A stretch of 64,000 nucleotides of DNA from Polyangia bacterium (lineage in GTDB: Bacteria; Myxococcota_A; Polyangia; Polyangiales; JAUICN01), in assembly GCA_030427835.1 (NCBI GenBank), contig JAUICN010000006.1, positions 62,001 to 126,000 on the forward strand. Reading direction: 5' to 3'. Shown piece by piece: positions 1-64,000 of the stretch. The notes below the pieces were generated by a model. The model had not been told where the DNA came from. It did not search any database and worked only from the letters and a program-made list of their open reading frames with translations. Position 1 is the stretch's first letter. The number at the start of each line of letters is the position of its first letter. A program made the translations under genes and the position numbers.

Positions 1-1
1 G

Positions 2-73
2 CTGTTCGGCTCCTTTCCCGTGTTCGCGTACAGCACGGGGTTCATGGTCACCATCTCCGCGGAGGGTAAATAG
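2..73 (+). CDS. C-terminal end of an unknown protein (partial)
   Basis: The first bases form an open frame that runs in from outside the window and stops at TAG 71-73. The readable tail ends in FMVTISAEGK, which looks like ordinary beta-strand-rich protein. Frame 1 is also open but ends at 67-69 with a less protein-like His/Arg-rich tail. No function can be given from 23 residues. Confidence 0.3.
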   Translation: MFGSFPVFAYSTGFMVTISAEGK

Positions 74-125
74 TAAATTGGTAGTTTTTGTCGTTGGAAC
101 GGGTATTGCAAGGACCAATGTTATT

Positions 126-1106
126 ATGTTCACACGTTTCTTAGTGCTTTGTTTGGTCAGTGTTGCGGCGTCCGCTTGTGCCGTTTTCGCGCTTCCGGAA
201 GGTTCCGAAAAATGCGTGAACTGTTTCAGCGTTTCAAAAATAGGAATTCCAGTCGGTCGAGCAAGTGCAGTATTCCTTCAAAAAGACTTCGTTCGCGAGA
301 ATGCAAGCGACCCAAACGGTATTTGGAAGCATGGCGCTCTACAAAACTTTTTGTCTGCGGTTATATTGGACAAGAAAGATACGCCAGAGGGTTGCGAGAT
401 CCTCGTAGCAACTGCACCCCACCGAAGAGACAAGCCATTCGAAAACAAACAACGCAATCTCATCAGCGTTGGCCTCGATGAGCTTCCCCGAGGTTGGACG
501 GCGCCAGCAAACGATTTGTTCGACAACCTTACGGATGTCGTTGTCCCAGAAAAAGCACCGTGGACCGTGACTACACGCATGACTCAGGGAGTACTCAGGG
601 AAGTCGCGACCAAAGACTTGAGTCTCGACTACGCGCTCTACAAGGCAACTTCAGTCTCTCGGAAGGTGTGCAACACTGTTCCCTCTGAGAGGGTAGAGTT
701 TCTTCAAGAAGGCGAAAAAATCCTTGCCCTCGAGTCCTTTGGGTATGGTGCAAACCCAAAGTTGATAAAAAGCGGCTCACCCCACAGTGGTGCATTTCGC
801 CGTCGATTCCTCCCTTTTGAAGTAGAAGACCCCGCACTAAACATCGTGATGCGTTCCTGTGTGACAGTCGGTCCCAGATGCAACTTTCCTGGCGAAATAA
901 CCTATACAAATATGGTTGAGCTTACCCCCGTTGGCTTTCCGCAAAGCGTAAATGAAAAAGGTGATTCGGGCGGTGGCCTGTTTGCTCAAGTCGAGTGTGA
1001 TGGTGGGCAATGCCTTCGGTTTGTTGGTGTGTACTCGACCATAGGGTTTACAGGCAAGAGCGGCTTTGGATTGATCACCGAAGATATGGTGCCCACCGAA
1101 TGGTGA
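126..1106 (+). CDS. secreted trypsin-like (S1 fold) serine protease
   Basis: Predicted chymotrypsin-fold endopeptidase of 326 residues, probably exported. The N-terminus is a hydrophobic signal sequence (residues 2-20) ending in an ASAC stretch, a poor lipobox, so signal peptidase I cleavage is as likely as lipidation. The serine motif GDSGGG puts the nucleophile at Ser281. LDYALYK gives the likely catalytic Asp168, and ATAPHRR (His99) sits where TAAHC is usual, so the His motif is divergent. ATG 126 is chosen over an upstream TTG at 78 because the signal peptide begins there. It stands alone, followed by a perfect inverted repeat at 1124-1147. Family assignment is firm; substrate is unknown. 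Confidence 0.8.
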   Translation: MFTRFLVLCLVSVAASACAVFALPEGSEKCVNCFSVSKIGIPVGRASAVFLQKDFVRENASDPNGIWKHGALQNFLSAVILDKKDTPEGCEILVATAPHRRDKPFENKQRNLISVGLDELPRGWTAPANDLFDNLTDVVVPEKAPWTVTTRMTQGVLREVATKDLSLDYALYKATSVSRKVCNTVPSERVEFLQEGEKILALESFGYGANPKLIKSGSPHSGAFRRRFLPFEVEDPALNIVMRSCVTVGPRCNFPGEITYTNMVELTPVGFPQSVNEKGDSGGGLFAQVECDGGQCLRFVGVYSTIGFTGKSGFGLITEDMVPTEW

Positions 1107-1412
1107 GGCATGTGCCTGACATCGTGCGATCGGCCCCTTGATCGCACCCACAGGATCGCCACGTCCGACCATAAACGCTCCGTTCCAACACCCCCGGCTT
1201 AAGGAGTCGCCAGGCGCATCGTCCGCCGAATGGGAATTGTCTGAGACCAATCCGTCAGTCACCCATGTCTGAGGCTGTTCAACATGAGGCTGCATGCTGT
1301 AGAGACATTCATGTCGCACCGGTGGGGCCAATGCGAACAGTTGGCCCCAGCAGAATTCGGCAGAAAACGGAAGAAATGTGCTGGCACAAAACCTGCTTAG
1401 TACTCCAGCATC
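1107..1412. other. intergenic region, no gene seen
   Basis: About 306 bases between the protease and the next lipoprotein. It contains the inverted repeat at 1124-1147. A short plus-strand frame from 1265 looks like chance. The promoter of the downstream lipoprotein should lie here, but I cannot point to convincing -35/-10 boxes. Confidence 0.4.
1124..1147. terminator. perfect 8-bp inverted repeat after the protease gene
   Basis: GTGCGATC (1124-1131) and GATCGCAC (1140-1147) are exact reverse complements around an 8-base loop, 17 bases after the stop codon. There is no T-run, so it may be a weak or factor-assisted terminator or a protein-binding site. Confidence 0.4.
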
Positions 1413-2522
1413 ATGAAAAACAAGAGCTTCACACAACTCACAACATATTCTGCAGCAACCATAGCGTGCACAGCACTGCTGGGATTTTCCGGGTGCGCGT
1501 TCACAGAAGGCGCGCACCAAAAAAGCACAGAAGGTAACGCAGAAGCCATCGTCACCGTTCTTCAAAGAATCGAGAGCAAATGTCGTGGTACCTACATGGG
1601 TATCGACAAGTTGTCGGTGGTCGATCAATCGGCTCCCGCGACTGGTGATGCTCCTCTCAAGTGCGAAGGCATTACCCGCCCCGTCATTGACGCAATTCGA
1701 AATGGAGAAATAGAGATCCGAACGAAAGGGTTGCCTAAAGCGCTTACCGCGATGTTCAGTCCGCCGGAAAACAACTGGCTCACAAAACACAAGGCCATAA
1801 TCATGGTACAAAACACTTCTCTCGAAAACGAGTGGGAGGAGGCGGTATTGCTCCATGAGGCATTACACGCCCGTCAATGGATGGTGGGCGGCGATCACTT
1901 TGTTCCCCATTCGGACATCCGTGATTTCGAGGGCGACGCTCACGTGGTTGAAGCACACTACTACAAGAACTTTGTGAAGAACTACAACGGCATTTCAGAG
2001 TCCATGCAGGAGCGTGCCGACAGCCTAAAACGAGCGATAGCGCATGAAACCAAGGAAGCACAACGACAAGCCATTGTTGCCATTCTCGAGGATCACTACG
2101 GAGACTTGGATCGAAACAACCGCATCTACCAAGCTAGTTTCAGTCTGCTCGATGGTTTTGCACCGTACACAGGCAAATCTCTGTCCGAAAAACAGAATAA
2201 AGAACTGCTCGAAGCGATTCAAGTAGTCACTGAAGATCTCGAAACAGACGCTGCTGCCTTTCTCGCCAAGTACACTCCAGCGGATGATGGAACGGTCGAA
2301 GCCGGATGGAACCACACAGTTTGGGTGGGCATTGGGCACATGGTTCTCCAGGCGATATATGAACACCCCGATCTCACCTTTTTGAAGGAATCACAGGAGA
2401 TTTACAAGTCACAGGACTACCAACGAAAAATTGACGAGGTGAATCAAAAGAACGGCACCCATCTTGTCAGCAGAACTCTGCATGGTCTGCATCTAGCTTA
2501 CGTCATGCAACAATACCTCTGA
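1413..2522 (+). CDS. lipoprotein with an HEALH zinc-protease motif
   Basis: A 369-residue predicted lipoprotein: the N-terminal hydrophobic segment ends in FSGC (Cys28). Residues 148-152 read HEALH, an exact HExxH zinc-binding motif inside a helix-like context (AVLLHEALHARQW). Acidic residues follow at the distance expected for a third ligand (Glu173 or Glu180 in FEGDAHVVEAH). This pattern suggests a gluzincin-type metallopeptidase anchored in the envelope, but I do not recognise the family. It lies directly after a serine protease on the same strand with a 300-base gap, so co-transcription is doubtful. The 3' end converges on the minus-strand lipoprotein region at 2710. Confidence 0.65.
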   Translation: MKNKSFTQLTTYSAATIACTALLGFSGCAFTEGAHQKSTEGNAEAIVTVLQRIESKCRGTYMGIDKLSVVDQSAPATGDAPLKCEGITRPVIDAIRNGEIEIRTKGLPKALTAMFSPPENNWLTKHKAIIMVQNTSLENEWEEAVLLHEALHARQWMVGGDHFVPHSDIRDFEGDAHVVEAHYYKNFVKNYNGISESMQERADSLKRAIAHETKEAQRQAIVAILEDHYGDLDRNNRIYQASFSLLDGFAPYTGKSLSEKQNKELLEAIQVVTEDLETDAAAFLAKYTPADDGTVEAGWNHTVWVGIGHMVLQAIYEHPDLTFLKESQEIYKSQDYQRKIDEVNQKNGTHLVSRTLHGLHLAYVMQQYL

Positions 2523-2709
2523 CGAACTATCGGATCACAACACACCTGATCCATGGCCAACTCTTCCAGGGAAAAGCCAGTGTTGAGCGTGTGAGAAACC
2601 ACCTGGCCGTTGAGCCACCAGCAGAAGTTCCATGTAGGGCCATCGTCCCCTATGCAGAACCGCGCGGCAAAAAACAGTCCGGGAATGCAGAGGTAGCGGC
2701 TGGTGGTCC

Positions 2710-3855
2710 CTACGGTGTTACTTGGATCAAGGGGCCGTCCAGCTGGAGTCGTTCGGCGCTTACTCTGTATTCTTCCCCAAGGGTGGCGGCGGCGGTTTGT
2801 CCACAAACCTGGGAGATGGACACCTGGTCGGATGGAAATCCACCCTGTTCCGCCTTTGCCACAATGTTTCCGTTGAGCACAAGCAGCACGTCCAAATCAG
2901 GCCAGTCCTTCAGGTGTTTGCGCAGGGCAAACTGCTGTCGCCCAGCGTCGTTGGGTTCCACCACCAACTGCCCCGTCCGTTCGTGTACCCGGGCGATGTG
3001 CGTTCCACCCAGCATCAAAGGCTCCAAATCCCGAAAGCGCGTTCCCCAGGGAGTCTCCACCGGTTCTGTTCGAAGTTGTTCTGTCCGGCTTGTTGCCCAA
3101 ACCTCCAGGTCGCCCATTACATCTCCGCCGGCACACTGTCGAAACAGGTGGGGCTCCACGTCTTCCCGGTACCTTCGTACACAGTAACGTTGCCCAGGGG
3201 AAATCATGAGGCATTCCCGTGCGTGGGTCGCCGTAAGTGTCAGGCGCTCCCCCTCGGGAGGGCCGTACAGTTCCAGCGCGCGCAGCCGTTCCCCATGGGC
3301 CCGGGCCAATTGGGGGAAGCGCACCACAAACCGCTCCGCAAGCAGATTCACCTGGGCCACACCCGCCACCCGAGTGACATCCGTACCCATGGCCATGGCC
3401 TGTCGCGTCTTCACCTGGTTGTGTAAATCACCCAGCACCGTTTCAAAAAAGTCAGGGTGGGTGGCAAGAACGTCCGGAATATCCGCCAGCAGGTTCATCC
3501 ATTCCTGGCTCCAGGCCTCCAGCTCCGCACGGGCCTTTTGGGCATCGTAGTTGGGGTCGTTGTGTAGGGAATCCCAGTAATCCGCCAGTCCCCGTGCTCG
3601 CACCCAAAGCTCATGAAAAGGGCTGTCCTCTTGGGGCGTCTCCGCCTCAAGCATGGCCGCACCTTCTGGCGTGCCCATCTTCTTCACAGCAAGCAACAAT
3701 CGCTGTGCTTGCTCCAACATCGGGTCCGCAGAAGCGTCCTTTGCGCTTTCGGTGTTCCTTGGGCCGCAGCCCATCAACACCAAACCCAAACCCCAACTCA
3801 CACCCAGTAGCAACACGGGGCCAAACGCCCCCCCCAACCCATGCCGGTTCAACAT
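2710..3855 (-). CDS. lipoprotein of unknown function
   Basis: A 381-residue protein with a long hydrophobic leader ending in LMGC (Cys30), a good lipobox. The middle is helical and charged. The C-terminal third (LLVLNGNIVAKAEQGGFPSD) resembles the small alpha/beta periplasmic domain seen in SecD-type proteins; this is a weak resemblance judged by eye. It is followed 7 bases upstream on the same strand by sfsA (3863-4627), which would be transcribed first, so the two may form an operon. Beyond the stop, another frame stays open to about 2498 and shows similar motifs (see findings), so the gene may be frameshifted. Confidence 0.6.
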   Translation of the reverse strand: MLNRHGLGGAFGPVLLLGVSWGLGLVLMGCGPRNTESAKDASADPMLEQAQRLLLAVKKMGTPEGAAMLEAETPQEDSPFHELWVRARGLADYWDSLHNDPNYDAQKARAELEAWSQEWMNLLADIPDVLATHPDFFETVLGDLHNQVKTRQAMAMGTDVTRVAGVAQVNLLAERFVVRFPQLARAHGERLRALELYGPPEGERLTLTATHARECLMISPGQRYCVRRYREDVEPHLFRQCAGGDVMGDLEVWATSRTEQLRTEPVETPWGTRFRDLEPLMLGGTHIARVHERTGQLVVEPNDAGRQQFALRKHLKDWPDLDVLLVLNGNIVAKAEQGGFPSDQVSISQVCGQTAAATLGEEYRVSAERLQLDGPLIQVTP

Positions 3856-3862
3856 GAAATCA

Positions 3863-4627
3863 TCATAACACCATCGGAAGCAGCTCCGTCAGCGACACCT
3901 GACTTAAACCCACACGGGCCTTCATCACATAGGCTTCAACCCCGTGCGCTAGGGCTTCGCGCAGCCCCTTGCCGTAGGCCGGGTCAATGTCATCCGCGGG
4001 GGCAAACTGGGTCACATCCGATCGTTGGGCGCAATAGACCATCGCTGCCCGGTGCCCCAGGTCCACCACGTGCATGAGCTCATGGAGGTGCTTGAGCCCC
4101 CGCTGGGTCACCGCGTCGGGAAACGCCGCGGTGCATATGCCGTCCTCCGACGTGTAGGCGTAGGTGGTATTCTTCACCTCCACGTACACCCGTTCGTCAC
4201 CCTCCCAGGGAGCCCGCTTTAACGCAGGCTTCTCCGCCACCTGCCCTCCGCGGGAAAGCAAAATATCGATGCGGCTGCGCCCCTCCTGGCCGTATTTCAC
4301 CTCGGTAACCTGGCGTTCGTATCCAGAAAGCCCAGGGATCTTGCCCCCTTGGATGGCCTCAAGCACGAGCGGCACGGCCACCCCAGTGTCCACGCCAACC
4401 CAGGTTTTCCCCACTTTTACAAGCTTCCAACCCCACTTTAGCTTCCTGTGCGGCGCATCCACAGCCACCATCCCCACAGGGGCACCCTCCACCAGACAAC
4501 CCTTGAGACTCCCTGTATTGGGACAGTGTGCGGTCACCACCTCCCCAGAAGGCAGCAACACGTCCACAAAAAATCGCCGATATCTTTTTACAAATTGGCC
4601 TTCGAACAGTCGTTTTGGGAATCGCAT
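3863..4627 (-). CDS. sfsA: SfsA family DNA/RNA nuclease-like protein
   Basis: Full-length SfsA (sugar fermentation stimulation protein A), 254 residues, close to the usual ~235. Recognisable blocks are FVKRYRRFFVDV near the start, AHCPNTGSLKG (residues 33-43), the RSRIDILL segment, and VYVEVKNTTY followed by FPDAVTQRGLKHL. The acidic residues in the last blocks form the restriction-endonuclease-like core. SfsA proteins bind DNA and have been linked to maltose-gene expression in E. coli; the cellular role is unsettled. Divergently transcribed from the kinase gene at 4743. Confidence 0.93.
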   Translation of the reverse strand: MRFPKRLFEGQFVKRYRRFFVDVLLPSGEVVTAHCPNTGSLKGCLVEGAPVGMVAVDAPHRKLKWGWKLVKVGKTWVGVDTGVAVPLVLEAIQGGKIPGLSGYERQVTEVKYGQEGRSRIDILLSRGGQVAEKPALKRAPWEGDERVYVEVKNTTYAYTSEDGICTAAFPDAVTQRGLKHLHELMHVVDLGHRAAMVYCAQRSDVTQFAPADDIDPAYGKGLREALAHGVEAYVMKARVGLSQVSLTELLPMVL

Positions 4628-4742
4628 GATTGGAATTTTCTTGTTACACTAGAGAACGGGAACCCAGATCGTCATCCTAGGTGGGCGCGCCAGCTAGGAC
4701 GATAGCCACGGACACAGTCCGCTGGGCCCACAGAGAAAACAC
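4628..4742. promoter_or_regulatory. divergent intergenic region with inverted repeat
   Basis: The only gap between sfsA (minus) and the kinase operon (plus), so both promoters must lie here. A TACACT -10-like box is at 4645-4650. TCCTAG (4675-4680) and CTAGGA (4694-4699) form an inverted repeat around 13 bases; the arms extend with a small bulge. No confident -35 partner. Confidence 0.3.
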
Positions 4743-6530
4743 GTGTCTGCAGAACCCAACCCCACACTAGAGTCGGAAGAACTTCAAGGCCAGCCCTCCT
4801 CCGAGAGAGTTGTGTCTCCGAAGAGCATTCCCGTGGAAGATCCACTCCTGGATTCCTACACCGGTGTGGGAGACACGACCTCGGGAGTCCGCGCAAAGCA
4901 ATCCGCGCCCGACACGCTCACCGAAAGCACCGCCTCACCGGAAGTCACGCCAGAGGAGATGGCGCAGGTCCGCGCATTCGAATCACCCTCCACTGACAAT
5001 GGCGCTCCAACCGATAAGATCAGCACCCCAGGTTTCGGCAGCAATCCCGGAACGAACAGCCAGCCGGGAGCCACCAGCCAGCCGGGAGCCACCAGGCAGC
5101 CGGGAGCCACCAGCCAAACCGGTGGGATGAATCCTGACGATTTGGATAGCGTCGTGGGGGACCGAGAATCCGATCCACGTATCGGCGGCATGCTGGGTGG
5201 TCGCTACCGCGTGGATTCTGTCATCAGCCGCGGTGCTGCGGGCAAGGTGTACAGCGGCACCCACGCGTGGACCGATCGAAACGTGGCCATCAAAGTACTG
5301 CATTCCGAGTGGGTCCAGGAAAAGGAAGTCATCCAGCGGTTCCTTGACGAAGCTCGCGTGGCCACCCGTATCCACCACCCCCATGTGGTGGAAGTGCTCG
5401 ATATGGGTTCCGACGATGACCAAACCGTCTATCTCGTCATGGAACGCCTTTCAGGGCCAACCATCGGTGAAATCCTGGACAAGAGCCCCGTCAGCCCTGT
5501 TCGTGCCTGGCAACTGTTGGGGCCCATCGCCGATGCCATGCACTACGCCCACGAACTCGGCATCGTGCACCGCGACCTCAAACCCACGAATATCCTTGTT
5601 CACAAAGATATGAAGGGAAGGGAAATCCCCAAAATCCTGGACTTTGGGGTCGCCAAAATGCAACGCCCGAACAACGCCCCCGCTACCACGAGCCTGGGCC
5701 AACTTCTCGGCACGCCCCACTACATGTCTCCGGAGCAAATTAGCGGAGAGTCCACCGTGGGCCCCCAGACCGACGTCTGGGCCATGGGTGTGATTCTCTA
5801 CGAAGCGATCACCGGCGATTTACCCTTCGACAGGGAAAACCTCACACGCGTCATGCACGCCATCTGCATTGAGGACATTCCCACGCTGCACGGGAAAGAA
5901 GGCGTGCCCGACGCGTTCGCCGACGCCGTACAGCGCGCCCTCACCCGGGACCTCAAAGAGCGCACACCTTCCATGTCCAATCTAGTGGCTGAAATAGACG
6001 CCGCTCTTGGCATCAACACCGGCCAAGCCGTAAGTGCGGCCAGTACCTTTGAAGACACCACGGACGCCAGCATCTCCCTGGCCGGCCTCCGCCCCGCCAT
6101 ACACAAGGCATCCAGCAGAAAACAGAAACTACCGTGGATCATCGCGGGTGCCGCTTCCCTAATGCTTGTTGTGGGAGTGGGGATTGTGTTCGCCCTCTCT
6201 TCCGGCGGCGATTCCCAGGAGGCCCAGGCACAACAGGCATCCACCCCCGAGGTAGACTCCCCAAAGGCGGCGGTGGTGCCTCCAGAGCCCGGGGCCGTTT
6301 CCATGGAACAGGACGAGGACGACATCTCCCAGTCTGCTGCAATTCCAGAGGTTTCCGCTGATGGGGTCGGCACCGAGGATGAACTGGACAACGGGGATGA
6401 GGACGCCGAGGGCCGTATCACAGGTACCCAAGCGGCACCCAAAAATACCGGCAATGCGCGGCGTAGGCGACCACCGCGCCGATCGGCTCAACCGCAGAAA
6501 GCTTTACCTGGCCTACAGCGTGAATGGTAA
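4743..6530 (+). CDS. membrane Ser/Thr protein kinase (Hanks type)
   Basis: A 595-residue transmembrane kinase. Residues 1-150 are a Pro/Ser/Thr-rich low-complexity leader containing four near-copies of S-Q-P-G-A-T (about 106-125). The catalytic domain spans about 155-420 with VAIK (Lys184), HRDLKPTN (Asp278), DFG (300-302) and the GTPHYMSPEQ activation segment, so all key residues are present. The glycine loop reads GAAGKV rather than GxGxxG, a mild divergence. A single membrane helix follows (PWIIAGAASLMLVVGVGIVF, about 460-485), then an acidic C-terminal tail outside the cytoplasm. GTG start. First gene of a tight operon: 10 bases to a TPR/PEGA protein, then a GGGW lipoprotein. Confidence 0.92.
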   Translation: MSAEPNPTLESEELQGQPSSERVVSPKSIPVEDPLLDSYTGVGDTTSGVRAKQSAPDTLTESTASPEVTPEEMAQVRAFESPSTDNGAPTDKISTPGFGSNPGTNSQPGATSQPGATRQPGATSQTGGMNPDDLDSVVGDRESDPRIGGMLGGRYRVDSVISRGAAGKVYSGTHAWTDRNVAIKVLHSEWVQEKEVIQRFLDEARVATRIHHPHVVEVLDMGSDDDQTVYLVMERLSGPTIGEILDKSPVSPVRAWQLLGPIADAMHYAHELGIVHRDLKPTNILVHKDMKGREIPKILDFGVAKMQRPNNAPATTSLGQLLGTPHYMSPEQISGESTVGPQTDVWAMGVILYEAITGDLPFDRENLTRVMHAICIEDIPTLHGKEGVPDAFADAVQRALTRDLKERTPSMSNLVAEIDAALGINTGQAVSAASTFEDTTDASISLAGLRPAIHKASSRKQKLPWIIAGAASLMLVVGVGIVFALSSGGDSQEAQAQQASTPEVDSPKAAVVPPEPGAVSMEQDEDDISQSAAIPEVSADGVGTEDELDNGDEDAEGRITGTQAAPKNTGNARRRRPPRRSAQPQKALPGLQREW

Positions 6531-6540
6531 ACACTAAACA

Positions 6541-7410
6541 ATGGCCCTAGGTCGTTTTCCAAATCACGTGCTGACCTTTGCAAGCGCACTGTCACTACTC
6601 GCCGTTTTTGGCGTGGGTTCAGCGAGTGTTCTCGCCCAGCAAGTCAATCCAGAAGGATCTACTCCGAAACAAGCGGCTGGTGTCCCATCGTCCCCTCCAG
6701 CCGCAGTCGAGCAGATGGACCAGGCCCGGGAGCTCTTCATGCGAGGCATTGAACTTGCCGATCAGGAGCAATGGCTGCGTGCCCTCGAGTCCTTTGAAGC
6801 TTCGTCAGCTCTGGTGCCGAGGGTCAGCACCCAGTTCAACATCGCCAACGCCCTGATCCATCTCGCGCGCTTTAAGTCCGCCGTGGATCTCCTGGAGCGG
6901 ATCAAATCCGAAAACACCCAGGACCTGCCCGCCATCGAGCAGGCCAATGCCCTGATTCAAGAAGCCTCGGCCAACCTAGCCACCGTGGCCATCGATATCC
7001 ATCCACCCCAGGCCGCAGCCACAGCTTTCATTGATGGAGTAGTGATTGAACCCGGCGATGCAGGTCAGCTCCACGAAACTGTGGACCCCGGCAGCCATCT
7101 GATACGGGTGGATGCCACAGGCTATCAAGGTTTTTCGCGGGGAATCACAGCCCATATTGGACAATACATCGTATTGCCAATCAACCTCCACCCCGACCTC
7201 AACTACCTCAGAGAGCAGCGCGAAAAAGAACAGCAGGAGAACCGAACCTCTCTCATGCGCAACCCCTGGTTCTGGACCGTTGCTGGCGTACTCGTCGCTG
7301 GCGTGGTGATCACGGTGGTCGCCACATCTTCCGATGACGGCGGAAGCTATGGGGGCGATACCGGTACCGTCTTGACTGGTTTGAGATCAAATCCCCTGGT
7401 GAGGTTTTAA
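6541..7410 (+). CDS. TPR/PEGA-domain envelope protein
   Basis: A 289-residue exported protein: signal peptide (about 1-32), TPR-like helices (QARELFMRGIELADQEQW and following, about 58-130), then a PEGA-like beta domain (ATAFIDGVVIEPGDAGQLHETVDPGSHLIRVDATGYQG split over about 160-200) and a C-terminal membrane helix (FWTVAGVLVAGVVITVVA, about 240-260) with a short Gly/Asp-rich tail. This architecture is common beside Hanks kinases in myxobacteria. It starts 10 bases after the kinase and its stop shares one base with the next start, so the three genes are translationally linked. Probably a scaffold or sensor linked to the kinase (inference). Confidence 0.8.
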   Translation: MALGRFPNHVLTFASALSLLAVFGVGSASVLAQQVNPEGSTPKQAAGVPSSPPAAVEQMDQARELFMRGIELADQEQWLRALESFEASSALVPRVSTQFNIANALIHLARFKSAVDLLERIKSENTQDLPAIEQANALIQEASANLATVAIDIHPPQAAATAFIDGVVIEPGDAGQLHETVDPGSHLIRVDATGYQGFSRGITAHIGQYIVLPINLHPDLNYLREQREKEQQENRTSLMRNPWFWTVAGVLVAGVVITVVATSSDDGGSYGGDTGTVLTGLRSNPLVRF

Positions 7411-9029
7411 TGTTTCGCAACGTACCAAGCCGGTTCCCATGGGCGCTGTTACTCCTGGCCCCGGTCCTATTGGGATCGTGCGCGTCCTCCATCACCCAGT
7501 TGATCGTGGTTGTTCGCACGGATTACACGGTCCCAAGCGAAGCCAATCAGTTGGTCGTGCGTGTGCATGACGAAAACGGCCTAGAGCAGAGCTCCCAGCA
7601 GTGGGCCCTGTCCGAGGCGGAAGAGCAGGGCGAAGTATTGCCCCTGTCCTTTGGGGTAGAACCTGCCGGCGGCGATGCAAACCGTACAGTCACGCTAAAC
7701 CTCACCCTCTCCCTAGATGATGCGGTCCTGGTTTCTCGCGAAGTGGTGGTGGGTTTTGTGGCAGGCAAACAGCTACTGCTTGAGGTCACTCTGCAACAAT
7801 CCTGCGCCGCCGTTTCTTGCGAAGGCGGAGATACCTGCGTGTCCGGCACGTGCACGAGCGCAGTGATCGATGCGACGACCTTACCTGAAGTGGACCCGGG
7901 AAATGAGTTTACGCCCAATCCCACCACGGGGGCCTGTGACGACGGGATTAAAAATGGCCAGGAAACCGACGCGGATTGCGGAGGCGGATCCTGTGGCACC
8001 TGCACGATCAATCAAATGTGCGGCGCCGGGTCGGATTGCGCCTCTGGTTTTTGTGACCATGGCACCTGCCAGGACAGTTGCGGTGACGGTGTTGTGAACG
8101 GCACGGAAACCGGCGTGGATTGTGGAGGTGGTGCCTGTGGCCCATGTGGGCAGGGCCTCGCGTGCACTCAATACACCGATTGCATTGCTGGAGTGTGTTC
8201 CGGTGGCGTGTGCGCAGAGACCTGCAGCGACGGAACCAAAAACGGGTACGAAACCGACGTGGATTGTGGTGGCCCCGGGTGCAGCGCTTGCGTGGAGGGT
8301 GAAGCCTGCCAGCAGCATGACGATTGTATCAGCACCCTGTGTGACAACAGTCTCTGCCGTTATCCGGAGAGTTGCCAGGATGCCAAGAACGCATTCACCG
8401 ACCCCAACAATGGCGTGTTTGCCATTAAGCCCGACCCCATGGGCACCACCTACAACGTGTATTGCGACATGACCACCGACGGTGGTGGTTGGACGCTCGT
8501 AAGCTCCACCAATGACGAACCCCCTATGGATCATGGAGGTGGGTACCACAGCGAGCTTTCCACACTGCTACCCACTGGCCGACACGAATCCATTTGGGAT
8601 GGCCTGCGGCCCCTGATTACTGCCAACAGCGACATTCGCTTTGCATGCAAAGGCAACGATACCGACATCCCGATGACCGTAGATTTATCTTTCTACAACA
8701 ACGGTTGGTACACGGAGCTCACAGCGAGCACAAACGAAGCCAGCGTTTGCTTTCAAGAGGACATGGGCAACGGTTACGACGGTGCCGTCGACCGCCGAAA
8801 CAACCTCACCAACACGATTAAGACAAGCGCCGACGAATGGGACGTGGGCTACCTAGAAGCGGAACCGGGCTGCAGCAGCGCGGCAGACTTCCTGATCGAT
8901 TTTGACGATGGCGGCACAGCCGGCACCAGTGATGACACGGACTGGGGTGAAGAAATCGGTGGCGACGTTTGTGGAACCAATACCGATTCCACAGACATGT
9001 CCTGGTTCATTTTCGTTCGTGAACCCTAA
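7410..9029 (+). CDS. Cys-repeat lipoprotein with one fibrinogen-like GGGW domain
   Basis: A 539-residue lipoprotein (lipobox LGSC, Cys24). Residues 25-170 form a beta-rich domain. From about 176 come three Cys-rich repeats, each with D-G-x-x-N-G-x-E-T-x-x-D-C-G-G followed by six further spaced cysteines. The C-terminal ~200 residues are a bacterial fibrinogen-like domain marked by YCDMTTDGGGWTLV (about 350), paired Cys, and FDDGG..D..DWGEE near the end. Smallest of the seven relatives in the window and the only one inside the kinase operon. Likely surface-exposed and carbohydrate- or protein-binding by analogy with fibrinogen-related lectins; binding is not shown by the sequence. Confidence 0.85.
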   Translation: MFRNVPSRFPWALLLLAPVLLGSCASSITQLIVVVRTDYTVPSEANQLVVRVHDENGLEQSSQQWALSEAEEQGEVLPLSFGVEPAGGDANRTVTLNLTLSLDDAVLVSREVVVGFVAGKQLLLEVTLQQSCAAVSCEGGDTCVSGTCTSAVIDATTLPEVDPGNEFTPNPTTGACDDGIKNGQETDADCGGGSCGTCTINQMCGAGSDCASGFCDHGTCQDSCGDGVVNGTETGVDCGGGACGPCGQGLACTQYTDCIAGVCSGGVCAETCSDGTKNGYETDVDCGGPGCSACVEGEACQQHDDCISTLCDNSLCRYPESCQDAKNAFTDPNNGVFAIKPDPMGTTYNVYCDMTTDGGGWTLVSSTNDEPPMDHGGGYHSELSTLLPTGRHESIWDGLRPLITANSDIRFACKGNDTDIPMTVDLSFYNNGWYTELTASTNEASVCFQEDMGNGYDGAVDRRNNLTNTIKTSADEWDVGYLEAEPGCSSAADFLIDFDDGGTAGTSDDTDWGEEIGGDVCGTNTDSTDMSWFIFVREP

Positions 9030-9079
9030 CCACCCATGAAAGAAACGGCGACGAACCCATGCTACTGCTCCCGCCACAT

Positions 9080-11845
9080 ATGAAACGCGTCATGCTCCCA
9101 AACAGCACATTCAGGATGCCATTGCTTTTGATCTGCCTTGCCGTTCTGTCGGTTCAAGTCACTGCTTGCAAGCGCTCCAACCACAAAGCAGGAAGCGGAG
9201 GCACCCCAGACACAACGATCGATGCGAGTACGGGCGATGGATCCCTACACGTGGACGGCGGCCCGACGGATGGTGGCTTCACAGACGGCGCGCTGGACGC
9301 CTCCTCGGACGCCGGCCAAGACGGCGGGGTGGATGCAGCTCTCGAGTGCACCATGGGTGCCGATTGTGACGACACCAACGATTGCACTGTCGACACCTGC
9401 GATGGATCCAACATGTGTCAACATGTCAACGCCATGAACGGCACAAGCTGTTCATCCGGTTCCGGCACCTGCCAATCCGGTGAATGCGTGTTGCCCTGCG
9501 TAATTTCAAATGAACACAAAGTCCTGAACACCGTTCTTGATGGTACCGCCGAGGAACTAGGTTACGCCGTCGCGACCGATGGCTTTTTCATGGCGGTAGG
9601 CGCTCCAGGGAGCAACGATACCGGAGTCGCCGCGGGCAAAGTCTACATGTACATCAAGGGTGATTTTGATTGGGATCTATTCGGATCCATCGTCCCGGAA
9701 GACCCCCTTGCCGGTATGCGTTTCGGTGCCTCCGTTGCGGTGGACGGGGATACGGTGGTGGTAGGCGCTCCCCAGGACGACGAGTTCGGTTCCTCCGCCG
9801 GTGCGGTGTACGTCTACACCCGCAGTGGCATGACCTGGATCCTGCAAGACGAACTCGCAGACACCACAGGCACCCCCGCAGGTCGTTTGTTTGGCTTTGA
9901 TGTAAATATCGACGGCGACGATCTCGCCATTGGTGCCTACGGAGATTCTAGCCTCGGTGCGGAAACCGGTGCCGCCTATGTGTACACTCGCACGGCGGGC
10001 ACCTGGTCTCAGCAGCAGAAGATCATCCCATCGGGCATCGCTGCCGCAGATCAGGTGGGTTACTCCGTTGATATCCACAACGGCACACTCGTGATCGGCG
10101 CCCCAAAGGATGGCGACAACGGCGCTGAATCCGGATCGGCCCACGTCTACACACGCTCGGGTACGGTCTGGTCCCTGGAGCAAAAGCTTACCGCGTCCGA
10201 TGGCGATTCCAACGATCTGTTCGGTTTTGATGTCGCGCTGGACGGTGACGAAATCGTAGCGGGCGCGCCGGATGACGAGGCGGCAGTCAACCTCAGTGGC
10301 TCTGCCTACGCCTTTGAACGCTCCGGCACAGTCTGGACGCAAAGCCAGAAGGTCACCATCAACCACAGCGCAGGGGGAGACAAGTTTGGATATTCCGTCA
10401 GCGTGGTCTCCGGGGTTCACTTGCTGGTCGGCGCGCCTGAGGCCAACGGAACCGCGGGTAACGATGTGGGGTACGTTGGAGTATTCAAACGAGCCATGTC
10501 GTCCTGGGATACGTCAAGCGTGATTGGCTCCGAAGGGAATGCGCCTTCTGACAACATGGCCCAGTCCGTCAGCGTTTCTTCCAACGCCGCAGTCTTTGGT
10601 GTCGCGGGCCAAGATGAGTTTGGAAGCAACGCCGGTCGTGTTCGAGCCTCCCATTTCACCAGTGTATGGACCAACGAACAGTCCCTTGGGTTGGATCATG
10701 TGGCGGTAAACGATCATCTCTTTGGTAAATCAACCGCATCCGATGGCAACACTCTGGTGATTGGCGTTCCGGATGAGAACGGCGTCGGAAGCTTCTCTTT
10801 CAATCCCACGATCATACCCCGCGCTGATGCTGGGGCTGTCTACGTATTCGTCCACGACGGAATGTCCTGGAATCTTGAAGCAAAACTAATTCCTGAGGAT
10901 CCCAGCGATCGAAAGAAGTTTGGATCGGCAGTGGCAGTTGTGGGTGACTGGATAGTTGTCGGAGCTCCAGGGGATTCTGGTGCCGGTTCCAACGTAGGTG
11001 CTGCCTATTTCTTCGAGCGCACCGGCACCAACTGGGTACAGAAGCAGAAGCTGACACCCTCGTCACCCTTTGCGAATGGTGGGCTTGGGGTCGCCGCTGA
11101 CATGGATGGAACCACAGCCGTCGTCGGATCGGAGGCAGGCACAGTATTTGGCAGTGGATCGGTCATCGTATTTACGGAGACCGCAGGCGTGTGGAGCGAG
11201 GCCCAGGAACTGCGAGGGGCGGACTCCGCCTCCGGCGAGCAGTTTGGTTCAAGCGTATCGCTAGATGGAAATCGAATGGCGGTGGGTGCCAAGCGAGATC
11301 ACGCCCTACTTGCGGACGATGGTGCCGTATATGTGTTTGAGCAATCCATGGGTACCTGGGCCCAAACGGAGAAACTTGTGGCAAGCAACCCCATGAACAA
11401 CGCCAACCTTGGCGCCGCCGTACGACTTCAAGGCGCTACCATTGTTGCCGGTGCACCAGGTCATACAAGCGATACCGGTGCGGCCTACGTATTTGTCCAT
11501 GACGGAATGGACTGGGTAGAAGAAGACAATTTCCTAGGCGACGACACCACGGCGGGTGACAAGTTTGGAAGTGCCATCACGTTGCTTGATATGGACACCG
11601 CATGGATCGGTGCCCCATCCCATGGTTCCAACAAGGGAGCGGTGTATGCCATGGGCAGATACGACACCGCGTGGCACCAACGCAGCAAACACCAAGCAAG
11701 CGACGGGCTTTCAGATCCCAACGGCGATCAGTTCGGTTTCAACATTGCGGTATTCGGCACCCATCTCGCCGTAGGCGCCCCCCACCGCTCCGAAATCGAC
11801 ACCAGCGCCGGCGCCGCCTACATGTACAGTGTCATCTGCCCATAG
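9080..11845 (+). CDS. FG-GAP repeat beta-propeller lipoprotein
   Basis: A 921-residue lipoprotein. The leader ends in VTAC (Cys30), followed by an Asp/Gly/Ala linker, one Cys-rich motif (C-D-D-T-N-D-C-T-V-D-T-C plus a second half), then about 13-14 FG-GAP-type repeats of ~50-60 residues with the signature L-x-x-x-G-x-x-V-A-x-D-G-x-x-x-x-V-G-A-P and V-Y-V-Y/F-x-R. Such repeats build integrin-like beta-propellers and usually bind calcium or ligands outside the cell. ATG 9080 is preferred over ATG 9059 because the signal peptide begins there. It lies 50 bases after the GGGW gene on the same strand and has a longer paralogue directly downstream. Confidence 0.88.
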   Translation: MKRVMLPNSTFRMPLLLICLAVLSVQVTACKRSNHKAGSGGTPDTTIDASTGDGSLHVDGGPTDGGFTDGALDASSDAGQDGGVDAALECTMGADCDDTNDCTVDTCDGSNMCQHVNAMNGTSCSSGSGTCQSGECVLPCVISNEHKVLNTVLDGTAEELGYAVATDGFFMAVGAPGSNDTGVAAGKVYMYIKGDFDWDLFGSIVPEDPLAGMRFGASVAVDGDTVVVGAPQDDEFGSSAGAVYVYTRSGMTWILQDELADTTGTPAGRLFGFDVNIDGDDLAIGAYGDSSLGAETGAAYVYTRTAGTWSQQQKIIPSGIAAADQVGYSVDIHNGTLVIGAPKDGDNGAESGSAHVYTRSGTVWSLEQKLTASDGDSNDLFGFDVALDGDEIVAGAPDDEAAVNLSGSAYAFERSGTVWTQSQKVTINHSAGGDKFGYSVSVVSGVHLLVGAPEANGTAGNDVGYVGVFKRAMSSWDTSSVIGSEGNAPSDNMAQSVSVSSNAAVFGVAGQDEFGSNAGRVRASHFTSVWTNEQSLGLDHVAVNDHLFGKSTASDGNTLVIGVPDENGVGSFSFNPTIIPRADAGAVYVFVHDGMSWNLEAKLIPEDPSDRKKFGSAVAVVGDWIVVGAPGDSGAGSNVGAAYFFERTGTNWVQKQKLTPSSPFANGGLGVAADMDGTTAVVGSEAGTVFGSGSVIVFTETAGVWSEAQELRGADSASGEQFGSSVSLDGNRMAVGAKRDHALLADDGAVYVFEQSMGTWAQTEKLVASNPMNNANLGAAVRLQGATIVAGAPGHTSDTGAAYVFVHDGMDWVEEDNFLGDDTTAGDKFGSAITLLDMDTAWIGAPSHGSNKGAVYAMGRYDTAWHQRSKHQASDGLSDPNGDQFGFNIAVFGTHLAVGAPHRSEIDTSAGAAYMYSVICP

Positions 11846-11930
11846 CAAAAAACAAGTGCCCGGTGAGAAAAATACATACTCTGTAACTTGCTTTCCTGCA
11901 GCCCTTTCGTGGAATGATGGCGTCAATCCC

Positions 11931-14900
11931 GTGATAAGCACCCTGCTTAAGCCCGGAGCCCCGGTATGGGGGCTCCTCATGGTAGCTATGGCTACGCAGC
12001 TATTTGCCTGCGGTCGCATTGGCTACGATCCCGCATCGCCTGGGGGAAATGCCGGGAGCCTAGACTCAGGTCAAGATACCGCAGACGCCTCCGCAGACGC
12101 CTCCGCAGACGCCTCCGCAGACGCCTCCGCAGACGCCTCCGCAGACGCCTCCGCAGACGCTGGCACCGATGCGGCAGTAGACTCTAGTTCTGACAGCGCG
12201 GTAGACGGTGGCGTAGATGCTTCCTCGGATACCGGACCGGACGCGGGTACCGATGCGGGTCTTGATTCTGGCATGGACGCAGCGATGGACGGTGGAGCCG
12301 ATGCGGGCCCTGATGCAGGCCCCGAATGCACGATGGATATCGATTGCGACGATAGCAACGATTGCACGGAGGACATGTGCTCTAGCAACACGTGTATCCA
12401 CGACCCCAAGGCCATGGGCGCCATGTGTGACGACGGCCTGTTCTGCACAGTGACGGATCAATGCAATGGCATGGGTACATGTGTTGGCAGTGTGCGGGAC
12501 TGCAGCGATGCCTTTGAGTGCACCATGGATTCCTGTGACGAAACGATGGATGCCTGCATCAACAACAACATGATGAACGGCACGATGTGCAGTGTGGGGG
12601 TGTGTCTTACCGGTTCCTGTGTGGAATGTGTAAACAACACGGACTGTGATGATGGAAACGAGTGCACCACCGACACCTGTGACGGATCCAACACATGCCA
12701 GACCGCGAACGTCATGAACGGAACCAGTTGCGCCATGGGTGCGGGCATGTGCCAGTCCGGTGGCTGCGTGTCGCCTTGCACGGTGTCGGACGAACAAAAG
12801 ATCTTGAACGATATCCTAGATGGAACCGGTGACGAGCTGGGCTATGCAGTGGCCACCGACGGTACCTGGCTCGTTGCCGGCGCACCTTCAAATACCGACA
12901 GCGGTGCAACCGCTGGTAAAGTCTACGTCTATCTCGCTTCCAATGGAGACTGGGATCTCCACAGCACCATCCTTCCGGACGATCCTTTGGACGGAATGCT
13001 ATTCGGAGCGGCAGTCTCTATAGACAATGGAACCATCGTCGTGGGTGCTCCCCAGGACGATGAGTTTGGTCTCTCCACAGGTGCTGCATACGTGTACACC
13101 CAAAACGGCCTTGGCTGGAGCCTGCAGGACGAGCTTACAGACACCACAGGCACTCCCGCAGGGCGGCTATTTGGATTCGACGTAAATATCGACGGTGATG
13201 ACCTAGCGATTGGTGCGTACGGTGATAGCAGCCTCGGTGGGGAAACAGGAGCTGCCTATGTGTTCACTCGTACAGCAGGTACGTGGTCCCTACAGCAAAA
13301 AATCATTCCCACAGGCACTGCAGTGGGTGATCAGGCAGGACACTCTGTGGATATCGACAGCGGCACGCTTGTGATCGGCGCTCCCAAGGATGACGACAAC
13401 GGTGCCGAATCCGGTTCTGCCTACGTGTACACCCGTTCGGGTTCAGTTTGGTCCCTGGAACAAAAGCTCACCGCTTCAGACGGCGATTCCGAAGACCTCT
13501 TTGGTTTTGATGTGGCCATCGACGGCGATGAAATTGTTTCTGGAGCACCGGACGACGAGCCGATCATGACCCTCGGTGGTTCCGCCTACACTTACGAACG
13601 AAGCGGGATGGTGTGGACCGAAAGCCAGAAGGTCGATTTCTCGTACTTCCACGGAGGAGACAAGATGGGGCACTCAGTGGATCTCGTATCCGGAATGACG
13701 TTGCTCGTGGGTGGCCCGGAGGCAAACGGCGCGCCGGGAAGCGACGTGGGGTTGATGGCAGTCATTCCGTGGACAGGCAGCAACTGGAACAACAGCTCGT
13801 TCAGTTCCGAGAACGGAGAAGCGCCCCTGGACCATCTTGGTTGGTCTGTTGCAGCAGCAGGCGCGACAGTAGTCACCGGGGTACCAAACGACGATAGCTT
13901 CGGCAACGACGCAGGTCGTGTGTACGGTAACACGGGTGCAAGTCGCCAACGCATGGCACACGACCACGCCGCCGTAAATGATCACCTATTTGGCCTAGCA
14001 ACCGATATGGACGGCACCACGATGGTTGTCGGCGTACCCAACGAGGAAAGTATTTCGGAGTTCGTAGCCTCTTCCGGAAATCCCCGGACCGACGGCGGTG
14101 CGGTCTATGTGTTCCAGCACACAGGCTCAGCCTGGGAGTTCCAGGCACGTCTCATTCCCGAAGATGGATCGGACGGCAAGAAGTTCGGAACCGCGGTGGC
14201 CATCAGTGGCGACTGGATCGTGGTAGGTGCTCCAGTCGATCAAGATGGCGGCAACAACGTGGGCGCCGTCTACTTCTTCGAACGCACGGCAACAATCTGG
14301 ACACAAACCCAAAAGTCCATCCCTTCCACTCCGGCGATATTCACGGGTGCTGGAACATCCTTAGATATGGATGGTTCCGTGGCGATCGTCGGTACAGTGG
14401 CGGGTGGAGGTGGTTTTACGGGCTCCGTACTTGTATTCACGGAATCGGGAGGCCTATGGACTGAGCACCAACAACTGATCGGATCGGATTCTATTGCTGG
14501 AGATATGTTTGGCTCAAGTGTGGCTCTAAGCGGAAGCAGAATGGCCGTGGGTGCCAGAAACGATGACTTCGCGCAGAACAACGACGGTTCGATCTATGTG
14601 TTCGAAGAGTCCCTTGGCACTTGGAGCGAAACCGCCCACTTCGGTGCAACTGGAAGCGCGGATGACGACAACATTGGAGCTTCCATCGATGTGGAAGGCA
14701 ACACGTTGATTGCAGGTGCCCCAGGTCACACGTTTGGGGTGGGTGCCGCGCTGGTGTACGAGTACGATGGCATGAACTGGGTAGAGCAAGACACACTCGT
14801 GGGTAGCGACTCCGGGAACGGCAACCAAGTGGGTGGTTCGGTTTCCCTAATCGACGCGTCGACCGCAGTGGTGGGTGCTCCCCGTGAAGGACTATCCTCG

Positions 14901-15110
14901 GGCGCCATCTACGTGTTTGGAAAATACGGAACCAGTTGGTTCCAACGCAACAAGGTAGAAGCGAGTGATGAACTCCCCAACCCCAATGGGGATAGGTTTG
15001 GCACCTACGTAGCCGTTTCTGGCACTCGACTCGTGGTGGGTGCCCCCAACCGCTCCGAAATCGCCACCAACGCCGGCGCCGCCTACACCTTCACCATCAC
15101 CTGCCCCTAG
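11931..15110 (+). CDS. FG-GAP repeat beta-propeller lipoprotein, long paralogue
   Basis: A 1059-residue paralogue of the preceding gene. From the GTG at 11931 the protein begins with a good type II signal peptide ending LFAC (Cys27). An ATG at 11829 in the same frame would overlap the previous gene by 17 bases and bury the signal peptide, so it is rejected. After the lipid site comes a ~100-residue Asp/Ala/Ser linker with six exact A-D-A-S units, then two or three Cys-rich units (C-D-D-S-N-D-C-T-x-D-x-C type), then FG-GAP repeats that align repeat by repeat with the upstream paralogue, several blocks nearly identical in protein. Tandem duplication is evident. Probably an extracellular adhesin or ligand-binding propeller. 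Confidence 0.87.
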   Translation: MISTLLKPGAPVWGLLMVAMATQLFACGRIGYDPASPGGNAGSLDSGQDTADASADASADASADASADASADASADAGTDAAVDSSSDSAVDGGVDASSDTGPDAGTDAGLDSGMDAAMDGGADAGPDAGPECTMDIDCDDSNDCTEDMCSSNTCIHDPKAMGAMCDDGLFCTVTDQCNGMGTCVGSVRDCSDAFECTMDSCDETMDACINNNMMNGTMCSVGVCLTGSCVECVNNTDCDDGNECTTDTCDGSNTCQTANVMNGTSCAMGAGMCQSGGCVSPCTVSDEQKILNDILDGTGDELGYAVATDGTWLVAGAPSNTDSGATAGKVYVYLASNGDWDLHSTILPDDPLDGMLFGAAVSIDNGTIVVGAPQDDEFGLSTGAAYVYTQNGLGWSLQDELTDTTGTPAGRLFGFDVNIDGDDLAIGAYGDSSLGGETGAAYVFTRTAGTWSLQQKIIPTGTAVGDQAGHSVDIDSGTLVIGAPKDDDNGAESGSAYVYTRSGSVWSLEQKLTASDGDSEDLFGFDVAIDGDEIVSGAPDDEPIMTLGGSAYTYERSGMVWTESQKVDFSYFHGGDKMGHSVDLVSGMTLLVGGPEANGAPGSDVGLMAVIPWTGSNWNNSSFSSENGEAPLDHLGWSVAAAGATVVTGVPNDDSFGNDAGRVYGNTGASRQRMAHDHAAVNDHLFGLATDMDGTTMVVGVPNEESISEFVASSGNPRTDGGAVYVFQHTGSAWEFQARLIPEDGSDGKKFGTAVAISGDWIVVGAPVDQDGGNNVGAVYFFERTATIWTQTQKSIPSTPAIFTGAGTSLDMDGSVAIVGTVAGGGGFTGSVLVFTESGGLWTEHQQLIGSDSIAGDMFGSSVALSGSRMAVGARNDDFAQNNDGSIYVFEESLGTWSETAHFGATGSADDDNIGASIDVEGNTLIAGAPGHTFGVGAALVYEYDGMNWVEQDTLVGSDSGNGNQVGGSVSLIDASTAVVGAPREGLSSGAIYVFGKYGTSWFQRNKVEASDELPNPNGDRFGTYVAVSGTRLVVGAPNRSEIATNAGAAYTFTITCP
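12081..12160 (+). repeat. 12-bp coding minisatellite (ADAS units)
   Basis: Six exact tandem copies of GCAGACGCCTCC (12081-12152) plus a partial seventh, encoding A-D-A-S six times in the linker behind the lipid anchor. Exact DNA identity between units suggests slippage-prone length variation, which would change the linker in steps of four residues without breaking the frame. Confidence 0.95.
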
Positions 15111-15358
15111 TTCGTTACCTCGTCAACATCTGTGTCGTAACAACCTCAGCCACACCACGCGTAGCTGGGGGAACCTGGAATTCCGACGCGGTCTAGGGAT
15201 AGAAAAAAAGCGACTCGGTCTCACATTTTTCCCGCAACAGGAATATCGCAAGACAATCGGGCGATCACCCAATGCCCCGCCCCAAAACTAGGACAAATGC
15301 CACTTTATATGGAACATACTGGGTGCACAGACCGTATTCACACCTGTCCACCTGAGTT

Positions 15359-18300
15359 ATGTCCATGAAATCCCATTTCCTCGTCGCCACAACGCTCATA
15401 CTTTTCACAGCTTCATGCAAATCTGACGGGCCACCCAGTCACAGTGGGTTGAATGTGGATGGGGGAGTGGGGGATGCAACCCTCCCCGCAAGTTGTTCTA
15501 ACGAAACCACCGACAACACCGAAACAGACATCGATTGCGGTGGAACCGTGTGCAGCCGTTGTACTGAGGGAAAACAATGCAGTGTAGGAAGCGACTGCGC
15601 GAGTAAGGTCTGCAAGGTCGGCAGGTGTACAGCACCAACTTGTAACGACAACGTCCAAAATCAGACCGAGAGTGACGACGACTGCGGGGGCGACGAATGC
15701 AACCCATGCGGAAATGGTCGTGACTGCAATGCCAATGACGATTGTATCTCGGGGTTTTGCAGCAGCACCGGAACATGTGGTGACTCTTGCCCAGATGGCG
15801 AGACGAACGGCCAGGAAACCGACCTGGACTGTGGAGGCCCAGGCTGCCCCGGCTGTGCTGATGGGAAGATGTGTTTAGGCAACTCGGACTGTGAAGACAT
15901 GGCCTGCAGTCCCGGAAATCTTTGTGTGGCTCACTGCACCAACAGTGCAAGGGATGTCAACGAAACGGATGTGGACTGTGGAGGCCCAGATTGCAGCCCA
16001 TGTGTTGATGGCGATGACTGTAGCCAGGCCAGCGACTGTGAAAGCAGCATCTGCAGCTCCGGGGTCTGTCAAGTGCCAGCTTGCAACGATGGCGTAAAGA
16101 ACGGAGACGAAACCGACACGGACTGCGGAGGTTCGTGCGGTGTTTGCCCTGATGGTGACACGTGCAGTGCCGCCTCCGATTGCGCAAGTCAGGTGTGTGA
16201 TATGGGCATGTGCGGCGATCCCGGGTGTACCGACAACGTCAAGAACGGAACTGAAACCGACGTGGATTGCGGCGGAACAGGCTGCGCTCCCTGTGTGGGT
16301 GGAGACACGTGCCTCACCGGAAGCGATTGCAACTCCACCGTATGCGATACGGGTACCTGCACGGTTGCCACCTGTTCGGACAGCATTCTCAACCAGGATG
16401 AATCGGACGTGGATTGCGGCGGTGTATGCAATGCCTGCGCCGCAACCAAGTCATGTAATACGGCGGTTGATTGTGAAAGCTTGGTGTGCACCGCAAACGT
16501 CTGCCAAGTCGCCCTGTGCAGTGACGGCGTCAAAAATAGCACTGAGACCGATGTGGACTGCGGTGGCACCTGCGCGGACTGCGTGGACGGAAAGATGTGC
16601 ATGGTCGCCGGAGATTGCCAAAACAACGACTGTGAAAACAACGTGTGTATCTCGTGCAGCGATGGCACAAAGAACGGAACTGAAACCGACGCCGATTGTG
16701 GTGGAAGTTGCGGCGGCTGCACGGACGGGGGCGCGTGCAGCATCAACGGCGACTGCCAGAGCGGCGATTGCGAAAGTAACGTGTGCATCTCATGCAGTGA
16801 CAGCACAAAGAATGGTAACGAAACGGATGTGGACTGTGGCGGAAGCTGCGGCGGTTGCTCCAACGGTAGTGATTGCTCGGTTCATGCCGACTGTGTCAGT
16901 GGTGTTTGCACCAGCAACGTGTGCGTCGCCCCCTCCTGCACCGACGGAATCCTGAACGGGGGCGAATCCGACGTCGATTGCGGCGGGCCAGAGTGCGACG
17001 CATGCGACACCGGAGAATACTGCCGATGGAAGTCCGACTGCGCGAGCTACCATTGCGAGAATCACGCTTGTGTGGTGCTCACGAATTACGAAACGTGCCT
17101 GCACTACCAAAGGGTGAATCCGAATGCCGTCAGCGGTGCCCAGTCGATCAAGCCCTACCTTGCTGGCACATCCCCACCCGTCCAGGCCTACTGCGACATG
17201 GAAACCGACGGCGGAGGGTGGACGCTGGTTAGCAAGAAAGTGAAATGGCCGAGCTATGGTGAACGAGCGAGCTACCACAGCGCCCTCTCCACATACGGGC
17301 CAACCAGCGGTTCTTCCATCGATGGTCTTTGGGGTACCATGCGTGGCATTACATCACCAATCTCAGGTTCTGCAGCGCGCAGTGATATCCGTTTCACGTG
17401 CTACAAAACAACAACCTCGTCCACAAACATCACAGATGTCCCAGATGTGGATCTCTCGTTCTACGACAATTACTGGTTCTGGTTCATCACATCTGACTAC
17501 AACAGTGCAAACATCACTCTTGTAAACATGAGGCCGGCCGATCGCGCCAACAACCTTACGGGTGAGTTTAAGTATTCCACTGAGCATTGGGCCAACTCAC
17601 CCAACCCATCAAACTACACGTTTGGTGGGCCGAGCATGGAAGTATCCCCGATGGAGCCGTACTTCTGGATCGATTTCGATGACAGGGGCGCCGGAAGTAG
17701 CTCCCTCGCCGACCGCAACGATGGTACCGACTGGGGTGGGGACATCTCCAACGAAGTTTGCGGCGACGCCTACACCAACTCCAACCAGTCTCCAATGTGG
17801 CATGTTTGGTATCGCGAGACCGAGGCCCACAATGACTGCAACGTGAACGGGGCAAAGAACAACTCCGAAACTGATGTGGATTGCGGCGGAGGAAACTGCC
17901 ACCGTTGCGAAGCCAGCAACGATTGTGTGGAGGACAATGATTGTATGTCCCTCAGCTGCGTATCAGGAGCATGCCAGACCACAATCTATGCAAGCTGCAA
18001 AGAAATACTGGAAGATCACCCTGCTACCCCAAGCGGTAGCTACGAGATCCAACCCGACCCTATGGGTTCAGCTTTCGCTGTGTACTGCGACATGGAAACC
18101 GATGGAGGGGGGTGGACAGCCGTCGCGTCTGCACAGGTTTTGGGTGATGACGCACAGGCCTACCAAGCAGACATTCGTCACATCCATGAAACGCCCCTTA
18201 GCTTTTTTGGCGGTGTTTGGGACGGTATGCGAGCCGTAATCTCGGCAAAGAGTGACATTCGTTTCGCATGTAAGACTTCTTTCGCAGAGGACAAGATGGG

Positions 18301-18646
18301 TGTCGACCTGTCTTTCTACGATGTGGATTGGTACCGGGAGATGACAACAGGCAACGACAACCAATCCTGCCTCGTTGATCCAGAGGGGCCGAACGGGGTT
18401 GCCCGTCGGAACAATCTCACTGGTGTGAGCCTCCCTATCAACGATGTTTGGGACAACACGGGAGGCGGCCCCAAGCTGGAGGCCACCTGCAACGATGTTT
18501 CAGGTTTTATGATCGATTTCGACGACGTCGGTTACGGAGGTACTCCCGATCCCACAGATTGGGGTCGGCAGGGTATCAACGTATTCTGTGGGGATTCAGC
18601 CATCGTCGAGCGTGCTCCCTTTTACGTTTTTGTACGCGAGCCTTAG
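15359..18646 (+). CDS. giant Cys-repeat lipoprotein with two GGGW domains
   Basis: A 1095-residue lipoprotein (TASC, Cys20). After a short Asp/Gly linker come eleven Cys-rich repeats of 35-45 residues (about 45-580), each with N-G-x-E-T-D-V-D-C-G-G or a variant and conserved S-D-C..G-x-C. A first fibrinogen-like domain follows (YCDMETDGGGW, about 610), then a twelfth repeat and a second such domain (same motif, about 907). Both domains end in D-F-D-D..D-W-G and a final W/F-x-V-R-E pattern typical of the family. First gene of the 15-33 kb array, with a 248-base upstream gap that should hold its promoter. Likely a long stalk carrying two terminal binding heads. Confidence 0.88.
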   Translation: MSMKSHFLVATTLILFTASCKSDGPPSHSGLNVDGGVGDATLPASCSNETTDNTETDIDCGGTVCSRCTEGKQCSVGSDCASKVCKVGRCTAPTCNDNVQNQTESDDDCGGDECNPCGNGRDCNANDDCISGFCSSTGTCGDSCPDGETNGQETDLDCGGPGCPGCADGKMCLGNSDCEDMACSPGNLCVAHCTNSARDVNETDVDCGGPDCSPCVDGDDCSQASDCESSICSSGVCQVPACNDGVKNGDETDTDCGGSCGVCPDGDTCSAASDCASQVCDMGMCGDPGCTDNVKNGTETDVDCGGTGCAPCVGGDTCLTGSDCNSTVCDTGTCTVATCSDSILNQDESDVDCGGVCNACAATKSCNTAVDCESLVCTANVCQVALCSDGVKNSTETDVDCGGTCADCVDGKMCMVAGDCQNNDCENNVCISCSDGTKNGTETDADCGGSCGGCTDGGACSINGDCQSGDCESNVCISCSDSTKNGNETDVDCGGSCGGCSNGSDCSVHADCVSGVCTSNVCVAPSCTDGILNGGESDVDCGGPECDACDTGEYCRWKSDCASYHCENHACVVLTNYETCLHYQRVNPNAVSGAQSIKPYLAGTSPPVQAYCDMETDGGGWTLVSKKVKWPSYGERASYHSALSTYGPTSGSSIDGLWGTMRGITSPISGSAARSDIRFTCYKTTTSSTNITDVPDVDLSFYDNYWFWFITSDYNSANITLVNMRPADRANNLTGEFKYSTEHWANSPNPSNYTFGGPSMEVSPMEPYFWIDFDDRGAGSSSLADRNDGTDWGGDISNEVCGDAYTNSNQSPMWHVWYRETEAHNDCNVNGAKNNSETDVDCGGGNCHRCEASNDCVEDNDCMSLSCVSGACQTTIYASCKEILEDHPATPSGSYEIQPDPMGSAFAVYCDMETDGGGWTAVASAQVLGDDAQAYQADIRHIHETPLSFFGGVWDGMRAVISAKSDIRFACKTSFAEDKMGVDLSFYDVDWYREMTTGNDNQSCLVDPEGPNGVARRNNLTGVSLPINDVWDNTGGGPKLEATCNDVSGFMIDFDDVGYGGTPDPTDWGRQGINVFCGDSAIVERAPFYVFVREP

Positions 18647-18695
18647 AATTTTAGGATCTAAACGAAAGAGACACGGCGACCGGGAGCGAAGTCAA

Positions 18696-20840
18696 ATGCA
18701 CAAATCCATATCCCTCCTGGTCACTTGTCTATCCCTATTCTCTTGCTCATCCAATGACCCGGCAAGTCAGAACACCCTCAATCTTGACGGTGGCGTGCTG
18801 GAGGACGGCGGAGCAGACGCGAGTCTTCCGGTCGAGTGCGGTGACGGAACCCAGAACGGTACGGAAACCGATGTGGACTGTGGCGGCACAGTTTGCGGTG
18901 GTTGCGCCGAAGGGCTCGGTTGTGCACGCGGTTCGGACTGCTCCTCCAACGTCTGCAAAGTGGGCCGATGCGCCGCTCCAGCCTGCAACGACAACGTCAA
19001 GAACCAGGACGAGTCCGACTCGGATTGCGGTGGCTCGACGTGCTCCGCATGTGGCCTGGGTCGTAGCTGTGACAAGAGCAGCGATTGCCTCACCAACTTC
19101 TGCGACGAGGGAAACTGCCGAGAAAGCACCTGTGGAGATAGCGTTCAAAACGGATCTGAAAGCGACGTCGACTGTGGTGGAGGCGACTGCAACGGCTGCT
19201 CGGATGGGCAATCCTGCGTGCAGTTGTCCGATTGTATTTCCGGAATCTGCGACTCAAGCGTTTGCGTGTCCTGCTCGGACAGCATCAAGAACGGTTCCGA
19301 AAGTGACGTGGACTGTGGCGGTAGCGCGTGTGCAGCATGTGCCAACGGAAACGCTTGCCTTGTGGGTACGGATTGTACGGGTGGTGTGTGCGACAACGGG
19401 ACCTGCGTATCCTGCAACGACGGCGTGAAGAACGGCCTGGAAACCGACAAGGACTGCGGAGGAAACGATTGTTCACCCTGTACACCAGGAAAAACGTGCC
19501 TCCTGGGTAGTGACTGCAACTCAACCGTGTGTTCCTCAAACCTGTGCACGACACCCACCTGCAATGACGGCTTGCTGAATCAGGATGAATCCGATGTGGA
19601 TTGCGGGGGCGTATGTGGCGCATGTGACCCAGGAAAGATGTGCAACAACGCCCGCGATTGTGACAGTGGAGTGTGTACGGGAAACTTCTGCCAATCTCCG
19701 ACATGTACAGATGGTGTAGCGAACAGCACCGAGACCGATGTGGACTGCGGAGGTCCGTGTGACCCTTGCGCCGACGGGCTGGCCTGTGCCCTCGCGAGCG
19801 ACTGCAGCAGCGGGGTATGTACATCAAGTATCTGCCAGGTGCCTAACTGTGCTGATGGCGTGCTCAACGGTGACGAGACAAGCGTCGACTGCGGAGGAAA
19901 CGACTGCGTGGGGTGTGGAGCAGGAGCGTTCTGTCGATGGAAATCAGACTGTGCGAGCAATATCTGCGAGTCCCACGCTTGTGTGGAACCTGTATTTCAA
20001 TCCTGCCTCCATCACCACCTTGCAGCGGAACAAAACAACAGTGGAACCTACACCGTCAAACCGGGCAGTACTTCCCGCCAGGTATTCTGCGACATGGACA
20101 ACGACGACGGTGGGTGGACCCTGGTGTCAAAGAGCTTGGACTACACCACCGTAGGAGAAGCGGCTACCTACGACAACGCCCTGGCAACCTATGACCATAC
20201 GAATGGATCCTCAACACGCGGTCTATGGGAAGATATGCGTGGGGTGATCTCAAGTCTCAGCGACATTCGGTTTACTTGTTACAAGTCGACTACTTCCTCG
20301 ATAAGCATTGCGGATCCGTTGGACGTGGACATGTCGTTCTACTCCAACGGTTGGTATCGGTTGATTTCCTCAAATTACAGTTCGTTGAGTATCAACCTAA
20401 GAAACCCCGGCCCGTCCGCCCGTCGTAACAACCTCACGGGTTCGTTTCTGTCGGCATCCAATGCCTGGAACAATACCCCCAATAGTTCGGGAGGGCCTCG
20501 CATGAAGCAAAACACCGTCCTCGCGGTATTTCGCATCGACTTTGACGACGTGGGTGATGGCGGAAACGGAACGGATGGAACCGACTGGGGGGCAAACCTA
20601 AACTCCTATGTCTGCGCCGATACCCTGACGTCCAACTCCAACGACCCGATGTGGCACATCTATGTGCGCGAACCTGATTCCGGGGTGCCCAATCGCTGTG
20701 TTGTAAACTCCACCACAGACAATTCCGAAACCGACGTGGATTGCGGCGGCGGCAACTGCCCGCTGTGTGTGCAGGGAGATGATTGCTTAGTCGACTCGGA
20801 CTGCACCTCCCTGAGCTGCACCAACAACGCCTGCGACTAA
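18696..20840 (+). CDS. Cys-repeat lipoprotein, one GGGW domain and a trailing repeat
   Basis: A 714-residue lipoprotein (LFSC, Cys17). Eight Cys-rich repeats, one fibrinogen-like domain (YCDM..D..DDGGW, about 464-680) and then a ninth repeat ending in NNACD at the stop. Two-headed relatives continue from this point into a second GGGW domain, so this gene appears to have lost its second head cleanly at a repeat boundary. ATG 18696 is chosen because the signal peptide starts there and GGGAGCG lies 14 bases upstream; an in-frame ATG at 18588 would overlap the previous gene. Its 3' end and downstream gap resemble those of the gene at 27191. Confidence 0.87.
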   Translation: MHKSISLLVTCLSLFSCSSNDPASQNTLNLDGGVLEDGGADASLPVECGDGTQNGTETDVDCGGTVCGGCAEGLGCARGSDCSSNVCKVGRCAAPACNDNVKNQDESDSDCGGSTCSACGLGRSCDKSSDCLTNFCDEGNCRESTCGDSVQNGSESDVDCGGGDCNGCSDGQSCVQLSDCISGICDSSVCVSCSDSIKNGSESDVDCGGSACAACANGNACLVGTDCTGGVCDNGTCVSCNDGVKNGLETDKDCGGNDCSPCTPGKTCLLGSDCNSTVCSSNLCTTPTCNDGLLNQDESDVDCGGVCGACDPGKMCNNARDCDSGVCTGNFCQSPTCTDGVANSTETDVDCGGPCDPCADGLACALASDCSSGVCTSSICQVPNCADGVLNGDETSVDCGGNDCVGCGAGAFCRWKSDCASNICESHACVEPVFQSCLHHHLAAEQNNSGTYTVKPGSTSRQVFCDMDNDDGGWTLVSKSLDYTTVGEAATYDNALATYDHTNGSSTRGLWEDMRGVISSLSDIRFTCYKSTTSSISIADPLDVDMSFYSNGWYRLISSNYSSLSINLRNPGPSARRNNLTGSFLSASNAWNNTPNSSGGPRMKQNTVLAVFRIDFDDVGDGGNGTDGTDWGANLNSYVCADTLTSNSNDPMWHIYVREPDSGVPNRCVVNSTTDNSETDVDCGGGNCPLCVQGDDCLVDSDCTSLSCTNNACD

Positions 20841-21092
20841 GCCGACCGCGCGCTCCATCAGCGTGTAAAGACGCCGCCTACCCAACAGGGGAATACCCCC
20901 ATGTAGGGGCATGTGGGATCACTGAATGGCGACACCCACATTGGAACGTCATTTTATGACAAAAACGTGAGTTCTGCAGAAATTTGTGTCAGATCCGGAA
21001 GAAACTAGGACTATTCTTCGTAAGAAAGATGGTCCATTCCCGACAACAGAAAATGAATAGCACCATCCCGTTGGTCGTTAAAGGCGCATCCG
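20841..21092 (+). promoter_or_regulatory. duplicated intergenic region, copy A
   Basis: 252 bases between two array genes. It aligns along its whole length with 29495-29753, including CATGTAGGGG, GACACCCACATTGGA, TTTTATGAC, TGTGTCAGATC and TAGCACCATCCCGTTGG. A perfect palindrome GTCAT-TTT-ATGAC sits at 20948-20960; copy B has one change that would still allow a G-U pair. Conservation of a non-coding block in front of two paralogues suggests a shared promoter or RNA leader. No confident -35/-10 pair could be fixed. Confidence 0.6.
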
Positions 21093-24000
21093 ATGTACGC
21101 AAAGCTCCCGTTCCTATCCCTACTACTCGTCTCCATGGCAGCCTGCACCTCCAACGACCCAGGCACTTCCAACAATGGCACCAGCTTGGATGGTGGCACC
21201 CAGGATGCTGCGTCTGACACCAGCCTCCCCCCCGGGTGCACCAATGCCACCCAGGACGGGACGGAAACGGATGTGGACTGTGGCGGAAGCACATGCCCTG
21301 CCTGCGTCGAGACCCTTCGGTGCATCACGGGTGCCGATTGTGAGAGCACCGTGTGCCGGGTGGGAAAGTGTGCCGCCGCCACCTGCAACGACAACGTACT
21401 GAACCAGGACGAATCGGACTCAGACTGCGGTGGCACAACCTGCTCTGGCTGTGGCAACGGGCGCGCCTGTGGTGAACACAACGACTGCCTTTCCGGCTTC
21501 TGCAATGCCAGCGGTGCATGCGCCAATTCCTGCCCCGATGGTGAAGTCAACGGCTCCGAAACGGACGTGGACTGCGGCGGTAGTGGTTGCCCAGGCTGCG
21601 CCGACGGCAAGGCGTGTAGCATCGATAGTGATTGCGTAGACATGGCCTGCAGCCCCAGCGGTATCTGCGTGGCCCATTGCACAAGCATGTCGAAGGACTC
21701 CAACGAAACCGACGAGGACTGCGGCGGCCCTGATTGTGACCCGTGCCCCGACCTGGACGCCTGCCTCATCCCCAGCGATTGCCAAAGCGGGGTGTGCACT
21801 TCCAACATCTGCCAAGTCCCCACCTGCACAGACAGCGTGCACAACGGCACAGAGACAGACGTCGACTGCGGCGGCCCCTGCAGCCCCTGCGTGGACGGGC
21901 AGATGTGCAGCGCGGGAAGCGACTGCACCAGCATGGTCTGTGACATGGGCACCTGCGGCGCGGCGGGTTGCACCGACATGGTCAAAAACGGTACCGAGAC
22001 CGACATCGACTGCGGCGGCACAGGATGCTCACCATGTGACCCTGGCGACATGTGTTTGCTTCCATCGGATTGTACGTCCAGCAAGTGCACCTCCAACATT
22101 TGCGACGTGCCGACCTGTTCCGATGGTGTACTCAATCAAGACGAGTCAGATGTGGACTGCGGCGGTGTCTGCAACGCCTGCCCCGATTTGGACATGTGCA
22201 ACAACCCGAGCGACTGCGAAAGTGGTGTCTGCACCAGCAACACCTGCCAGGTTCCCACATGCACAGACAACGTTCACAACGGTAGTGAAACCGACATAGA
22301 CTGCGGCGGAACGTGCGACGGTTGCGGCAGCGGCTCGATGTGCACGGGCCCTTCAGATTGTGAGAGTGGGGTATGCACAGGAGGCGTCTGCCAAGCACCC
22401 ACGTGTATAGATGGGGTTTCCAATGGTCGCGAAACTGACGTGGACTGCGGTGGCCCTGATTGTAGTAGCTGCCTAGCGGGTCAGACATGCGGTTGGTCCA
22501 AGGACTGCGCCAGTGGTTCCTGCGCGGGCCACGTATGCGACCCGATGACGACATACCGATCCTGCCGCCAAGCCATGGAAATAGGCGGCCACACCACAAG
22601 CGGTACCTATTCCATTAAGCCCGACCCCGCGAGTTCGGCGGTGGACGTTTTTTGCGACATGGAAACGGATGGCGGTGGATGGACAACTGTCGCAAAAACG
22701 GTGCGGTGGGCGCCTGTAGACAGAGCTTGGCAATACTACTCAGGTCTAGACGTTTTTGATCCCACAGATGGTCCAACGGGCAGCGGTGTTTGGGGCGGTA
22801 TGCGAAACGTTATCCAGGACAAGGGAGATATCCGTTTTGCGTGCGTTCACTACGATTCAGCATTTGTTACGGGGTCCACTCTCACCCTATCTGACCTCGA
22901 TGTAGACTTCTCTGTCTATGACAATGACTGGTATCGGCGAATCACAAACTCAACAAGCGATTCAGGCAACGATCTGGTTGATATCGTCGGGAACAACCTC
23001 ACCCCTGCGCGCCGAAACAACGTAAACAACGTGTACAGGTGGCGCGGAAACACTTGGAACGCGTCTCCGCATTCCAGTGGTGGACCCAAAATAGAAGATA
23101 CAGCAGGCGATTCAAATGATTTCTACCTCGACTTTGACGATGTGGGCATTGGGGGTACCTACGATGGAACCGAATGGGGAGAACGTGACGGATACCAAGA
23201 GTGCATTGGGCTTGGCACAAACGGAACCCGATACCACGGCGCCTACTACATATTCGTACGAGAAAAGCCACTAGATATACTTTGCAATATCAACGGCGCG
23301 AAAGACATTTCAGAAACAGATGTGGATTGTGGTGGTGGTAACTGCCTTGGTTGCAAAGAAACCATGAACTGCATCCACAACGGAGACTGTCAATCCCTTA
23401 GTTGTGTGGGTGGAACCTGCGCGCAAACCAACTACCAGAGCTGCAAAGCTATCCACGACATGCAGCCCTGGGCGCCCACCGGCACATATGAAATACGCCC
23501 CGGCGGAACAGGCACAGGTAGAAGCGTGTACTGTGACATGGACACTGACGGTGGTGGTTGGACTGCTGTCGTGTCGGCGGCTGGGGGCGCGCCGGATGAT
23601 CTGGCAGTCACGTATCACCCAGGACTTGCGCATCTGGAAACGCCGACCGAAGTTCTCAGTCCATACAACAATGACATGGAGGGTTTCTGGAGCGGGATGA
23701 GATCTGCGATATCTGGAAACAGTGACATTCGTTTCGCATGTAGACGAGTCGGAGAGCCCTTCTCTGTTGACATGTCTTTCTACGATGTGGATTGGTACCG
23801 AGAGATCACTCAAGGCACAGACACGCAATCGTGCATGGTTGCGCCAAGTGTGAGAAGTGGAAATATCCCCGCCCGAAAGAACAACGTGACTGGGCAGATA
23901 TTGCCCCTTGGAGACACGTGGAACAACGCAAACTCCAGTACCGGCGGGGGTCCTAGTATGGAGTACAACTGCAGCGACCCCGTCGTATTCACAATTACCT

Positions 24001-24125
24001 TTGATGGCATACCAAACAGCACTACCTGGGGGAGAACTCGGAACATCGGAACCCGTTACCGCAGCTATTGTGTCGATTGGCTTGATTCAGGCGCCGACTT
24101 TTATGCTTTCGTAAGAGAACCCTAG
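21093..24125 (+). CDS. giant Cys-repeat lipoprotein with two GGGW domains
   Basis: A 1010-residue lipoprotein (MAAC, Cys18) with the shared post-anchor sequence T-S-N-D-P-G. Nine Cys repeats, a GGGW domain (about 520), a tenth repeat, and a second GGGW domain (about 812) that ends at the stop. The first repeat uses the same codons as the gene at 27191 (A-T-Q-D-G form), whereas those at 24131 and 29754 use another version. The next gene begins 5 bases after the stop, so 21093-29494 is probably one transcript. Likely surface stalk-and-head protein; ligand unknown. Confidence 0.88.
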   Translation: MYAKLPFLSLLLVSMAACTSNDPGTSNNGTSLDGGTQDAASDTSLPPGCTNATQDGTETDVDCGGSTCPACVETLRCITGADCESTVCRVGKCAAATCNDNVLNQDESDSDCGGTTCSGCGNGRACGEHNDCLSGFCNASGACANSCPDGEVNGSETDVDCGGSGCPGCADGKACSIDSDCVDMACSPSGICVAHCTSMSKDSNETDEDCGGPDCDPCPDLDACLIPSDCQSGVCTSNICQVPTCTDSVHNGTETDVDCGGPCSPCVDGQMCSAGSDCTSMVCDMGTCGAAGCTDMVKNGTETDIDCGGTGCSPCDPGDMCLLPSDCTSSKCTSNICDVPTCSDGVLNQDESDVDCGGVCNACPDLDMCNNPSDCESGVCTSNTCQVPTCTDNVHNGSETDIDCGGTCDGCGSGSMCTGPSDCESGVCTGGVCQAPTCIDGVSNGRETDVDCGGPDCSSCLAGQTCGWSKDCASGSCAGHVCDPMTTYRSCRQAMEIGGHTTSGTYSIKPDPASSAVDVFCDMETDGGGWTTVAKTVRWAPVDRAWQYYSGLDVFDPTDGPTGSGVWGGMRNVIQDKGDIRFACVHYDSAFVTGSTLTLSDLDVDFSVYDNDWYRRITNSTSDSGNDLVDIVGNNLTPARRNNVNNVYRWRGNTWNASPHSSGGPKIEDTAGDSNDFYLDFDDVGIGGTYDGTEWGERDGYQECIGLGTNGTRYHGAYYIFVREKPLDILCNINGAKDISETDVDCGGGNCLGCKETMNCIHNGDCQSLSCVGGTCAQTNYQSCKAIHDMQPWAPTGTYEIRPGGTGTGRSVYCDMDTDGGGWTAVVSAAGGAPDDLAVTYHPGLAHLETPTEVLSPYNNDMEGFWSGMRSAISGNSDIRFACRRVGEPFSVDMSFYDVDWYREITQGTDTQSCMVAPSVRSGNIPARKNNVTGQILPLGDTWNNANSSTGGGPSMEYNCSDPVVFTITFDGIPNSTTWGRTRNIGTRYRSYCVDWLDSGADFYAFVREP

Positions 24126-24130
24126 GACCA

Positions 24131-27100
24131 ATGAATATGCAGACATATCCAAAGTCTATCTTCCGAGTACTTGCTCTCTGCGCGCTGGCAGCCTGCACCT
24201 CGAACGACCCAGGCTCTTCCAACAATGGCACCAACTTGGATGGTGGCACCCAGGATGCTGCGTCTGACACCAGCCTCCCCCCCGGGTGCACCAACACCAC
24301 AAAGGATGGAACAGAGACAGACGTGGATTGCGGTGGAAGCACATGCCCCGCCTGCGTCGAGACCCTTCGGTGCATCACGGGTGCCGATTGTGAGAGCACG
24401 GTGTGCCGGGTGGGAAAGTGTGCCGCCGCCACCTGCAACGACAACGTACTGAACCAGGACGAATCGGACTCAGACTGCGGTGGCACAACCTGCTCTGGCT
24501 GTGGCAACGGGCGCGCCTGCGGTGGTCACACCGATTGCCTTTCCGGCTTCTGCAATGCCAGCGGCACCTGCGCGAACTCCTGCCCGGATGGCGAGGTCAA
24601 CGGCTCCGAAACCGACGTGGACTGCGGCGGTTCAGGATGTCCAGGCTGCGCCGATGGCAAGATGTGCGTGGAAGACAGCGATTGCGTAGACATCGCCTGC
24701 AGCCCCAGCGGTATCTGCGTGGCCCATTGCACAAGCATGTCGAAGGACTCCAACGAAACCGACGAGGACTGCGGCGGCCCTGATTGCGATCCGTGCCCGG
24801 ACCTGGACGCCTGCCTCGTCCCCAGCGACTGCCAAAGCGGGGTGTGCACTTCCAACATCTGCCAAGTCCCCACCTGTACAGACAGCGTTCACAACGGCAC
24901 CGAAACGGACGTCGACTGCGGCGGCCCCTGCAGCCCCTGCGTGGACGGGCAGATGTGCAGCGCGGGAAGCGATTGCACCTCCATGGTCTGTGACATGGGC
25001 ACCTGCGGCGCAGCCGGTTGCACCGACATGGTCAAAAACGGTACCGAGACCGACATCGACTGCGGTGGCGCAGGATGTTCGCCATGTGACCCTGGCCAGA
25101 TGTGTGCGGGGCCGAGCGATTGTACATCCAACAAATGCACTTCTGGTCTCTGCGATGTTCCAACCTGCTCAGATGGGGTAATCAATCAAGACGAGTCGGA
25201 TGTGGACTGCGGCGGCGTTTGCAGTGGCTGCGTTGATGGCTTGATGTGTAGCGGTCCTTCTGATTGTGTCAGCGGTGTATGTACCTCCAACATCTGCCAG
25301 GTACCGACATGCACAGACAACGTTCACAACGGCAGCGAAACCGACATAGACTGCGGCGGAACCTGCGATGGTTGCGGCAGCGGCTTGATGTGCACGGGCC
25401 CTTCAGATTGTGAAAGCGGGGTATGCACGGCTGGAGTCTGCCAAGCTCCCACGTGTATGGATGGGGTTTCCAATGGTGGCGAAACTGACGTGGACTGCGG
25501 TGGCCCTGATTGCAACACCTGCGCAGCAGGACAAGGGTGTAACTGGTCCAAAGACTGCACAAGCGGCTCCTGTGCAGGACACATCTGCGAAACGATCACA
25601 AACTATCGGACATGCCGACAGGCCATGGAACTTGGCGGTCACACCACAAGCGGCACATACACCATCAAGCCCGGCTCCGGTCCATCTGAAAACGTCTTCT
25701 GTGATATGGAAACCGACGGAGGTGGATGGACGTTGGTCGCAAGGAGTTTTCGACACGGTCCAGTAGATAAGGCTTCCGCGTACTACTCTGGACTCGCCAC
25801 ACTCCATGTAACTTCGATCGTCAATACAGGGAGACCCGTATGGAGCCGACTGCGAGATGTTATCCACGACAAAGGTGACATTCGCTTTGCGTGTACGTAC
25901 TACGCCACCGCAACAACCCACCCGGCAAACCTAACATTATCTGACCTTAAAGTGGACCTGTCGCTCTACGACAACGACTGGTACCGAAAGATCACCAACT
26001 CCACCAGCGATTCTGGAAATGATCTCGTCGATATTGTTGGCAACGGCTACACGCCAGACCGTAGAGACAACATCAATGACGTGTACCGTTGGCGTGGAAA
26101 CTCCTGGAACGCTTCGCCACACTTCAGTGACGGGCCTACGATGGAAACATCAGCCAATGCAGTGAACGACTTCTTCCTAGACTTCGACGACGTTGGCATT
26201 GGCGGCACCTACGATGGGACCGAATGGGGAAGCCGTGGTAGTGGTTTCTCGGACTGTGGTCCCTACACCACAGACATTAGCACGAGCGTATATGGCGTAT
26301 ACTACATTTTCGTTCGGGAAAAGCCCTTAGACGTCCTATGCAACAATGACGGCATAAAGGACACCACAGAAACCGATATCGACTGTGGTGGTGGCAACTG
26401 TCTGGCCTGCGCAGAGGGGATGACTTGTACCCAAAAGGAAGACTGCCAGTCACTAAGCTGCGTCAATGGCACATGTGCTCGGACCACATACCGTAGCTGC
26501 AAAGAAATCCATGACAACGTGCCAGGGGCTCCGAGCAGCACATACGAAATCCATCCTACCGGAATGGGTGCAGGCCAAAGTGTCTATTGCGACATGGAAA
26601 CCGATGGTGGTGGATGGACGCTGGTGGGATCCCACGTTGGTCACCCTCAAGGAGACTACGCTACGGCCCACCATGCGGGCTTAAAACACATCGAAACACC
26701 CACAGTTATTCTGCCGCTCAGATTTGTTGGGTTCAAACCTGGCGGTCTATGGGATGGCATGCGTAGTGTGATTCCTGGACAGAGTGACATTCGTTTTGCA
26801 TGTCGAGAGTCCGCCCACAAAAAGGAAATGACAGTCGATCTCTCGTTCTACGACGTTGGTTGGTACAACACCATGACAACGGGAACGGACGCCGATTCGT
26901 GCATGACGGATCCAGAAGGAACCAATGGAGTCGCGCGACGCAACAACGTGACTGGAATGAGCCTACCTGTCACTGATACATGGAACGCGACAGGAGGCGG
27001 CCCTCAATTGGAGAGCACCTGCAACAGTACCACCCAGCTGCTCATAGATTTTGATGATCAGGGCGCTGGAGGAAGTGCGGATGCCACTGACTGGGGTGAG

Positions 27101-27178
27101 GATGGGAGCGGCAATACGTGCGGGACAGACCGATACAACTACGATGCATCCCATTTTGTCTTCGTTCGAGAGCCATAG
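24131..27178 (+). CDS. giant Cys-repeat lipoprotein with two GGGW domains
   Basis: A 1015-residue lipoprotein (LAAC, Cys22). Order: nine repeats, GGGW domain (about 524), a tenth repeat, GGGW domain (about 819). The repeat region is almost colinear with the preceding gene and shares stretches over 100 bases long that are identical or nearly so, while the two GGGW heads differ clearly, especially around the central W-Y-R region. That pattern fits a conserved stalk with diversified heads. An alternative start lies two codons downstream. Twelve bases separate it from the next gene. Confidence 0.88.
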   Translation: MNMQTYPKSIFRVLALCALAACTSNDPGSSNNGTNLDGGTQDAASDTSLPPGCTNTTKDGTETDVDCGGSTCPACVETLRCITGADCESTVCRVGKCAAATCNDNVLNQDESDSDCGGTTCSGCGNGRACGGHTDCLSGFCNASGTCANSCPDGEVNGSETDVDCGGSGCPGCADGKMCVEDSDCVDIACSPSGICVAHCTSMSKDSNETDEDCGGPDCDPCPDLDACLVPSDCQSGVCTSNICQVPTCTDSVHNGTETDVDCGGPCSPCVDGQMCSAGSDCTSMVCDMGTCGAAGCTDMVKNGTETDIDCGGAGCSPCDPGQMCAGPSDCTSNKCTSGLCDVPTCSDGVINQDESDVDCGGVCSGCVDGLMCSGPSDCVSGVCTSNICQVPTCTDNVHNGSETDIDCGGTCDGCGSGLMCTGPSDCESGVCTAGVCQAPTCMDGVSNGGETDVDCGGPDCNTCAAGQGCNWSKDCTSGSCAGHICETITNYRTCRQAMELGGHTTSGTYTIKPGSGPSENVFCDMETDGGGWTLVARSFRHGPVDKASAYYSGLATLHVTSIVNTGRPVWSRLRDVIHDKGDIRFACTYYATATTHPANLTLSDLKVDLSLYDNDWYRKITNSTSDSGNDLVDIVGNGYTPDRRDNINDVYRWRGNSWNASPHFSDGPTMETSANAVNDFFLDFDDVGIGGTYDGTEWGSRGSGFSDCGPYTTDISTSVYGVYYIFVREKPLDVLCNNDGIKDTTETDIDCGGGNCLACAEGMTCTQKEDCQSLSCVNGTCARTTYRSCKEIHDNVPGAPSSTYEIHPTGMGAGQSVYCDMETDGGGWTLVGSHVGHPQGDYATAHHAGLKHIETPTVILPLRFVGFKPGGLWDGMRSVIPGQSDIRFACRESAHKKEMTVDLSFYDVGWYNTMTTGTDADSCMTDPEGTNGVARRNNVTGMSLPVTDTWNATGGGPQLESTCNSTTQLLIDFDDQGAGGSADATDWGEDGSGNTCGTDRYNYDASHFVFVREP

Positions 27179-27190
27179 GGGAGAGATTCA

Positions 27191-29494
27191 ATGTATCGAC
27201 AACTCCTACTCGCCATCCTAGTTCCATGGATATTCGTCGCCTGCACCTCCAACGACCCAGGCTCTTCCACCAATGGCACCAACTTGGATGGTGGCACCCA
27301 GGATGCTGCGTCTGACACCAGCCTCCCCCCCGGGTGCACCAACGCCACCCAGGACGGGACGGAAACGGATGTGGACTGTGGCGGAAGCACATGCCCTGCC
27401 TGCGCCGAGACCCTTCGGTGCATCACGGGTGCCGATTGTGAGAGCACGGTGTGCCGGGTGGGAAAGTGTGCCGCCGCCACCTGCAACGACAACGTACTGA
27501 ACCAGGACGAATCGGACTCAGACTGCGGTGGCACAACCTGCTCTGGCTGTGGCAACGGTCGCAACTGCGGAGAGCACTCCGACTGTCTATCTGGTCTCTG
27601 TAGCGCCAGCGGCACCTGCGCGAACTCCTGCCCCGATGGTGAAGTCAACGGCTCTGAAACCGACGTCGACTGTGGCGGTAGCGGATGCATGGGGTGCGCC
27701 GATGGAAAGATGTGCGTGGAGGACAGTGACTGCGCGGACAACGCCTGTAGCCCCAGCGGCATTTGTGTCGCCCATTGCACCAGTCTCACCAAGGACTCCA
27801 ATGAGACAGACGTCGACTGCGGGGGCCCTGACTGCGATCCGTGCCCAGATCTGGACGCCTGCCTCATCCCCAGCGACTGCCAAAGCGGTGTATGCACTGC
27901 AAACGTCTGCCAAGTCCCCACCTGCACAGACAACGTGCACAACGGCACGGAAACGGATGTGGACTGTGGCGGCCCCTGCAGCCCCTGCGTGGACGGGCAG
28001 ATGTGCAGCGCGGGAAGCGACTGCACCAGTATGGTTTGTGACATGGGCACCTGCGGCGCAGCCGGTTGCACTGACAACATGAAGAACGGCACAGAGACGG
28101 ACGTGGACTGTGGCGGCTCAGGATGCTCGCCATGTGACCCTGGCGACATGTGCCTTATTGGAAGTGACTGTACCTCCACCATTTGCATCGGAAATCAGTG
28201 CACAACTCCAAGCTGCACGGACGGTATCAAAAACGGAGACGAGACAGGTCTAGATTGTGGTGGCTCATGTGGCCCCTGTCCTGATGGCGTTGGCTGCAAT
28301 CTAGCCCAGGATTGCCAAAGTGGTGTGTGCACAGGCAACCTCTGCCAGGTCCCCACTTGCACTGACGGGGTAGCAAACGGATCAGAGTCTGACTTAGATT
28401 GCGGAGGCTCCTGCGAGGCCTGTGCGGATGGTTTGATGTGCAGCGGCCCCTCGGATTGTGACAGTGGGGTCTGCGCATCAAATATCTGCCAGATCCCAAC
28501 GTGTACCGACGGTATCACGAATGGAGACGAGTCCGATATGGACTGCGGAGGTGTAGATTGTGCGGGTTGTCCAGGTGGCAGCGATTGCCGCTGGCGATCG
28601 GATTGCGAAAAAAACGTGTGCGAGAATCACATCTGCACCGCGATTACCTACTTTCAGTCGTGCATGCACCAACAACTCGCGGGAGGTTCCACCATAAGTG
28701 GCACCTACACCATTCAACCCGATCCAATGGGTACCGCACGGCAGGTATTCTGCGACATGGACAATGATGGCGGAGGGTGGACCCTAGTTTCAAAAGCCGT
28801 GGACTACCCCGTCGACGCAGAGGCCGGTAGCTACCGTACTTCCATAGCAAGCTACAACCACACCGGTGGGAGTTCGTGGAACATTTGGGATGGTATGCGC
28901 CCGCTAGCTACTTACGGCGACATTCGATTCACTTGCTACGAATCCACCAGTAGCAACGTGAGCATCGCTGATCCCTTGGACGTAGACCTTTCGTTCTATA
29001 CCTGTGGTTGGTACGGAACCATGACGTCCAACACCAACAGTGCCTTGGTGAATATCAAGGACCCCGGAAAGTGCTCCCGAAAGAATAACCTCACGGGTGC
29101 AACACGCTATTCCTTCGATTCGTGGAACAACACGCCAAACAGCTCAGGTGCGCCACGCATGGAAAATTTTGTCAACGACAACGCTTTCAAACTCGATTTC
29201 GATGACAGTGGGGTCGGAGGGACCGTAGCGGACGGCACGGACTGGGGATACGAAGGTGGCGTAGGGCGCATCTGCGGAAGCGCCTACACCTACACCGCTG
29301 CAGATCCCATGTGGTACATTTATGTTCGGGAAAACAGCGTTCCCAACGTGTGCAACGCCAATGGCGCAAAGGACAACTCTGAGACGGATGTGGACTGTGG
29401 CGGTGGCAACTGCCCACTCTGTGCACAGGGGAACGCTTGCCTCGTGGACTCCGACTGCACCTCTCTGAACTGCACCAACGACACCTGCGACTAG
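27191..29494 (+). CDS. Cys-repeat lipoprotein, one GGGW domain and a trailing repeat
   Basis: A 767-residue lipoprotein (FVAC, Cys18). Nine repeats, one GGGW domain (about 520), and a tenth repeat ending at the stop with NDTCD. Repeats 1-6 match the genes at 21093 and 24131 at DNA level, but the head and the truncated tail match the gene at 18696 (same D-N-S-E-T-D-V-D-C-G-G-G-N-C-P-L-C end). It is therefore a chimera of two array members. RBS-like GGGGAGAG lies about 8 bases upstream of the ATG. Confidence 0.88.
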   Translation: MYRQLLLAILVPWIFVACTSNDPGSSTNGTNLDGGTQDAASDTSLPPGCTNATQDGTETDVDCGGSTCPACAETLRCITGADCESTVCRVGKCAAATCNDNVLNQDESDSDCGGTTCSGCGNGRNCGEHSDCLSGLCSASGTCANSCPDGEVNGSETDVDCGGSGCMGCADGKMCVEDSDCADNACSPSGICVAHCTSLTKDSNETDVDCGGPDCDPCPDLDACLIPSDCQSGVCTANVCQVPTCTDNVHNGTETDVDCGGPCSPCVDGQMCSAGSDCTSMVCDMGTCGAAGCTDNMKNGTETDVDCGGSGCSPCDPGDMCLIGSDCTSTICIGNQCTTPSCTDGIKNGDETGLDCGGSCGPCPDGVGCNLAQDCQSGVCTGNLCQVPTCTDGVANGSESDLDCGGSCEACADGLMCSGPSDCDSGVCASNICQIPTCTDGITNGDESDMDCGGVDCAGCPGGSDCRWRSDCEKNVCENHICTAITYFQSCMHQQLAGGSTISGTYTIQPDPMGTARQVFCDMDNDGGGWTLVSKAVDYPVDAEAGSYRTSIASYNHTGGSSWNIWDGMRPLATYGDIRFTCYESTSSNVSIADPLDVDLSFYTCGWYGTMTSNTNSALVNIKDPGKCSRKNNLTGATRYSFDSWNNTPNSSGAPRMENFVNDNAFKLDFDDSGVGGTVADGTDWGYEGGVGRICGSAYTYTAADPMWYIYVRENSVPNVCNANGAKDNSETDVDCGGGNCPLCAQGNACLVDSDCTSLNCTNDTCD

Positions 29495-29753
29495 GCGTAA
29501 GCAGACGGCGCGTCCCATCAGCGGGCAATGGACTTCGCATGTCCAACGGGGGTCTACAGCATGTAGGGGTATGTGGTTCTACTCATTAGTGACACCCACA
29601 TTGGAGTGTCGTTTTATGACGAAAACGCAAGATACGTGACAATCTGTGTCAGATCTGGAAGAAAAGACGCTCAGTTCACGTAAGAAAAATGGGCCACTTG
29701 CAGGAAACAGAAAACAACTAGCACCATCCCGTTGGCCGTTAGAGGCGTATCCG
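29495..29753 (+). promoter_or_regulatory. duplicated intergenic region, copy B
   Basis: 259 bases homologous to 20841-21092 and in the same position: after a gene with a truncated tail and before a gene whose signal peptide begins M-Y-x-K-L-P-F. The palindrome-like element GTCGT-TTT-ATGAC is at 29608-29620. The downstream gene must start at ATG 29754, because in-frame codons from 29646 belong to this conserved non-coding block. Confidence 0.6.
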
Positions 29754-32700
29754 ATGTACACCAAGCTCCCGTTCCGAACCCTACTACTCGTCTTCGTCGC
29801 CGCCTGTTCGTCTAACGATCCAGGCTCGTCCAACAACGGTACGAACTTGGATGGTGGCATGCAAAGTCAGGACGCTGCACCTGACAGCACTGCGACCTTG
29901 CCTCCCGGGTGCACCAACACCACAAAGGATGGAACAGAGACAGACGTGGATTGCGGTGGAAGCACATGCCCCGCCTGCGTCGAGACCCTTCGGTGCATCA
30001 CAGGGTCGGACTGTGAGAGCACGGTGTGCCGAGTGGGCAAGTGCGCCGCCGCCACCTGCAACGACAACGTACTGAACCAGGACGAATCGGACTCAGACTG
30101 CGGTGGCACAACCTGCTCAGGATGTGGAAACGGTCGCGACTGCGGGGAGCACTCCGATTGCCTTTCCGGCTTCTGCAATGCCAGCGGCACCTGCGCGAAC
30201 TCCTGCCCAGACGGTGAGGTCAATGGCTCCGAGACCGACGTCGACTGTGGAGGTGACGGTTGCCCTGCCTGCGCCGACGGCAAGGCGTGTAGCAGCGACA
30301 GCGACTGCGTAGACATGGCCTGCAGCCCGGCAGGTATGTGCGTTGCGCACTGCACCAGCATGTCGACGGACTCCAACGAAACGGACGAGGACTGCGGCGG
30401 CCCCGACTGTGATGCCTGTGCCGATGGCAAAGCGTGCGTGGTTTCAGGCGACTGCAGCAGCGGTGTATGTACTAGTAACATCTGCCAAGTTTCTAGCTGT
30501 ACGGATGGCGCGCGCAACGGACTGGAAACGGATGTGGATTGCGGCGGTCCTTGTAGCCCCTGCGGAGACGGCAAGATGTGCAACCTTTCCAGTGAATGCA
30601 CAAGCCTCGTATGTGACAACGGAATGTGTGGTGCCGCAGGTTGTACTGACGGTATCTTGAACGGCACCGAAACCGATCTAGATTGTGGAGGCGGATCCTG
30701 CACCGGATGCATGGACGGCCAAATGTGCAATCACGGGAGTCATTGCCTCAGCGGAAACTGCAAGAGCAACGTGTGTGTCTCCGAGTGCAACGACGGCATC
30801 AACAATGGTGATGAGACGGACGTGGACTGCGGTGGTTCCTGCAGCCCCTGTGATGACGGTGACACGTGCAGCGCGGGAACGGACTGCCGCAACAAGATTT
30901 GCAATGGAGGTCAATGCAGTGCCGCCACCTGTGCCGACAACGTGCTCAATGGCACAGAAACCGACGTCGACTGTGGAGGCACGATTTGCGTAGATTGCGC
31001 AGATGGCCAGATGTGCGCCCAAGCAAACGATTGCGTAAGTCAAAACTGCAATAGCAACACATGCGTTTCCGAATGCACCGACAACATTCACAACGGTGAC
31101 GAAACCGATGTGGATTGCGGCGGCTCTTGCGGTCGCTGCGTGGACGGCCAGATGTGCAATCTCGCCACCGAATGCATGAGCATGGTGTGCATGTCAGGCG
31201 TCTGCAGCATGCCTGCTTGCGTGGATGGTGTGCTCAACGGGAGCGAAACCGATGTGGACTGCGGTGGACCCGACTGCGCGCCCTGTCTGCCCGGCGACAT
31301 GTGCCTTGTGGGGAGCGACTGCAACTCCACCGTGTGCAACGCAGGCGTCTGCACCACACCCACTTGCTCAGATGGGCTTAAGAACCAGGACGAAACCGAT
31401 GTGGACTGCGGCGGAACCACCTGCGTCGCCTGCTCACCCGGCGATGCCTGTTTAGGGCCCTCTGATTGCGATAGCGCTGTATGTACTGGAAATCTTTGCC
31501 AAGCACCCACATGTACCGACGGGGTAAAGAACGCGACAGAAAGTGACGTGGACTGCGGTGGCCCCTGCGACCCGTGCGCCGATGGACTTGCTTGCACCAA
31601 CGCAGGTGAATGTGAGAGCGGTGTGTGCACTGCAAACATCTGCCAGGCGCCCACGTGTACGGACGGAGTGCTCAATGGTACAGAACGAAACGCCGATTGT
31701 GGCGGCCTCGACTGCACGGGATGTGCGTTCGGGAAAGCCTGCCGGTGGGCCCAGGACTGTGCATCCCATTTCTGTGCAGATCATCTTTGCAACGTTGCGA
31801 CGTCGAGGTCCTGCCGCAATATCCTCGACCACAACCCAGGAATACCAAGTGGTACGTACACCATATTGGATGGTCCATATAGTCTGCCTTTCGACCACTA
31901 TTGTGACATGGTGACCGACGGCGGAGGTTGGACACTGGTCGCGAAATCCACCGATCATCCTCTCAAGGACGATCAAGCTGTCACCCACGATGGTCTTGCG
32001 GTTCATGATCCATCCGTAGGGAGTTCAAACAGGGGCATCTGGGGCAGGGCCTACCAAGGGTACTATGCGGATCAAACAGATATCCGATTCGCCTGCTACA
32101 AATCAACGTCTTCCGCAACAACACAAAACACACCCTTTGATGTCGACATGTCGTTTTATGAGAACCGGTGGTACGACGCGATTTCAAGCTACGACGACTT
32201 GAACAACGATCTGACAACCTATCCGATTGCTTCGCCAGGCGTTCCAGCACGGAAAAATAACGTGTCAGGGCTAACTCTTCCTCTCGGTAATACTTGGAAC
32301 AGCGGCTCGAGCACTACAGGAGGTCCAATTGGGGAAGATACCGCTGCAGATCTAAACGACTTCAAGATCGACTTCGACGATCGTGGAATGAATGGAAACG
32401 ATAGAGACGGCACCGATTGGGGTGAAGACGATGGGGTTGCGGTGTGTGGGGACGCGTATACAAGTCCTTTGGATCATCCTTCCTGGTACATCTTCGTTCG
32501 TGAACGGGGTGCGGTCCTCCCCGCGCCGAGCGAAGACAGCTTTTGTGACGTCAACGGGATGCTCGATGGTAGTGAAACCGGTACCGATTGTGGTGGAGGC
32601 AATTGTCCGTTGTGCGTCTCTGGTACAACCTGCATTGCAGACGAAGATTGCGAGTCCCTCAACTGCACAAGTGGCACCTGCGGTATGCCAGCGTTTGGTA

Positions 32701-33404
32701 GCTGCAAAGAAATACTGGACCACTACCATGTGGCACCCTCGGGGACCTACGATCTCGATCCAGGTGCCCTAGGCGGGTCGTACCGGGTCTATTGTGAAAT
32801 GGACAGGGACGGGGGCGGGTGGACCCTTGTGGCATCCGTTTCAGGAACTGCGCCGCAGGATCAGGCGGGTGGCTATCACACCGGACTCATGGATCGGTTC
32901 GCACCTTCCCCCGCAACCGTCCCCCACTCCACGTCAGTGTGGTCAGGCATGCGGGCTGCGATCCCGGGCAACAGTGACATCCGGTTCGCGTGTCAATCGG
33001 ACGCGACAACACTGGGTTACCACAACCATGTAGATCTGGCTTTCTACGACGTAGATTGGTACCGCACCATCACCACGGGAACGGATGCCCAATCCTGCAT
33101 GGTAGATCCGCTGGGTCCCGGAGGTCTGGCGCCAGGCAGAAGAAACATTTGGTACTCTACGGCCCGTAAAACGCCGGGTGATCAATGGGATTTCTCGCCG
33201 TTCACGAACGGTGGACCCACCCTGGAAGCTACCTGCGGAGACACCACTTCGTTCATGATTGACTACGACCACCAAGGGTACTCAAATCCAGTACGAAACT
33301 ACCCATACCCCCATGAAAATGTCTGGGGTACTTCGGGCGGCAATAGTTACTGTTCAGATATTCCAGCGATCACCAACGGCGCCTACTACATCTTCGTGAG
33401 GTAA
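29754..33404 (+). CDS. largest Cys-repeat lipoprotein, two GGGW domains
   Basis: A 1216-residue lipoprotein (VAAC, Cys18), the longest array member. Thirteen Cys repeats precede the first GGGW domain (YCDMVTDGGGW, about 716); a fourteenth repeat precedes the second (YCEMDRDGGGW, about 1013). Signal peptide and upstream region resemble the gene at 21093, repeat 1 has the codons of the gene at 24131, and repeats 7-11 have no close partner, so the stalk has expanded. The last domain ends VR at the stop, slightly shorter than the usual VREP. Last gene of the array. Confidence 0.87.
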   Translation: MYTKLPFRTLLLVFVAACSSNDPGSSNNGTNLDGGMQSQDAAPDSTATLPPGCTNTTKDGTETDVDCGGSTCPACVETLRCITGSDCESTVCRVGKCAAATCNDNVLNQDESDSDCGGTTCSGCGNGRDCGEHSDCLSGFCNASGTCANSCPDGEVNGSETDVDCGGDGCPACADGKACSSDSDCVDMACSPAGMCVAHCTSMSTDSNETDEDCGGPDCDACADGKACVVSGDCSSGVCTSNICQVSSCTDGARNGLETDVDCGGPCSPCGDGKMCNLSSECTSLVCDNGMCGAAGCTDGILNGTETDLDCGGGSCTGCMDGQMCNHGSHCLSGNCKSNVCVSECNDGINNGDETDVDCGGSCSPCDDGDTCSAGTDCRNKICNGGQCSAATCADNVLNGTETDVDCGGTICVDCADGQMCAQANDCVSQNCNSNTCVSECTDNIHNGDETDVDCGGSCGRCVDGQMCNLATECMSMVCMSGVCSMPACVDGVLNGSETDVDCGGPDCAPCLPGDMCLVGSDCNSTVCNAGVCTTPTCSDGLKNQDETDVDCGGTTCVACSPGDACLGPSDCDSAVCTGNLCQAPTCTDGVKNATESDVDCGGPCDPCADGLACTNAGECESGVCTANICQAPTCTDGVLNGTERNADCGGLDCTGCAFGKACRWAQDCASHFCADHLCNVATSRSCRNILDHNPGIPSGTYTILDGPYSLPFDHYCDMVTDGGGWTLVAKSTDHPLKDDQAVTHDGLAVHDPSVGSSNRGIWGRAYQGYYADQTDIRFACYKSTSSATTQNTPFDVDMSFYENRWYDAISSYDDLNNDLTTYPIASPGVPARKNNVSGLTLPLGNTWNSGSSTTGGPIGEDTAADLNDFKIDFDDRGMNGNDRDGTDWGEDDGVAVCGDAYTSPLDHPSWYIFVRERGAVLPAPSEDSFCDVNGMLDGSETGTDCGGGNCPLCVSGTTCIADEDCESLNCTSGTCGMPAFGSCKEILDHYHVAPSGTYDLDPGALGGSYRVYCEMDRDGGGWTLVASVSGTAPQDQAGGYHTGLMDRFAPSPATVPHSTSVWSGMRAAIPGNSDIRFACQSDATTLGYHNHVDLAFYDVDWYRTITTGTDAQSCMVDPLGPGGLAPGRRNIWYSTARKTPGDQWDFSPFTNGGPTLEATCGDTTSFMIDYDHQGYSNPVRNYPYPHENVWGTSGGNSYCSDIPAITNGAYYIFVR

Positions 33405-33517
33405 CCCCCAACATACGCGAGACCCCAAAAAGACCATCGTCAGCTCACATTGCTCTAAAATCTTTGGTTCTGTCCGGTTCTGGGCCCCGTCTCCGTCCAT
33501 ATTGCGTTGTGACGGCC

Positions 33518-34042
33518 ATGGCCCAGGAAGACTCATTGATCGAAGCGTACAGGAAGTACTTTCCTGTGATTGTGGGCAAGTGCGCCCGCATGTTGAGTGA
33601 CACGGGCACCGCCGAAGAAATGGCCAGGAGACCTTCACACGGCTCTGGAAATCTCCCCGAGCGCTCGTTGCGGGCACAGTGGCCGTGGGTACGCTGGCCG
33701 TCGGCACCTTTGCAACTGTTGCAGCGGCCGTATGCCTAACGTTCCTCGTGCAGCCCCAGGGCCCGACCTATGTCGGTACAAAATCCAGTCCTGGCGTGGG
33801 TGTGTACGTAAAGCGCGGTAGCAAGGTTTCCCTTTGGGATGGTTCAGATGCGGTACTGCCTGGCGACAAACTTCGTATCGAAGTTCCACCCTCAGAATAT
33901 GGATACATCATTGTTCAAAAACGAACCCACCACCCAAGCACTCCGCGATCTCCATCATGATGACAAAGGCATTTCGAGAATCCGCCTCTCCATCCCCAAG
34001 CGCCCTTCCGCCGACGAGACCTCGGCAAAGGGGCCTCGGTAG
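33518..34042 (+). pseudogene. decayed ECF sigma factor fused to an envelope-protein remnant
   Basis: From ATG 33518 the protein starts like region 2 of an ECF sigma factor (SLIEAYRKYFPVIVGKCARM, then SDTGTAEEMA). At about 33624 the frame shifts: adding one base gives the classic Q-E-T-F-T-R-L-W of region 2. The shifted frame then jumps directly into a different protein with a membrane helix (GTLAVGTFATVAAAVCLTFL) and a beta domain (VKRGSKVSLWDGSDAVLPGD), so a deletion has fused the sigma N-terminus to the 3' part of another gene, perhaps its anti-sigma partner. A second frame change near 33910 leads to a tail ending at 34042. Broken beyond likely function. Confidence 0.65.
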
Positions 34043-34120
34043 GGTACCAACTACAGGTGGCACTCGCATTTGGGGTTACGCCCTTGTCAGTAGGCCGATT
34101 AGCCGGAATACTTGGTGTCC

Positions 34121-35179
34121 ATGGTCGTACCACATGTGACTCTACCGCCTTCTTTCTCCACCCAACAACACAGGACGTCCAACGCGGTGGTTCTGCTGTT
34201 CGCGCTGTGGATGCTGACCCCTGGTTGCTCCGCGATGGTGAGTACGGGTGAGCAGGAGCTGAAAACCCCACTGCAACCGCCAGTGGAGTTTGCAGGGCTC
34301 AAGTTTAGTGCGAACGCCAGGGTCGCTCTCCATTTTTCAGTCATGTACGTTCCGGCCTGTGCCCGCGGGGAGCGCCAGTTCATTCGCGAGCCGATCATTG
34401 TTGCGGTATCGGACACGGAAGAAACTGCTGCAAGCTCTGTTGGGCCGGAGGTCGACGAGAGCTTGCCACCCTGTTGGTACGACAAGACCCTCGCGCTGGG
34501 TGACTTCTTCTTTGATTCGCGCTCTGACACCCTTATGTTGAAGGTAAGCGGCATCAACCTCCACGAGCGCGAGTTCCTGACCTACCAGTTTAATCGAAAA
34601 GAAAGCCGTGAACCAAGCACTCCGGGAAAGGTGCTTTTTATCCAAAACCCGATTCCTCCGGGCCACGGTATCGCGGTAAGTACGGCGGTCGGGATTCAGA
34701 TCCCGTTGGAAACACTGCGGTCTTCGTATCAGCCACCAAGTGAAGTCAACATAGGCGTTTTACACGCGAAAGACTACGACGGCAGCGAGCTCACCGACTG
34801 GTTCACAACCCGTGGAGGCGTCTTTTCAGGAAACGTCGACACAAGCCACGGACTTTGGGTAAACCCCACGCTTAAGGATTTTTACTATTGGAACCCCAGG
34901 CGAACCGCTTGGAGTTCTGGCGTTCCAGAACAAGGAACCCAACTGTACCTTGTGTTTGAAACGGATCCCTGGACAATCACATTCGATTCCGCCACGTCCG
35001 TCGTACATCCCGATTACCTACCGGGACAAATCAAAGTAACTCCTAGGCTGATCATCTCTCAACTGGCAGGCCCCCTCCACAGCCTCAATAGTGCCCTCCA
35101 GAGGAGCAACGACGGCTCGGAGCTCAACATTGCCACACCACACAACGGCGTCATCGCCGATGAAAGCAACGGCCAATAG
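34121..35179 (+). CDS. hypothetical lipoprotein
   Basis: A 352-residue protein with a membrane-spanning leader ending in LTPGC (Cys36). The rest is beta-rich with no motif I recognise; two Cys residues (CARG, PPCW) may pair. ATG 34121 is used; TTG and GTG codons a few bases upstream are possible. It follows the decayed sigma/envelope remnant and may once have belonged to the same locus. Function unknown. Confidence 0.6.
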   Translation: MVVPHVTLPPSFSTQQHRTSNAVVLLFALWMLTPGCSAMVSTGEQELKTPLQPPVEFAGLKFSANARVALHFSVMYVPACARGERQFIREPIIVAVSDTEETAASSVGPEVDESLPPCWYDKTLALGDFFFDSRSDTLMLKVSGINLHEREFLTYQFNRKESREPSTPGKVLFIQNPIPPGHGIAVSTAVGIQIPLETLRSSYQPPSEVNIGVLHAKDYDGSELTDWFTTRGGVFSGNVDTSHGLWVNPTLKDFYYWNPRRTAWSSGVPEQGTQLYLVFETDPWTITFDSATSVVHPDYLPGQIKVTPRLIISQLAGPLHSLNSALQRSNDGSELNIATPHNGVIADESNGQ

Positions 35180-35219
35180 GGGTTCTGTAGGCCGAGTACG
35201 GAACAATCAGAACCGGGGA

Positions 35220-35510
35220 CTACGCTGCCCGTGACCCTGACTGACGGCGACGGCCTGTTTTGCGCATGACGTAGGACGACAGGTCCACCCGGCACAACAG
35301 CCCCCGCGCCCGCAGGTAGGCCTCCACCGTACGAGCCCAATGCTGCGGCGTTCGGTGTACGCGCCCGATGCGTGGGCTGAGCCAAATCCACCCAGGCCGG
35401 GTTTCATCTGCCCTTGCCCCGTCCGCAAATACAGACAGCGCCTCCACGCAGGAGGCAAAGTGCGCCGGATCCCGGTCAGGCACACAGCGTATGAGCACCC
35501 TTGAAGACAT
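35220..35510 (-). CDS. small hypothetical protein
   Basis: A 96-residue basic protein with a plausible N-terminal alpha/beta pattern (SSRVLIRCVPDRDPAHFASC) and a Trp-rich centre. No recognised domain. Codon use looks coding-like and it fills the gap between the lipoprotein at 34121 and the glycosylation operon. Could be the last gene of that operon (39 bases after it) or a chance frame. Confidence 0.4.
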   Translation of the reverse strand: MSSRVLIRCVPDRDPAHFASCVEALSVFADGARADETRPGWIWLSPRIGRVHRTPQHWARTVEAYLRARGLLCRVDLSSYVMRKTGRRRQSGSRAA

Positions 35511-35549
35511 ACCTCTAGAGTACTGAACAAAAAACCAGTGTCAATGGTG

Positions 35550-36518
35550 TTAAGAACTTTTCGTACTACCTTCAATCACTTTATCTATGACGTACAAGGG
35601 CCTTCCCTTCGCTTCCTCGTAGGTGCGGGCCACGTAGGCGCCCATCACCCCCATGAACACGAGCTGGATGCCGCCAAGTACCAGCACCAACACCACCACA
35701 GAGGCCCAGCCTTGAATCAGGTCTCCCACGAAAAAGTAGCGCGCCATCACGTACACAAAATAGAACAGCCCGCCCAGGATGGACGCAAGCCCCAGGCGCG
35801 ACATCACCCGCATGGGCGATGTGGTAAACGAAAACAGTGCGTCCAAGGCCAGCTGCACCATTTTACGCATGCCGTACTTGGAGGAACCCGCACGGCGATC
35901 GGTCACCGGAAAAGGCAGCACGGTCAACTCGTAGCCTGACCAGGCCACAAGACCCCGTAGGAACCGATGCCGCTCCGGCAGTGACTGCATCACCTTGAGC
36001 ACGGCCTGGTCCAGCAAACAAAAGTCTGGAACACCGGTCACCAGCTTGGTTTCCGAAAGCATGTTGAACAGCTGGTAGAAGCCGTCCGAGGTCACACGCT
36101 TCATCAGCGGTAGCTTCCCCTTCATGTTGCGCTGGCCCAACACGACCTTGGCGCCGCCCAACCACGCACGGACCATATCGATGGCGGTCTCGATGGGGTG
36201 CTGAAAGTCCCCGTCCATCATGATCACGGCATCGCCGTCCGCATGGTCCAGCCCTGCGGTGAGGGCAGCCTGGTGGCCAAAATTCCTGGTCAAGGAAACG
36301 CACAGCACATTGTGGGTTCGCGCTTTCTCCGCCACGATGGCCTCCGTGCGATCCCGGCTACCGTCATTGGCCACAATAACTCGCAGGGCAATCGCATCCC
36401 CCAGAACCTGAAACCCCTGGTGCAGTGCATCGATCATCTCCCCAATGCACTCTTGCTCATTGTAGGCGGGGATGACGATGTCTAGCCTTGCGGGCAGCGT
36501 TCTAACTATTTCCGACAT
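35550..36518 (-). CDS. GT2 glycosyltransferase with two C-terminal membrane helices
   Basis: A 322-residue DPM1/ArnC-type glycosyltransferase. The GT-A fold starts with DIVIPAYNEQE, followed by VANDGSRDRT (nucleotide-sugar site) and the MMDGDFQHP metal-binding DxD-type motif. Two helices near the C-terminus (about 235-257 and 270-295) anchor it. Such enzymes load a sugar onto undecaprenyl phosphate for later transfer across the membrane. Last of four minus-strand genes; its start overlaps the preceding gene by 13 bases. Confidence 0.9.
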   Translation of the reverse strand: MSEIVRTLPARLDIVIPAYNEQECIGEMIDALHQGFQVLGDAIALRVIVANDGSRDRTEAIVAEKARTHNVLCVSLTRNFGHQAALTAGLDHADGDAVIMMDGDFQHPIETAIDMVRAWLGGAKVVLGQRNMKGKLPLMKRVTSDGFYQLFNMLSETKLVTGVPDFCLLDQAVLKVMQSLPERHRFLRGLVAWSGYELTVLPFPVTDRRAGSSKYGMRKMVQLALDALFSFTTSPMRVMSRLGLASILGGLFYFVYVMARYFFVGDLIQGWASVVVLVLVLGGIQLVFMGVMGAYVARTYEEAKGRPLYVIDKVIEGSTKSS

Positions 36519-38323
36519 AGGTGTTCCTCCCCGGCGGCTGAATACACCGTTACAACTGAATCTTCATAGGCCACATCGCTCTCCGAAATCCAATCGAACT
36601 CGGGGTTTGACCAAAACACAACGTAGTTCGGAGAGTAGCGTTGTAGCAGCGCGCAATACCTCTCTCGCCCCATGGATCCGTAACCATGCACCAAGTCCGA
36701 TAACGTCGCCCACGTGCTTACGCCTGAAATCTCGCGAATGCGTTTCTCCCATTCCACCACACCGTCTGCGATGAGTGGGAGAGATTTGAAGTCAACCACG
36801 ATAGAACGCAAACTACGGATACGAAACAAACCCAAATCCGGGGGCACAACAAACAGTGTGTCTTTTTCGGTCTGGCGCACCCAGGAAAAAAAGTTCTGCA
36901 GCTCAGGCCGAGAGGGCTGATATCGATCTCGTACCGCAGCGGCATTAGGGATGGCCAAAAAAAGAAAACCAAACACGGACAACGACCCTGCCAAAACCAC
37001 AGTACGGGGAGACCCCAACCGAATTCTCCTGTTTTTCCAAGTAGCTGCGACCACAAGGAAGAGCACCAGTGAAGCCCACGAAACGAGCACACGCGCGGAT
37101 GGCACCAACAGCGCAGGAATCAACAACGGAAGCAACATCACCATGGCTCGCCGTTGGTAAGACAAGAAAAGAGCCATAAAGCAAAGAATCTCGAAGCCGA
37201 GTAACAACTCGTTCAATGGCAAAATGCGCCATGGAAATAGTTGGGCAATCTGCCGAACTCCACACCAAGCGAAAATAGTACACACGTTCATGACAGCGAT
37301 AGACCACCAGTTGATGATGAGAAGCGGCCTTAACCAACTTGCGCGTGTACACCCTGAACTTTCCACAAAAGAAAAAAGATCCAGTTGGCGATTTCGGGAG
37401 AGCCTGGTGAATATATGGCAGGCGATTGCAGTGGCTTGCAACGTAAGGAAAAGAAGCTGGCCCTGAAAATCCACTTGGTAGTGATGGGGCGCGCGGAGAT
37501 CCTGAAGAATCTCCCTGGCAATACCCGCAGACTCACCTGTAGCGGCGTTTAGAACCTGGTTCAATAGAACCGCAGCAACAATGGCTGGAGCGACGAAAAG
37601 AGGTAGCTGCTTCAGACCATTGAGAAACCGAGATCGAAGATCCGGCGTGTTTTGAAGCTCGGGCTTTTTGGCGAAGACAACGATGCCAAAGAAGAATGGA
37701 AAAAATAGAACCAAAAAATTCAAATGGAACGCAAGCAATGGAGCGGCCAGGGCGCCGCACAGGATAGGCCGCAGGCCAGAACATACGGCGACGAGCGCAA
37801 CCAGCCACCCCAGCCACCCCAATAGAGACGGTTGAACCACTGCAACGAGAAGATCCGTATCCTGTGCGGCAATCGTTTCCGTGTACACGAATGTCACGCA
37901 AGCAGCGCTGAGAAACATCAGAGAAAGTACGGAAGGGAATGCTTTCCAAAGCAGGATCCAAAAGAGCCATAGAATCAAAAAATTCAAAGTCACAGCGCCC
38001 ATCACAAAGAGCGTAGGGCTCCACGAGTGACCCACTAAAAACTGGAAGAGCGCGCTAAAGACTGGGTGATAGGAGCCCGACAGCACAACCCAGTCTTTTG
38101 TAAACAAATGGGGATCAGCCCAATGAAACGCGTGCAAAAGGTAGGACGCGTGGTTTCCATCCAAATACCGTCCGCCAAACAGAGCAGCGGTACACGCACA
38201 CACAAGCACGCCTACCCACATGACAAAAGATTTGTGGCTTCTAAGCGGTCGTTGCTCGCGTCCCCCCAAATCTTCTTTTTCTACCAAGCCACTCAACGTC
38301 ATTTTTTTTGTGCCAAGACACAC
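36506..38323 (-). CDS. polytopic membrane protein, possible GT-C-like glycosyltransferase
   Basis: A 605-residue integral membrane protein with roughly ten or more hydrophobic helices and a soluble C-terminal part (about 480-605). The first extracytoplasmic loop carries acidic and aromatic residues (YLDGNHASYLLHAFHWADPH), the place where GT-C enzymes keep catalytic acids. Flanked by GT2 and methyltransferase genes with overlaps on both sides (13 and 25 bases), so it is probably the transferase that uses the lipid-linked sugar. No family named with confidence. ATG 38302 is an alternative start that would remove the overlap. Confidence 0.65.
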   Translation of the reverse strand: MCLGTKKMTLSGLVEKEDLGGREQRPLRSHKSFVMWVGVLVCACTAALFGGRYLDGNHASYLLHAFHWADPHLFTKDWVVLSGSYHPVFSALFQFLVGHSWSPTLFVMGAVTLNFLILWLFWILLWKAFPSVLSLMFLSAACVTFVYTETIAAQDTDLLVAVVQPSLLGWLGWLVALVAVCSGLRPILCGALAAPLLAFHLNFLVLFFPFFFGIVVFAKKPELQNTPDLRSRFLNGLKQLPLFVAPAIVAAVLLNQVLNAATGESAGIAREILQDLRAPHHYQVDFQGQLLFLTLQATAIACHIFTRLSRNRQLDLFSFVESSGCTRASWLRPLLIINWWSIAVMNVCTIFAWCGVRQIAQLFPWRILPLNELLLGFEILCFMALFLSYQRRAMVMLLPLLIPALLVPSARVLVSWASLVLFLVVAATWKNRRIRLGSPRTVVLAGSLSVFGFLFLAIPNAAAVRDRYQPSRPELQNFFSWVRQTEKDTLFVVPPDLGLFRIRSLRSIVVDFKSLPLIADGVVEWEKRIREISGVSTWATLSDLVHGYGSMGRERYCALLQRYSPNYVVFWSNPEFDWISESDVAYEDSVVTVYSAAGEEHLCRK

Positions 38324-39054
38324 ATGTTGATCATGACACCCTTGAGTGCCTGCATGTGGGAATCACACCACCGCAGCGCGCCATACATGCGGGAATGGAA
38401 CGGCCAAAGGTGCAGGCCTTCCTGGCGCACGATCGACAATCCGCTCTCGTCAAGTGTGGAACGCAGTGCGTTCCAGGTGACAAAATTCTCAAGGCCGTCA
38501 AAAGGTCGCAACTTCAACCGGCTTGCAGCGCGCACCACGGGTTGCCACACGCGGTTTGGGGTCGATACAGACAGCCACCCCCCAGGCCGCACCATGGCTG
38601 CCATCTGCTGTACAGCCAAAAGTGGATCGGGGGTATGTTCAACACACTCGGACGACAACACCACGTCAAAAGATCCTGGCTCAAGCAACGAGGTGAGCTG
38701 AAGCACATCACCCACGAGGGCCTCGCAACCCACACGCTCTTTGGTTTTCTCAACAAGGCGCGGCCCCAAGTCCATTGCTGTCACCTGGGCGCCCTGTTGC
38801 GCGGCCCGTTCGGAAAAGTGCCCAAGCCCACAGCCCACATCCAATACCTTCAGGCCATCAAGGCCGCCTTGCCCGATGGACACAGGGCCTAGAAAATCAT
38901 CGACCAAGGTCTCAAGGCGTCGCACCACATCATAGGAAGACATATCGGTTTCAAAAGTTTCCACCAATCCGTCGTGGCAATACTCCTTCGATTCAATATC
39001 CCGTTCGAGCCCAGGTTGGGTCATTTGTTGTTCTCCTACAGGTTCCCGCGACAT
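38299..39054 (-). CDS. SAM-dependent class I methyltransferase
   Basis: A 251-residue Rossmann-fold methyltransferase. Motif I is VLDVGCGLGHFS (about 85-96), the acidic end of strand 2 is MDLGPRL, motif II/III is FDVVLSSECVEHTPDP and the post-motif is VRPGGWLSVSTPN. The EHTPDP and PGG patterns resemble UbiG/glycan-associated methyltransferases. Sits 10 bases behind a GT2 gene and overlaps the membrane protein, so it likely modifies a glycan or lipid made by this operon. Confidence 0.88.
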   Translation of the reverse strand: MSREPVGEQQMTQPGLERDIESKEYCHDGLVETFETDMSSYDVVRRLETLVDDFLGPVSIGQGGLDGLKVLDVGCGLGHFSERAAQQGAQVTAMDLGPRLVEKTKERVGCEALVGDVLQLTSLLEPGSFDVVLSSECVEHTPDPLLAVQQMAAMVRPGGWLSVSTPNRVWQPVVRAASRLKLRPFDGLENFVTWNALRSTLDESGLSIVRQEGLHLWPFHSRMYGALRWCDSHMQALKGVMINMCVLAQKK

Positions 39055-39064
39055 GATTTGCTGC

Positions 39065-39760
39065 CTACCCTACTGCGTAGCGCCCCAACAGCCATAGGAT
39101 TTTTGTTCCTGCACCCAAGGCCCCGCGCAGGGTGCCGCTTACCTTGGAAACCCCAATGCGTTTGCGGTACCGCACTGGGACCTCCGCGTAAGGAATACCT
39201 TGCTTGGCAGTCTTGATCTGCATCTCCACGGTCCATCCGTAGTTGCGGTCCACCATTCCCAGGCCCATCAGCGTGGGCCACCGAATCGCGCGAAAGGGCC
39301 CAAGGTCCGTGTAACTCACCCCATAAAGTATGCGCATCATCCGACAGGCGACCCGGTTACCCACCTGCTGCTGCGGCGTCAACGATTGCCAATCGGCACC
39401 CCCCGCCACCCGAGACCCCACCACGAAGTCCGCGCGTCCCGCGATGATGGGTTCCAGCACCTTGGCCATATCCTCCGGGTAGTCGCTGTGGTCACCGTCC
39501 AAGAACACCACCACGTCCGGTGGGTCCTGTTCCAGGTGGTCCATGGCGCGCAAGCAGGCGGCCCCGTAGCCCCGTTGCAGTTCGGTCACAACCTCAGCGC
39601 CCTCTGCCAGGGCAGCCTGCGCGGTGCTGTCCGTGGAGCCGTTGTCTGCCACCACCACACGGCGTACCCAATCCCTGGGGATCTCCCGCAACACGAAGGG
39701 AAGGGCTTCCTCCTCATTCAAAGCTGGAATAATTACATCAACAATCACGCAGCGACACAT
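39065..39760 (-). CDS. GT2 glycosyltransferase, soluble DPM1-like
   Basis: A 231-residue GT-A enzyme with VDVIIPALNEEEALPFVL at the start, VVADNGSTDST, the metal motif FLDGDHSDYP and the acceptor-side LGPFRAIRW. No C-terminal membrane helices, unlike its operon relative at 35550, so it probably works at the membrane face with polyprenyl phosphate or another acceptor. First gene of the minus-strand operon; only 40 bases separate it from the divergent DUF2064 gene, so the two share a compact promoter region. Confidence 0.9.
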   Translation of the reverse strand: MCRCVIVDVIIPALNEEEALPFVLREIPRDWVRRVVVADNGSTDSTAQAALAEGAEVVTELQRGYGAACLRAMDHLEQDPPDVVVFLDGDHSDYPEDMAKVLEPIIAGRADFVVGSRVAGGADWQSLTPQQQVGNRVACRMMRILYGVSYTDLGPFRAIRWPTLMGLGMVDRNYGWTVEMQIKTAKQGIPYAEVPVRYRKRIGVSKVSGTLRGALGAGTKILWLLGRYAVG

Positions 39761-39800
39761 ACCTCGCCAGAGGCTTACCTGGTAGGTTGTTCACGTCCAA

Positions 39801-40472
39801 ATGCCAGAGTTTGAACCCATCCAACTCGGAATATTCCTTCGAGTCCCTGTCGTCGGAGCGGTCAAAACTCGGCTCGCCACCTCACTCGACCCAGAATCCA
39901 TCCACCATCTCTACACCGCGTTCATCCAAGATACGGTTGCCATGGCCCGCCGTTGCAAGGGCGTACAAGTCGTGGCGTGGGTAGCGGGCGACCCCGAAGA
40001 TCCACGTTTGGATCCACTGCTGGGTGATCTCCCACGCATGGCCCAACCCCAGGGTGATCTTGGAGAGCGCATGGCCGTAGCACTAGGCCACGGCATCGAG
40101 GCATGCGGTACCTGTGCGCTCATCGGTACAGATTCCCCAGCCCTTACACCGGACCACATCCTCCAGACACGTGCGCTGCTCTCCGATCACCGGGTTGCGC
40201 TGGGCCCTTCGGCGGACGGGGGCTACTACCTTGTGGGAGCGCGCGGTGAGGTGCCTCCCATGTTTCAAGGCATACCCTGGTCGTCGCCCGATACCCTGGC
40301 GTGCACCAAGGAACGCCTGAAAAAGGCCGCGATCAGCCATGCCCTGCTGCCCCACAGCTACGATGTGGACGACGCCACAGGCCTGCGATTGCTGCGTTTG
40401 CACCTCTCCATGCAGCCCGAACGCGCACCCCACACCGCAAAGATCCTTTCCATGCTGCCCAGAGATCGGTAG
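39801..40472 (+). CDS. DUF2064 / TIGR04282-type glycosyltransferase-like protein
   Basis: A 223-residue protein of the 'rSAM/selenodomain-associated transferase 1' type. Typical blocks are GAVKTRLA near the start, LGERMA (about 90), LIGTDSPAL (about 112-120), and the ALGPSADGGYYLVG signature (about 137-150), followed by a W-S-S-P-D-T segment. The fold is that of nucleotide-sugar transferases; the substrate is unknown. Fifteen bases before the next gene, so probably co-transcribed with it, and divergent from the GT2/methyltransferase operon. Confidence 0.9.
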   Translation: MPEFEPIQLGIFLRVPVVGAVKTRLATSLDPESIHHLYTAFIQDTVAMARRCKGVQVVAWVAGDPEDPRLDPLLGDLPRMAQPQGDLGERMAVALGHGIEACGTCALIGTDSPALTPDHILQTRALLSDHRVALGPSADGGYYLVGARGEVPPMFQGIPWSSPDTLACTKERLKKAAISHALLPHSYDVDDATGLRLLRLHLSMQPERAPHTAKILSMLPRDR

Positions 40473-40487
40473 GATCAACCTCCTTCC

Positions 40488-41252
40488 ATGGAACTGAAAG
40501 TACTCGGCTGTCATGGCGGTGAAACCCCAAAGCACCGCACCTCCAGCTTTCTCATCAACGACCACCTGGCCCTGGATGCGGGTGCCATCACAAGCCAGCT
40601 TTCCCTGGGAGAGCAGCAGCAGATCAAGGCGGTCGCCGTAAGCCATGCCCACCTGGACCACATTCGTGACCTGGCGCCCCTGGTGGACAATCGCTGCCAG
40701 CAGGGCGGCCCCGGCCTCGAGATCCTGGGTACGGCCGCCACCTTGAAAGAACTTAAGCGGCATTTCTTCAACGACCGCCTTTGGCCCGACTTCTCGAAGA
40801 TTGAAACCGCAGGCGCGCCCACCATCACCTACCGAACCCTTCGCCCAGAGAAACCCACCCAGGTGGCAGGCCTTACCCTCAAGCCCGTGCAGGTGGACCA
40901 CACCATCGACACCGCCGCCTTCGTGGTGAGTGACGACCAGGGCAGCATTGCCTACAGCGGTGACACGGGCCCCACCGAGCGACTTTGGCAAGTGCTCAAC
41001 GAAACCCCCGATCTCCGCGCCCTATTGATGGAAGTCTCGTTCCCCAACGAACAAACCAAGCTTGCGATCGAATCGGGTCACCACACCCCACGCACGTTAG
41101 CGAAGGACCTGAAGAAGTTAAAACAGGCAGACCTTCCCATTCTACTGTTTCACATCAAACCTGTGTTCGAAGCCAAGGTGGAACAACAACTCGCTAAGAT
41201 CAAAAAGCACCATCTGACCGTGATGAACCTGGGCGACCAGTTCCTTTTCTGA
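40488..41252 (+). CDS. metallo-beta-lactamase-fold phosphodiesterase (class II cyclic-nucleotide type)
   Basis: A 254-residue MBL-fold hydrolase with the zinc motif HAHLDH (His53-His58), further metal ligands in VDHTIDTAAF and the YSGDTGP loop. The sequence V-S-H-A-H-L-D-H-I and the LLMEVSFPNE stretch fit class II 3',5'-cyclic-nucleotide phosphodiesterases, so it may degrade cAMP or cGMP. A general zinc hydrolase cannot be excluded. Followed by a promoter, a structured RNA and a terminator. Confidence 0.83.
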   Translation: MELKVLGCHGGETPKHRTSSFLINDHLALDAGAITSQLSLGEQQQIKAVAVSHAHLDHIRDLAPLVDNRCQQGGPGLEILGTAATLKELKRHFFNDRLWPDFSKIETAGAPTITYRTLRPEKPTQVAGLTLKPVQVDHTIDTAAFVVSDDQGSIAYSGDTGPTERLWQVLNETPDLRALLMEVSFPNEQTKLAIESGHHTPRTLAKDLKKLKQADLPILLFHIKPVFEAKVEQQLAKIKKHHLTVMNLGDQFLF

Positions 41253-41282
41253 ATATTTTTTCTGAAATTTTCCCGGTCAAGA

Positions 41283-41311
41283 TTGTATGTGAAAATTCTT
41301 GGGCCTACACT
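41283..41311 (+). promoter_or_regulatory. sigma-70-like promoter for the putative ncRNA
   Basis: TTGTAT (41283-41288) and TACACT (41306-41311) are separated by exactly 17 bases, an ideal housekeeping arrangement. Transcription would begin near 41318. Confidence 0.6.
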
Positions 41312-41317
41312 AGCGAT

Positions 41318-41619
41318 TAAGAGCTCGAGCGGTGCGTCCACGGTATCGAGGTGTTGCAGCAATCAACATGCGCGAGCTCATGCAACACCCGCTGCCACAA
41401 CGGAACGCCCAACCTGGCTTTCATGTCTCCATGGAATCCACAGGGCGCTGGCAAAACGCCAGGGGAGGGGAACAACATATGACACATGGATCTAGACCCG
41501 GTCTCTCACAGGAGGGCCTAGCGAGCTAGCACAACTAGCGTCGTTGAGGCCCCCTGTGAGGGGCCAACCCAAAGGGCGGTGAGCACTGCACTGTAACAGC
41601 AGAGTTCATCGCCCTTTTT
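41318..41619 (+). ncRNA. putative structured non-coding RNA of ~300 nt
   Basis: No convincing protein in any frame, but strong secondary structure. GGTGTTGCA (41350-41358) pairs perfectly with TGCAACACC (41381-41389). CTGGC-AAAAC-GCCAG forms a hairpin at 41448-41462. CTCACAGG (41505-41512) plus GGGCCT (41514-41519) pair with AGGCCC (41547-41552) plus CCTGTGAG (41553-41560) with a single bulged base, and this long arm encloses GCTAG-CACAA-CTAGC (41525-41539). A good promoter precedes it and an intrinsic terminator ends it. I do not see the signatures of tmRNA, RNase P or SRP RNA; a divergent 6S RNA or a new class remains open. Confidence 0.55.
41574..41619 (+). terminator. intrinsic terminator of the putative ncRNA
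   Basis: GGGCGGTGA (41574-41582) pairs with TCATCGCCC (41606-41614; one G-U) and TTTTT follows at 41615-41619. It also lies directly behind the minus-strand toxin gene. Confidence 0.75.
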
Positions 41620-41623
41620 CAAT

Positions 41624-41923
41624 TCAGAGTCCCAGCTGCCTGCCGCCCCCAGCCACGGTAAGCACCACCAGCGATTCATCGGTAACCTGAAAAACGACGC
41701 GGTAACCTTTTAACAGAGCCTCTCGCACGTCTTCACGCTGGAGTTCGGGAACCATTCGAGCAGACATGGGCATGTGTGAGGTGTCTTCAACGACTTTTCT
41801 CAGTTTGCGCACCCGGGCACGGGCGGCCGTTGGGTTGTCGCGGGCAATGTACGCGGTGATGCCGTCCAAGTCCCTCACGGCTCGGCGCGACCAGTGCACC
41901 CGCAAATGATTCTTCTTCGGCAC
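41624..41923 (-). CDS. ParE/RelE-superfamily toxin
   Basis: A 99-residue toxin of a type II toxin-antitoxin pair. WSRRAVRDLDGITAYIARDN near the N-terminus, the REALLKGYRVVFQV strand pair and the VLTVAGGGRQL end match the ParE branch (gyrase poisons) more than RelE mRNA nucleases, although function cannot be settled from sequence. It follows the antitoxin by 9 bases. The pair sits between the ncRNA and a rearranged ychF fragment, a typical place for acquired modules. Confidence 0.88.
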   Translation of the reverse strand: MPKKNHLRVHWSRRAVRDLDGITAYIARDNPTAARARVRKLRKVVEDTSHMPMSARMVPELQREDVREALLKGYRVVFQVTDESLVVLTVAGGGRQLGL

Positions 41924-41932
41924 GACTTCGCC

Positions 41933-42226
41933 CTAGGAGTTCGATTCCACGGAAGAAATGTTTTGCTCCAGTCGATCAAAGACCTCTTCTGTGGAGAGCA
42001 CATCCCCGGCTGCCGCCTGGGTAAGGCCCTCCTGCACGGCGCCTAGGAATCTTGTCTGCTCCATCAGTTGATCAAAAGCTTCTGGTGACAGAAGCACCCC
42101 CGCCGCCTTCCCGTGTTGTGTGATGACTAGCGGCTGCCCCGACGCAGCCACCCGACGCAGCCAATCCGAGGCCAACGCCTTGAAATCACTCACCGGTACA
42201 ATGTTCTTTGACGTTTTGATCTGCAT
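41933..42226 (-). CDS. Phd/YefM-type antitoxin
   Basis: A 97-residue antitoxin with the Phd/YefM N-terminal fold (VPVSDFKALASDWLRRVAAS, then QPLVITQHGKAAGVLLSPEA) and a C-terminal helix that would wrap the toxin. A longer reading frame starts at 42247, but the -10 box of the likely promoter covers 42236-42241, so translation must start at ATG 42226, almost at the transcript end. Binds its own promoter in related systems. Confidence 0.87.
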   Translation of the reverse strand: MQIKTSKNIVPVSDFKALASDWLRRVAASGQPLVITQHGKAAGVLLSPEAFDQLMEQTRFLGAVQEGLTQAAAGDVLSTEEVFDRLEQNISSVESNS

Positions 42227-42235
42227 ATAGACTGA

Positions 42236-42264
42236 ATTATGACCCATAGAAAGACCGAATACAA
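42236..42264 (-). promoter_or_regulatory. promoter of the toxin-antitoxin operon
   Basis: On the minus strand TTGTAT (42264-42259) and CATAAT (42241-42236) are spaced by 17 bases. The expected transcript start lies only a few bases before ATG 42226, giving a nearly leaderless mRNA. The -35 hexamer is identical to that of the ncRNA promoter at 41283. Confidence 0.6.
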
Positions 42265-42297
42265 ACCGTTTAAGTATTGAGTACCGGTGCCGTAACC

Positions 42298-42516
42298 GCG
42301 AGCCGTGCTAGACCCGGCCCATGAGTCTTTCTGTCGGGATCGTGGGTTTGCCCAATGTGGGTAAGTCCACGCTTTTTAACTCCCTTTCCTCCAAGCAGGC
42401 CGAAGCCGCCAACTACGCGTTCTGCACCATTGAGCCGAACGTGGGCGTGGTTCCCGTACCGGACCCACGCTTCGATAAGCTGGTGGAAATCTTCAAACCC
42501 AAAAAGGTGGCGGCGG
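42298..42516 (+). repeat. duplicated ychF 5' segment (copy of 44276-44494)
   Basis: 219 bases almost identical to the region around the start of the intact ychF gene; I count only about four differences. Identity stops abruptly after GGTGGCGGCGG, where the sequence switches to the repeat at 42514. Confidence 0.93.
42321..42516 (+). pseudogene. ychF: truncated ychF copy
   Basis: Encodes the first ~65 residues of YchF, including the intact P-loop GLPNVGKST, then leaves homology. The frame continues by chance to 42725 into unrelated sequence. Without the switch regions and the rest of the GTPase domain it cannot function. The duplication must be recent because nearly every base is retained. Confidence 0.92.
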
Positions 42517-42612
42517 TCAGCGGGGTCGTTGTTTTGAGGTGTGAAGGCCTCGAGATACTGAAGGAACCCGCTCACAGCATTTTGTTTTTGGGTGTGCCCT
42601 CCGTTGACGATT
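42514..42612. repeat. dispersed ~100-bp repeat, copy 1
   Basis: Aligns at roughly 70% with 44161-44262. Shared words include CGGTCA, GAAGGCCTCG, TGAAGGAA and a TTTTTTGG-like tract. On the minus strand both copies can be read as G-F-L-Q-Y-x-E-A-F-x-P, which hints at an old coding sequence or a palindromic element. Directly abuts the ychF fragment. Confidence 0.55.
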
Positions 42613-42764
42613 CCTGTGTTCTCCGGATTTGGGACGCTGCCTCTGGGCTAGCCCCTTTTTCACGGGGTTCAGTGTCCTTCGGCGGTTGGATGTGGCTGTT
42701 CGCTCAGATGATAGCCGGCGGCTGAAGTGGTAAATTTGGAGAGCCCGTTGACCGTTTAAAAAAG

Positions 42765-43868
42765 TCAGCGGTCTATCAGTTGTGGGGTTGCAGACGCCGG
42801 AGTTTTTACGTTCTGGACGATTCCGTTGGAGAACTCACCGTATTGTCGGAGCCAACTTTGGGTGGCGTAGGTGGGCTGCTCGACGGTTTCGGTGTCGGTT
42901 GTGATTTCCCTGATGCCCAGGTATTTCAAACCCAGCCCCTGATTGGTGGCTGCCAGGTCCGCTGTGGTGGTAAGTTCAACCGACGGCCGCTCGAAAATGG
43001 TCAGATTCCAGGGGACGAGCCAACCGCTCAGGCTAAAAAACACTTCCAAGCTTGTGGAGGAGCCTCCCGTCCAAGCATTGTCCATTTGGGCCCATGCCTT
43101 GGCGAGGTAGTCCATCCTTACCAGCAGCATGTGGGCTTGTTTTTGATAGGAATTGAGGTTGGAGTTAGAGAGCGAGACGTTTTGTCTTTCATGGGTCTCT
43201 ACTCCCAGGCGGTTTTGGGCGATCGCCCGGATGCTTTTGTAGTGCGTCTGCATGGCCTCACGATCAATGAGTCTGTTGTTGGGGTGGGCCCCGCGGTCAA
43301 CGTAGCTCTTTGCGTCTGCTGTCGCTTTCGTTCCGGAATACTGTAGTGCGAACTCGAGGGTGGCCACGGTGACTTCGTCAATGTCTTGGGGTTGGATTCC
43401 AAACAGGGCTTCAAGCCTGTACATGCTGCAGCTGGGGGATTCGTACCGATCGTCGCACTTTTCGGAAAGGCCTTCGTCAACCGTGTTGTGGTCGTGAACG
43501 GGGGCAGCATCGTGTGCCGCGTACCTGTTTCGGTTCATGGCGTCAAACTGGGCAGCCTTGCCTAGGATGTTTGTGTCATCTTTGTCCTGGGCCGCGTAGA
43601 CGTTGGACTGGGGGTCATTTAGGTCCGCGGCTATGGCCCGGAGTGCGGTGGCGTCCTCCCGGGTGAACAGTACATGGACCGAACCCACGCCTGCGCCCTG
43701 TTGGGAGCGTTTCGCGGAAGCCGCCGGCGCCAAGTTGTTGCAGCCGGAGAGGCTGGCAACCGAGAAGCTGGCAACCAGGGCGATGAGGACCGTCGTGCCC
43801 CTCCCGATGGCTCGGTGGGTGCATAGGGAGGCGACGGGGCGAAGTGAAGTCTGAGTCCTGTGAATCAT
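42765..43868 (-). CDS. hypothetical lipoprotein
   Basis: A 367-residue protein from ATG 43868 with a leader ending in SLSGC (Cys43). It is rich in Asn, Asp and His (YAAHDAAPVHDHN) and has a Cys pair (KCDDRYESPSC). No family recognised. It lies on the minus strand between the broken and intact ychF copies, so it may be cargo of the rearrangement. A start at 43889 adds seven residues before the basic region and is less likely. Confidence 0.6.
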   Translation of the reverse strand: MIHRTQTSLRPVASLCTHRAIGRGTTVLIALVASFSVASLSGCNNLAPAASAKRSQQGAGVGSVHVLFTREDATALRAIAADLNDPQSNVYAAQDKDDTNILGKAAQFDAMNRNRYAAHDAAPVHDHNTVDEGLSEKCDDRYESPSCSMYRLEALFGIQPQDIDEVTVATLEFALQYSGTKATADAKSYVDRGAHPNNRLIDREAMQTHYKSIRAIAQNRLGVETHERQNVSLSNSNLNSYQKQAHMLLVRMDYLAKAWAQMDNAWTGGSSTSLEVFFSLSGWLVPWNLTIFERPSVELTTTADLAATNQGLGLKYLGIREITTDTETVEQPTYATQSWLRQYGEFSNGIVQNVKTPASATPQLIDR

Positions 43869-44050
43869 ATCAAAACGTACCAAGCACATTTTATACCAAG
43901 ATCGATTCTGCGGAAAAGTTCACCGTCCAGAACCGACGGTGTTCCATGGGTTTTTAGCTCATGAGTCCCGACTCATCTTTTTTTTGTTTGATCTCAATGA
44001 TTTAAAGGTTGGAACTGGCGTTTGAGTCGGTGGGTGTCTGCTTCCCACGG

Positions 44051-44088
44051 TAGAACACGGGGTGTTCTATGGAACAGGAAATGTTCCA
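44051..44088. promoter_or_regulatory. tandem GAACA/TGTTC palindromes
   Basis: TAGAACAC-GGG-GTGTTCTA (44051-44069) is followed directly by TGGAACA-GGAAA-TGTTCCA (44070-44088), both perfect. The middle arms also form TGTTC-TATG-GAACA. Repeated GAACA/TGTTC half-sites look like a multi-site operator; the core resembles some LexA-type boxes, but no family rule is met exactly. Confidence 0.5.
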
Positions 44089-44160
44089 CGTGACACTCGC
44101 TGAGTTACGAAAAGGGGCTCTTCTGACAATGGAGTGGGTTTCCCGTCGAAAACGGGTGAG

Positions 44161-44262
44161 CGGTCAACAGGTTGGGATTTTTTTGGTGCGAAGGCCTCGG
44201 AATATTGAAGGAATCCCGCCCACGGCGTTCTCTTTTTTGGTGCGCCCGCCGTCGATGGGTCC
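44161..44262. repeat. dispersed ~100-bp repeat, copy 2
   Basis: Partner of 42514-42612, here in its probable original place just upstream of the intact ychF. Confidence 0.55.
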
Positions 44263-44298
44263 TGAACCACGGATTGCGAGCCATGCTAGACCCTGCCC

Positions 44299-45408
44299 AT
44301 GAGTCTTTCTGTCGGGATCGTGGGTTTGCCCAATGTGGGTAAGTCCACGCTTTTTAACTCCCTTTCCTCCAAGCAGGCCGAAGCCGCCAACTACGCGTTC
44401 TGCACCATTGAGCCGAACGTGGGCGTGGTTCCCGTACCGGACCCACGCTTCGACAAGCTGGTGGAAATCTTCAAACCCAAAAAGGTGGCGGCGGCCACCG
44501 TGGACTTTGTGGACATCGCGGGGCTCGTGCGTGGCGCATCAAAAGGGGAGGGCAAGGGCAATGCGTTCCTAAGCAACATCCGTGAGGCAGACGCCGTGGC
44601 CCACGTGGTTCGCTGCTTTGAGGACGACAACGTACTGCACGTGGACAACCGCGTGGACCCCCTGGCCGACATTGAAACCATTGAGACCGAACTGGTGCTC
44701 AAGGATCTAGACGCCGTGCAAAAACGCTTGGACAAGGCCCGCAAGGCAGCCCGTGGTGGCAACGCCTTTGAAACCAAAGCGGTGGAGCTTTGTGAGCAGC
44801 TAGCCAAACAACTTGACGCCGGTGAACCTGCGCGGCCCATCGTCACTGCGTTGGAAGACGAAGACAAACAGAGCATCGCCCACGATCTATTCCTCATCAC
44901 CGCCAAGCCCATGTTCTACGTGGCCAACGTCAAAGAGGATCAACTCGCCGATCCAGACAACGACCCACTTGTCTCTAAGCTAATAGAAGTGGCTAAAAAA
45001 CGCGGCTGCCCCCATGTGGTCATCAGTGCTGCCATTGAGGCAGAAATTATGCAGTTGCCTGAGGAAGAGCGCGGCGATTTTCTGGAGTCCGTAGGTCTCA
45101 AGGAGCCGGGCCTGCACAACGTCATCCGCACCGGCTACGAAATGCTTAACCTCATTACCTACTTCACCGCAGGCGAGCCCGAAGTTCACGCCTGGACTAT
45201 CCCCCGGGAAACCAAAGCCCCCCAGGCCGCAGGTAAAATCCACACCGACTTCGAACGTGGCTTCATCAAAGCCGAAGTCATGACCGTGCCTGACCTCATT
45301 GAACACGGCACCGAATCCGCCATCCGCGCCGCCGGAAAACTCCGCATCGAAGGCAAAGACTACACCGTCCAAGACGGCGACGTGATGCATTTCAGATTCA
45401 ACGTTTAG
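44299..45408 (+). CDS. ychF: YchF/OLA1-family redox-regulated ATPase
   Basis: Complete 369-residue YchF, close to the universal ~363. [14 protein letters not shown] is the P-loop (residues 8-21), DFVDIAGLVRGASKGEGKGN is the switch II region, and the C-terminal TGS domain ends with the conserved VQDGDVMHFRFNV. YchF prefers ATP over GTP and binds ribosomes; it is linked to stress responses. Nearly the same 5' end occurs at 42321. The promoter probably lies in 44089-44275. Confidence 0.97.
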   Translation: MSLSVGIVGLPNVGKSTLFNSLSSKQAEAANYAFCTIEPNVGVVPVPDPRFDKLVEIFKPKKVAAATVDFVDIAGLVRGASKGEGKGNAFLSNIREADAVAHVVRCFEDDNVLHVDNRVDPLADIETIETELVLKDLDAVQKRLDKARKAARGGNAFETKAVELCEQLAKQLDAGEPARPIVTALEDEDKQSIAHDLFLITAKPMFYVANVKEDQLADPDNDPLVSKLIEVAKKRGCPHVVISAAIEAEIMQLPEEERGDFLESVGLKEPGLHNVIRTGYEMLNLITYFTAGEPEVHAWTIPRETKAPQAAGKIHTDFERGFIKAEVMTVPDLIEHGTESAIRAAGKLRIEGKDYTVQDGDVMHFRFNV

Positions 45409-45765
45409 TTGAACCTGAAGCAATTCAACACAGTCGGTTCAATGTGTAGGTTCCTAAGCCGGTACAGCCAGGCTTCGTGCCATGCGCAGCGGTCGAATTT
45501 CACGATTTTCTCCAATAATTCTAAGCAACCCATCGTTTCTTACAAATTAAGACACACGCTGAAAACCATTTTCCGACACGACCTCGTCCCTTCAGCCCCT
45601 CCAACCCCGTTCATCGCCCCAAAAGAGACCGTTGAAGGCCCAATTCGGGGCCTCGCGCCTTGAAATTATTGACTAATTGTCGACCCTGGGTCGTTTGCTT
45701 ACGGGACGTTTGAGACCTGTAAATCTAGCGCCGCAAATCAAGCGGTGGGGTGCTAGCGTCTGGGT
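45409..45765. other. intergenic region upstream of the two-component system
   Basis: 357 bases with no convincing gene. TTGAACC and GGTTCAA just after the ychF stop (45411-45440) form an inverted repeat that may end transcription. CGACCC-T-GGGTCG (45681-45693) is a perfect palindrome, with TTGACT just upstream at about 45669, a possible operator/-35 combination for the response regulator gene. Confidence 0.4.
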
Positions 45766-46461
45766 GTGCGTGGGGAAGTGCTTATTGTGGAGGACGAGGC
45801 TGACTTGGCGGAGTTGGTGGCGTTTAATCTTCGGCAGGATGGCTACGAGACCCGCACGGCCAGCAGCGGCAGGGAGGCGTTAGCTAAGGTTCAACAGCAA
45901 CGGCCGGATATTGTGGTGTTGGATGTGATGTTACCCGACATCTCTGGCCTTGAGGTGTGCCGCCAACTTCGGCAGCAGCGGGAGACGGAGATGCTACCCG
46001 TCATCATGCTCACCGCCCGCACCGAAGAGGTTGATCGGGTCATGGGGTTTGAGGTGGGCGCCGACGACTACATGGGCAAACCCTTCAGCCCCCGGGAACT
46101 GGTATTGCGCGTGGGCGCCATTCTCCGGCGTGCCAATCCGCCGGCAACCACTGAGTCAGAGGAAGCCATTCACGTAGGTGAAATGATCATCGACACCCCA
46201 CGCCACGAGGTTCGAGTGCGTGGGCAACGGGCAGGCCTTACTGCATTGGAGTTTCGTCTGCTGTTGGATTTGGCAGTTCGTAAGGGCCGCGTGCAAAGCC
46301 GCGATGCGCTGCTCGAGCGGGTCTGGGGATACGCGCCAGGCATTGAGACCCGAACCGTGGACACCCACGTCAAACGTTTGCGCGTCAAACTGGGCGCTGC
46401 CGCAGACCATGTGGAAACCGTACGTGGTGTGGGGTACCGCCTGCGGGATGAACTTCCTTGA
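45766..46461 (+). CDS. OmpR/PhoB-family response regulator
   Basis: A 231-residue DNA-binding regulator. Receiver domain 1-118 with the acidic pair in VEDEAD, phosphoacceptor Asp53 (VVLDVMLPD), conserved Thr (LTAR) and Lys (GKPFSP). The C-terminal winged helix contains LTALEFRLLLDLA, the R-x-x-L-L-E-R-V-W-G-Y turn and TRTVDTHVKRLRVKLG. GTG start. The kinase gene overlaps its stop by four bases (TTGA), so the pair is translationally coupled. Closest in style to PhoB, but no phosphate-transport genes are nearby. Confidence 0.94.
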   Translation: MRGEVLIVEDEADLAELVAFNLRQDGYETRTASSGREALAKVQQQRPDIVVLDVMLPDISGLEVCRQLRQQRETEMLPVIMLTARTEEVDRVMGFEVGADDYMGKPFSPRELVLRVGAILRRANPPATTESEEAIHVGEMIIDTPRHEVRVRGQRAGLTALEFRLLLDLAVRKGRVQSRDALLERVWGYAPGIETRTVDTHVKRLRVKLGAAADHVETVRGVGYRLRDELP

Positions 46462-48197
46462 GTTTACGTTTCTCCGTACTCAGCACAGTTCTCGCAGCCC
46501 TTGCGGCGTTGGTGACCATTGTATTGATGCTGGAGCACCCCGTGGTGGAACAACGGGAGTTCGACCGCACCCGCCACCAACTCGCCCAAGCCATCGAACA
46601 TGTTCAACCCCTCTTGGCTGACCCATCCCTGTTTGTGGAAGCCGCGCGCCACACCCAGTCCCAAGTCGCGAGAATCGCCGGGGAAACCGCTACCCGAATC
46701 CTGGTCACCTGTGGAAAGAAAGTACTGGCAGACTCCGCCCAAATACACCCCGTGGGTGTACGTGCCCCATGGAAACCCACGGACTTTGAAATCGCATCCG
46801 CCACCCCATCCGACTTTAGCGAAGCCTTTCGGATCGACACCGACTTCGATCAAGCCACCCAGTTCGTCGCACGTCAGTTTCGGGTATCACCGGAAGTCCT
46901 GTGCCATGTGCGAGCATCCCGACCCACGGCCCTGTTGGATGCCTCCCACCGCAGTACCCGCGATCTCCTATTTGTGGGTTTTCTCATCGCTATCGTCACA
47001 GCACTTCTCCTGTCCGTGGTGCTTGCTCGCACAGTGGTGCAACCCATTGAGAACCTCACCGCCATCGCAGACGACTTCTCAAAAGGTGACCTTGCCAAAC
47101 GCACCGGCATGGATCGGCCCGACGAAATCGGTACCCTGGCGCGCTCCCTTGACCGCATGGCAGACCAAATCCAACGACAACTTTCCCAGGTGCGCGACGA
47201 AGGCAACCGCCTCAGTGCGGTGTTGAACAGCATGGTCGAAGGCGTATTCGTGACCGACACCAGCGGCCGTATTGTGCTTGCCAACCAAGCCCTTACCCGC
47301 ATGGCCGATGGCCCATTGCTGGAGGAAAAACCCTGGCAAGCCCTAGGCAGCGAGGACATCAAAACCCTCATGCAGAAGGCCAGTGAAGGCCCCGCCCATG
47401 AACAGGAAATGGAGCTCCAATTTGCGGGCACCAAGCACCACCTTGCGGTCCAGGTGGCCCCGCTGCCTGAGGGTGGATGTGTAGGGGTACTGCACGACAT
47501 CTCTGCATTGAAACGTACCGACGACATCCGCCGGGACTTTGTGGCCAATGCCAGCCACGAACTCCGCACACCGCTCACTGCCATCCGGGGATTCGCCGAA
47601 ACCCTACGTGACTCCGAAGTGGATCCTGACACCGCCACCCGTTTTCTTGGCTCCATCCTGCGCCACACCAAACGCTTGCAGGGCCTGGTAGACGATCTGC
47701 TCGACCTTTCCCGTCTGGAATCCCGCCACGGCACCCTGGATCTGGCCCCCGTGGATCTGTGCCAGGTGGTTCAGGACGTGACCATGGGTCTTGAGGGCAA
47801 AGCCAAGGAAAAGTCCATCACCCTCACCACCCTAGGTACAGAGTCACCCACGGTGGCCCAAACCAACGCCTGGGCCATGGATCATATTCTTGTGAACCTG
47901 GTGGACAATGCCCTCAAATACACGCCAGAAGGCGGACAGGTACGGGTGATCCTGGAGCAAAAACAGCACCATGTGGTCGTGCAAGTGGCCGATACGGGGC
48001 CTGGTATTCAAGAACAGGAACAACAGCGGATTTTTGAACGTTTTTACCGTGTGGATGAGGGAAGAACACGTGATCAGGGAGGCACCGGCCTTGGCCTTGC
48101 AATCGTCAAACATCTCGCACAGAGAATAGGCGCCGAGCTCCTCGTAGAAAGTGATGGTAAAAGGGGCACCACCTTTCAGGTCAATGTACCCGTCTAG
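46458..48197 (+). CDS. PhoR-like sensor histidine kinase
   Basis: A 579-residue membrane kinase: helix 1 (about 5-23), periplasmic region with a single Cys pair, helix 2 (about 169-192), HAMP (about 193-250), PAS (NSMVEGVFVTDTSGRIVLAN, about 258 on), HisKA with phospho-acceptor His367 (NASHELRTPLT), and HATPase with NLVDNALKYTPE, DTGPGI and GTGLGLAI boxes. All catalytic residues are present. TTG start overlapping the regulator gene. The TonB receptor begins 25 bases after its stop, so the system may control that receptor (inference). Confidence 0.94.
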   Translation: MSLRFSVLSTVLAALAALVTIVLMLEHPVVEQREFDRTRHQLAQAIEHVQPLLADPSLFVEAARHTQSQVARIAGETATRILVTCGKKVLADSAQIHPVGVRAPWKPTDFEIASATPSDFSEAFRIDTDFDQATQFVARQFRVSPEVLCHVRASRPTALLDASHRSTRDLLFVGFLIAIVTALLLSVVLARTVVQPIENLTAIADDFSKGDLAKRTGMDRPDEIGTLARSLDRMADQIQRQLSQVRDEGNRLSAVLNSMVEGVFVTDTSGRIVLANQALTRMADGPLLEEKPWQALGSEDIKTLMQKASEGPAHEQEMELQFAGTKHHLAVQVAPLPEGGCVGVLHDISALKRTDDIRRDFVANASHELRTPLTAIRGFAETLRDSEVDPDTATRFLGSILRHTKRLQGLVDDLLDLSRLESRHGTLDLAPVDLCQVVQDVTMGLEGKAKEKSITLTTLGTESPTVAQTNAWAMDHILVNLVDNALKYTPEGGQVRVILEQKQHHVVVQVADTGPGIQEQEQQRIFERFYRVDEGRTRDQGGTGLGLAIVKHLAQRIGAELLVESDGKRGTTFQVNVPV

Positions 48198-48222
48198 CAA
48201 ACGTACCCATCTAACGACAGCC

Positions 48223-50886
48223 ATGTTTCCCACGCGAACTACAGTTACAAAACCATCCCTCCTTGGCGCGTTGTTTTTCTCTGCACTCGTTGCGGTCATG
48301 GCGGTGGCCACCTCCGTGCTAGCCCAGGGTGCACCTCCCGACGAAAGCGCCCCCGTGGTGACTCCCCCCGAGCTGCTTGAGTTTGCCCAGGCGCCCTATC
48401 CCCCGGAGGCCGAGGCCCAGGCAATTGCAGCCACCATCGAGCTAGGAATCACCATCGGCGTGGATGGGCTTGTGGAAGACGCCATCGTGCTCACCCCCGC
48501 CGAGGGGCAAGCTGTGGGGCTCGGGTTTGAACAGGCCGCAGTGGAAGCTGCCAAGCGCTTCGTGTTCACGCCCGCCACCCGTGACGGCGAAGCCATCGCA
48601 TCACGCATTCGCTACCGCTACGTTTTCGAGCTCTCGCCGCCTTCCACCGATGAAACCGAAAGGGCGGCGGAGGACCCTCCACCCCCTCCGATGGGTCAGC
48701 TCCAGGGAACGGTACTCGGTGCCGAAAAGGACAAACCCCTCGCGGGTGCCGAGGTCATTCTCACCAACGAGCAAGAATCCGTGGCGCTCCGAGCCCAAAC
48801 CGATGAAAAGGGTGGGTTCTTCTTTGGCGAACTGGCTCCCGACACGTACCGCCTCACCATCACCCTGCCTGAATACGACGCATCAAACACAGAAGAACAG
48901 GTGGTCGACGGTGAAATCACAGAGGTCACCTACCGTCTCGCCGTCACCCGAGAGCCCGTGAGCTTTGGGGCCGTTGCCACCATCGATCCCCCGCCCCGTG
49001 AGGTGGTCCGGCGAACCATCACCCGTGAGGAGCTCACCCGTGTTCCCGGTACCCGCGGCGACGCATTGCGAACCATTGAGCTCCTTCCGGGGGTGGCGCG
49101 GCCACCGTTTGGCACCGGCCAAATCATCGTGCGAGGCAGCGCGCCCGGAGATAGCCAGGTATTCATTGATGGAACCCCCGTGGCGTTGCTCTACCACTTT
49201 GGCGGCATCACCAGCATCATGAACTCCCGGGTCATTGATCAGATCGACTTCTTCCCGGGTAACTTTTCCGCCCGCTACGGCCGAAAGATGGGCGGCGTCA
49301 TTGATGTCACCACCAAGCCTCCCGCAGACGACGCCCTGCACGGCGTGGCCGACATCAACATCATCGACAGCTCCTTCATGGTGGAAACCCCAGTCGGCGA
49401 GTACGGCAGTATCTCCGCTGCCGCCCGACGCAGCTACATCGACTTCTTTTTTGAAAACCTGGTTCCAAGCGATGCCTTCAACGTGGTGGCCGCTCCCGTG
49501 TACTACGACTACCAGGTCTTCTCGAACTGGAAAGCAAGCCCCAGGGATCGCATTCAAGTCAACGCCTACGGCTCCAACGACAAGTTCGCCCTCATCTTTT
49601 CTGAGCCCCAGGACGGCGATCCGAACATCCGCGGGGACCTAGAGCTCACCACCGGCTTCACCAAGTTCTTCACGAAATGGAATCGCCAGATTTCAAACGA
49701 CCTGGATCAGGACATTCAGCTCGCCGTGGGAACCTCCAAGTTTGATTTCGCCCTGGGCGAGGATCTACGCTTCTCCGGTGACTTCGTGGACATCGACTTC
49801 CGCTCCGAATGGCGCGCGCGCCTCACACCCCGTGTGCGACTGATCGGTGGTTTGGATGTTTCGGTGGTACCCTTCGACATCACCTTCCGCGGCCCCCAGC
49901 CCGGCCAGTCCGAAGGCACCGCAGACGACGACAACCGCATCTCCACAGTGCCCATTGTAGAAACCGTGGTGGACGACGTGGCCGTACGGCCCGCAGGGTA
50001 CCTTGAGGTCGATCTACTGCCACTAGATCCCTGGCGCCTCGTACTCGGCATGCGCACCGACTACTACCGTGAAATCCGTTCCTGGTCGGTGGACCCAAGG
50101 CTTGTCTCCATCTGGTCCGTACGGGATGACCTGCGAATCAAGGCAGGAGTGGGGCTGTTCAGCCAACCACCGGAGTTCAACGAATCCGACAAAACCATCG
50201 GCACGCCCGATCTCACCGCCATTCGATCCCTGCACAGCAACCTGGGTGTGGAGTACGACGCCGATGAGGGGGTCACACTCGGGATCGAAGGCTTCCACAA
50301 GGGCATCTGGGATCGTGTGGTGTCCAACCCGGACGAAGTCACCGGCGGCCCCCTCTACGTGAACGAAGGCCTGGGCCGCATCTACGGGTTGGAGGTCTCC
50401 GGTCGTGTCACGCCAGCCGGCCGCCGTTGGTTCGGGTTTCTGTCCTACACCCTTTCCCGCAGTGAACGCAAAGACCAATCCACAGACGATTGGCGGCTCT
50501 TCGATTACGACCAAACCCACATCATGAACGCATCCGCACTCTACTTGCTAGGCCGTGGGTGGGAAGCCGGCGCCACCTTCCGCCTGGCCACCGGAAACCC
50601 CCTCACGCCCATCATCAGCGGGCTCTACAACGCCAACTCCGATGTGTACGAGCCCATCTACGGGGCCGTAAACAGCGACCGCAACGACTACTTCCACCGT
50701 GTGGATGTTCGCGTTGAAAAGAAGTGGACCTTTGAGGCATGGAAGCTCGCCCTCTACCTGGACGTTCAAAACGTGTACAACCGCATGAATCCCGAGGGCA
50801 CCCTCTACAACTACGACTTCAGCAACTCCCAAACCATAGGTGGCCTGCCCATGATTCCCTCCCTGGGCCTGCGAGGTGAAATATGA
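48223..50886 (+). CDS. TonB-dependent outer-membrane receptor with N-terminal TonB_C-like domain
   Basis: An 887-residue receptor. Signal peptide to about 36; residues 45-140 form a TonB_C-like domain (YPPEAEAQAIAATIELGITI, then FVFTPA); 155-235 are a carboxypeptidase-regulatory-like beta domain (GTVLGAEKDKPLAGAEVILT); the plug runs from about 260 (LLPGVARPPFGTGQIIVRGS, FIDGTPV, FSARYGRKMGGVIDVTTK); the rest is a 22-strand barrel. ATG 48223 is used, as upstream in-frame codons overlap the kinase gene. Next gene overlaps by ATGA. Substrate unknown; this domain order is frequent in myxobacteria. Confidence 0.9.
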   Translation: MFPTRTTVTKPSLLGALFFSALVAVMAVATSVLAQGAPPDESAPVVTPPELLEFAQAPYPPEAEAQAIAATIELGITIGVDGLVEDAIVLTPAEGQAVGLGFEQAAVEAAKRFVFTPATRDGEAIASRIRYRYVFELSPPSTDETERAAEDPPPPPMGQLQGTVLGAEKDKPLAGAEVILTNEQESVALRAQTDEKGGFFFGELAPDTYRLTITLPEYDASNTEEQVVDGEITEVTYRLAVTREPVSFGAVATIDPPPREVVRRTITREELTRVPGTRGDALRTIELLPGVARPPFGTGQIIVRGSAPGDSQVFIDGTPVALLYHFGGITSIMNSRVIDQIDFFPGNFSARYGRKMGGVIDVTTKPPADDALHGVADINIIDSSFMVETPVGEYGSISAAARRSYIDFFFENLVPSDAFNVVAAPVYYDYQVFSNWKASPRDRIQVNAYGSNDKFALIFSEPQDGDPNIRGDLELTTGFTKFFTKWNRQISNDLDQDIQLAVGTSKFDFALGEDLRFSGDFVDIDFRSEWRARLTPRVRLIGGLDVSVVPFDITFRGPQPGQSEGTADDDNRISTVPIVETVVDDVAVRPAGYLEVDLLPLDPWRLVLGMRTDYYREIRSWSVDPRLVSIWSVRDDLRIKAGVGLFSQPPEFNESDKTIGTPDLTAIRSLHSNLGVEYDADEGVTLGIEGFHKGIWDRVVSNPDEVTGGPLYVNEGLGRIYGLEVSGRVTPAGRRWFGFLSYTLSRSERKDQSTDDWRLFDYDQTHIMNASALYLLGRGWEAGATFRLATGNPLTPIISGLYNANSDVYEPIYGAVNSDRNDYFHRVDVRVEKKWTFEAWKLALYLDVQNVYNRMNPEGTLYNYDFSNSQTIGGLPMIPSLGLRGEI

Positions 50887-51836
50887 GCATTCCAACCACA
50901 TGCGGCCGTGTGTTGTTTCGCAGCATCGCCACGTTGCTTCTTTGCGGAGTTGTGGCCTGCAACAGTGAGTTTGATCCTGCCTCCCTTATTGCGTCCCCAC
51001 GTGTACTTGGCGCAAAGATTGAGGTGGGGGGAGACCCAGCTCGGTCCCAACCCCTACCTGGCGAAACTGCAGAAATGACCTGGCTTGCCGTTTCCAATGA
51101 CCCAGAGCAAACGTGGATGTGGCTGCTTTCCGCCTGCTCCAGCGTGACCTCGGTCACCGGCGACTCCTTTTGTTTACAAGCACCCTTCGCTACCAGTCTG
51201 CAGGGTGCGCCCACCCAGGCCCCGCCCAGCATCACCTTGAACGTGCCCGCGACCGAGCAAGCCCTCGCCGGTTCCCTGGAAGTCTGGGTAACCGGCATCA
51301 TCTGCACCGACGGCATCCCCACCCAAAACGGCGAACTCCTTGAATGCGATGGGGGAACCCACCCGGGAACAACCGTCACGTTCACCCTAGACCTTGTGCT
51401 CGACCCAGCCGTTGCAAACTTGAACCCAAGCATGGACGACTGGGCCTTCCAGCTCGACGGCGAAACCTGGGATGCCTCCACCCCCACCAGCACCACCGGG
51501 TGTGCAGGAACGACCGGCCCCTCCTTACCAGCCGTGACCGCGGGCACCCTAGAAACCACAGTAACTTTCCAATCCACCACAGAGGATCACGAAACCTACC
51601 CCGTGGGCACCACCGCAACCGAAGAAGAACTTCTACTCGTCTCCCACTTTTCCACAGCAGGGGAGTTCGAACGCCAGTTCACCGACATCGCCCGTAACGA
51701 AACCGCCGAAGTCACCTGGGTGCCCCCCATCCAAGCCAGCGTAGACGGAGACACCACCCGCTACTTCTTCGTAGTCCGCGACCAACGCGGCGGCCTAGCC
51801 TGGACCCAACGCACCACCTGCACCGTACAACCTTAG
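50883..51836 (+). CDS. lipoprotein partner of the TonB receptor
   Basis: A 317-residue lipoprotein (VVAC, Cys26) with F-D-P-A-S-L-I..P-R-V-L-G-A-K right after the anchor, a phrase I associate with proteins encoded beside TonB receptors in myxobacteria. The remainder is beta-rich, with several Cys and Trp residues and the ending RDQRGGLAWTQRTTC. Start overlaps the receptor stop (ATGA), so the two are co-translated. Possibly a surface ligand-binding subunit (inference). Confidence 0.75.
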   Translation: MSIPTTCGRVLFRSIATLLLCGVVACNSEFDPASLIASPRVLGAKIEVGGDPARSQPLPGETAEMTWLAVSNDPEQTWMWLLSACSSVTSVTGDSFCLQAPFATSLQGAPTQAPPSITLNVPATEQALAGSLEVWVTGIICTDGIPTQNGELLECDGGTHPGTTVTFTLDLVLDPAVANLNPSMDDWAFQLDGETWDASTPTSTTGCAGTTGPSLPAVTAGTLETTVTFQSTTEDHETYPVGTTATEEELLLVSHFSTAGEFERQFTDIARNETAEVTWVPPIQASVDGDTTRYFFVVRDQRGGLAWTQRTTCTVQP

Positions 51837-51917
51837 GTGTAAATCCAGACGATTCGGCCATAGGCGTATTCACCTATGACATCGCCTGCGGGTTGAGCTC
51901 AATACGCCTGGAGAATA

Positions 51918-51951
51918 ACCCAAAACCTCGCACTTTTTAGGTGTTTTGGGT
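51918..51951 (+). terminator. imperfect hairpin after the receptor operon
   Basis: ACCCAAAAC (51918-51926) pairs with GTTTTGGGT (51943-51951), with further pairing inside. The stem is A/T-rich and lacks a strong T-run, so termination is possible but not certain. Confidence 0.45.
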
Positions 51952-52071
51952 ATGTGTGAACATGACAATCAAGTCACTCTAGACGCCGATGTGGGTGACT
52001 TACACACTATGTATTCAGCAGTTTGCTGATCCTTAACTCAACTTAGAATGTCTTAACGAAAGGTAGCCACA

Positions 52072-52761
52072 GTGAACATCTTCACATACTCTCCCGCAGC
52101 CCTATTGCCCACCGTTGTCCTCCTTAGTACCGCCGTATTTGCCTGCACCCAAGAATCAAATGAAGCCGAGAAAGGCGAGTGCCTGCACGGCATCGCAGGG
52201 CAAGAACTGGTCCCCTGTTCCGATCCCCTTGTGAACAATGACGATCCGCTCCCACAACGGTACCTTAACGAAGACACACAAGGCACAACCTCTCTTGATA
52301 CGCTTGCATCGCTGTCTCCAGATCAACAAACAGAGATCTGCGAAATCTCCCAAGCGTACGTTCGTGCAGAAGGCGACAAGGTAGCCATGAGTTCAGCACT
52401 TTGTGAAATGGATGCCGTGGAATCCACTGACAACTACCTCGACTGCCGAAGTGCGTACCACAAGTGCAACTTAAACGTAAAACGGGGCGTAAACTTCAAC
52501 TGCGACGCCACAGGGTTGAAACTTCATACCTGCGGTGAAGACGTCACCGTGGCCGATATGGAATCCTGCATGTACGGTTTAGCCAAGTTCTTTGGTGATG
52601 CCGCCATTGAAGCCCACAACAAGGTTTCCTGTGATCTTGCAGATAACCCAAGTGGCAAGGAATGGGTCTTCAGTACGCTTACGTTGGAGAAGGACAAAAA
52701 CCTTGCACAGGTGGAAGGTTGCCAGGTAGTGGCAGCCTCCTGCTCCGATTTCATCGAATAG
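52072..52761 (+). CDS. small Cys-rich lipoprotein, family member 1
   Basis: A 229-residue lipoprotein (VFAC, Cys25) starting at GTG 52072 with GAAAGG as RBS. First of a tandem family sharing: E-I-C or L-C near the middle, A-L-C 20 residues later, a C-x-x-x-x-x-x-C pair, V-A-D-M-E-S-C-M-Y-G-L-A, and a C-terminal V-E-G-C-Q-V-V-A-A-S-C. Eight or more Cys suggest an extracellular disulfide fold. No known family. Confidence 0.75.
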   Translation: MNIFTYSPAALLPTVVLLSTAVFACTQESNEAEKGECLHGIAGQELVPCSDPLVNNDDPLPQRYLNEDTQGTTSLDTLASLSPDQQTEICEISQAYVRAEGDKVAMSSALCEMDAVESTDNYLDCRSAYHKCNLNVKRGVNFNCDATGLKLHTCGEDVTVADMESCMYGLAKFFGDAAIEAHNKVSCDLADNPSGKEWVFSTLTLEKDKNLAQVEGCQVVAASCSDFIE

Positions 52762-52780
52762 AAGTGTCGCGCACGCAACC

Positions 52781-52807
52781 CAGAGCTGGAGATATTCTCC
52801 AGCTCTG
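52781..52807. terminator. perfect 11-bp hairpin
   Basis: CAGAGCTGGAG (52781-52791) and CTCCAGCTCTG (52797-52807) are exact complements around ATATT, just behind the first family member. No T-run on either side, so it could be a transcript-stabilising or factor-dependent element. Confidence 0.5.
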
Positions 52808-52845
52808 GACTTGTGAAAAAATACGGCCCGTATGAATCAATGTAG

Positions 52846-53319
52846 CGGAACACCACCACGCCCGACAACGTCACAATAGCCCAGGGTCGATCCCTCTGCG
52901 CCAACGCGGAAGATCACGTAAACAAGGCATTGGACACAGAGACCACAAGAAATCATTCGTGCCTTTCCGATGCGGTTTTCTTTGAGGAAAGCAAAACCGA
53001 CTGCGAGACAGAGTACCAAGCCTGCGTGGATAGCTACAGCTACGAAGACAGTGATGCACTAGATTTCGAATGCGACGACTTTGACATCTCCGTATGTTCA
53101 GGTGACGTCACCGCGGCAGACCTTGCCGTGTGTTTTGACGACATCGCCACAGCCGAAGACAAGGATTTCAAGGCCTACCTGGACGTGGCCACATGTGATT
53201 CTGCAGGGGACGACGATGCAGTGGAAGCGTTTGACGACGCCTACACCTTCAATGAACTCACAGATATTCCTAGCTGCGTGCCTGTTCTATTGGCCTGCCC
53301 AGCACTACTGAGTATGTAA
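52846..53319 (+). pseudogene. 5'-truncated copy of the small Cys-rich lipoprotein family (member 2)
   Basis: The open frame begins after TAG 52843-52845 and lacks both a start codon with RBS and a signal peptide. From D-N-V-T-I-A-Q-G-R-S-L-C onward it aligns with the family (compare D-V-N-D-A-Q-A-M-D-L-C in member 5), then shows D-C-E-T-E-Y-Q-A-C, V-T-A-A-D-L-A-V-C and I-P-S-C-V-P-V-L-L-A-C. The only possible start in frame, TTG 52930, lies after the first conserved Cys. Best read as a relic that lost its 5' end. Confidence 0.65.
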
Positions 53320-53352
53320 CCAGACATCGCTGCAGTGAAACTCCAGCGATGG

Positions 53353-53385
53353 AAAAAAGGCCAGGTAGTCCCTGGCCTTTTTTTT
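53353..53385 (+). terminator. strong bidirectional intrinsic terminator
   Basis: AAAAAAGGCCAGG pairs with CCTGGCCTTTTTT around TAGTC, with extra T's after it. Ends the region of member 2. Confidence 0.9.
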
Positions 53386-53513
53386 GGCCGTCTCAACTCC
53401 TCGCATGACATCTGGATCACTCTTGTCGTGATGGGTAAAACCGCACAAAGTAATGGCCTTAGCAATGCCCCTGTGCCTGTTTGCACTTGGCCTACCTTAA
53501 GGAGTTACAACAG

Positions 53514-54146
53514 ATGAAAACGATACGAAACCTTAGCCCAAAGATCTTTTGCATTGCCCTACTCGTTTCCCTAGCTGCCTGTGCATCGGACACCGACGAA
53601 ACAAACCCGGACCTCAGCGCGTGGGTACCCAATGCCGGAGATGAAGTCAGGATCAATGACCTGGACCGCACCCAGGAAACGAACCTCTGCAACGCAGTCG
53701 AAGCGTTCATCATTAGAGATCGTGACGAAGCAACCCTGACGAGTGCCCTTTGCCTGCTCGAGGTATTGGACCCCGAAGCTACGGAAGAATCGAAATCATT
53801 GTGTGCCGTAGAACATGAGAATTGTATTGCGGATACCAAAAGGGCCGTCGATTTGGGTTGCGATAGAATCAACGAGCCGGAGACCGGGCTAGGCATTACA
53901 ACCTGCAATCCCGCAGTCACCCTTGGAGACATGGAGCAATGCGTTGCGGGTCTGGCCAGGTTCTTTGGGCGTGCCGCCGATGAAGTACTCGACAAAGTAT
54001 CCTGTAGCCTTGCATCGGATGAGACCAAGAAGCGGCAGGTCATCGATGCACTGCTTATCGAGCAGGACCGAGACCTTTCTGCCATCGAAGGCTGCGCCGT
54101 AGTAGCCGCCGCCTGCCCCGACTTTCTCGGCCAGGAATGGCACTAA
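53514..54146 (+). CDS. small Cys-rich lipoprotein, family member 3
   Basis: A 210-residue lipoprotein (LAAC, Cys23). ATG 53514 has AAGGAG nine bases upstream, which decides the start over 53481. Family landmarks: ETNLCNAVEAF, ALCLLEVL, C-A-V-E-H-E-N-C, L-G-D-M-E-Q-C-V-A-G-L-A-R-F-F-G, and I-E-G-C-A-V-V-A-A-A-C. Closest to member 1, with the same G-L-A-x-F-F-G segment. Confidence 0.78.
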   Translation: MKTIRNLSPKIFCIALLVSLAACASDTDETNPDLSAWVPNAGDEVRINDLDRTQETNLCNAVEAFIIRDRDEATLTSALCLLEVLDPEATEESKSLCAVEHENCIADTKRAVDLGCDRINEPETGLGITTCNPAVTLGDMEQCVAGLARFFGRAADEVLDKVSCSLASDETKKRQVIDALLIEQDRDLSAIEGCAVVAAACPDFLGQEWH

Positions 54147-54170
54147 ATCGATAGCATCATTGACTAAAGA

Positions 54171-54198
54171 AAGGCCGGGTTCGGCTCGGTCTTCTTTT
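54171..54198 (+). terminator. probable intrinsic terminator
   Basis: AAGGCCG (54171-54177) pairs with CGGTCTT (54187-54193; one G-U) and is followed by CTTTT. Confidence 0.55.
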
Positions 54199-54284
54199 GG
54201 GATTTTACCAGCCCTGATGTTCGTCCCGGGTTTTTGTCTCCCAATGTCTTGAGTCTTCAACCGGATCCCCACTAGGATTGTCCT

Positions 54285-54920
54285 ATGACTAGATTTCCAA
54301 CCGCGCTTGTATTCCCGTTGATTGGCCTGTTGCTCCCCGCATGTACCAGCGACAGCGACAGTGATGACTCCGAGCCGTTGGTCATTGGCACGGTGACCCC
54401 GCACACCACCAATCCGTTTTCTCAAACCGTGGAGGGGGTGACTTCCAGCTCAAGCCTATCCGGGGTCTCCATGGCTGAAGCAACGAGCCTGTGTACCGAA
54501 GCACAGTCCTATCTGCGAACAGAAACCAGGGCTTTCTCCAGGGTGAACTCCAGCTGCACGAAGAGCGCGTTGCAGAGCACGTCTTCCAAAAGTGCCTGCG
54601 AAGCGGACAGGCAGGAGTGCGTGTCCGTAAGCGACAGCCAAAATGCTGCACTGGATTGCAATGGTGGAACCTACTTTGATTTTAGCTCCTGCGAGGGAGG
54701 CATCTCAGTGGCAACCCTGGAGGCGTGCGTGACTGCCATCGCCAGGGATGCCAACGACAAACTCAACGTTGCAGCGGACGTTCTAACCTGCAGCCTTGCC
54801 GGAGACGCGGACCTGAAAGCCCAGGCCCTGGCCATGGTCGACCTAACCCAAGCCGAGCCCAGCGACCTCACAGAATGCGCCACACTTGAAACCGCGTGCC
54901 CAGCCATGTTTGAGCCCTAG
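54285..54920 (+). CDS. small Cys-rich lipoprotein, family member 4
   Basis: A 211-residue lipoprotein (LPAC, Cys20) followed by a Ser/Asp run. Landmarks: A-T-S-L-C-T-E-A-Q-S-Y-L, S-S-C, A-C-E-A-D-R-Q-E-C, V-A-T-L-E-A-C-V-T-A-I-A, L-T-C-S-L-A-G-D and L-T-E-C-A-T-L-E-T-A-C-P. More divergent than members 1 and 3. Confidence 0.75.
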   Translation: MTRFPTALVFPLIGLLLPACTSDSDSDDSEPLVIGTVTPHTTNPFSQTVEGVTSSSSLSGVSMAEATSLCTEAQSYLRTETRAFSRVNSSCTKSALQSTSSKSACEADRQECVSVSDSQNAALDCNGGTYFDFSSCEGGISVATLEACVTAIARDANDKLNVAADVLTCSLAGDADLKAQALAMVDLTQAEPSDLTECATLETACPAMFEP

Positions 54921-55045
54921 ACTCCGGTAACCACCCTGGCTCGACGGATCAAATTGGACACTCTCCCCCAAAGTGGGCAAGAATCCCTCCATCAACACGG
55001 GTGGCCCACCGGTCACCGTGAAAATTAGGTCAAAAACCAGGGGAA

Positions 55046-55696
55046 ATGAGAAAAATGAATACAAACACACGGATCATCGGTGGAACAATCTCCGCAATCC
55101 TGTCCCTAGGGGCGGCAGTTTCTTGCAGCTCGGATTCAAGCTCCAGCGCAGGTGAGGCCAACCTCACGGGCGGCGTGGAGGGAGTAGACAACAGCACCAA
55201 GTTTAACGACGTCAACGACGCCCAGGCCATGGACCTCTGCGAAGCGGCCGAAAGCTATCTACAGGGAGAGTTTGGCAAAATCGACGCAGAAGACCTAGGG
55301 TGTCTCCTGCTCTCTGTTTTCACGTCTGAGAACAAGAGCGCATGTCAAACGGCCTACAACGATTGCAAAGCGAACCCACCCGCGGACAACGAGTTTGGCA
55401 TCGATTTTTCGGATGTAGATCTTGAATGTGGAGAGGTGGACTCCTCCGATTTTGAGTGCACCGGCGACATTACCGTAGGCCAGCTCAACACCTGCATGCA
55501 GGGCATGGCGAACTCCTTGATCGACGCCCTGGACGAGATCACTGGCGCCATCAGCTGTGACTTGGCAGGCGATATGGAAGCTCTTGAAGCCGCAGGTATG
55601 GAGTTTGAGAACTTTGACGGCCCCTCACCTGAGAACATTGCTGCCTGCGAAGCCATTGACGAGGCATGCAACCTGTTCGACGACGACGAAGGGTGA
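55046..55696 (+). CDS. small Cys-rich lipoprotein, family member 5
   Basis: A 216-residue lipoprotein (AVSC, Cys27) with a Ser-rich linker. Landmarks: A-M-D-L-C-E-A-A-E-S-Y-L, L-G-C-L-L-L-S-V-F, A-C-Q-T-A-Y-N-D-C, V-G-Q-L-N-T-C-M-Q-G-M-A, I-S-C-D-L-A-G-D and I-A-A-C-E-A-I-D-E-A-C. Very acidic (many Asp/Glu), unlike members 1 and 3. ATG 55055 is an alternative start. Next gene is a kinase on the same strand 98 bases on. Confidence 0.75.
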   Translation: MRKMNTNTRIIGGTISAILSLGAAVSCSSDSSSSAGEANLTGGVEGVDNSTKFNDVNDAQAMDLCEAAESYLQGEFGKIDAEDLGCLLLSVFTSENKSACQTAYNDCKANPPADNEFGIDFSDVDLECGEVDSSDFECTGDITVGQLNTCMQGMANSLIDALDEITGAISCDLAGDMEALEAAGMEFENFDGPSPENIAACEAIDEACNLFDDDEG

Positions 55697-55794
55697 GGAC
55701 TACCCTGATTTCTCAGTCCTGATTTTCCGGCTTTGAATTTCCGGCCTTGAACTTTAGGTACAGGGGAATCTGAGTACACTGGGGCTGGGGGCGT

Positions 55795-57204
55795 ATGTCT
55801 CCGGCCCCATTTGCATTGATCGCCATGCCCAATCTTCCCAAAGGAGTGCCCATCCAAGCCACCGTAGGGAACTGCCGCATCCTTAAGGAAATTGGCAGTG
55901 GCGGAATGGCGGTGGTCTACAAGGCCATTCAAGAGCCGCTCGGTCGCCTCGTGGCCGTCAAAGCGCTCAAGTCTTCGGTCGCCATTGACCAGCAGTTCGC
56001 AAAGCGCTTCGAGCGTGAGGCCCACTTCATGGCCTCCCTACAACACGAAAACATCATCCACGTTCACGACCTCGTGAAACACGGCAACACCATGGCCATC
56101 GTCATGGAATACGTGGATGGCGTGGATCTCTACGATCTGCTGGAAGTCTCCCCGGTGTTCCCTCCCGAGGTAGCGGCCATCGTCACGCTGCAGGTGGCCC
56201 ACGCGCTCGAATACGCCCACTTCCGCGGCATCATCCATCGAGACATCAAGCCCGCCAACATCATGGTGGCCAAAAACGGCGAAGTGAAACTCATGGATTT
56301 CGGCATCGCCCGCGACGAGCGTTTGCGCGACCTCACAGAAACCGGCACAGGCCTCGGCACTCCCGCCTACATGAGCCCCGAACAGATCCTGGGTGATCGT
56401 CTCGACTCCCGAAGCGATCATTTCTCTCTCGGCATAGTGCTCTACCAAATGCTCACCGGTCGAAAACCGTTCATGGATGATGATTCTCGCAGCGTCATGC
56501 AACGCATTCGATTGGATCACCCCACCCCAGCTCGCAAACTTAACCACGATGTTCCCCGCGCACTCGATCGAATTCTTGATCGATGTTTGCAAAAGTCACC
56601 AGACGATCGGTACGCCTCCACACAAACACTCATCAATGAGCTCACCGAGTTTCTCGCCTCCAGGGCCACCGCCCACCACAGTGCGCGCCTGGTGGGATAC
56701 CTTGAGGAAACGGCCATCGTCTCCGACGAAGAGGCCAAGGAACTGCTGCAACATACCCACCTGCAACCAAAGGTGGTGGGTAGATCCCGCCGTCAGTTCC
56801 TACGGTCCGTATTGCTCACCCAAACGCTATTGCTGTTGCTCATGTGTGGTGGGTTCGTCTACGTGGCCCTCACCCAGGAGAACCCAACACGGGATTTCCA
56901 TGCATCGGCCTTTTCTACCAACCTGATTCTGGGTGGTGACCCCCAGCCCAGCGACAAGCAACTTACTGGAACACTACGCGTTCGCGTGGATCCCTGGGCC
57001 CACGTCTGGGTGGATGGCCAACGCCGTTTCACTACCCCGAGTGCCCAACCCCTGGAACTCACCGCAGGCACGCACTACCTGCGCTTTGAAAACCCCTACT
57101 ATCAAGAGCAGGAACAGAAAATACAAATCAAGGCCTCCGAAGAACAGGTGCTTCATATCGAGCTGAAACCCAACACCCCAGCACCCGCAACAGGTCTTCC
57201 GTGA
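55795..57204 (+). CDS. membrane Ser/Thr kinase with extracytoplasmic PEGA domain
   Basis: A 469-residue kinase: glycine loop GSGGMAVVY, VAVK (Lys56), HRDIKPANI (Asp140), DFG (158-160) and GTPAYMSPEQ, all intact. A membrane helix follows at about 345-365 (LTQTLLLLLMCGGFVYVAL), then a PEGA domain (about 385-460; GTLRVRVDPWAHVWVDGQR). The next gene starts inside its stop (GTGA), so kinase and LysM protein are translated together. This suggests sensing of peptidoglycan or envelope stress (inference). Confidence 0.93.
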   Translation: MSPAPFALIAMPNLPKGVPIQATVGNCRILKEIGSGGMAVVYKAIQEPLGRLVAVKALKSSVAIDQQFAKRFEREAHFMASLQHENIIHVHDLVKHGNTMAIVMEYVDGVDLYDLLEVSPVFPPEVAAIVTLQVAHALEYAHFRGIIHRDIKPANIMVAKNGEVKLMDFGIARDERLRDLTETGTGLGTPAYMSPEQILGDRLDSRSDHFSLGIVLYQMLTGRKPFMDDDSRSVMQRIRLDHPTPARKLNHDVPRALDRILDRCLQKSPDDRYASTQTLINELTEFLASRATAHHSARLVGYLEETAIVSDEEAKELLQHTHLQPKVVGRSRRQFLRSVLLTQTLLLLLMCGGFVYVALTQENPTRDFHASAFSTNLILGGDPQPSDKQLTGTLRVRVDPWAHVWVDGQRRFTTPSAQPLELTAGTHYLRFENPYYQEQEQKIQIKASEEQVLHIELKPNTPAPATGLP

Positions 57205-58199
57205 CTTCCAACAAGTTCCGATCAACAGCCCCCGCGGTCGCTGCCTGGTTTGCGCTTGGGATCCTAACTTCATCCCCTGGCGGGGCACAGGTCCGCACGG
57301 AGGAGGTTACCGATCTCCATACCCACACCCACGTCGTACGCGAAAGCGAAAGCCTCGCATCCATTGCACAGCTCTACTACGGCGACCCCCAAAAAGAACG
57401 CATCCTAGTGGCCGAAAACAGCCTTGAGAACGCCCATGGCATTCAGGTGGGCATGCTGCTGCTCATCCCCTGGACCCAATACTACCGCGTCGCACAGGGA
57501 GACTCCTGGTTTGGCTTGGCCGAGGCATTCTACGGAAAATCCCACCGCTCCTTTGTGCTCACGCAAAACAACCCATCCAGTGCCGCCACCGCCCCCGATC
57601 CAGGTGCCCAACTTCGGGTACCCTATCCCTTGCGCCACGTCGTACAAACCGGAGACACACTGTTGCGCATCGCTCACCGTTACTACGAGGATCCCAAGGA
57701 AGGCCTCACCACGATTCGGCGTTTCAATCGCATGCGCACCATGCGGCCCCGCCGTGGAACCGTACTACTCATCCCGCTCTCCAATCTGGAGCTCACCGAG
57801 CAGGGCCGAACCCGAGTCACGCCGGTCAACGCAGAGAACCTCCAGGAAGGCCGTGCCCGCAAGCAGCAGGCGGCCATTGACGCGCAACTACCCACCCTCG
57901 AAACCCTGCAACGGGGCGGTCGCTATGTGGAACTGGTGGCGCTCGCCAACCGGTTGCTTGGCAACCCCGACATCACCGAATCCCAAACCCAGGTGGCCCG
58001 CCGGGAACTGGCCCTGGCCTACGTGGCCTTAAACGCCCCCGACATGGCCACACAGATCTTTTCTCGCATGCTCGAAAACCAGCCCGCCATGGAGTTGGAC
58101 CGTACACGCACCTCACCGAAGGTACTCAGGGCGTTTGAAGCTGCCCAACAGCCAGTCCGGAAGCCAACCCAGCAACCAGCGGAACAGGCGACCCAATAG
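57201..58199 (+). CDS. exported LysM-repeat protein
   Basis: A 332-residue protein with a signal peptide (about 1-29) and three LysM-type modules: HVVRESESLASIAQLYYGD (about 48 on), YRVAQGDSWFGLAEAFYG (about 97 on) and HVVQTGDTLLRIAHRYYED (about 147 on). LysM binds peptidoglycan glycan strands. The C-terminal half is helical and TPR-like. GTG start overlapping the kinase stop by four bases. Probably the cell-wall-binding partner of the kinase. Confidence 0.88.
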   Translation: MTSNKFRSTAPAVAAWFALGILTSSPGGAQVRTEEVTDLHTHTHVVRESESLASIAQLYYGDPQKERILVAENSLENAHGIQVGMLLLIPWTQYYRVAQGDSWFGLAEAFYGKSHRSFVLTQNNPSSAATAPDPGAQLRVPYPLRHVVQTGDTLLRIAHRYYEDPKEGLTTIRRFNRMRTMRPRRGTVLLIPLSNLELTEQGRTRVTPVNAENLQEGRARKQQAAIDAQLPTLETLQRGGRYVELVALANRLLGNPDITESQTQVARRELALAYVALNAPDMATQIFSRMLENQPAMELDRTRTSPKVLRAFEAAQQPVRKPTQQPAEQATQ

Positions 58200-58250
58200 G
58201 GCACTCGCATTGACCGATCGTCCTCAGTTCCCTAGATCGAGGCACCTCCG

Positions 58251-59063
58251 ATGATCCCTATCCGTGACATCAACCCGGTGCGTACCAAACCGCTGGTCCT
58301 CTACGTGATTATCGGCATCAACGTGGCGGTATGGTTCTACCAGGTCCAGCTATCTGCCGTGGGTGGTGGCGATGCCATGCAGGCCTTTGTGCTCCGGTTT
58401 GGCGTGGTTCCCAAAGCGTTCGTCACCGGGAGCCTTGGTAGCCTGGTCACCCCCGTAACCAGCATGTTCATGCACGGTGGCTGGCTGCACATCATCGGCA
58501 ACATGTGGTTTCTGTGGGTCTTTGGTGACAACGTGGAAGACAAACTCGGCCCCCGCCGGTTCCTTCTTTTTTACGTGCTCTCCGGCGTCATCGCAGCGCT
58601 GGCCCAGGTGGTCATCAATCCCGAAAGCAACATTCCCATGGTGGGTGCCTCAGGCGCCGTGTCTGGAATTCTAGCGGCCTACGTGATGCTGTTTCCCAGG
58701 GCGAAGGTGGTCACTCTGATCCCCATTTTCTTCTTTTTGCATTTTGCTCGAATCCCCGCGGCCTTCTTCATCTTCATCTGGTTCGGCATGCAGCTGCTCA
58801 ATGCCTCGGCCTCCCTGGTAACCATTGGGGAAGACACCGGCGGCACCGCGTTCTTTGCACATGTGGGTGGATTCGTGGGTGGCCTTGCGATGGTCTGGTG
58901 GTTCTTAAGAGATTCCAGGAAACCACCGAAGGCCCGCAAACACAAGGTGCACCACCAGCCCCGGCAGGACAGTCACCGCCCTTCGCCCATAGCGTCAAAG
59001 CGACCCCAGGCGGAACCTCCCAAGAGAAGAAGCTCAAAGGGATACGACAAGGGCTACCGCTAG
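58251..59063 (+). CDS. rhomboid-family intramembrane serine protease
   Basis: A 270-residue polytopic protease that cleaves membrane-anchored substrates. HGGWLHIIGNMWFLWVFGDN carries the conserved HxxxN segment, GASGAVSG gives catalytic Ser134, and AHVGGFVGG gives catalytic His204, so the active dyad is complete. About six helices, then a basic tail (KKPP/KHKVHHQ type) in the cytoplasm. ATG 58251 follows CACCTCCG. Substrates unknown; the many lipoproteins nearby are not obvious ones. Confidence 0.92.
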   Translation: MIPIRDINPVRTKPLVLYVIIGINVAVWFYQVQLSAVGGGDAMQAFVLRFGVVPKAFVTGSLGSLVTPVTSMFMHGGWLHIIGNMWFLWVFGDNVEDKLGPRRFLLFYVLSGVIAALAQVVINPESNIPMVGASGAVSGILAAYVMLFPRAKVVTLIPIFFFLHFARIPAAFFIFIWFGMQLLNASASLVTIGEDTGGTAFFAHVGGFVGGLAMVWWFLRDSRKPPKARKHKVHHQPRQDSHRPSPIASKRPQAEPPKRRSSKGYDKGYR

Positions 59064-59079
59064 CTCGGTCCACTCGGTC

Positions 59080-61167
59080 GTGAACAACGCACCCCTCACC
59101 ACCACCGACGTACTCGGCCCCGATGGGCTGCTGGGAAGAAACATGCCCGACCACGAGTATCGGCCCGGTCAATTGCACATGGGCCAATCCGTGGAACGCA
59201 CCCTGAACGACGATGGCGTGCTGTTGGTTGAAGCTGGCACCGGTACCGGTAAAACCCTCGCCTACCTGGTCCCCGCCATTCTTTCAGAGAAACGGGTGGT
59301 GATCTCCACGGGCACCAAAGCCCTACAGGATCAAATCATCCAACGGGACATCCCCCGACTGCGCGACCACACGGGACTCCAGTTCGAGGCAGCAGTCATG
59401 AAAGGTCTGGAAAACTACCTTTGCCTGCGCCGGGCAGAGGAGTTCGCCATGTCTTCCAAACCCGCAGAGCCCGCCCACCGCAGGTACCTCACCCCCCTGG
59501 CCCAATGGCAAAACGACACCTCCTCTGGGGATCGCGCACAGGCCCACGGGATTCCAGAAACGGCCTCCCTCTGGAACCACGTGCTCAGCAGCAGCGAAAC
59601 CCGCCTTGGCGCCCGCTGCCCCCACTACGACGCGTGCTTTGTGACTCGCATGCGGCAAAAGGCCCAGGCTGCCCAGATCATTGTCGTCAATCACCACCTA
59701 TTCTTTGCGGACCTGGCAGCACGGCGCTCCAACTTTGGGTCCGTCATTCCCGAATACGACGCCGTCGTGTTGGATGAGGCCCACGAAATCGAAGACGTGG
59801 CCACCCAGTTCTTTGGAATACGCATCTCCACCCGCCAGCTCGAACACCTATCCCGTGACGTGCACGCCCTCGCGGTGGGTGTACCCATCGACGTGGTTCG
59901 CGCAGCCCAATCCCATGTGGCGCGCGCATCGGATCTATTCTCCACCCTGCTGGGGCAACTTCCCACCCCCGCGACGTCTAGGGTTTCTGGGCCGAGTACT
60001 TCTTCAGATGGATCCCCCTCGGTGCCCCGGCTGGAGATCCAACCCGAGCACCTCACCGCCTCGGTTCAGTCCACCGCCCATGAGCTAGATCACGTGCTCG
60101 AGCAGCTCGGCGCCACCCTGCAATCCACCGCTCGCAAGGACGAAAGGGCCGCCCACCTGAAGCGCCGCACCAGCCGCATGCGCAACCATCTAGCCCAGTT
60201 TGCGGAACCTCCCCATCACGAGGCCAGTACCCATAGCCATGTGCGTTGGCGTGAGCGCAAGGGCCGTCAGGATATCATCGGTGCAAGCCCCGTGGATGCG
60301 GGCGCAGTCCTCCGTGAGCACCTTTTTCTGAGTACCCCTGCCGTGGTCCTTACCAGCGCCACCCTCACCACCACCCGCTCCAAGGGCGAACCCTCATTCG
60401 ACTTCCTACGCCAGCGCACGGGGCTCAACGAGATGGAAACCGTGGAAGAGGCCGTGGTGGAATCCCCCTTCGACTACGGGCAACAATCCGCCCTGTACCT
60501 GGCCCATGACCTGCCCGATCCCCGTGCGGGCAACTACCCCGCCCTTGCGGCGGAACGCATTTGTGAACTGGTGGCCCTGGTAGGCGGCGGCGTGTTTGTA
60601 CTCTGCACTTCGTTGCAAATGATGCGCGAACTTCACAAACGGTGTACCTCGCCCGAGCAAGCCCACCCCATCACCCAGCCCACCCTGCTCCAGGGCCAAT
60701 CCGGAAAGCAGGCCACCCTGGAGATGTTCCGCACCCAGCGCAATGCCGTGCTCTTTGCCACCTCCGGATTCTGGCAGGGAATCGACGTCCCAGGGGATGC
60801 CCTACGCATGGTCATCATCGACAAGCTCCCCTTTGAAGTCCCCACCGATCCCCTGGTGCGTGCCCGTTGCGCTCGCCTGGAGGAGCAGGGTGAATCCCCC
60901 TTCATGAGGTACCTGGTACCCTCCGCCGCGCTCACCCTAAAACAGGGCTTTGGAAGGCTCATCCGCACCCAAAAAGACCGCGGCATCGTGGCCCTACTGG
61001 ACAGCCGAATCACCACGAAAGGCTACGGAAAAACCTTCCTAAGAAGCCTCCCCCCCGCCCAACAACTCAAAAGCCTAGAAACCCTGAAAGACTTCTGGAA
61101 CAAACCCAAAGGTCAACAGAAACCACCAAAAGAACCTTCCACGAAAGGGTCAGGCCCACACCCCTAA
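59080..61167 (+). CDS. DinG/YoaA-type superfamily 2 DNA helicase
   Basis: A 695-residue XPD-like helicase from GTG 59080. Walker A GTGTGKT (residues 53-59), DEAH at 232-235 (VVLDEAHEIEDVA), NHHLFFADL before it, and the C-terminal GFWQGIDVPG and QGFGRLIRTQKD motifs. The iron-sulfur domain is abnormal: Cys115, Cys180 and Cys186 occupy three cluster positions, but Arg175 stands where the second ligand should be. It lies 16 bases after the rhomboid gene. Confidence 0.92.
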   Translation: MNNAPLTTTDVLGPDGLLGRNMPDHEYRPGQLHMGQSVERTLNDDGVLLVEAGTGTGKTLAYLVPAILSEKRVVISTGTKALQDQIIQRDIPRLRDHTGLQFEAAVMKGLENYLCLRRAEEFAMSSKPAEPAHRRYLTPLAQWQNDTSSGDRAQAHGIPETASLWNHVLSSSETRLGARCPHYDACFVTRMRQKAQAAQIIVVNHHLFFADLAARRSNFGSVIPEYDAVVLDEAHEIEDVATQFFGIRISTRQLEHLSRDVHALAVGVPIDVVRAAQSHVARASDLFSTLLGQLPTPATSRVSGPSTSSDGSPSVPRLEIQPEHLTASVQSTAHELDHVLEQLGATLQSTARKDERAAHLKRRTSRMRNHLAQFAEPPHHEASTHSHVRWRERKGRQDIIGASPVDAGAVLREHLFLSTPAVVLTSATLTTTRSKGEPSFDFLRQRTGLNEMETVEEAVVESPFDYGQQSALYLAHDLPDPRAGNYPALAAERICELVALVGGGVFVLCTSLQMMRELHKRCTSPEQAHPITQPTLLQGQSGKQATLEMFRTQRNAVLFATSGFWQGIDVPGDALRMVIIDKLPFEVPTDPLVRARCARLEEQGESPFMRYLVPSAALTLKQGFGRLIRTQKDRGIVALLDSRITTKGYGKTFLRSLPPAQQLKSLETLKDFWNKPKGQQKPPKEPSTKGSGPHP

Positions 61168-61228
61168 CCCCAAAGAACGGGCATGGTGGAACCTACCCCC
61201 AAGGCGAAACCGTCCCAGGGCCTGACCC
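61147..61228. repeat. perfect 11-bp inverted repeat, 60 bases apart
   Basis: GGGTCAGGCCC (61147-61157, inside the end of the helicase gene) is the exact reverse complement of GGGCCTGACCC (61218-61228). Could end transcription of the helicase or mark a small mobile element. Confidence 0.6.
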
Positions 61229-61311
61229 ACTCCACCAACAGAGCGAGACGCTGAAGTGCGAGATCGATTCCTTGTCAGTTTGCCGCTTTCCCCTGCGTCG
61301 GGGAATTCGTC

Positions 61312-61836
61312 TTAGGCCCGTGCGGGCTTGTCACCCTTGAGCATCTCGCCGAAAAAGGCGCCCAACATGGTCACCATGGCGCCCAGCAGCCCACCCACGA
61401 TGTAGGCAAGGAACGGCAACTCGTACACGTCGGCAATGTGCATCAACCAGGCTGTCGTGGGCACCACTGCCAGCATGGCTCCCACAGCGGGCTCCATGAA
61501 CGTTTTGCCCGGGGTCATGTAGGCCACGCCCATTCCCCCCACAAACCAGATACCTGCAGAAATCAGCAGACCAGGCAACCCTTGAGGATCGTAGGAAGTC
61601 ACGACCATGCCCAGCGCCACCAGGAACACCGCCTGCAGGGCCATGTACACCCCGAAGGACACAAATACCCACTTCCACTGAAAGCCGTCCTGCTGGAAGC
61701 GCTGTGCGTAGGCTGCGTCCTCATCGAGGGTCTCTGTTGCCAAGACCTCCAGGCGCGCCCCACAGGAACTGCACCGCTGGGAGTTCGCCGCGTTGTTTGC
61801 ACCACATACCGCACAGATGATTTCTTCGACCGCCAT
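61312..61836 (-). CDS. zinc-ribbon membrane protein
   Basis: A 174-residue protein from ATG 61836, with AAGGAG about 12 bases upstream. The N-terminus is a zinc ribbon (CAVCGANN..SQRCSSCG, residues 8-25), followed by about four membrane helices (from FVSFGVYMALQAVFLVAL on). Proteins of this kind often act in envelope stress or quality control; no specific family. It faces the helicase gene tail to tail. Confidence 0.75.
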   Translation of the reverse strand: MAVEEIICAVCGANNAANSQRCSSCGARLEVLATETLDEDAAYAQRFQQDGFQWKWVFVSFGVYMALQAVFLVALGMVVTSYDPQGLPGLLISAGIWFVGGMGVAYMTPGKTFMEPAVGAMLAVVPTTAWLMHIADVYELPFLAYIVGGLLGAMVTMLGAFFGEMLKGDKPARA

Positions 61837-62056
61837 GGGACCTCGCTCCTTCGGAAAAGCCGTTAAAAAGGCTATCCAACACACCTGGTGACGAGCCTAC
61901 ACCCAAGGGCCGGCCGCCACGCAGAAATCCGTAAGAGTGTCGCCGAAAACCCCCCTTCTGCGCAACCCCCATGAGCAAGATTTACAATCTATCCGCTCTC
62001 CCTGGCCCTATGGTTCGACAGCCTCAGGGCCTGCGGCTAAGTTCCGGCCCAATCCC

Positions 62057-63928
62057 ATGGCCCGCTTCATCGACGAACTCAAACGATCCCACCACTGCAG
62101 CGCCCTGCGCGCCGAAAACGTAGGCCAGGAGGTCGTGCTCTTCGGCTGGGTCCACAACCGCCGCGATCACGGTGGCTGTATCTTTATTGATCTCCGGGAC
62201 AGGGAGGGCGTCACACAAGTCATGTTTGATCCAGACGTCTCCAAAGAGGCCTTCAACGTGGCCGACAGGGCCCGGGGCGAATGGGTCCTGGGGGTACGCG
62301 GCACCGTGTGCGACCGGGGAGACATGAAAAACGACCGCCTCGCCACCGGCGCGATCGAAGTCAACGCCCTGGAGGCCACCGTATTCAATGCGAGCCTCAC
62401 CCCCCCCTTTGAAATCGAAGAAAAGGTGGATACCCACGAGGAAAAGCGCCTGGAGCACCGCTACCTGGACCTCCGCCGCCCACCGCTCCAGCGCAACCTC
62501 ATCAAGCGCCACAAACTCAACCAGGCCACCCGCAACTACCTAAGCGACAACGGGTTCTTGGAAATCGAGACCCCAAGCCTCGTCAAATACACCCCCGGCG
62601 GTGCCCGGAACTTCCTGGTGCCCTCCCGCCAGCACACCGGCAACTTCTACGCCCTGCCCGAAAGCCCCCAGCTCTACAAGCAGCTGCTCATGGTCGCCGG
62701 CTACGACCGCTACTTCCAGATTGTCCGCTGCTTTCGCGACGAGGATCTCCGCCTCGATCGTCAGCCCGAGTTCACCCAAATCGATATCGAGATGAGCTTC
62801 ATCAACCAGGACGATCTCTTCACCATCGTCGAGGGCATGGTCTTCAAGCAGTGGAAAGACGTGCTCGGCGTGGACCTCAAGGAGCGCTACCCCGAGGGCA
62901 CATTCCCACGAATGAAGTTCGCCGAATCCATGGAGAAGTACGGAAACGACAAACCCGATCTCCGCTTTGGCCTACAGCACGTGGAACTCACCGCGCTTAC
63001 CGTGGAACACAACGGTGGTGGTATCGGCATGCTGGAGCCCCTAGCCGCCAAGTTCAAATCCGGTGAATACCGCGCGGACCTCCCAGACGAGATCGTCAAA
63101 GCCATTCGCGTCCCCGCAGATGCGGGCGCCTTCAGCCGTACGGAACTCGACAAGCTTGAAAAGTACGTACGCCAAATGGGTTCCAAGGGCCTGGCCCGCG
63201 CCAAGGTAGGGGAAGACGGATCCAGCTGGGTACAAAGCCCGCTCGCCAAAATGGTCACCGACGACTACCGCAAGGCCGTTAACACAGCCGTTGGGGCATC
63301 CCCCGGCGACATGATTTTCTTCCAGTTCGGCAAGGCCCAAACCGTGCACACCGTCATGGGCAACCTACGGGTGCACCTGGCCCGCAAGTTTGGTTGGATC
63401 CCAGAAAGCGGTGCCGAGGGCGACTGGAACTTCCTCTGGATTGTGGATCCACCACTCTTCGAACAGGAAGACAGCACCGAACAGGGCGGCAAAAAAGGTT
63501 GGGCCGCAGCCCACCACGTATTCACCCGACCCCATGACGAATGTATTGACCTGCTCGAGACCGACCCCGGCAACGTACTCTGCTACCGGTACGATCTGGT
63601 CCTAAACGGGTTCGAAATCGCCGGCGGCTCCATCCGCCTGCACGATCCGGAAGTACAAAAGCGCGTCTTCTCCGTCATCGGCCTAAGCGACGAAGAAGCC
63701 CGTGAAAAATTCGGCTTCCTTTTGGACGCACTGCAACACGGAGCCCCCCCCCACGGAGGCATCGCCTTCGGCATGGACCGCGTGGCCCTACTCGCCTGCG
63801 AAGCCGAATCCATCCGCGACGTCATCGCCTTCCCCAAAACCCAACGCGCAAGCGACCTCATGACCGGCGCCCCCACCCAAGTAGACCCCACCCAACTCGC
63901 CGAACTCCGCATCCGCACCCTGGAGTGA
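62057..63928 (+). CDS. aspS: aspartyl-tRNA synthetase (bacterial type)
   Basis: A 623-residue class II synthetase, usual length ~590. N-terminal OB fold (GWVHNRRDHGG, residues 30-40), catalytic motif 2 (FRDEDLRLDRQPEFTQID), GAD insert (about 300-430), and motif 3 (GIAFGMDRVALL). ATG 62057 is chosen because the OB fold of relatives starts here; an in-frame start at 61937 adds 40 poorly conserved residues. His38 in RRDHGG is typical of non-discriminating enzymes that also charge tRNA-Asn. Confidence 0.96.
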   Translation: MARFIDELKRSHHCSALRAENVGQEVVLFGWVHNRRDHGGCIFIDLRDREGVTQVMFDPDVSKEAFNVADRARGEWVLGVRGTVCDRGDMKNDRLATGAIEVNALEATVFNASLTPPFEIEEKVDTHEEKRLEHRYLDLRRPPLQRNLIKRHKLNQATRNYLSDNGFLEIETPSLVKYTPGGARNFLVPSRQHTGNFYALPESPQLYKQLLMVAGYDRYFQIVRCFRDEDLRLDRQPEFTQIDIEMSFINQDDLFTIVEGMVFKQWKDVLGVDLKERYPEGTFPRMKFAESMEKYGNDKPDLRFGLQHVELTALTVEHNGGGIGMLEPLAAKFKSGEYRADLPDEIVKAIRVPADAGAFSRTELDKLEKYVRQMGSKGLARAKVGEDGSSWVQSPLAKMVTDDYRKAVNTAVGASPGDMIFFQFGKAQTVHTVMGNLRVHLARKFGWIPESGAEGDWNFLWIVDPPLFEQEDSTEQGGKKGWAAAHHVFTRPHDECIDLLETDPGNVLCYRYDLVLNGFEIAGGSIRLHDPEVQKRVFSVIGLSDEEAREKFGFLLDALQHGAPPHGGIAFGMDRVALLACEAESIRDVIAFPKTQRASDLMTGAPTQVDPTQLAELRIRTLE

Positions 63929-64000
63929 CGACCGGCAAACGCGTTGCCTCAAGTCGAGTTTTTGGGGGTCATTCCTTCCAAATATGAAATAGTCGCGAGT

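Follow-up and report, generated by a model that had tools for sequence, protein, structure and literature searches.

What do seven related open reading frames between positions 7410 and 33404 of the window encode, and how did so many come to lie together? The window is the whole 64,000-nucleotide stretch of a Polyangia bacterium genome analysed here (contig JAUICN010000006.1). A preliminary description, made from the sequence alone, had reported seven genes with a lipid anchor, 3-14 Cys-rich repeats each (68 in total) and one or two fibrinogen-like GGGW heads, six of the genes being side by side over 18 kb. Profile searches reproduced this inventory. A signal peptide ending at a lipobox cysteine, the criterion for a bacterial lipoprotein, was found in all seven genes (LGSC, TASC, LFSC, MAAC, LAAC, FVAC, and VAAC in gene order). 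A profile built from the repeat units counted exactly 68 (3, 12, 9, 10, 10, 10, and 14 in g1-g7) at 40-60 bits per unit, and a head profile detected 11 GGGW heads at 255-292 bits each; with such scores, neither repeats nor heads are chance matches. The repeat proved to be longer than the ~40 residues originally given, with a measured period of 46-49 residues and 8 invariant Cys per unit.

Genes g2-g7 are contiguous, from 15359 to 33404 (18.0 kb), and the reading frames of all seven family members are intact. The likely starts of g3 (18696) and g7 (29754) are not the first GTG of either frame. Two FG-GAP_2 propeller lipoprotein genes (9059-15110) separate g1 from the six-gene block; in a Pfam scan, they carried neither the Cys repeat nor the head. 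Two GT2 glycosyltransferases and a methyltransferase of the surface-polysaccharide type are located downstream at 35550-39760. The features of the array are as follows:

7410..9029, + strand: g1, lipoprotein; N-terminal region, 3 repeats (7935-8357), and one GGGW head (8370-9026)
15359..18646, + strand: g2; 11 repeats (15494-17071), head 1 (17093-17821), inter-head repeat (17837-17977), and head 2 (17993-18643; modelled)
18696..20840, + strand: g3, lipoprotein; 8 repeats (18837-19982), head (20001-20675), and terminal repeat (20703-20834), without a second head
20838..21098, + strand: intergenic region before g4; duplicated promoter-side block, 77% identical to 29498-29759
21093..24125, + strand: g4; 9 repeats (21237-22538), head 1 (22560-23264), inter-head repeat (23289-23420), and head 2 (23439-24122)
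24131..27178, + strand: g5; 9 repeats (24287-25588), head 1 (25604-26320), inter-head repeat (26339-26476), and head 2 (26495-27175)
27191..29494, + strand: g6, mosaic gene; anchor and repeats 1-5 of g4/g5 type (to ~28072), with head (28658-29335) and terminal repeat (29351-29488) of g3 type
29498..29759, + strand: intergenic region before g7; homologous to the region before g4
29754..33404, + strand: g7; 13 repeats (29910-31790), head 1 (31809-32504), inter-head repeat (32550-32681), and head 2 (32700-33401)

The consensus of the repeat is C-x-D-G-x-x-N-G-x-E-T-D-x-D-C-G-G-x-x-C-x-x-C-x-x-G-x-x-C-x(5)-D-C-x-S-x-x-C-x(4)-C, and its eight Cys presumably form four disulfides. No family match was obtained in NCBIfam, the only Pfam match was at chance level (E 0.26), and no solved structure was found in the PDB at E<=5, a result that supports the preliminary description. 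Identity with the TraA repeat TIGR04201 was considered and rejected, since NCBIfam gave no match at E<=0.1 and a genome search touched none of g1-g7. The repeat is present in 122 of the 184 genomes sampled from the same order (E<=1e-10), i.e., in two thirds of them, yet it has no family model. Structure prediction of a full protein had been proposed as a check. The prediction used 12 sequences and gave a mean pLDDT of 58.5, with a stalk too uncertain to interpret; in this low-confidence stalk model, the same short strand/helix pattern recurred in each repeat and no beta-helix pattern was seen. Because of the low confidence in this part of the model, rigidity of the stalk is an assumption.

The head is a domain of ~220 residues. 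A set of 65 heads from many bacteria could be aligned over the full length, with 14 invariant positions, mostly Cys, Gly, Trp, Arg, and Asp. The model for bacterial fibrinogen-like YCDxxxxGGGW proteins, NF040941 (GGGWT_bact), matched all seven window genes at 43-121 bits (curated cut-off 30 bits), with the same motif at the same position, and matched at 18 places in the genome. This model comprises 46 residues, whereas the array head is a conserved unit of ~220 residues with its own C-terminal signature. The Pfam model Fibrinogen_C (PF00147) was also above its cut-off in 7/7 genes, although its best stretch covers only profile positions ~2-63 of ~221, and only the first ~50-60 residues of the head are matched.

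The AlphaFold2 model of the second head of g2 (pLDDT 94.7) was compared with the PDB using Foldseek. The best matches were human intelectin-1, Xenopus XEEL, fibrinogen, angiopoietin, and ficolins, at a probability of 1.0 and E-values of 3e-6 and up, with TM-scores mostly of 0.3-0.44 and an rmsd of ~10 A. These matches support the preliminary description of the head as fibrinogen-like. Phage proteins annotated with fibrinogen domains were also matched, the highest TM-score being 0.58, with a protein of a Synechococcus phage. A sequence profile search of the PDB placed XEEL first, over the N-terminal ~50 residues only; ficolins, XEEL, and ITLN1 share this N-terminal subdomain with the heads (SCKEI...GxYxIxP...VYCDMxTDGGGWTLV). 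The C-terminal ~170 residues gave no sequence alignment to eukaryotic lectins, and for this reason the specificity of those lectins is not transferable to the heads. With low global TM-scores to solved lectins (0.40-0.44) and a sequence alignment confined to the N-terminal ~50 residues, the binding face may differ entirely. We therefore regard the head as probably belonging to the fibrinogen/intelectin fold, as a bacterial branch in which the C-terminal half is distinct. A conserved acidic segment rich in Asp and Glu (EGEDxC...VDFDDRG...DGTDWGEDD) is probably a Ca2+ site. Eukaryotic fibrinogen-related and intelectin proteins are built as collagen or coiled-coil oligomers, whereas the array heads are placed on a bacterial lipoprotein stalk. 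A literature search found no functional study of bacterial GGGW domains and no function for the GGGWT_bact family.

Based on the architecture, the fold, and the analogy with Myxococcus TraA and the Bdellovibrio MAT fibres, we propose that the array encodes a repertoire of adhesins or lectins for the outer-membrane surface, built on a common stalk with exchangeable tips, a reading to which we assign a probability of roughly 0.55. Each protein has an N-terminal lipid anchor, its lipobox lacking Asp at +2; next comes a short S/N/D/G-rich tether that leads into the stalk of 46-49-residue repeats. The stalk would present one or two C-terminal fibrinogen/intelectin-like heads at the cell surface, where their ligands may be glycans or proteins of other cells, prey, or matrix. 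The analysis found no transport partner for such exposure. The set evidently grew by tandem and block duplication, (g3,g4) giving rise to (g6,g7) and g4 to g5. Later, the promoter region, anchor, and stalk base would have been homogenised and the heads kept or exchanged as cassettes, so that a single platform would deliver many different tips. With eleven natural variants of the head on one type of stalk, this genome provides a compact set for questions of ligand binding.

Comparison of the paralogues bears on this history. The intergenic DNA preceding g4 shares 77% identity, over 268 bp, with that preceding g7. Both g3 and g6 end on a repeat of the inter-head type, their downstream regions are homologous, and no remnant of a second head was found downstream of either gene. 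Independent decay of the two genes was rejected on these grounds, and their ending is a shared form, not two truncations. Taken together, the similar intergenic regions and the common one-head ending point to duplication of a block made of a one-head and a two-head gene, (g3,g4)/(g6,g7).

The stalk base is 78-92% identical at the nucleotide level among g4-g7, with finite dS values of 0.33-1.24. The heads show 49-65% nucleotide identity (~42-67% at the amino acid level between paralogues), saturated dS, and dN of 0.25-0.61. Between g4 and g5, dS is 0.33 over repeats 1-5, 0.80 over repeats 6-9, and saturated in the heads. This gradient along the gene is incompatible with a simple duplication of the whole gene but could be produced by 5' homogenisation or 3' replacement. 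Judged by sequence divergence, the paralogues have been homogenised in their promoter-side DNA and in repeats 1-5, and their heads are old and under purifying selection. The identity of g6 to g4/g5 is 78-98% as far as residue 294, where repeat 5 ends, and then drops abruptly to ~50-69%; in the initial part of its head and in its tail repeat, g6 is nearest to g3. These comparisons make g6 a mosaic gene, with a stalk base of g4/g5 type and a head and tail of g3 type. The grouping (g4,g5,g6,g7) given by the stalks is rejected by the heads (AU p=0.034), and the stalk data alone do not reject a grouping of g3 with g6 (AU p=0.24). The 5' homogenisation between paralogues and the mosaicism of g6 are the new elements of this locus.

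The head tree places first-position and second-position heads mostly in different clades, which suggests that two-head genes are older than the array. The heads gave no support for positive selection towards more diverse tips (low dN/dS, saturated dS). Since the heads are under purifying selection, it seems that old tips have been kept or exchanged, not that new ones have diversified rapidly. It is possible, if rather doubtful, that tip exchange is an active process, in which the near-identical DNA of promoter, anchor, and stalk base serves as a platform for recombination, and gene conversion between array members places different heads, time and again, on the same stalk. The binding range of the cell, for prey, kin, or phage-facing surfaces, would then be diversified.

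Purifying selection on the heads would also suit a structural role, in which the proteins tether the cell's own exopolysaccharide or a fruiting-body or biofilm matrix and the duplications provide dosage or redundancy; genes of the surface-polysaccharide type do lie a few kb downstream (35550-39760). We find such a role unlikely. Paralogue heads with ~42-67% amino acid identity are far more divergent than dosage needs, and the glycosyltransferases are on the opposite strand, outside the array.

The surface protein TraA of Myxococcus carries a PA14 domain, variable and lectin-like, on Cys-rich repeats and functions by homotypic binding (PMC3325183, PMC6626042). The array shares this overall plan of a variable, lectin-like tip borne by a stalk of Cys-rich repeats at a myxobacterial surface. 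By this analogy, the heads could serve self or kin recognition, binding each other or self-glycans between sister cells, with the divergence of the paralogues setting partner identity. This is quite improbable, given that the Pfam scan found no PA14 in g1-g7, that TIGR04201 reaches none of these genes, and that there are many paralogues in one genome instead of one polymorphic locus. TraA combines a PA14 head, TIGR04201 repeats, and MYXO-CTERM at one locus, whereas the array is a multi-gene set with N-terminal lipid anchors. A MYXO-CTERM tail is absent from the array proteins, which on reading of their sequences end on a head (...FVREP) or a repeat, with no hydrophobic/Arg tail.

The proposed repertoire of adhesins has a second analogue in the MAT fibres of Bdellovibrio, where Bd1334 and Bd2133 are 75% identical in the fibre and have unrelated tips (PMC10769870). 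The likeness lies in paralogues with a near-identical fibre and exchanged tips. The MAT fibres are, however, trimeric beta-helices with unrelated tip folds, whereas the array has diverged tips of one fold on a Cys-rich stalk. The array offers a test case for the diversification of adhesin tips by recombination, as the Bdellovibrio fibres and TraA suggest. It merits follow-up as a tandem repertoire in which stalks and tips have a mosaic history, the repeat has no family model, and the literature search found no tested function for the head domain.

The architecture itself is not new in Myxococcota. A repeat stalk and a head in one frame were identified in several other records, mostly from this phylum: L044, L045 (Polyangia bacterium), L047 (Sandaracinus sp. 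NAT131), L057, L065, L083, and the Lujinxingia vulgaris records L058/L063. All are scattered single genes, with up to 10 kb of flank covered on either side, and those in L044, L045, L047, L058/L063, and L083 have up to two heads with repeats between. The full head (E<=1e-30) occurs in 7 of the 184 genomes of the order; among the matches listed, there are 14 in the present genome and 1-2 in the others. No other array of more than two neighbouring genes was found among the matches listed in 57, 184, and 379 (phylum) sampled genomes, counts that cover the matches listed per genome, so that absence elsewhere is not absolute. The preliminary description had named single scattered genes in close relatives, without any array, as a finding that would speak against it; the search in relatives showed such genes, which counts against the array but not against the architecture. 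Because the relatives carry single scattered genes, the array is a lineage-specific expansion of a recurring architecture and not a conserved multi-gene system.

Neutral expansion, i.e., chance local duplication of a common Myxococcota architecture in which the copies have no repertoire function on top of what one gene does, would fit the single genes of this architecture in Sandaracinus and other Myxococcota, the wide occurrence of the repeat (122/184 genomes), and the restriction of the array to one sampled genome among the matches listed, but it is very improbable, since the 7/7 intact frames and the heads conserved by purifying selection despite saturated dS indicate that the copies were long retained, and since this genome of 3.3 Mb, smaller than most relatives listed (same-order genomes of 10-16 Mb occur), has the most full-length heads in the order among the matches listed.

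Further genes of this kind are found elsewhere in the same assembly (3.32 Mb, 98% complete). An eighth stalk-and-head gene on contig C7 encodes 9 full repeats and 3 heads, and a ninth protein, on C23, has 3 repeats and a MYXO-CTERM-like tail and is headless. Beyond g1-g7 and these two, the Cys repeat was not detected in the genome at E<=0.001. A GGGW-like domain is also present in three other lipoproteins (two on C2 and one on C9), where it follows TSP3-like DSDGVPDGCD repeats and a LamG-like region. With the modules named by reading of the sequence, these lipoproteins follow the same anchor-stalk-head plan, made from different parts.

Comparison of the predicted head model (second head of the window lipoprotein g2) with BFVD showed that cyanophage and other phage proteins match it with TM-scores of up to 0.58, better than solved eukaryotic lectins do. 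This better match hints at a common bacterial/phage branch of the fibrinogen-like fold.

The following genes were identified at loci elsewhere in the same genome (G000):

L152 (contig C2), 1151-4075 and 4268-7231, minus strand: TSP3-stalk lipoproteins
L153 (contig C9), 3293-7156, minus strand: TSP3-stalk lipoprotein
L022 (contig C23), 6136-8463, minus strand: headless Cys-repeat protein

Judged from their sequences, the L152 and L153 lipoproteins join a long stalk of TSP3-like repeats (DSDGVPDGCD) and a LamG-like region to a GGGW-like head at the C terminus; they represent a second stalk type in this genome, with heads of the same class as in g1-g7. The L022 protein contains three copies of the Cys repeat of g1-g7 (the window lipoproteins) and a MYXO-CTERM-like tail; the repeat is thus reused with another anchor.

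Other genes lie between or beside the window lipoprotein genes:

9059-11845: first FG-GAP_2 (PF14312) propeller lipoprotein, between g1 and g2
11829-15110: second FG-GAP_2 (PF14312) propeller lipoprotein, between g1 and g2
33464-33739: short ORF just 3' of g7

The FG-GAP_2 lipoproteins are paralogues, the second with a long low-complexity linker (ASADASADASAD). Directly upstream of g1, at 4743-7410, genes for a Ser/Thr protein kinase and then a TPR-type protein were found. The short ORF starts like an ECF sigma factor (SLIEAYRKYFPVIVGKCARMLSDTGTAEEMA), but this similarity is not carried on in frame; the gene may be broken, or the assembly may be faulty here.
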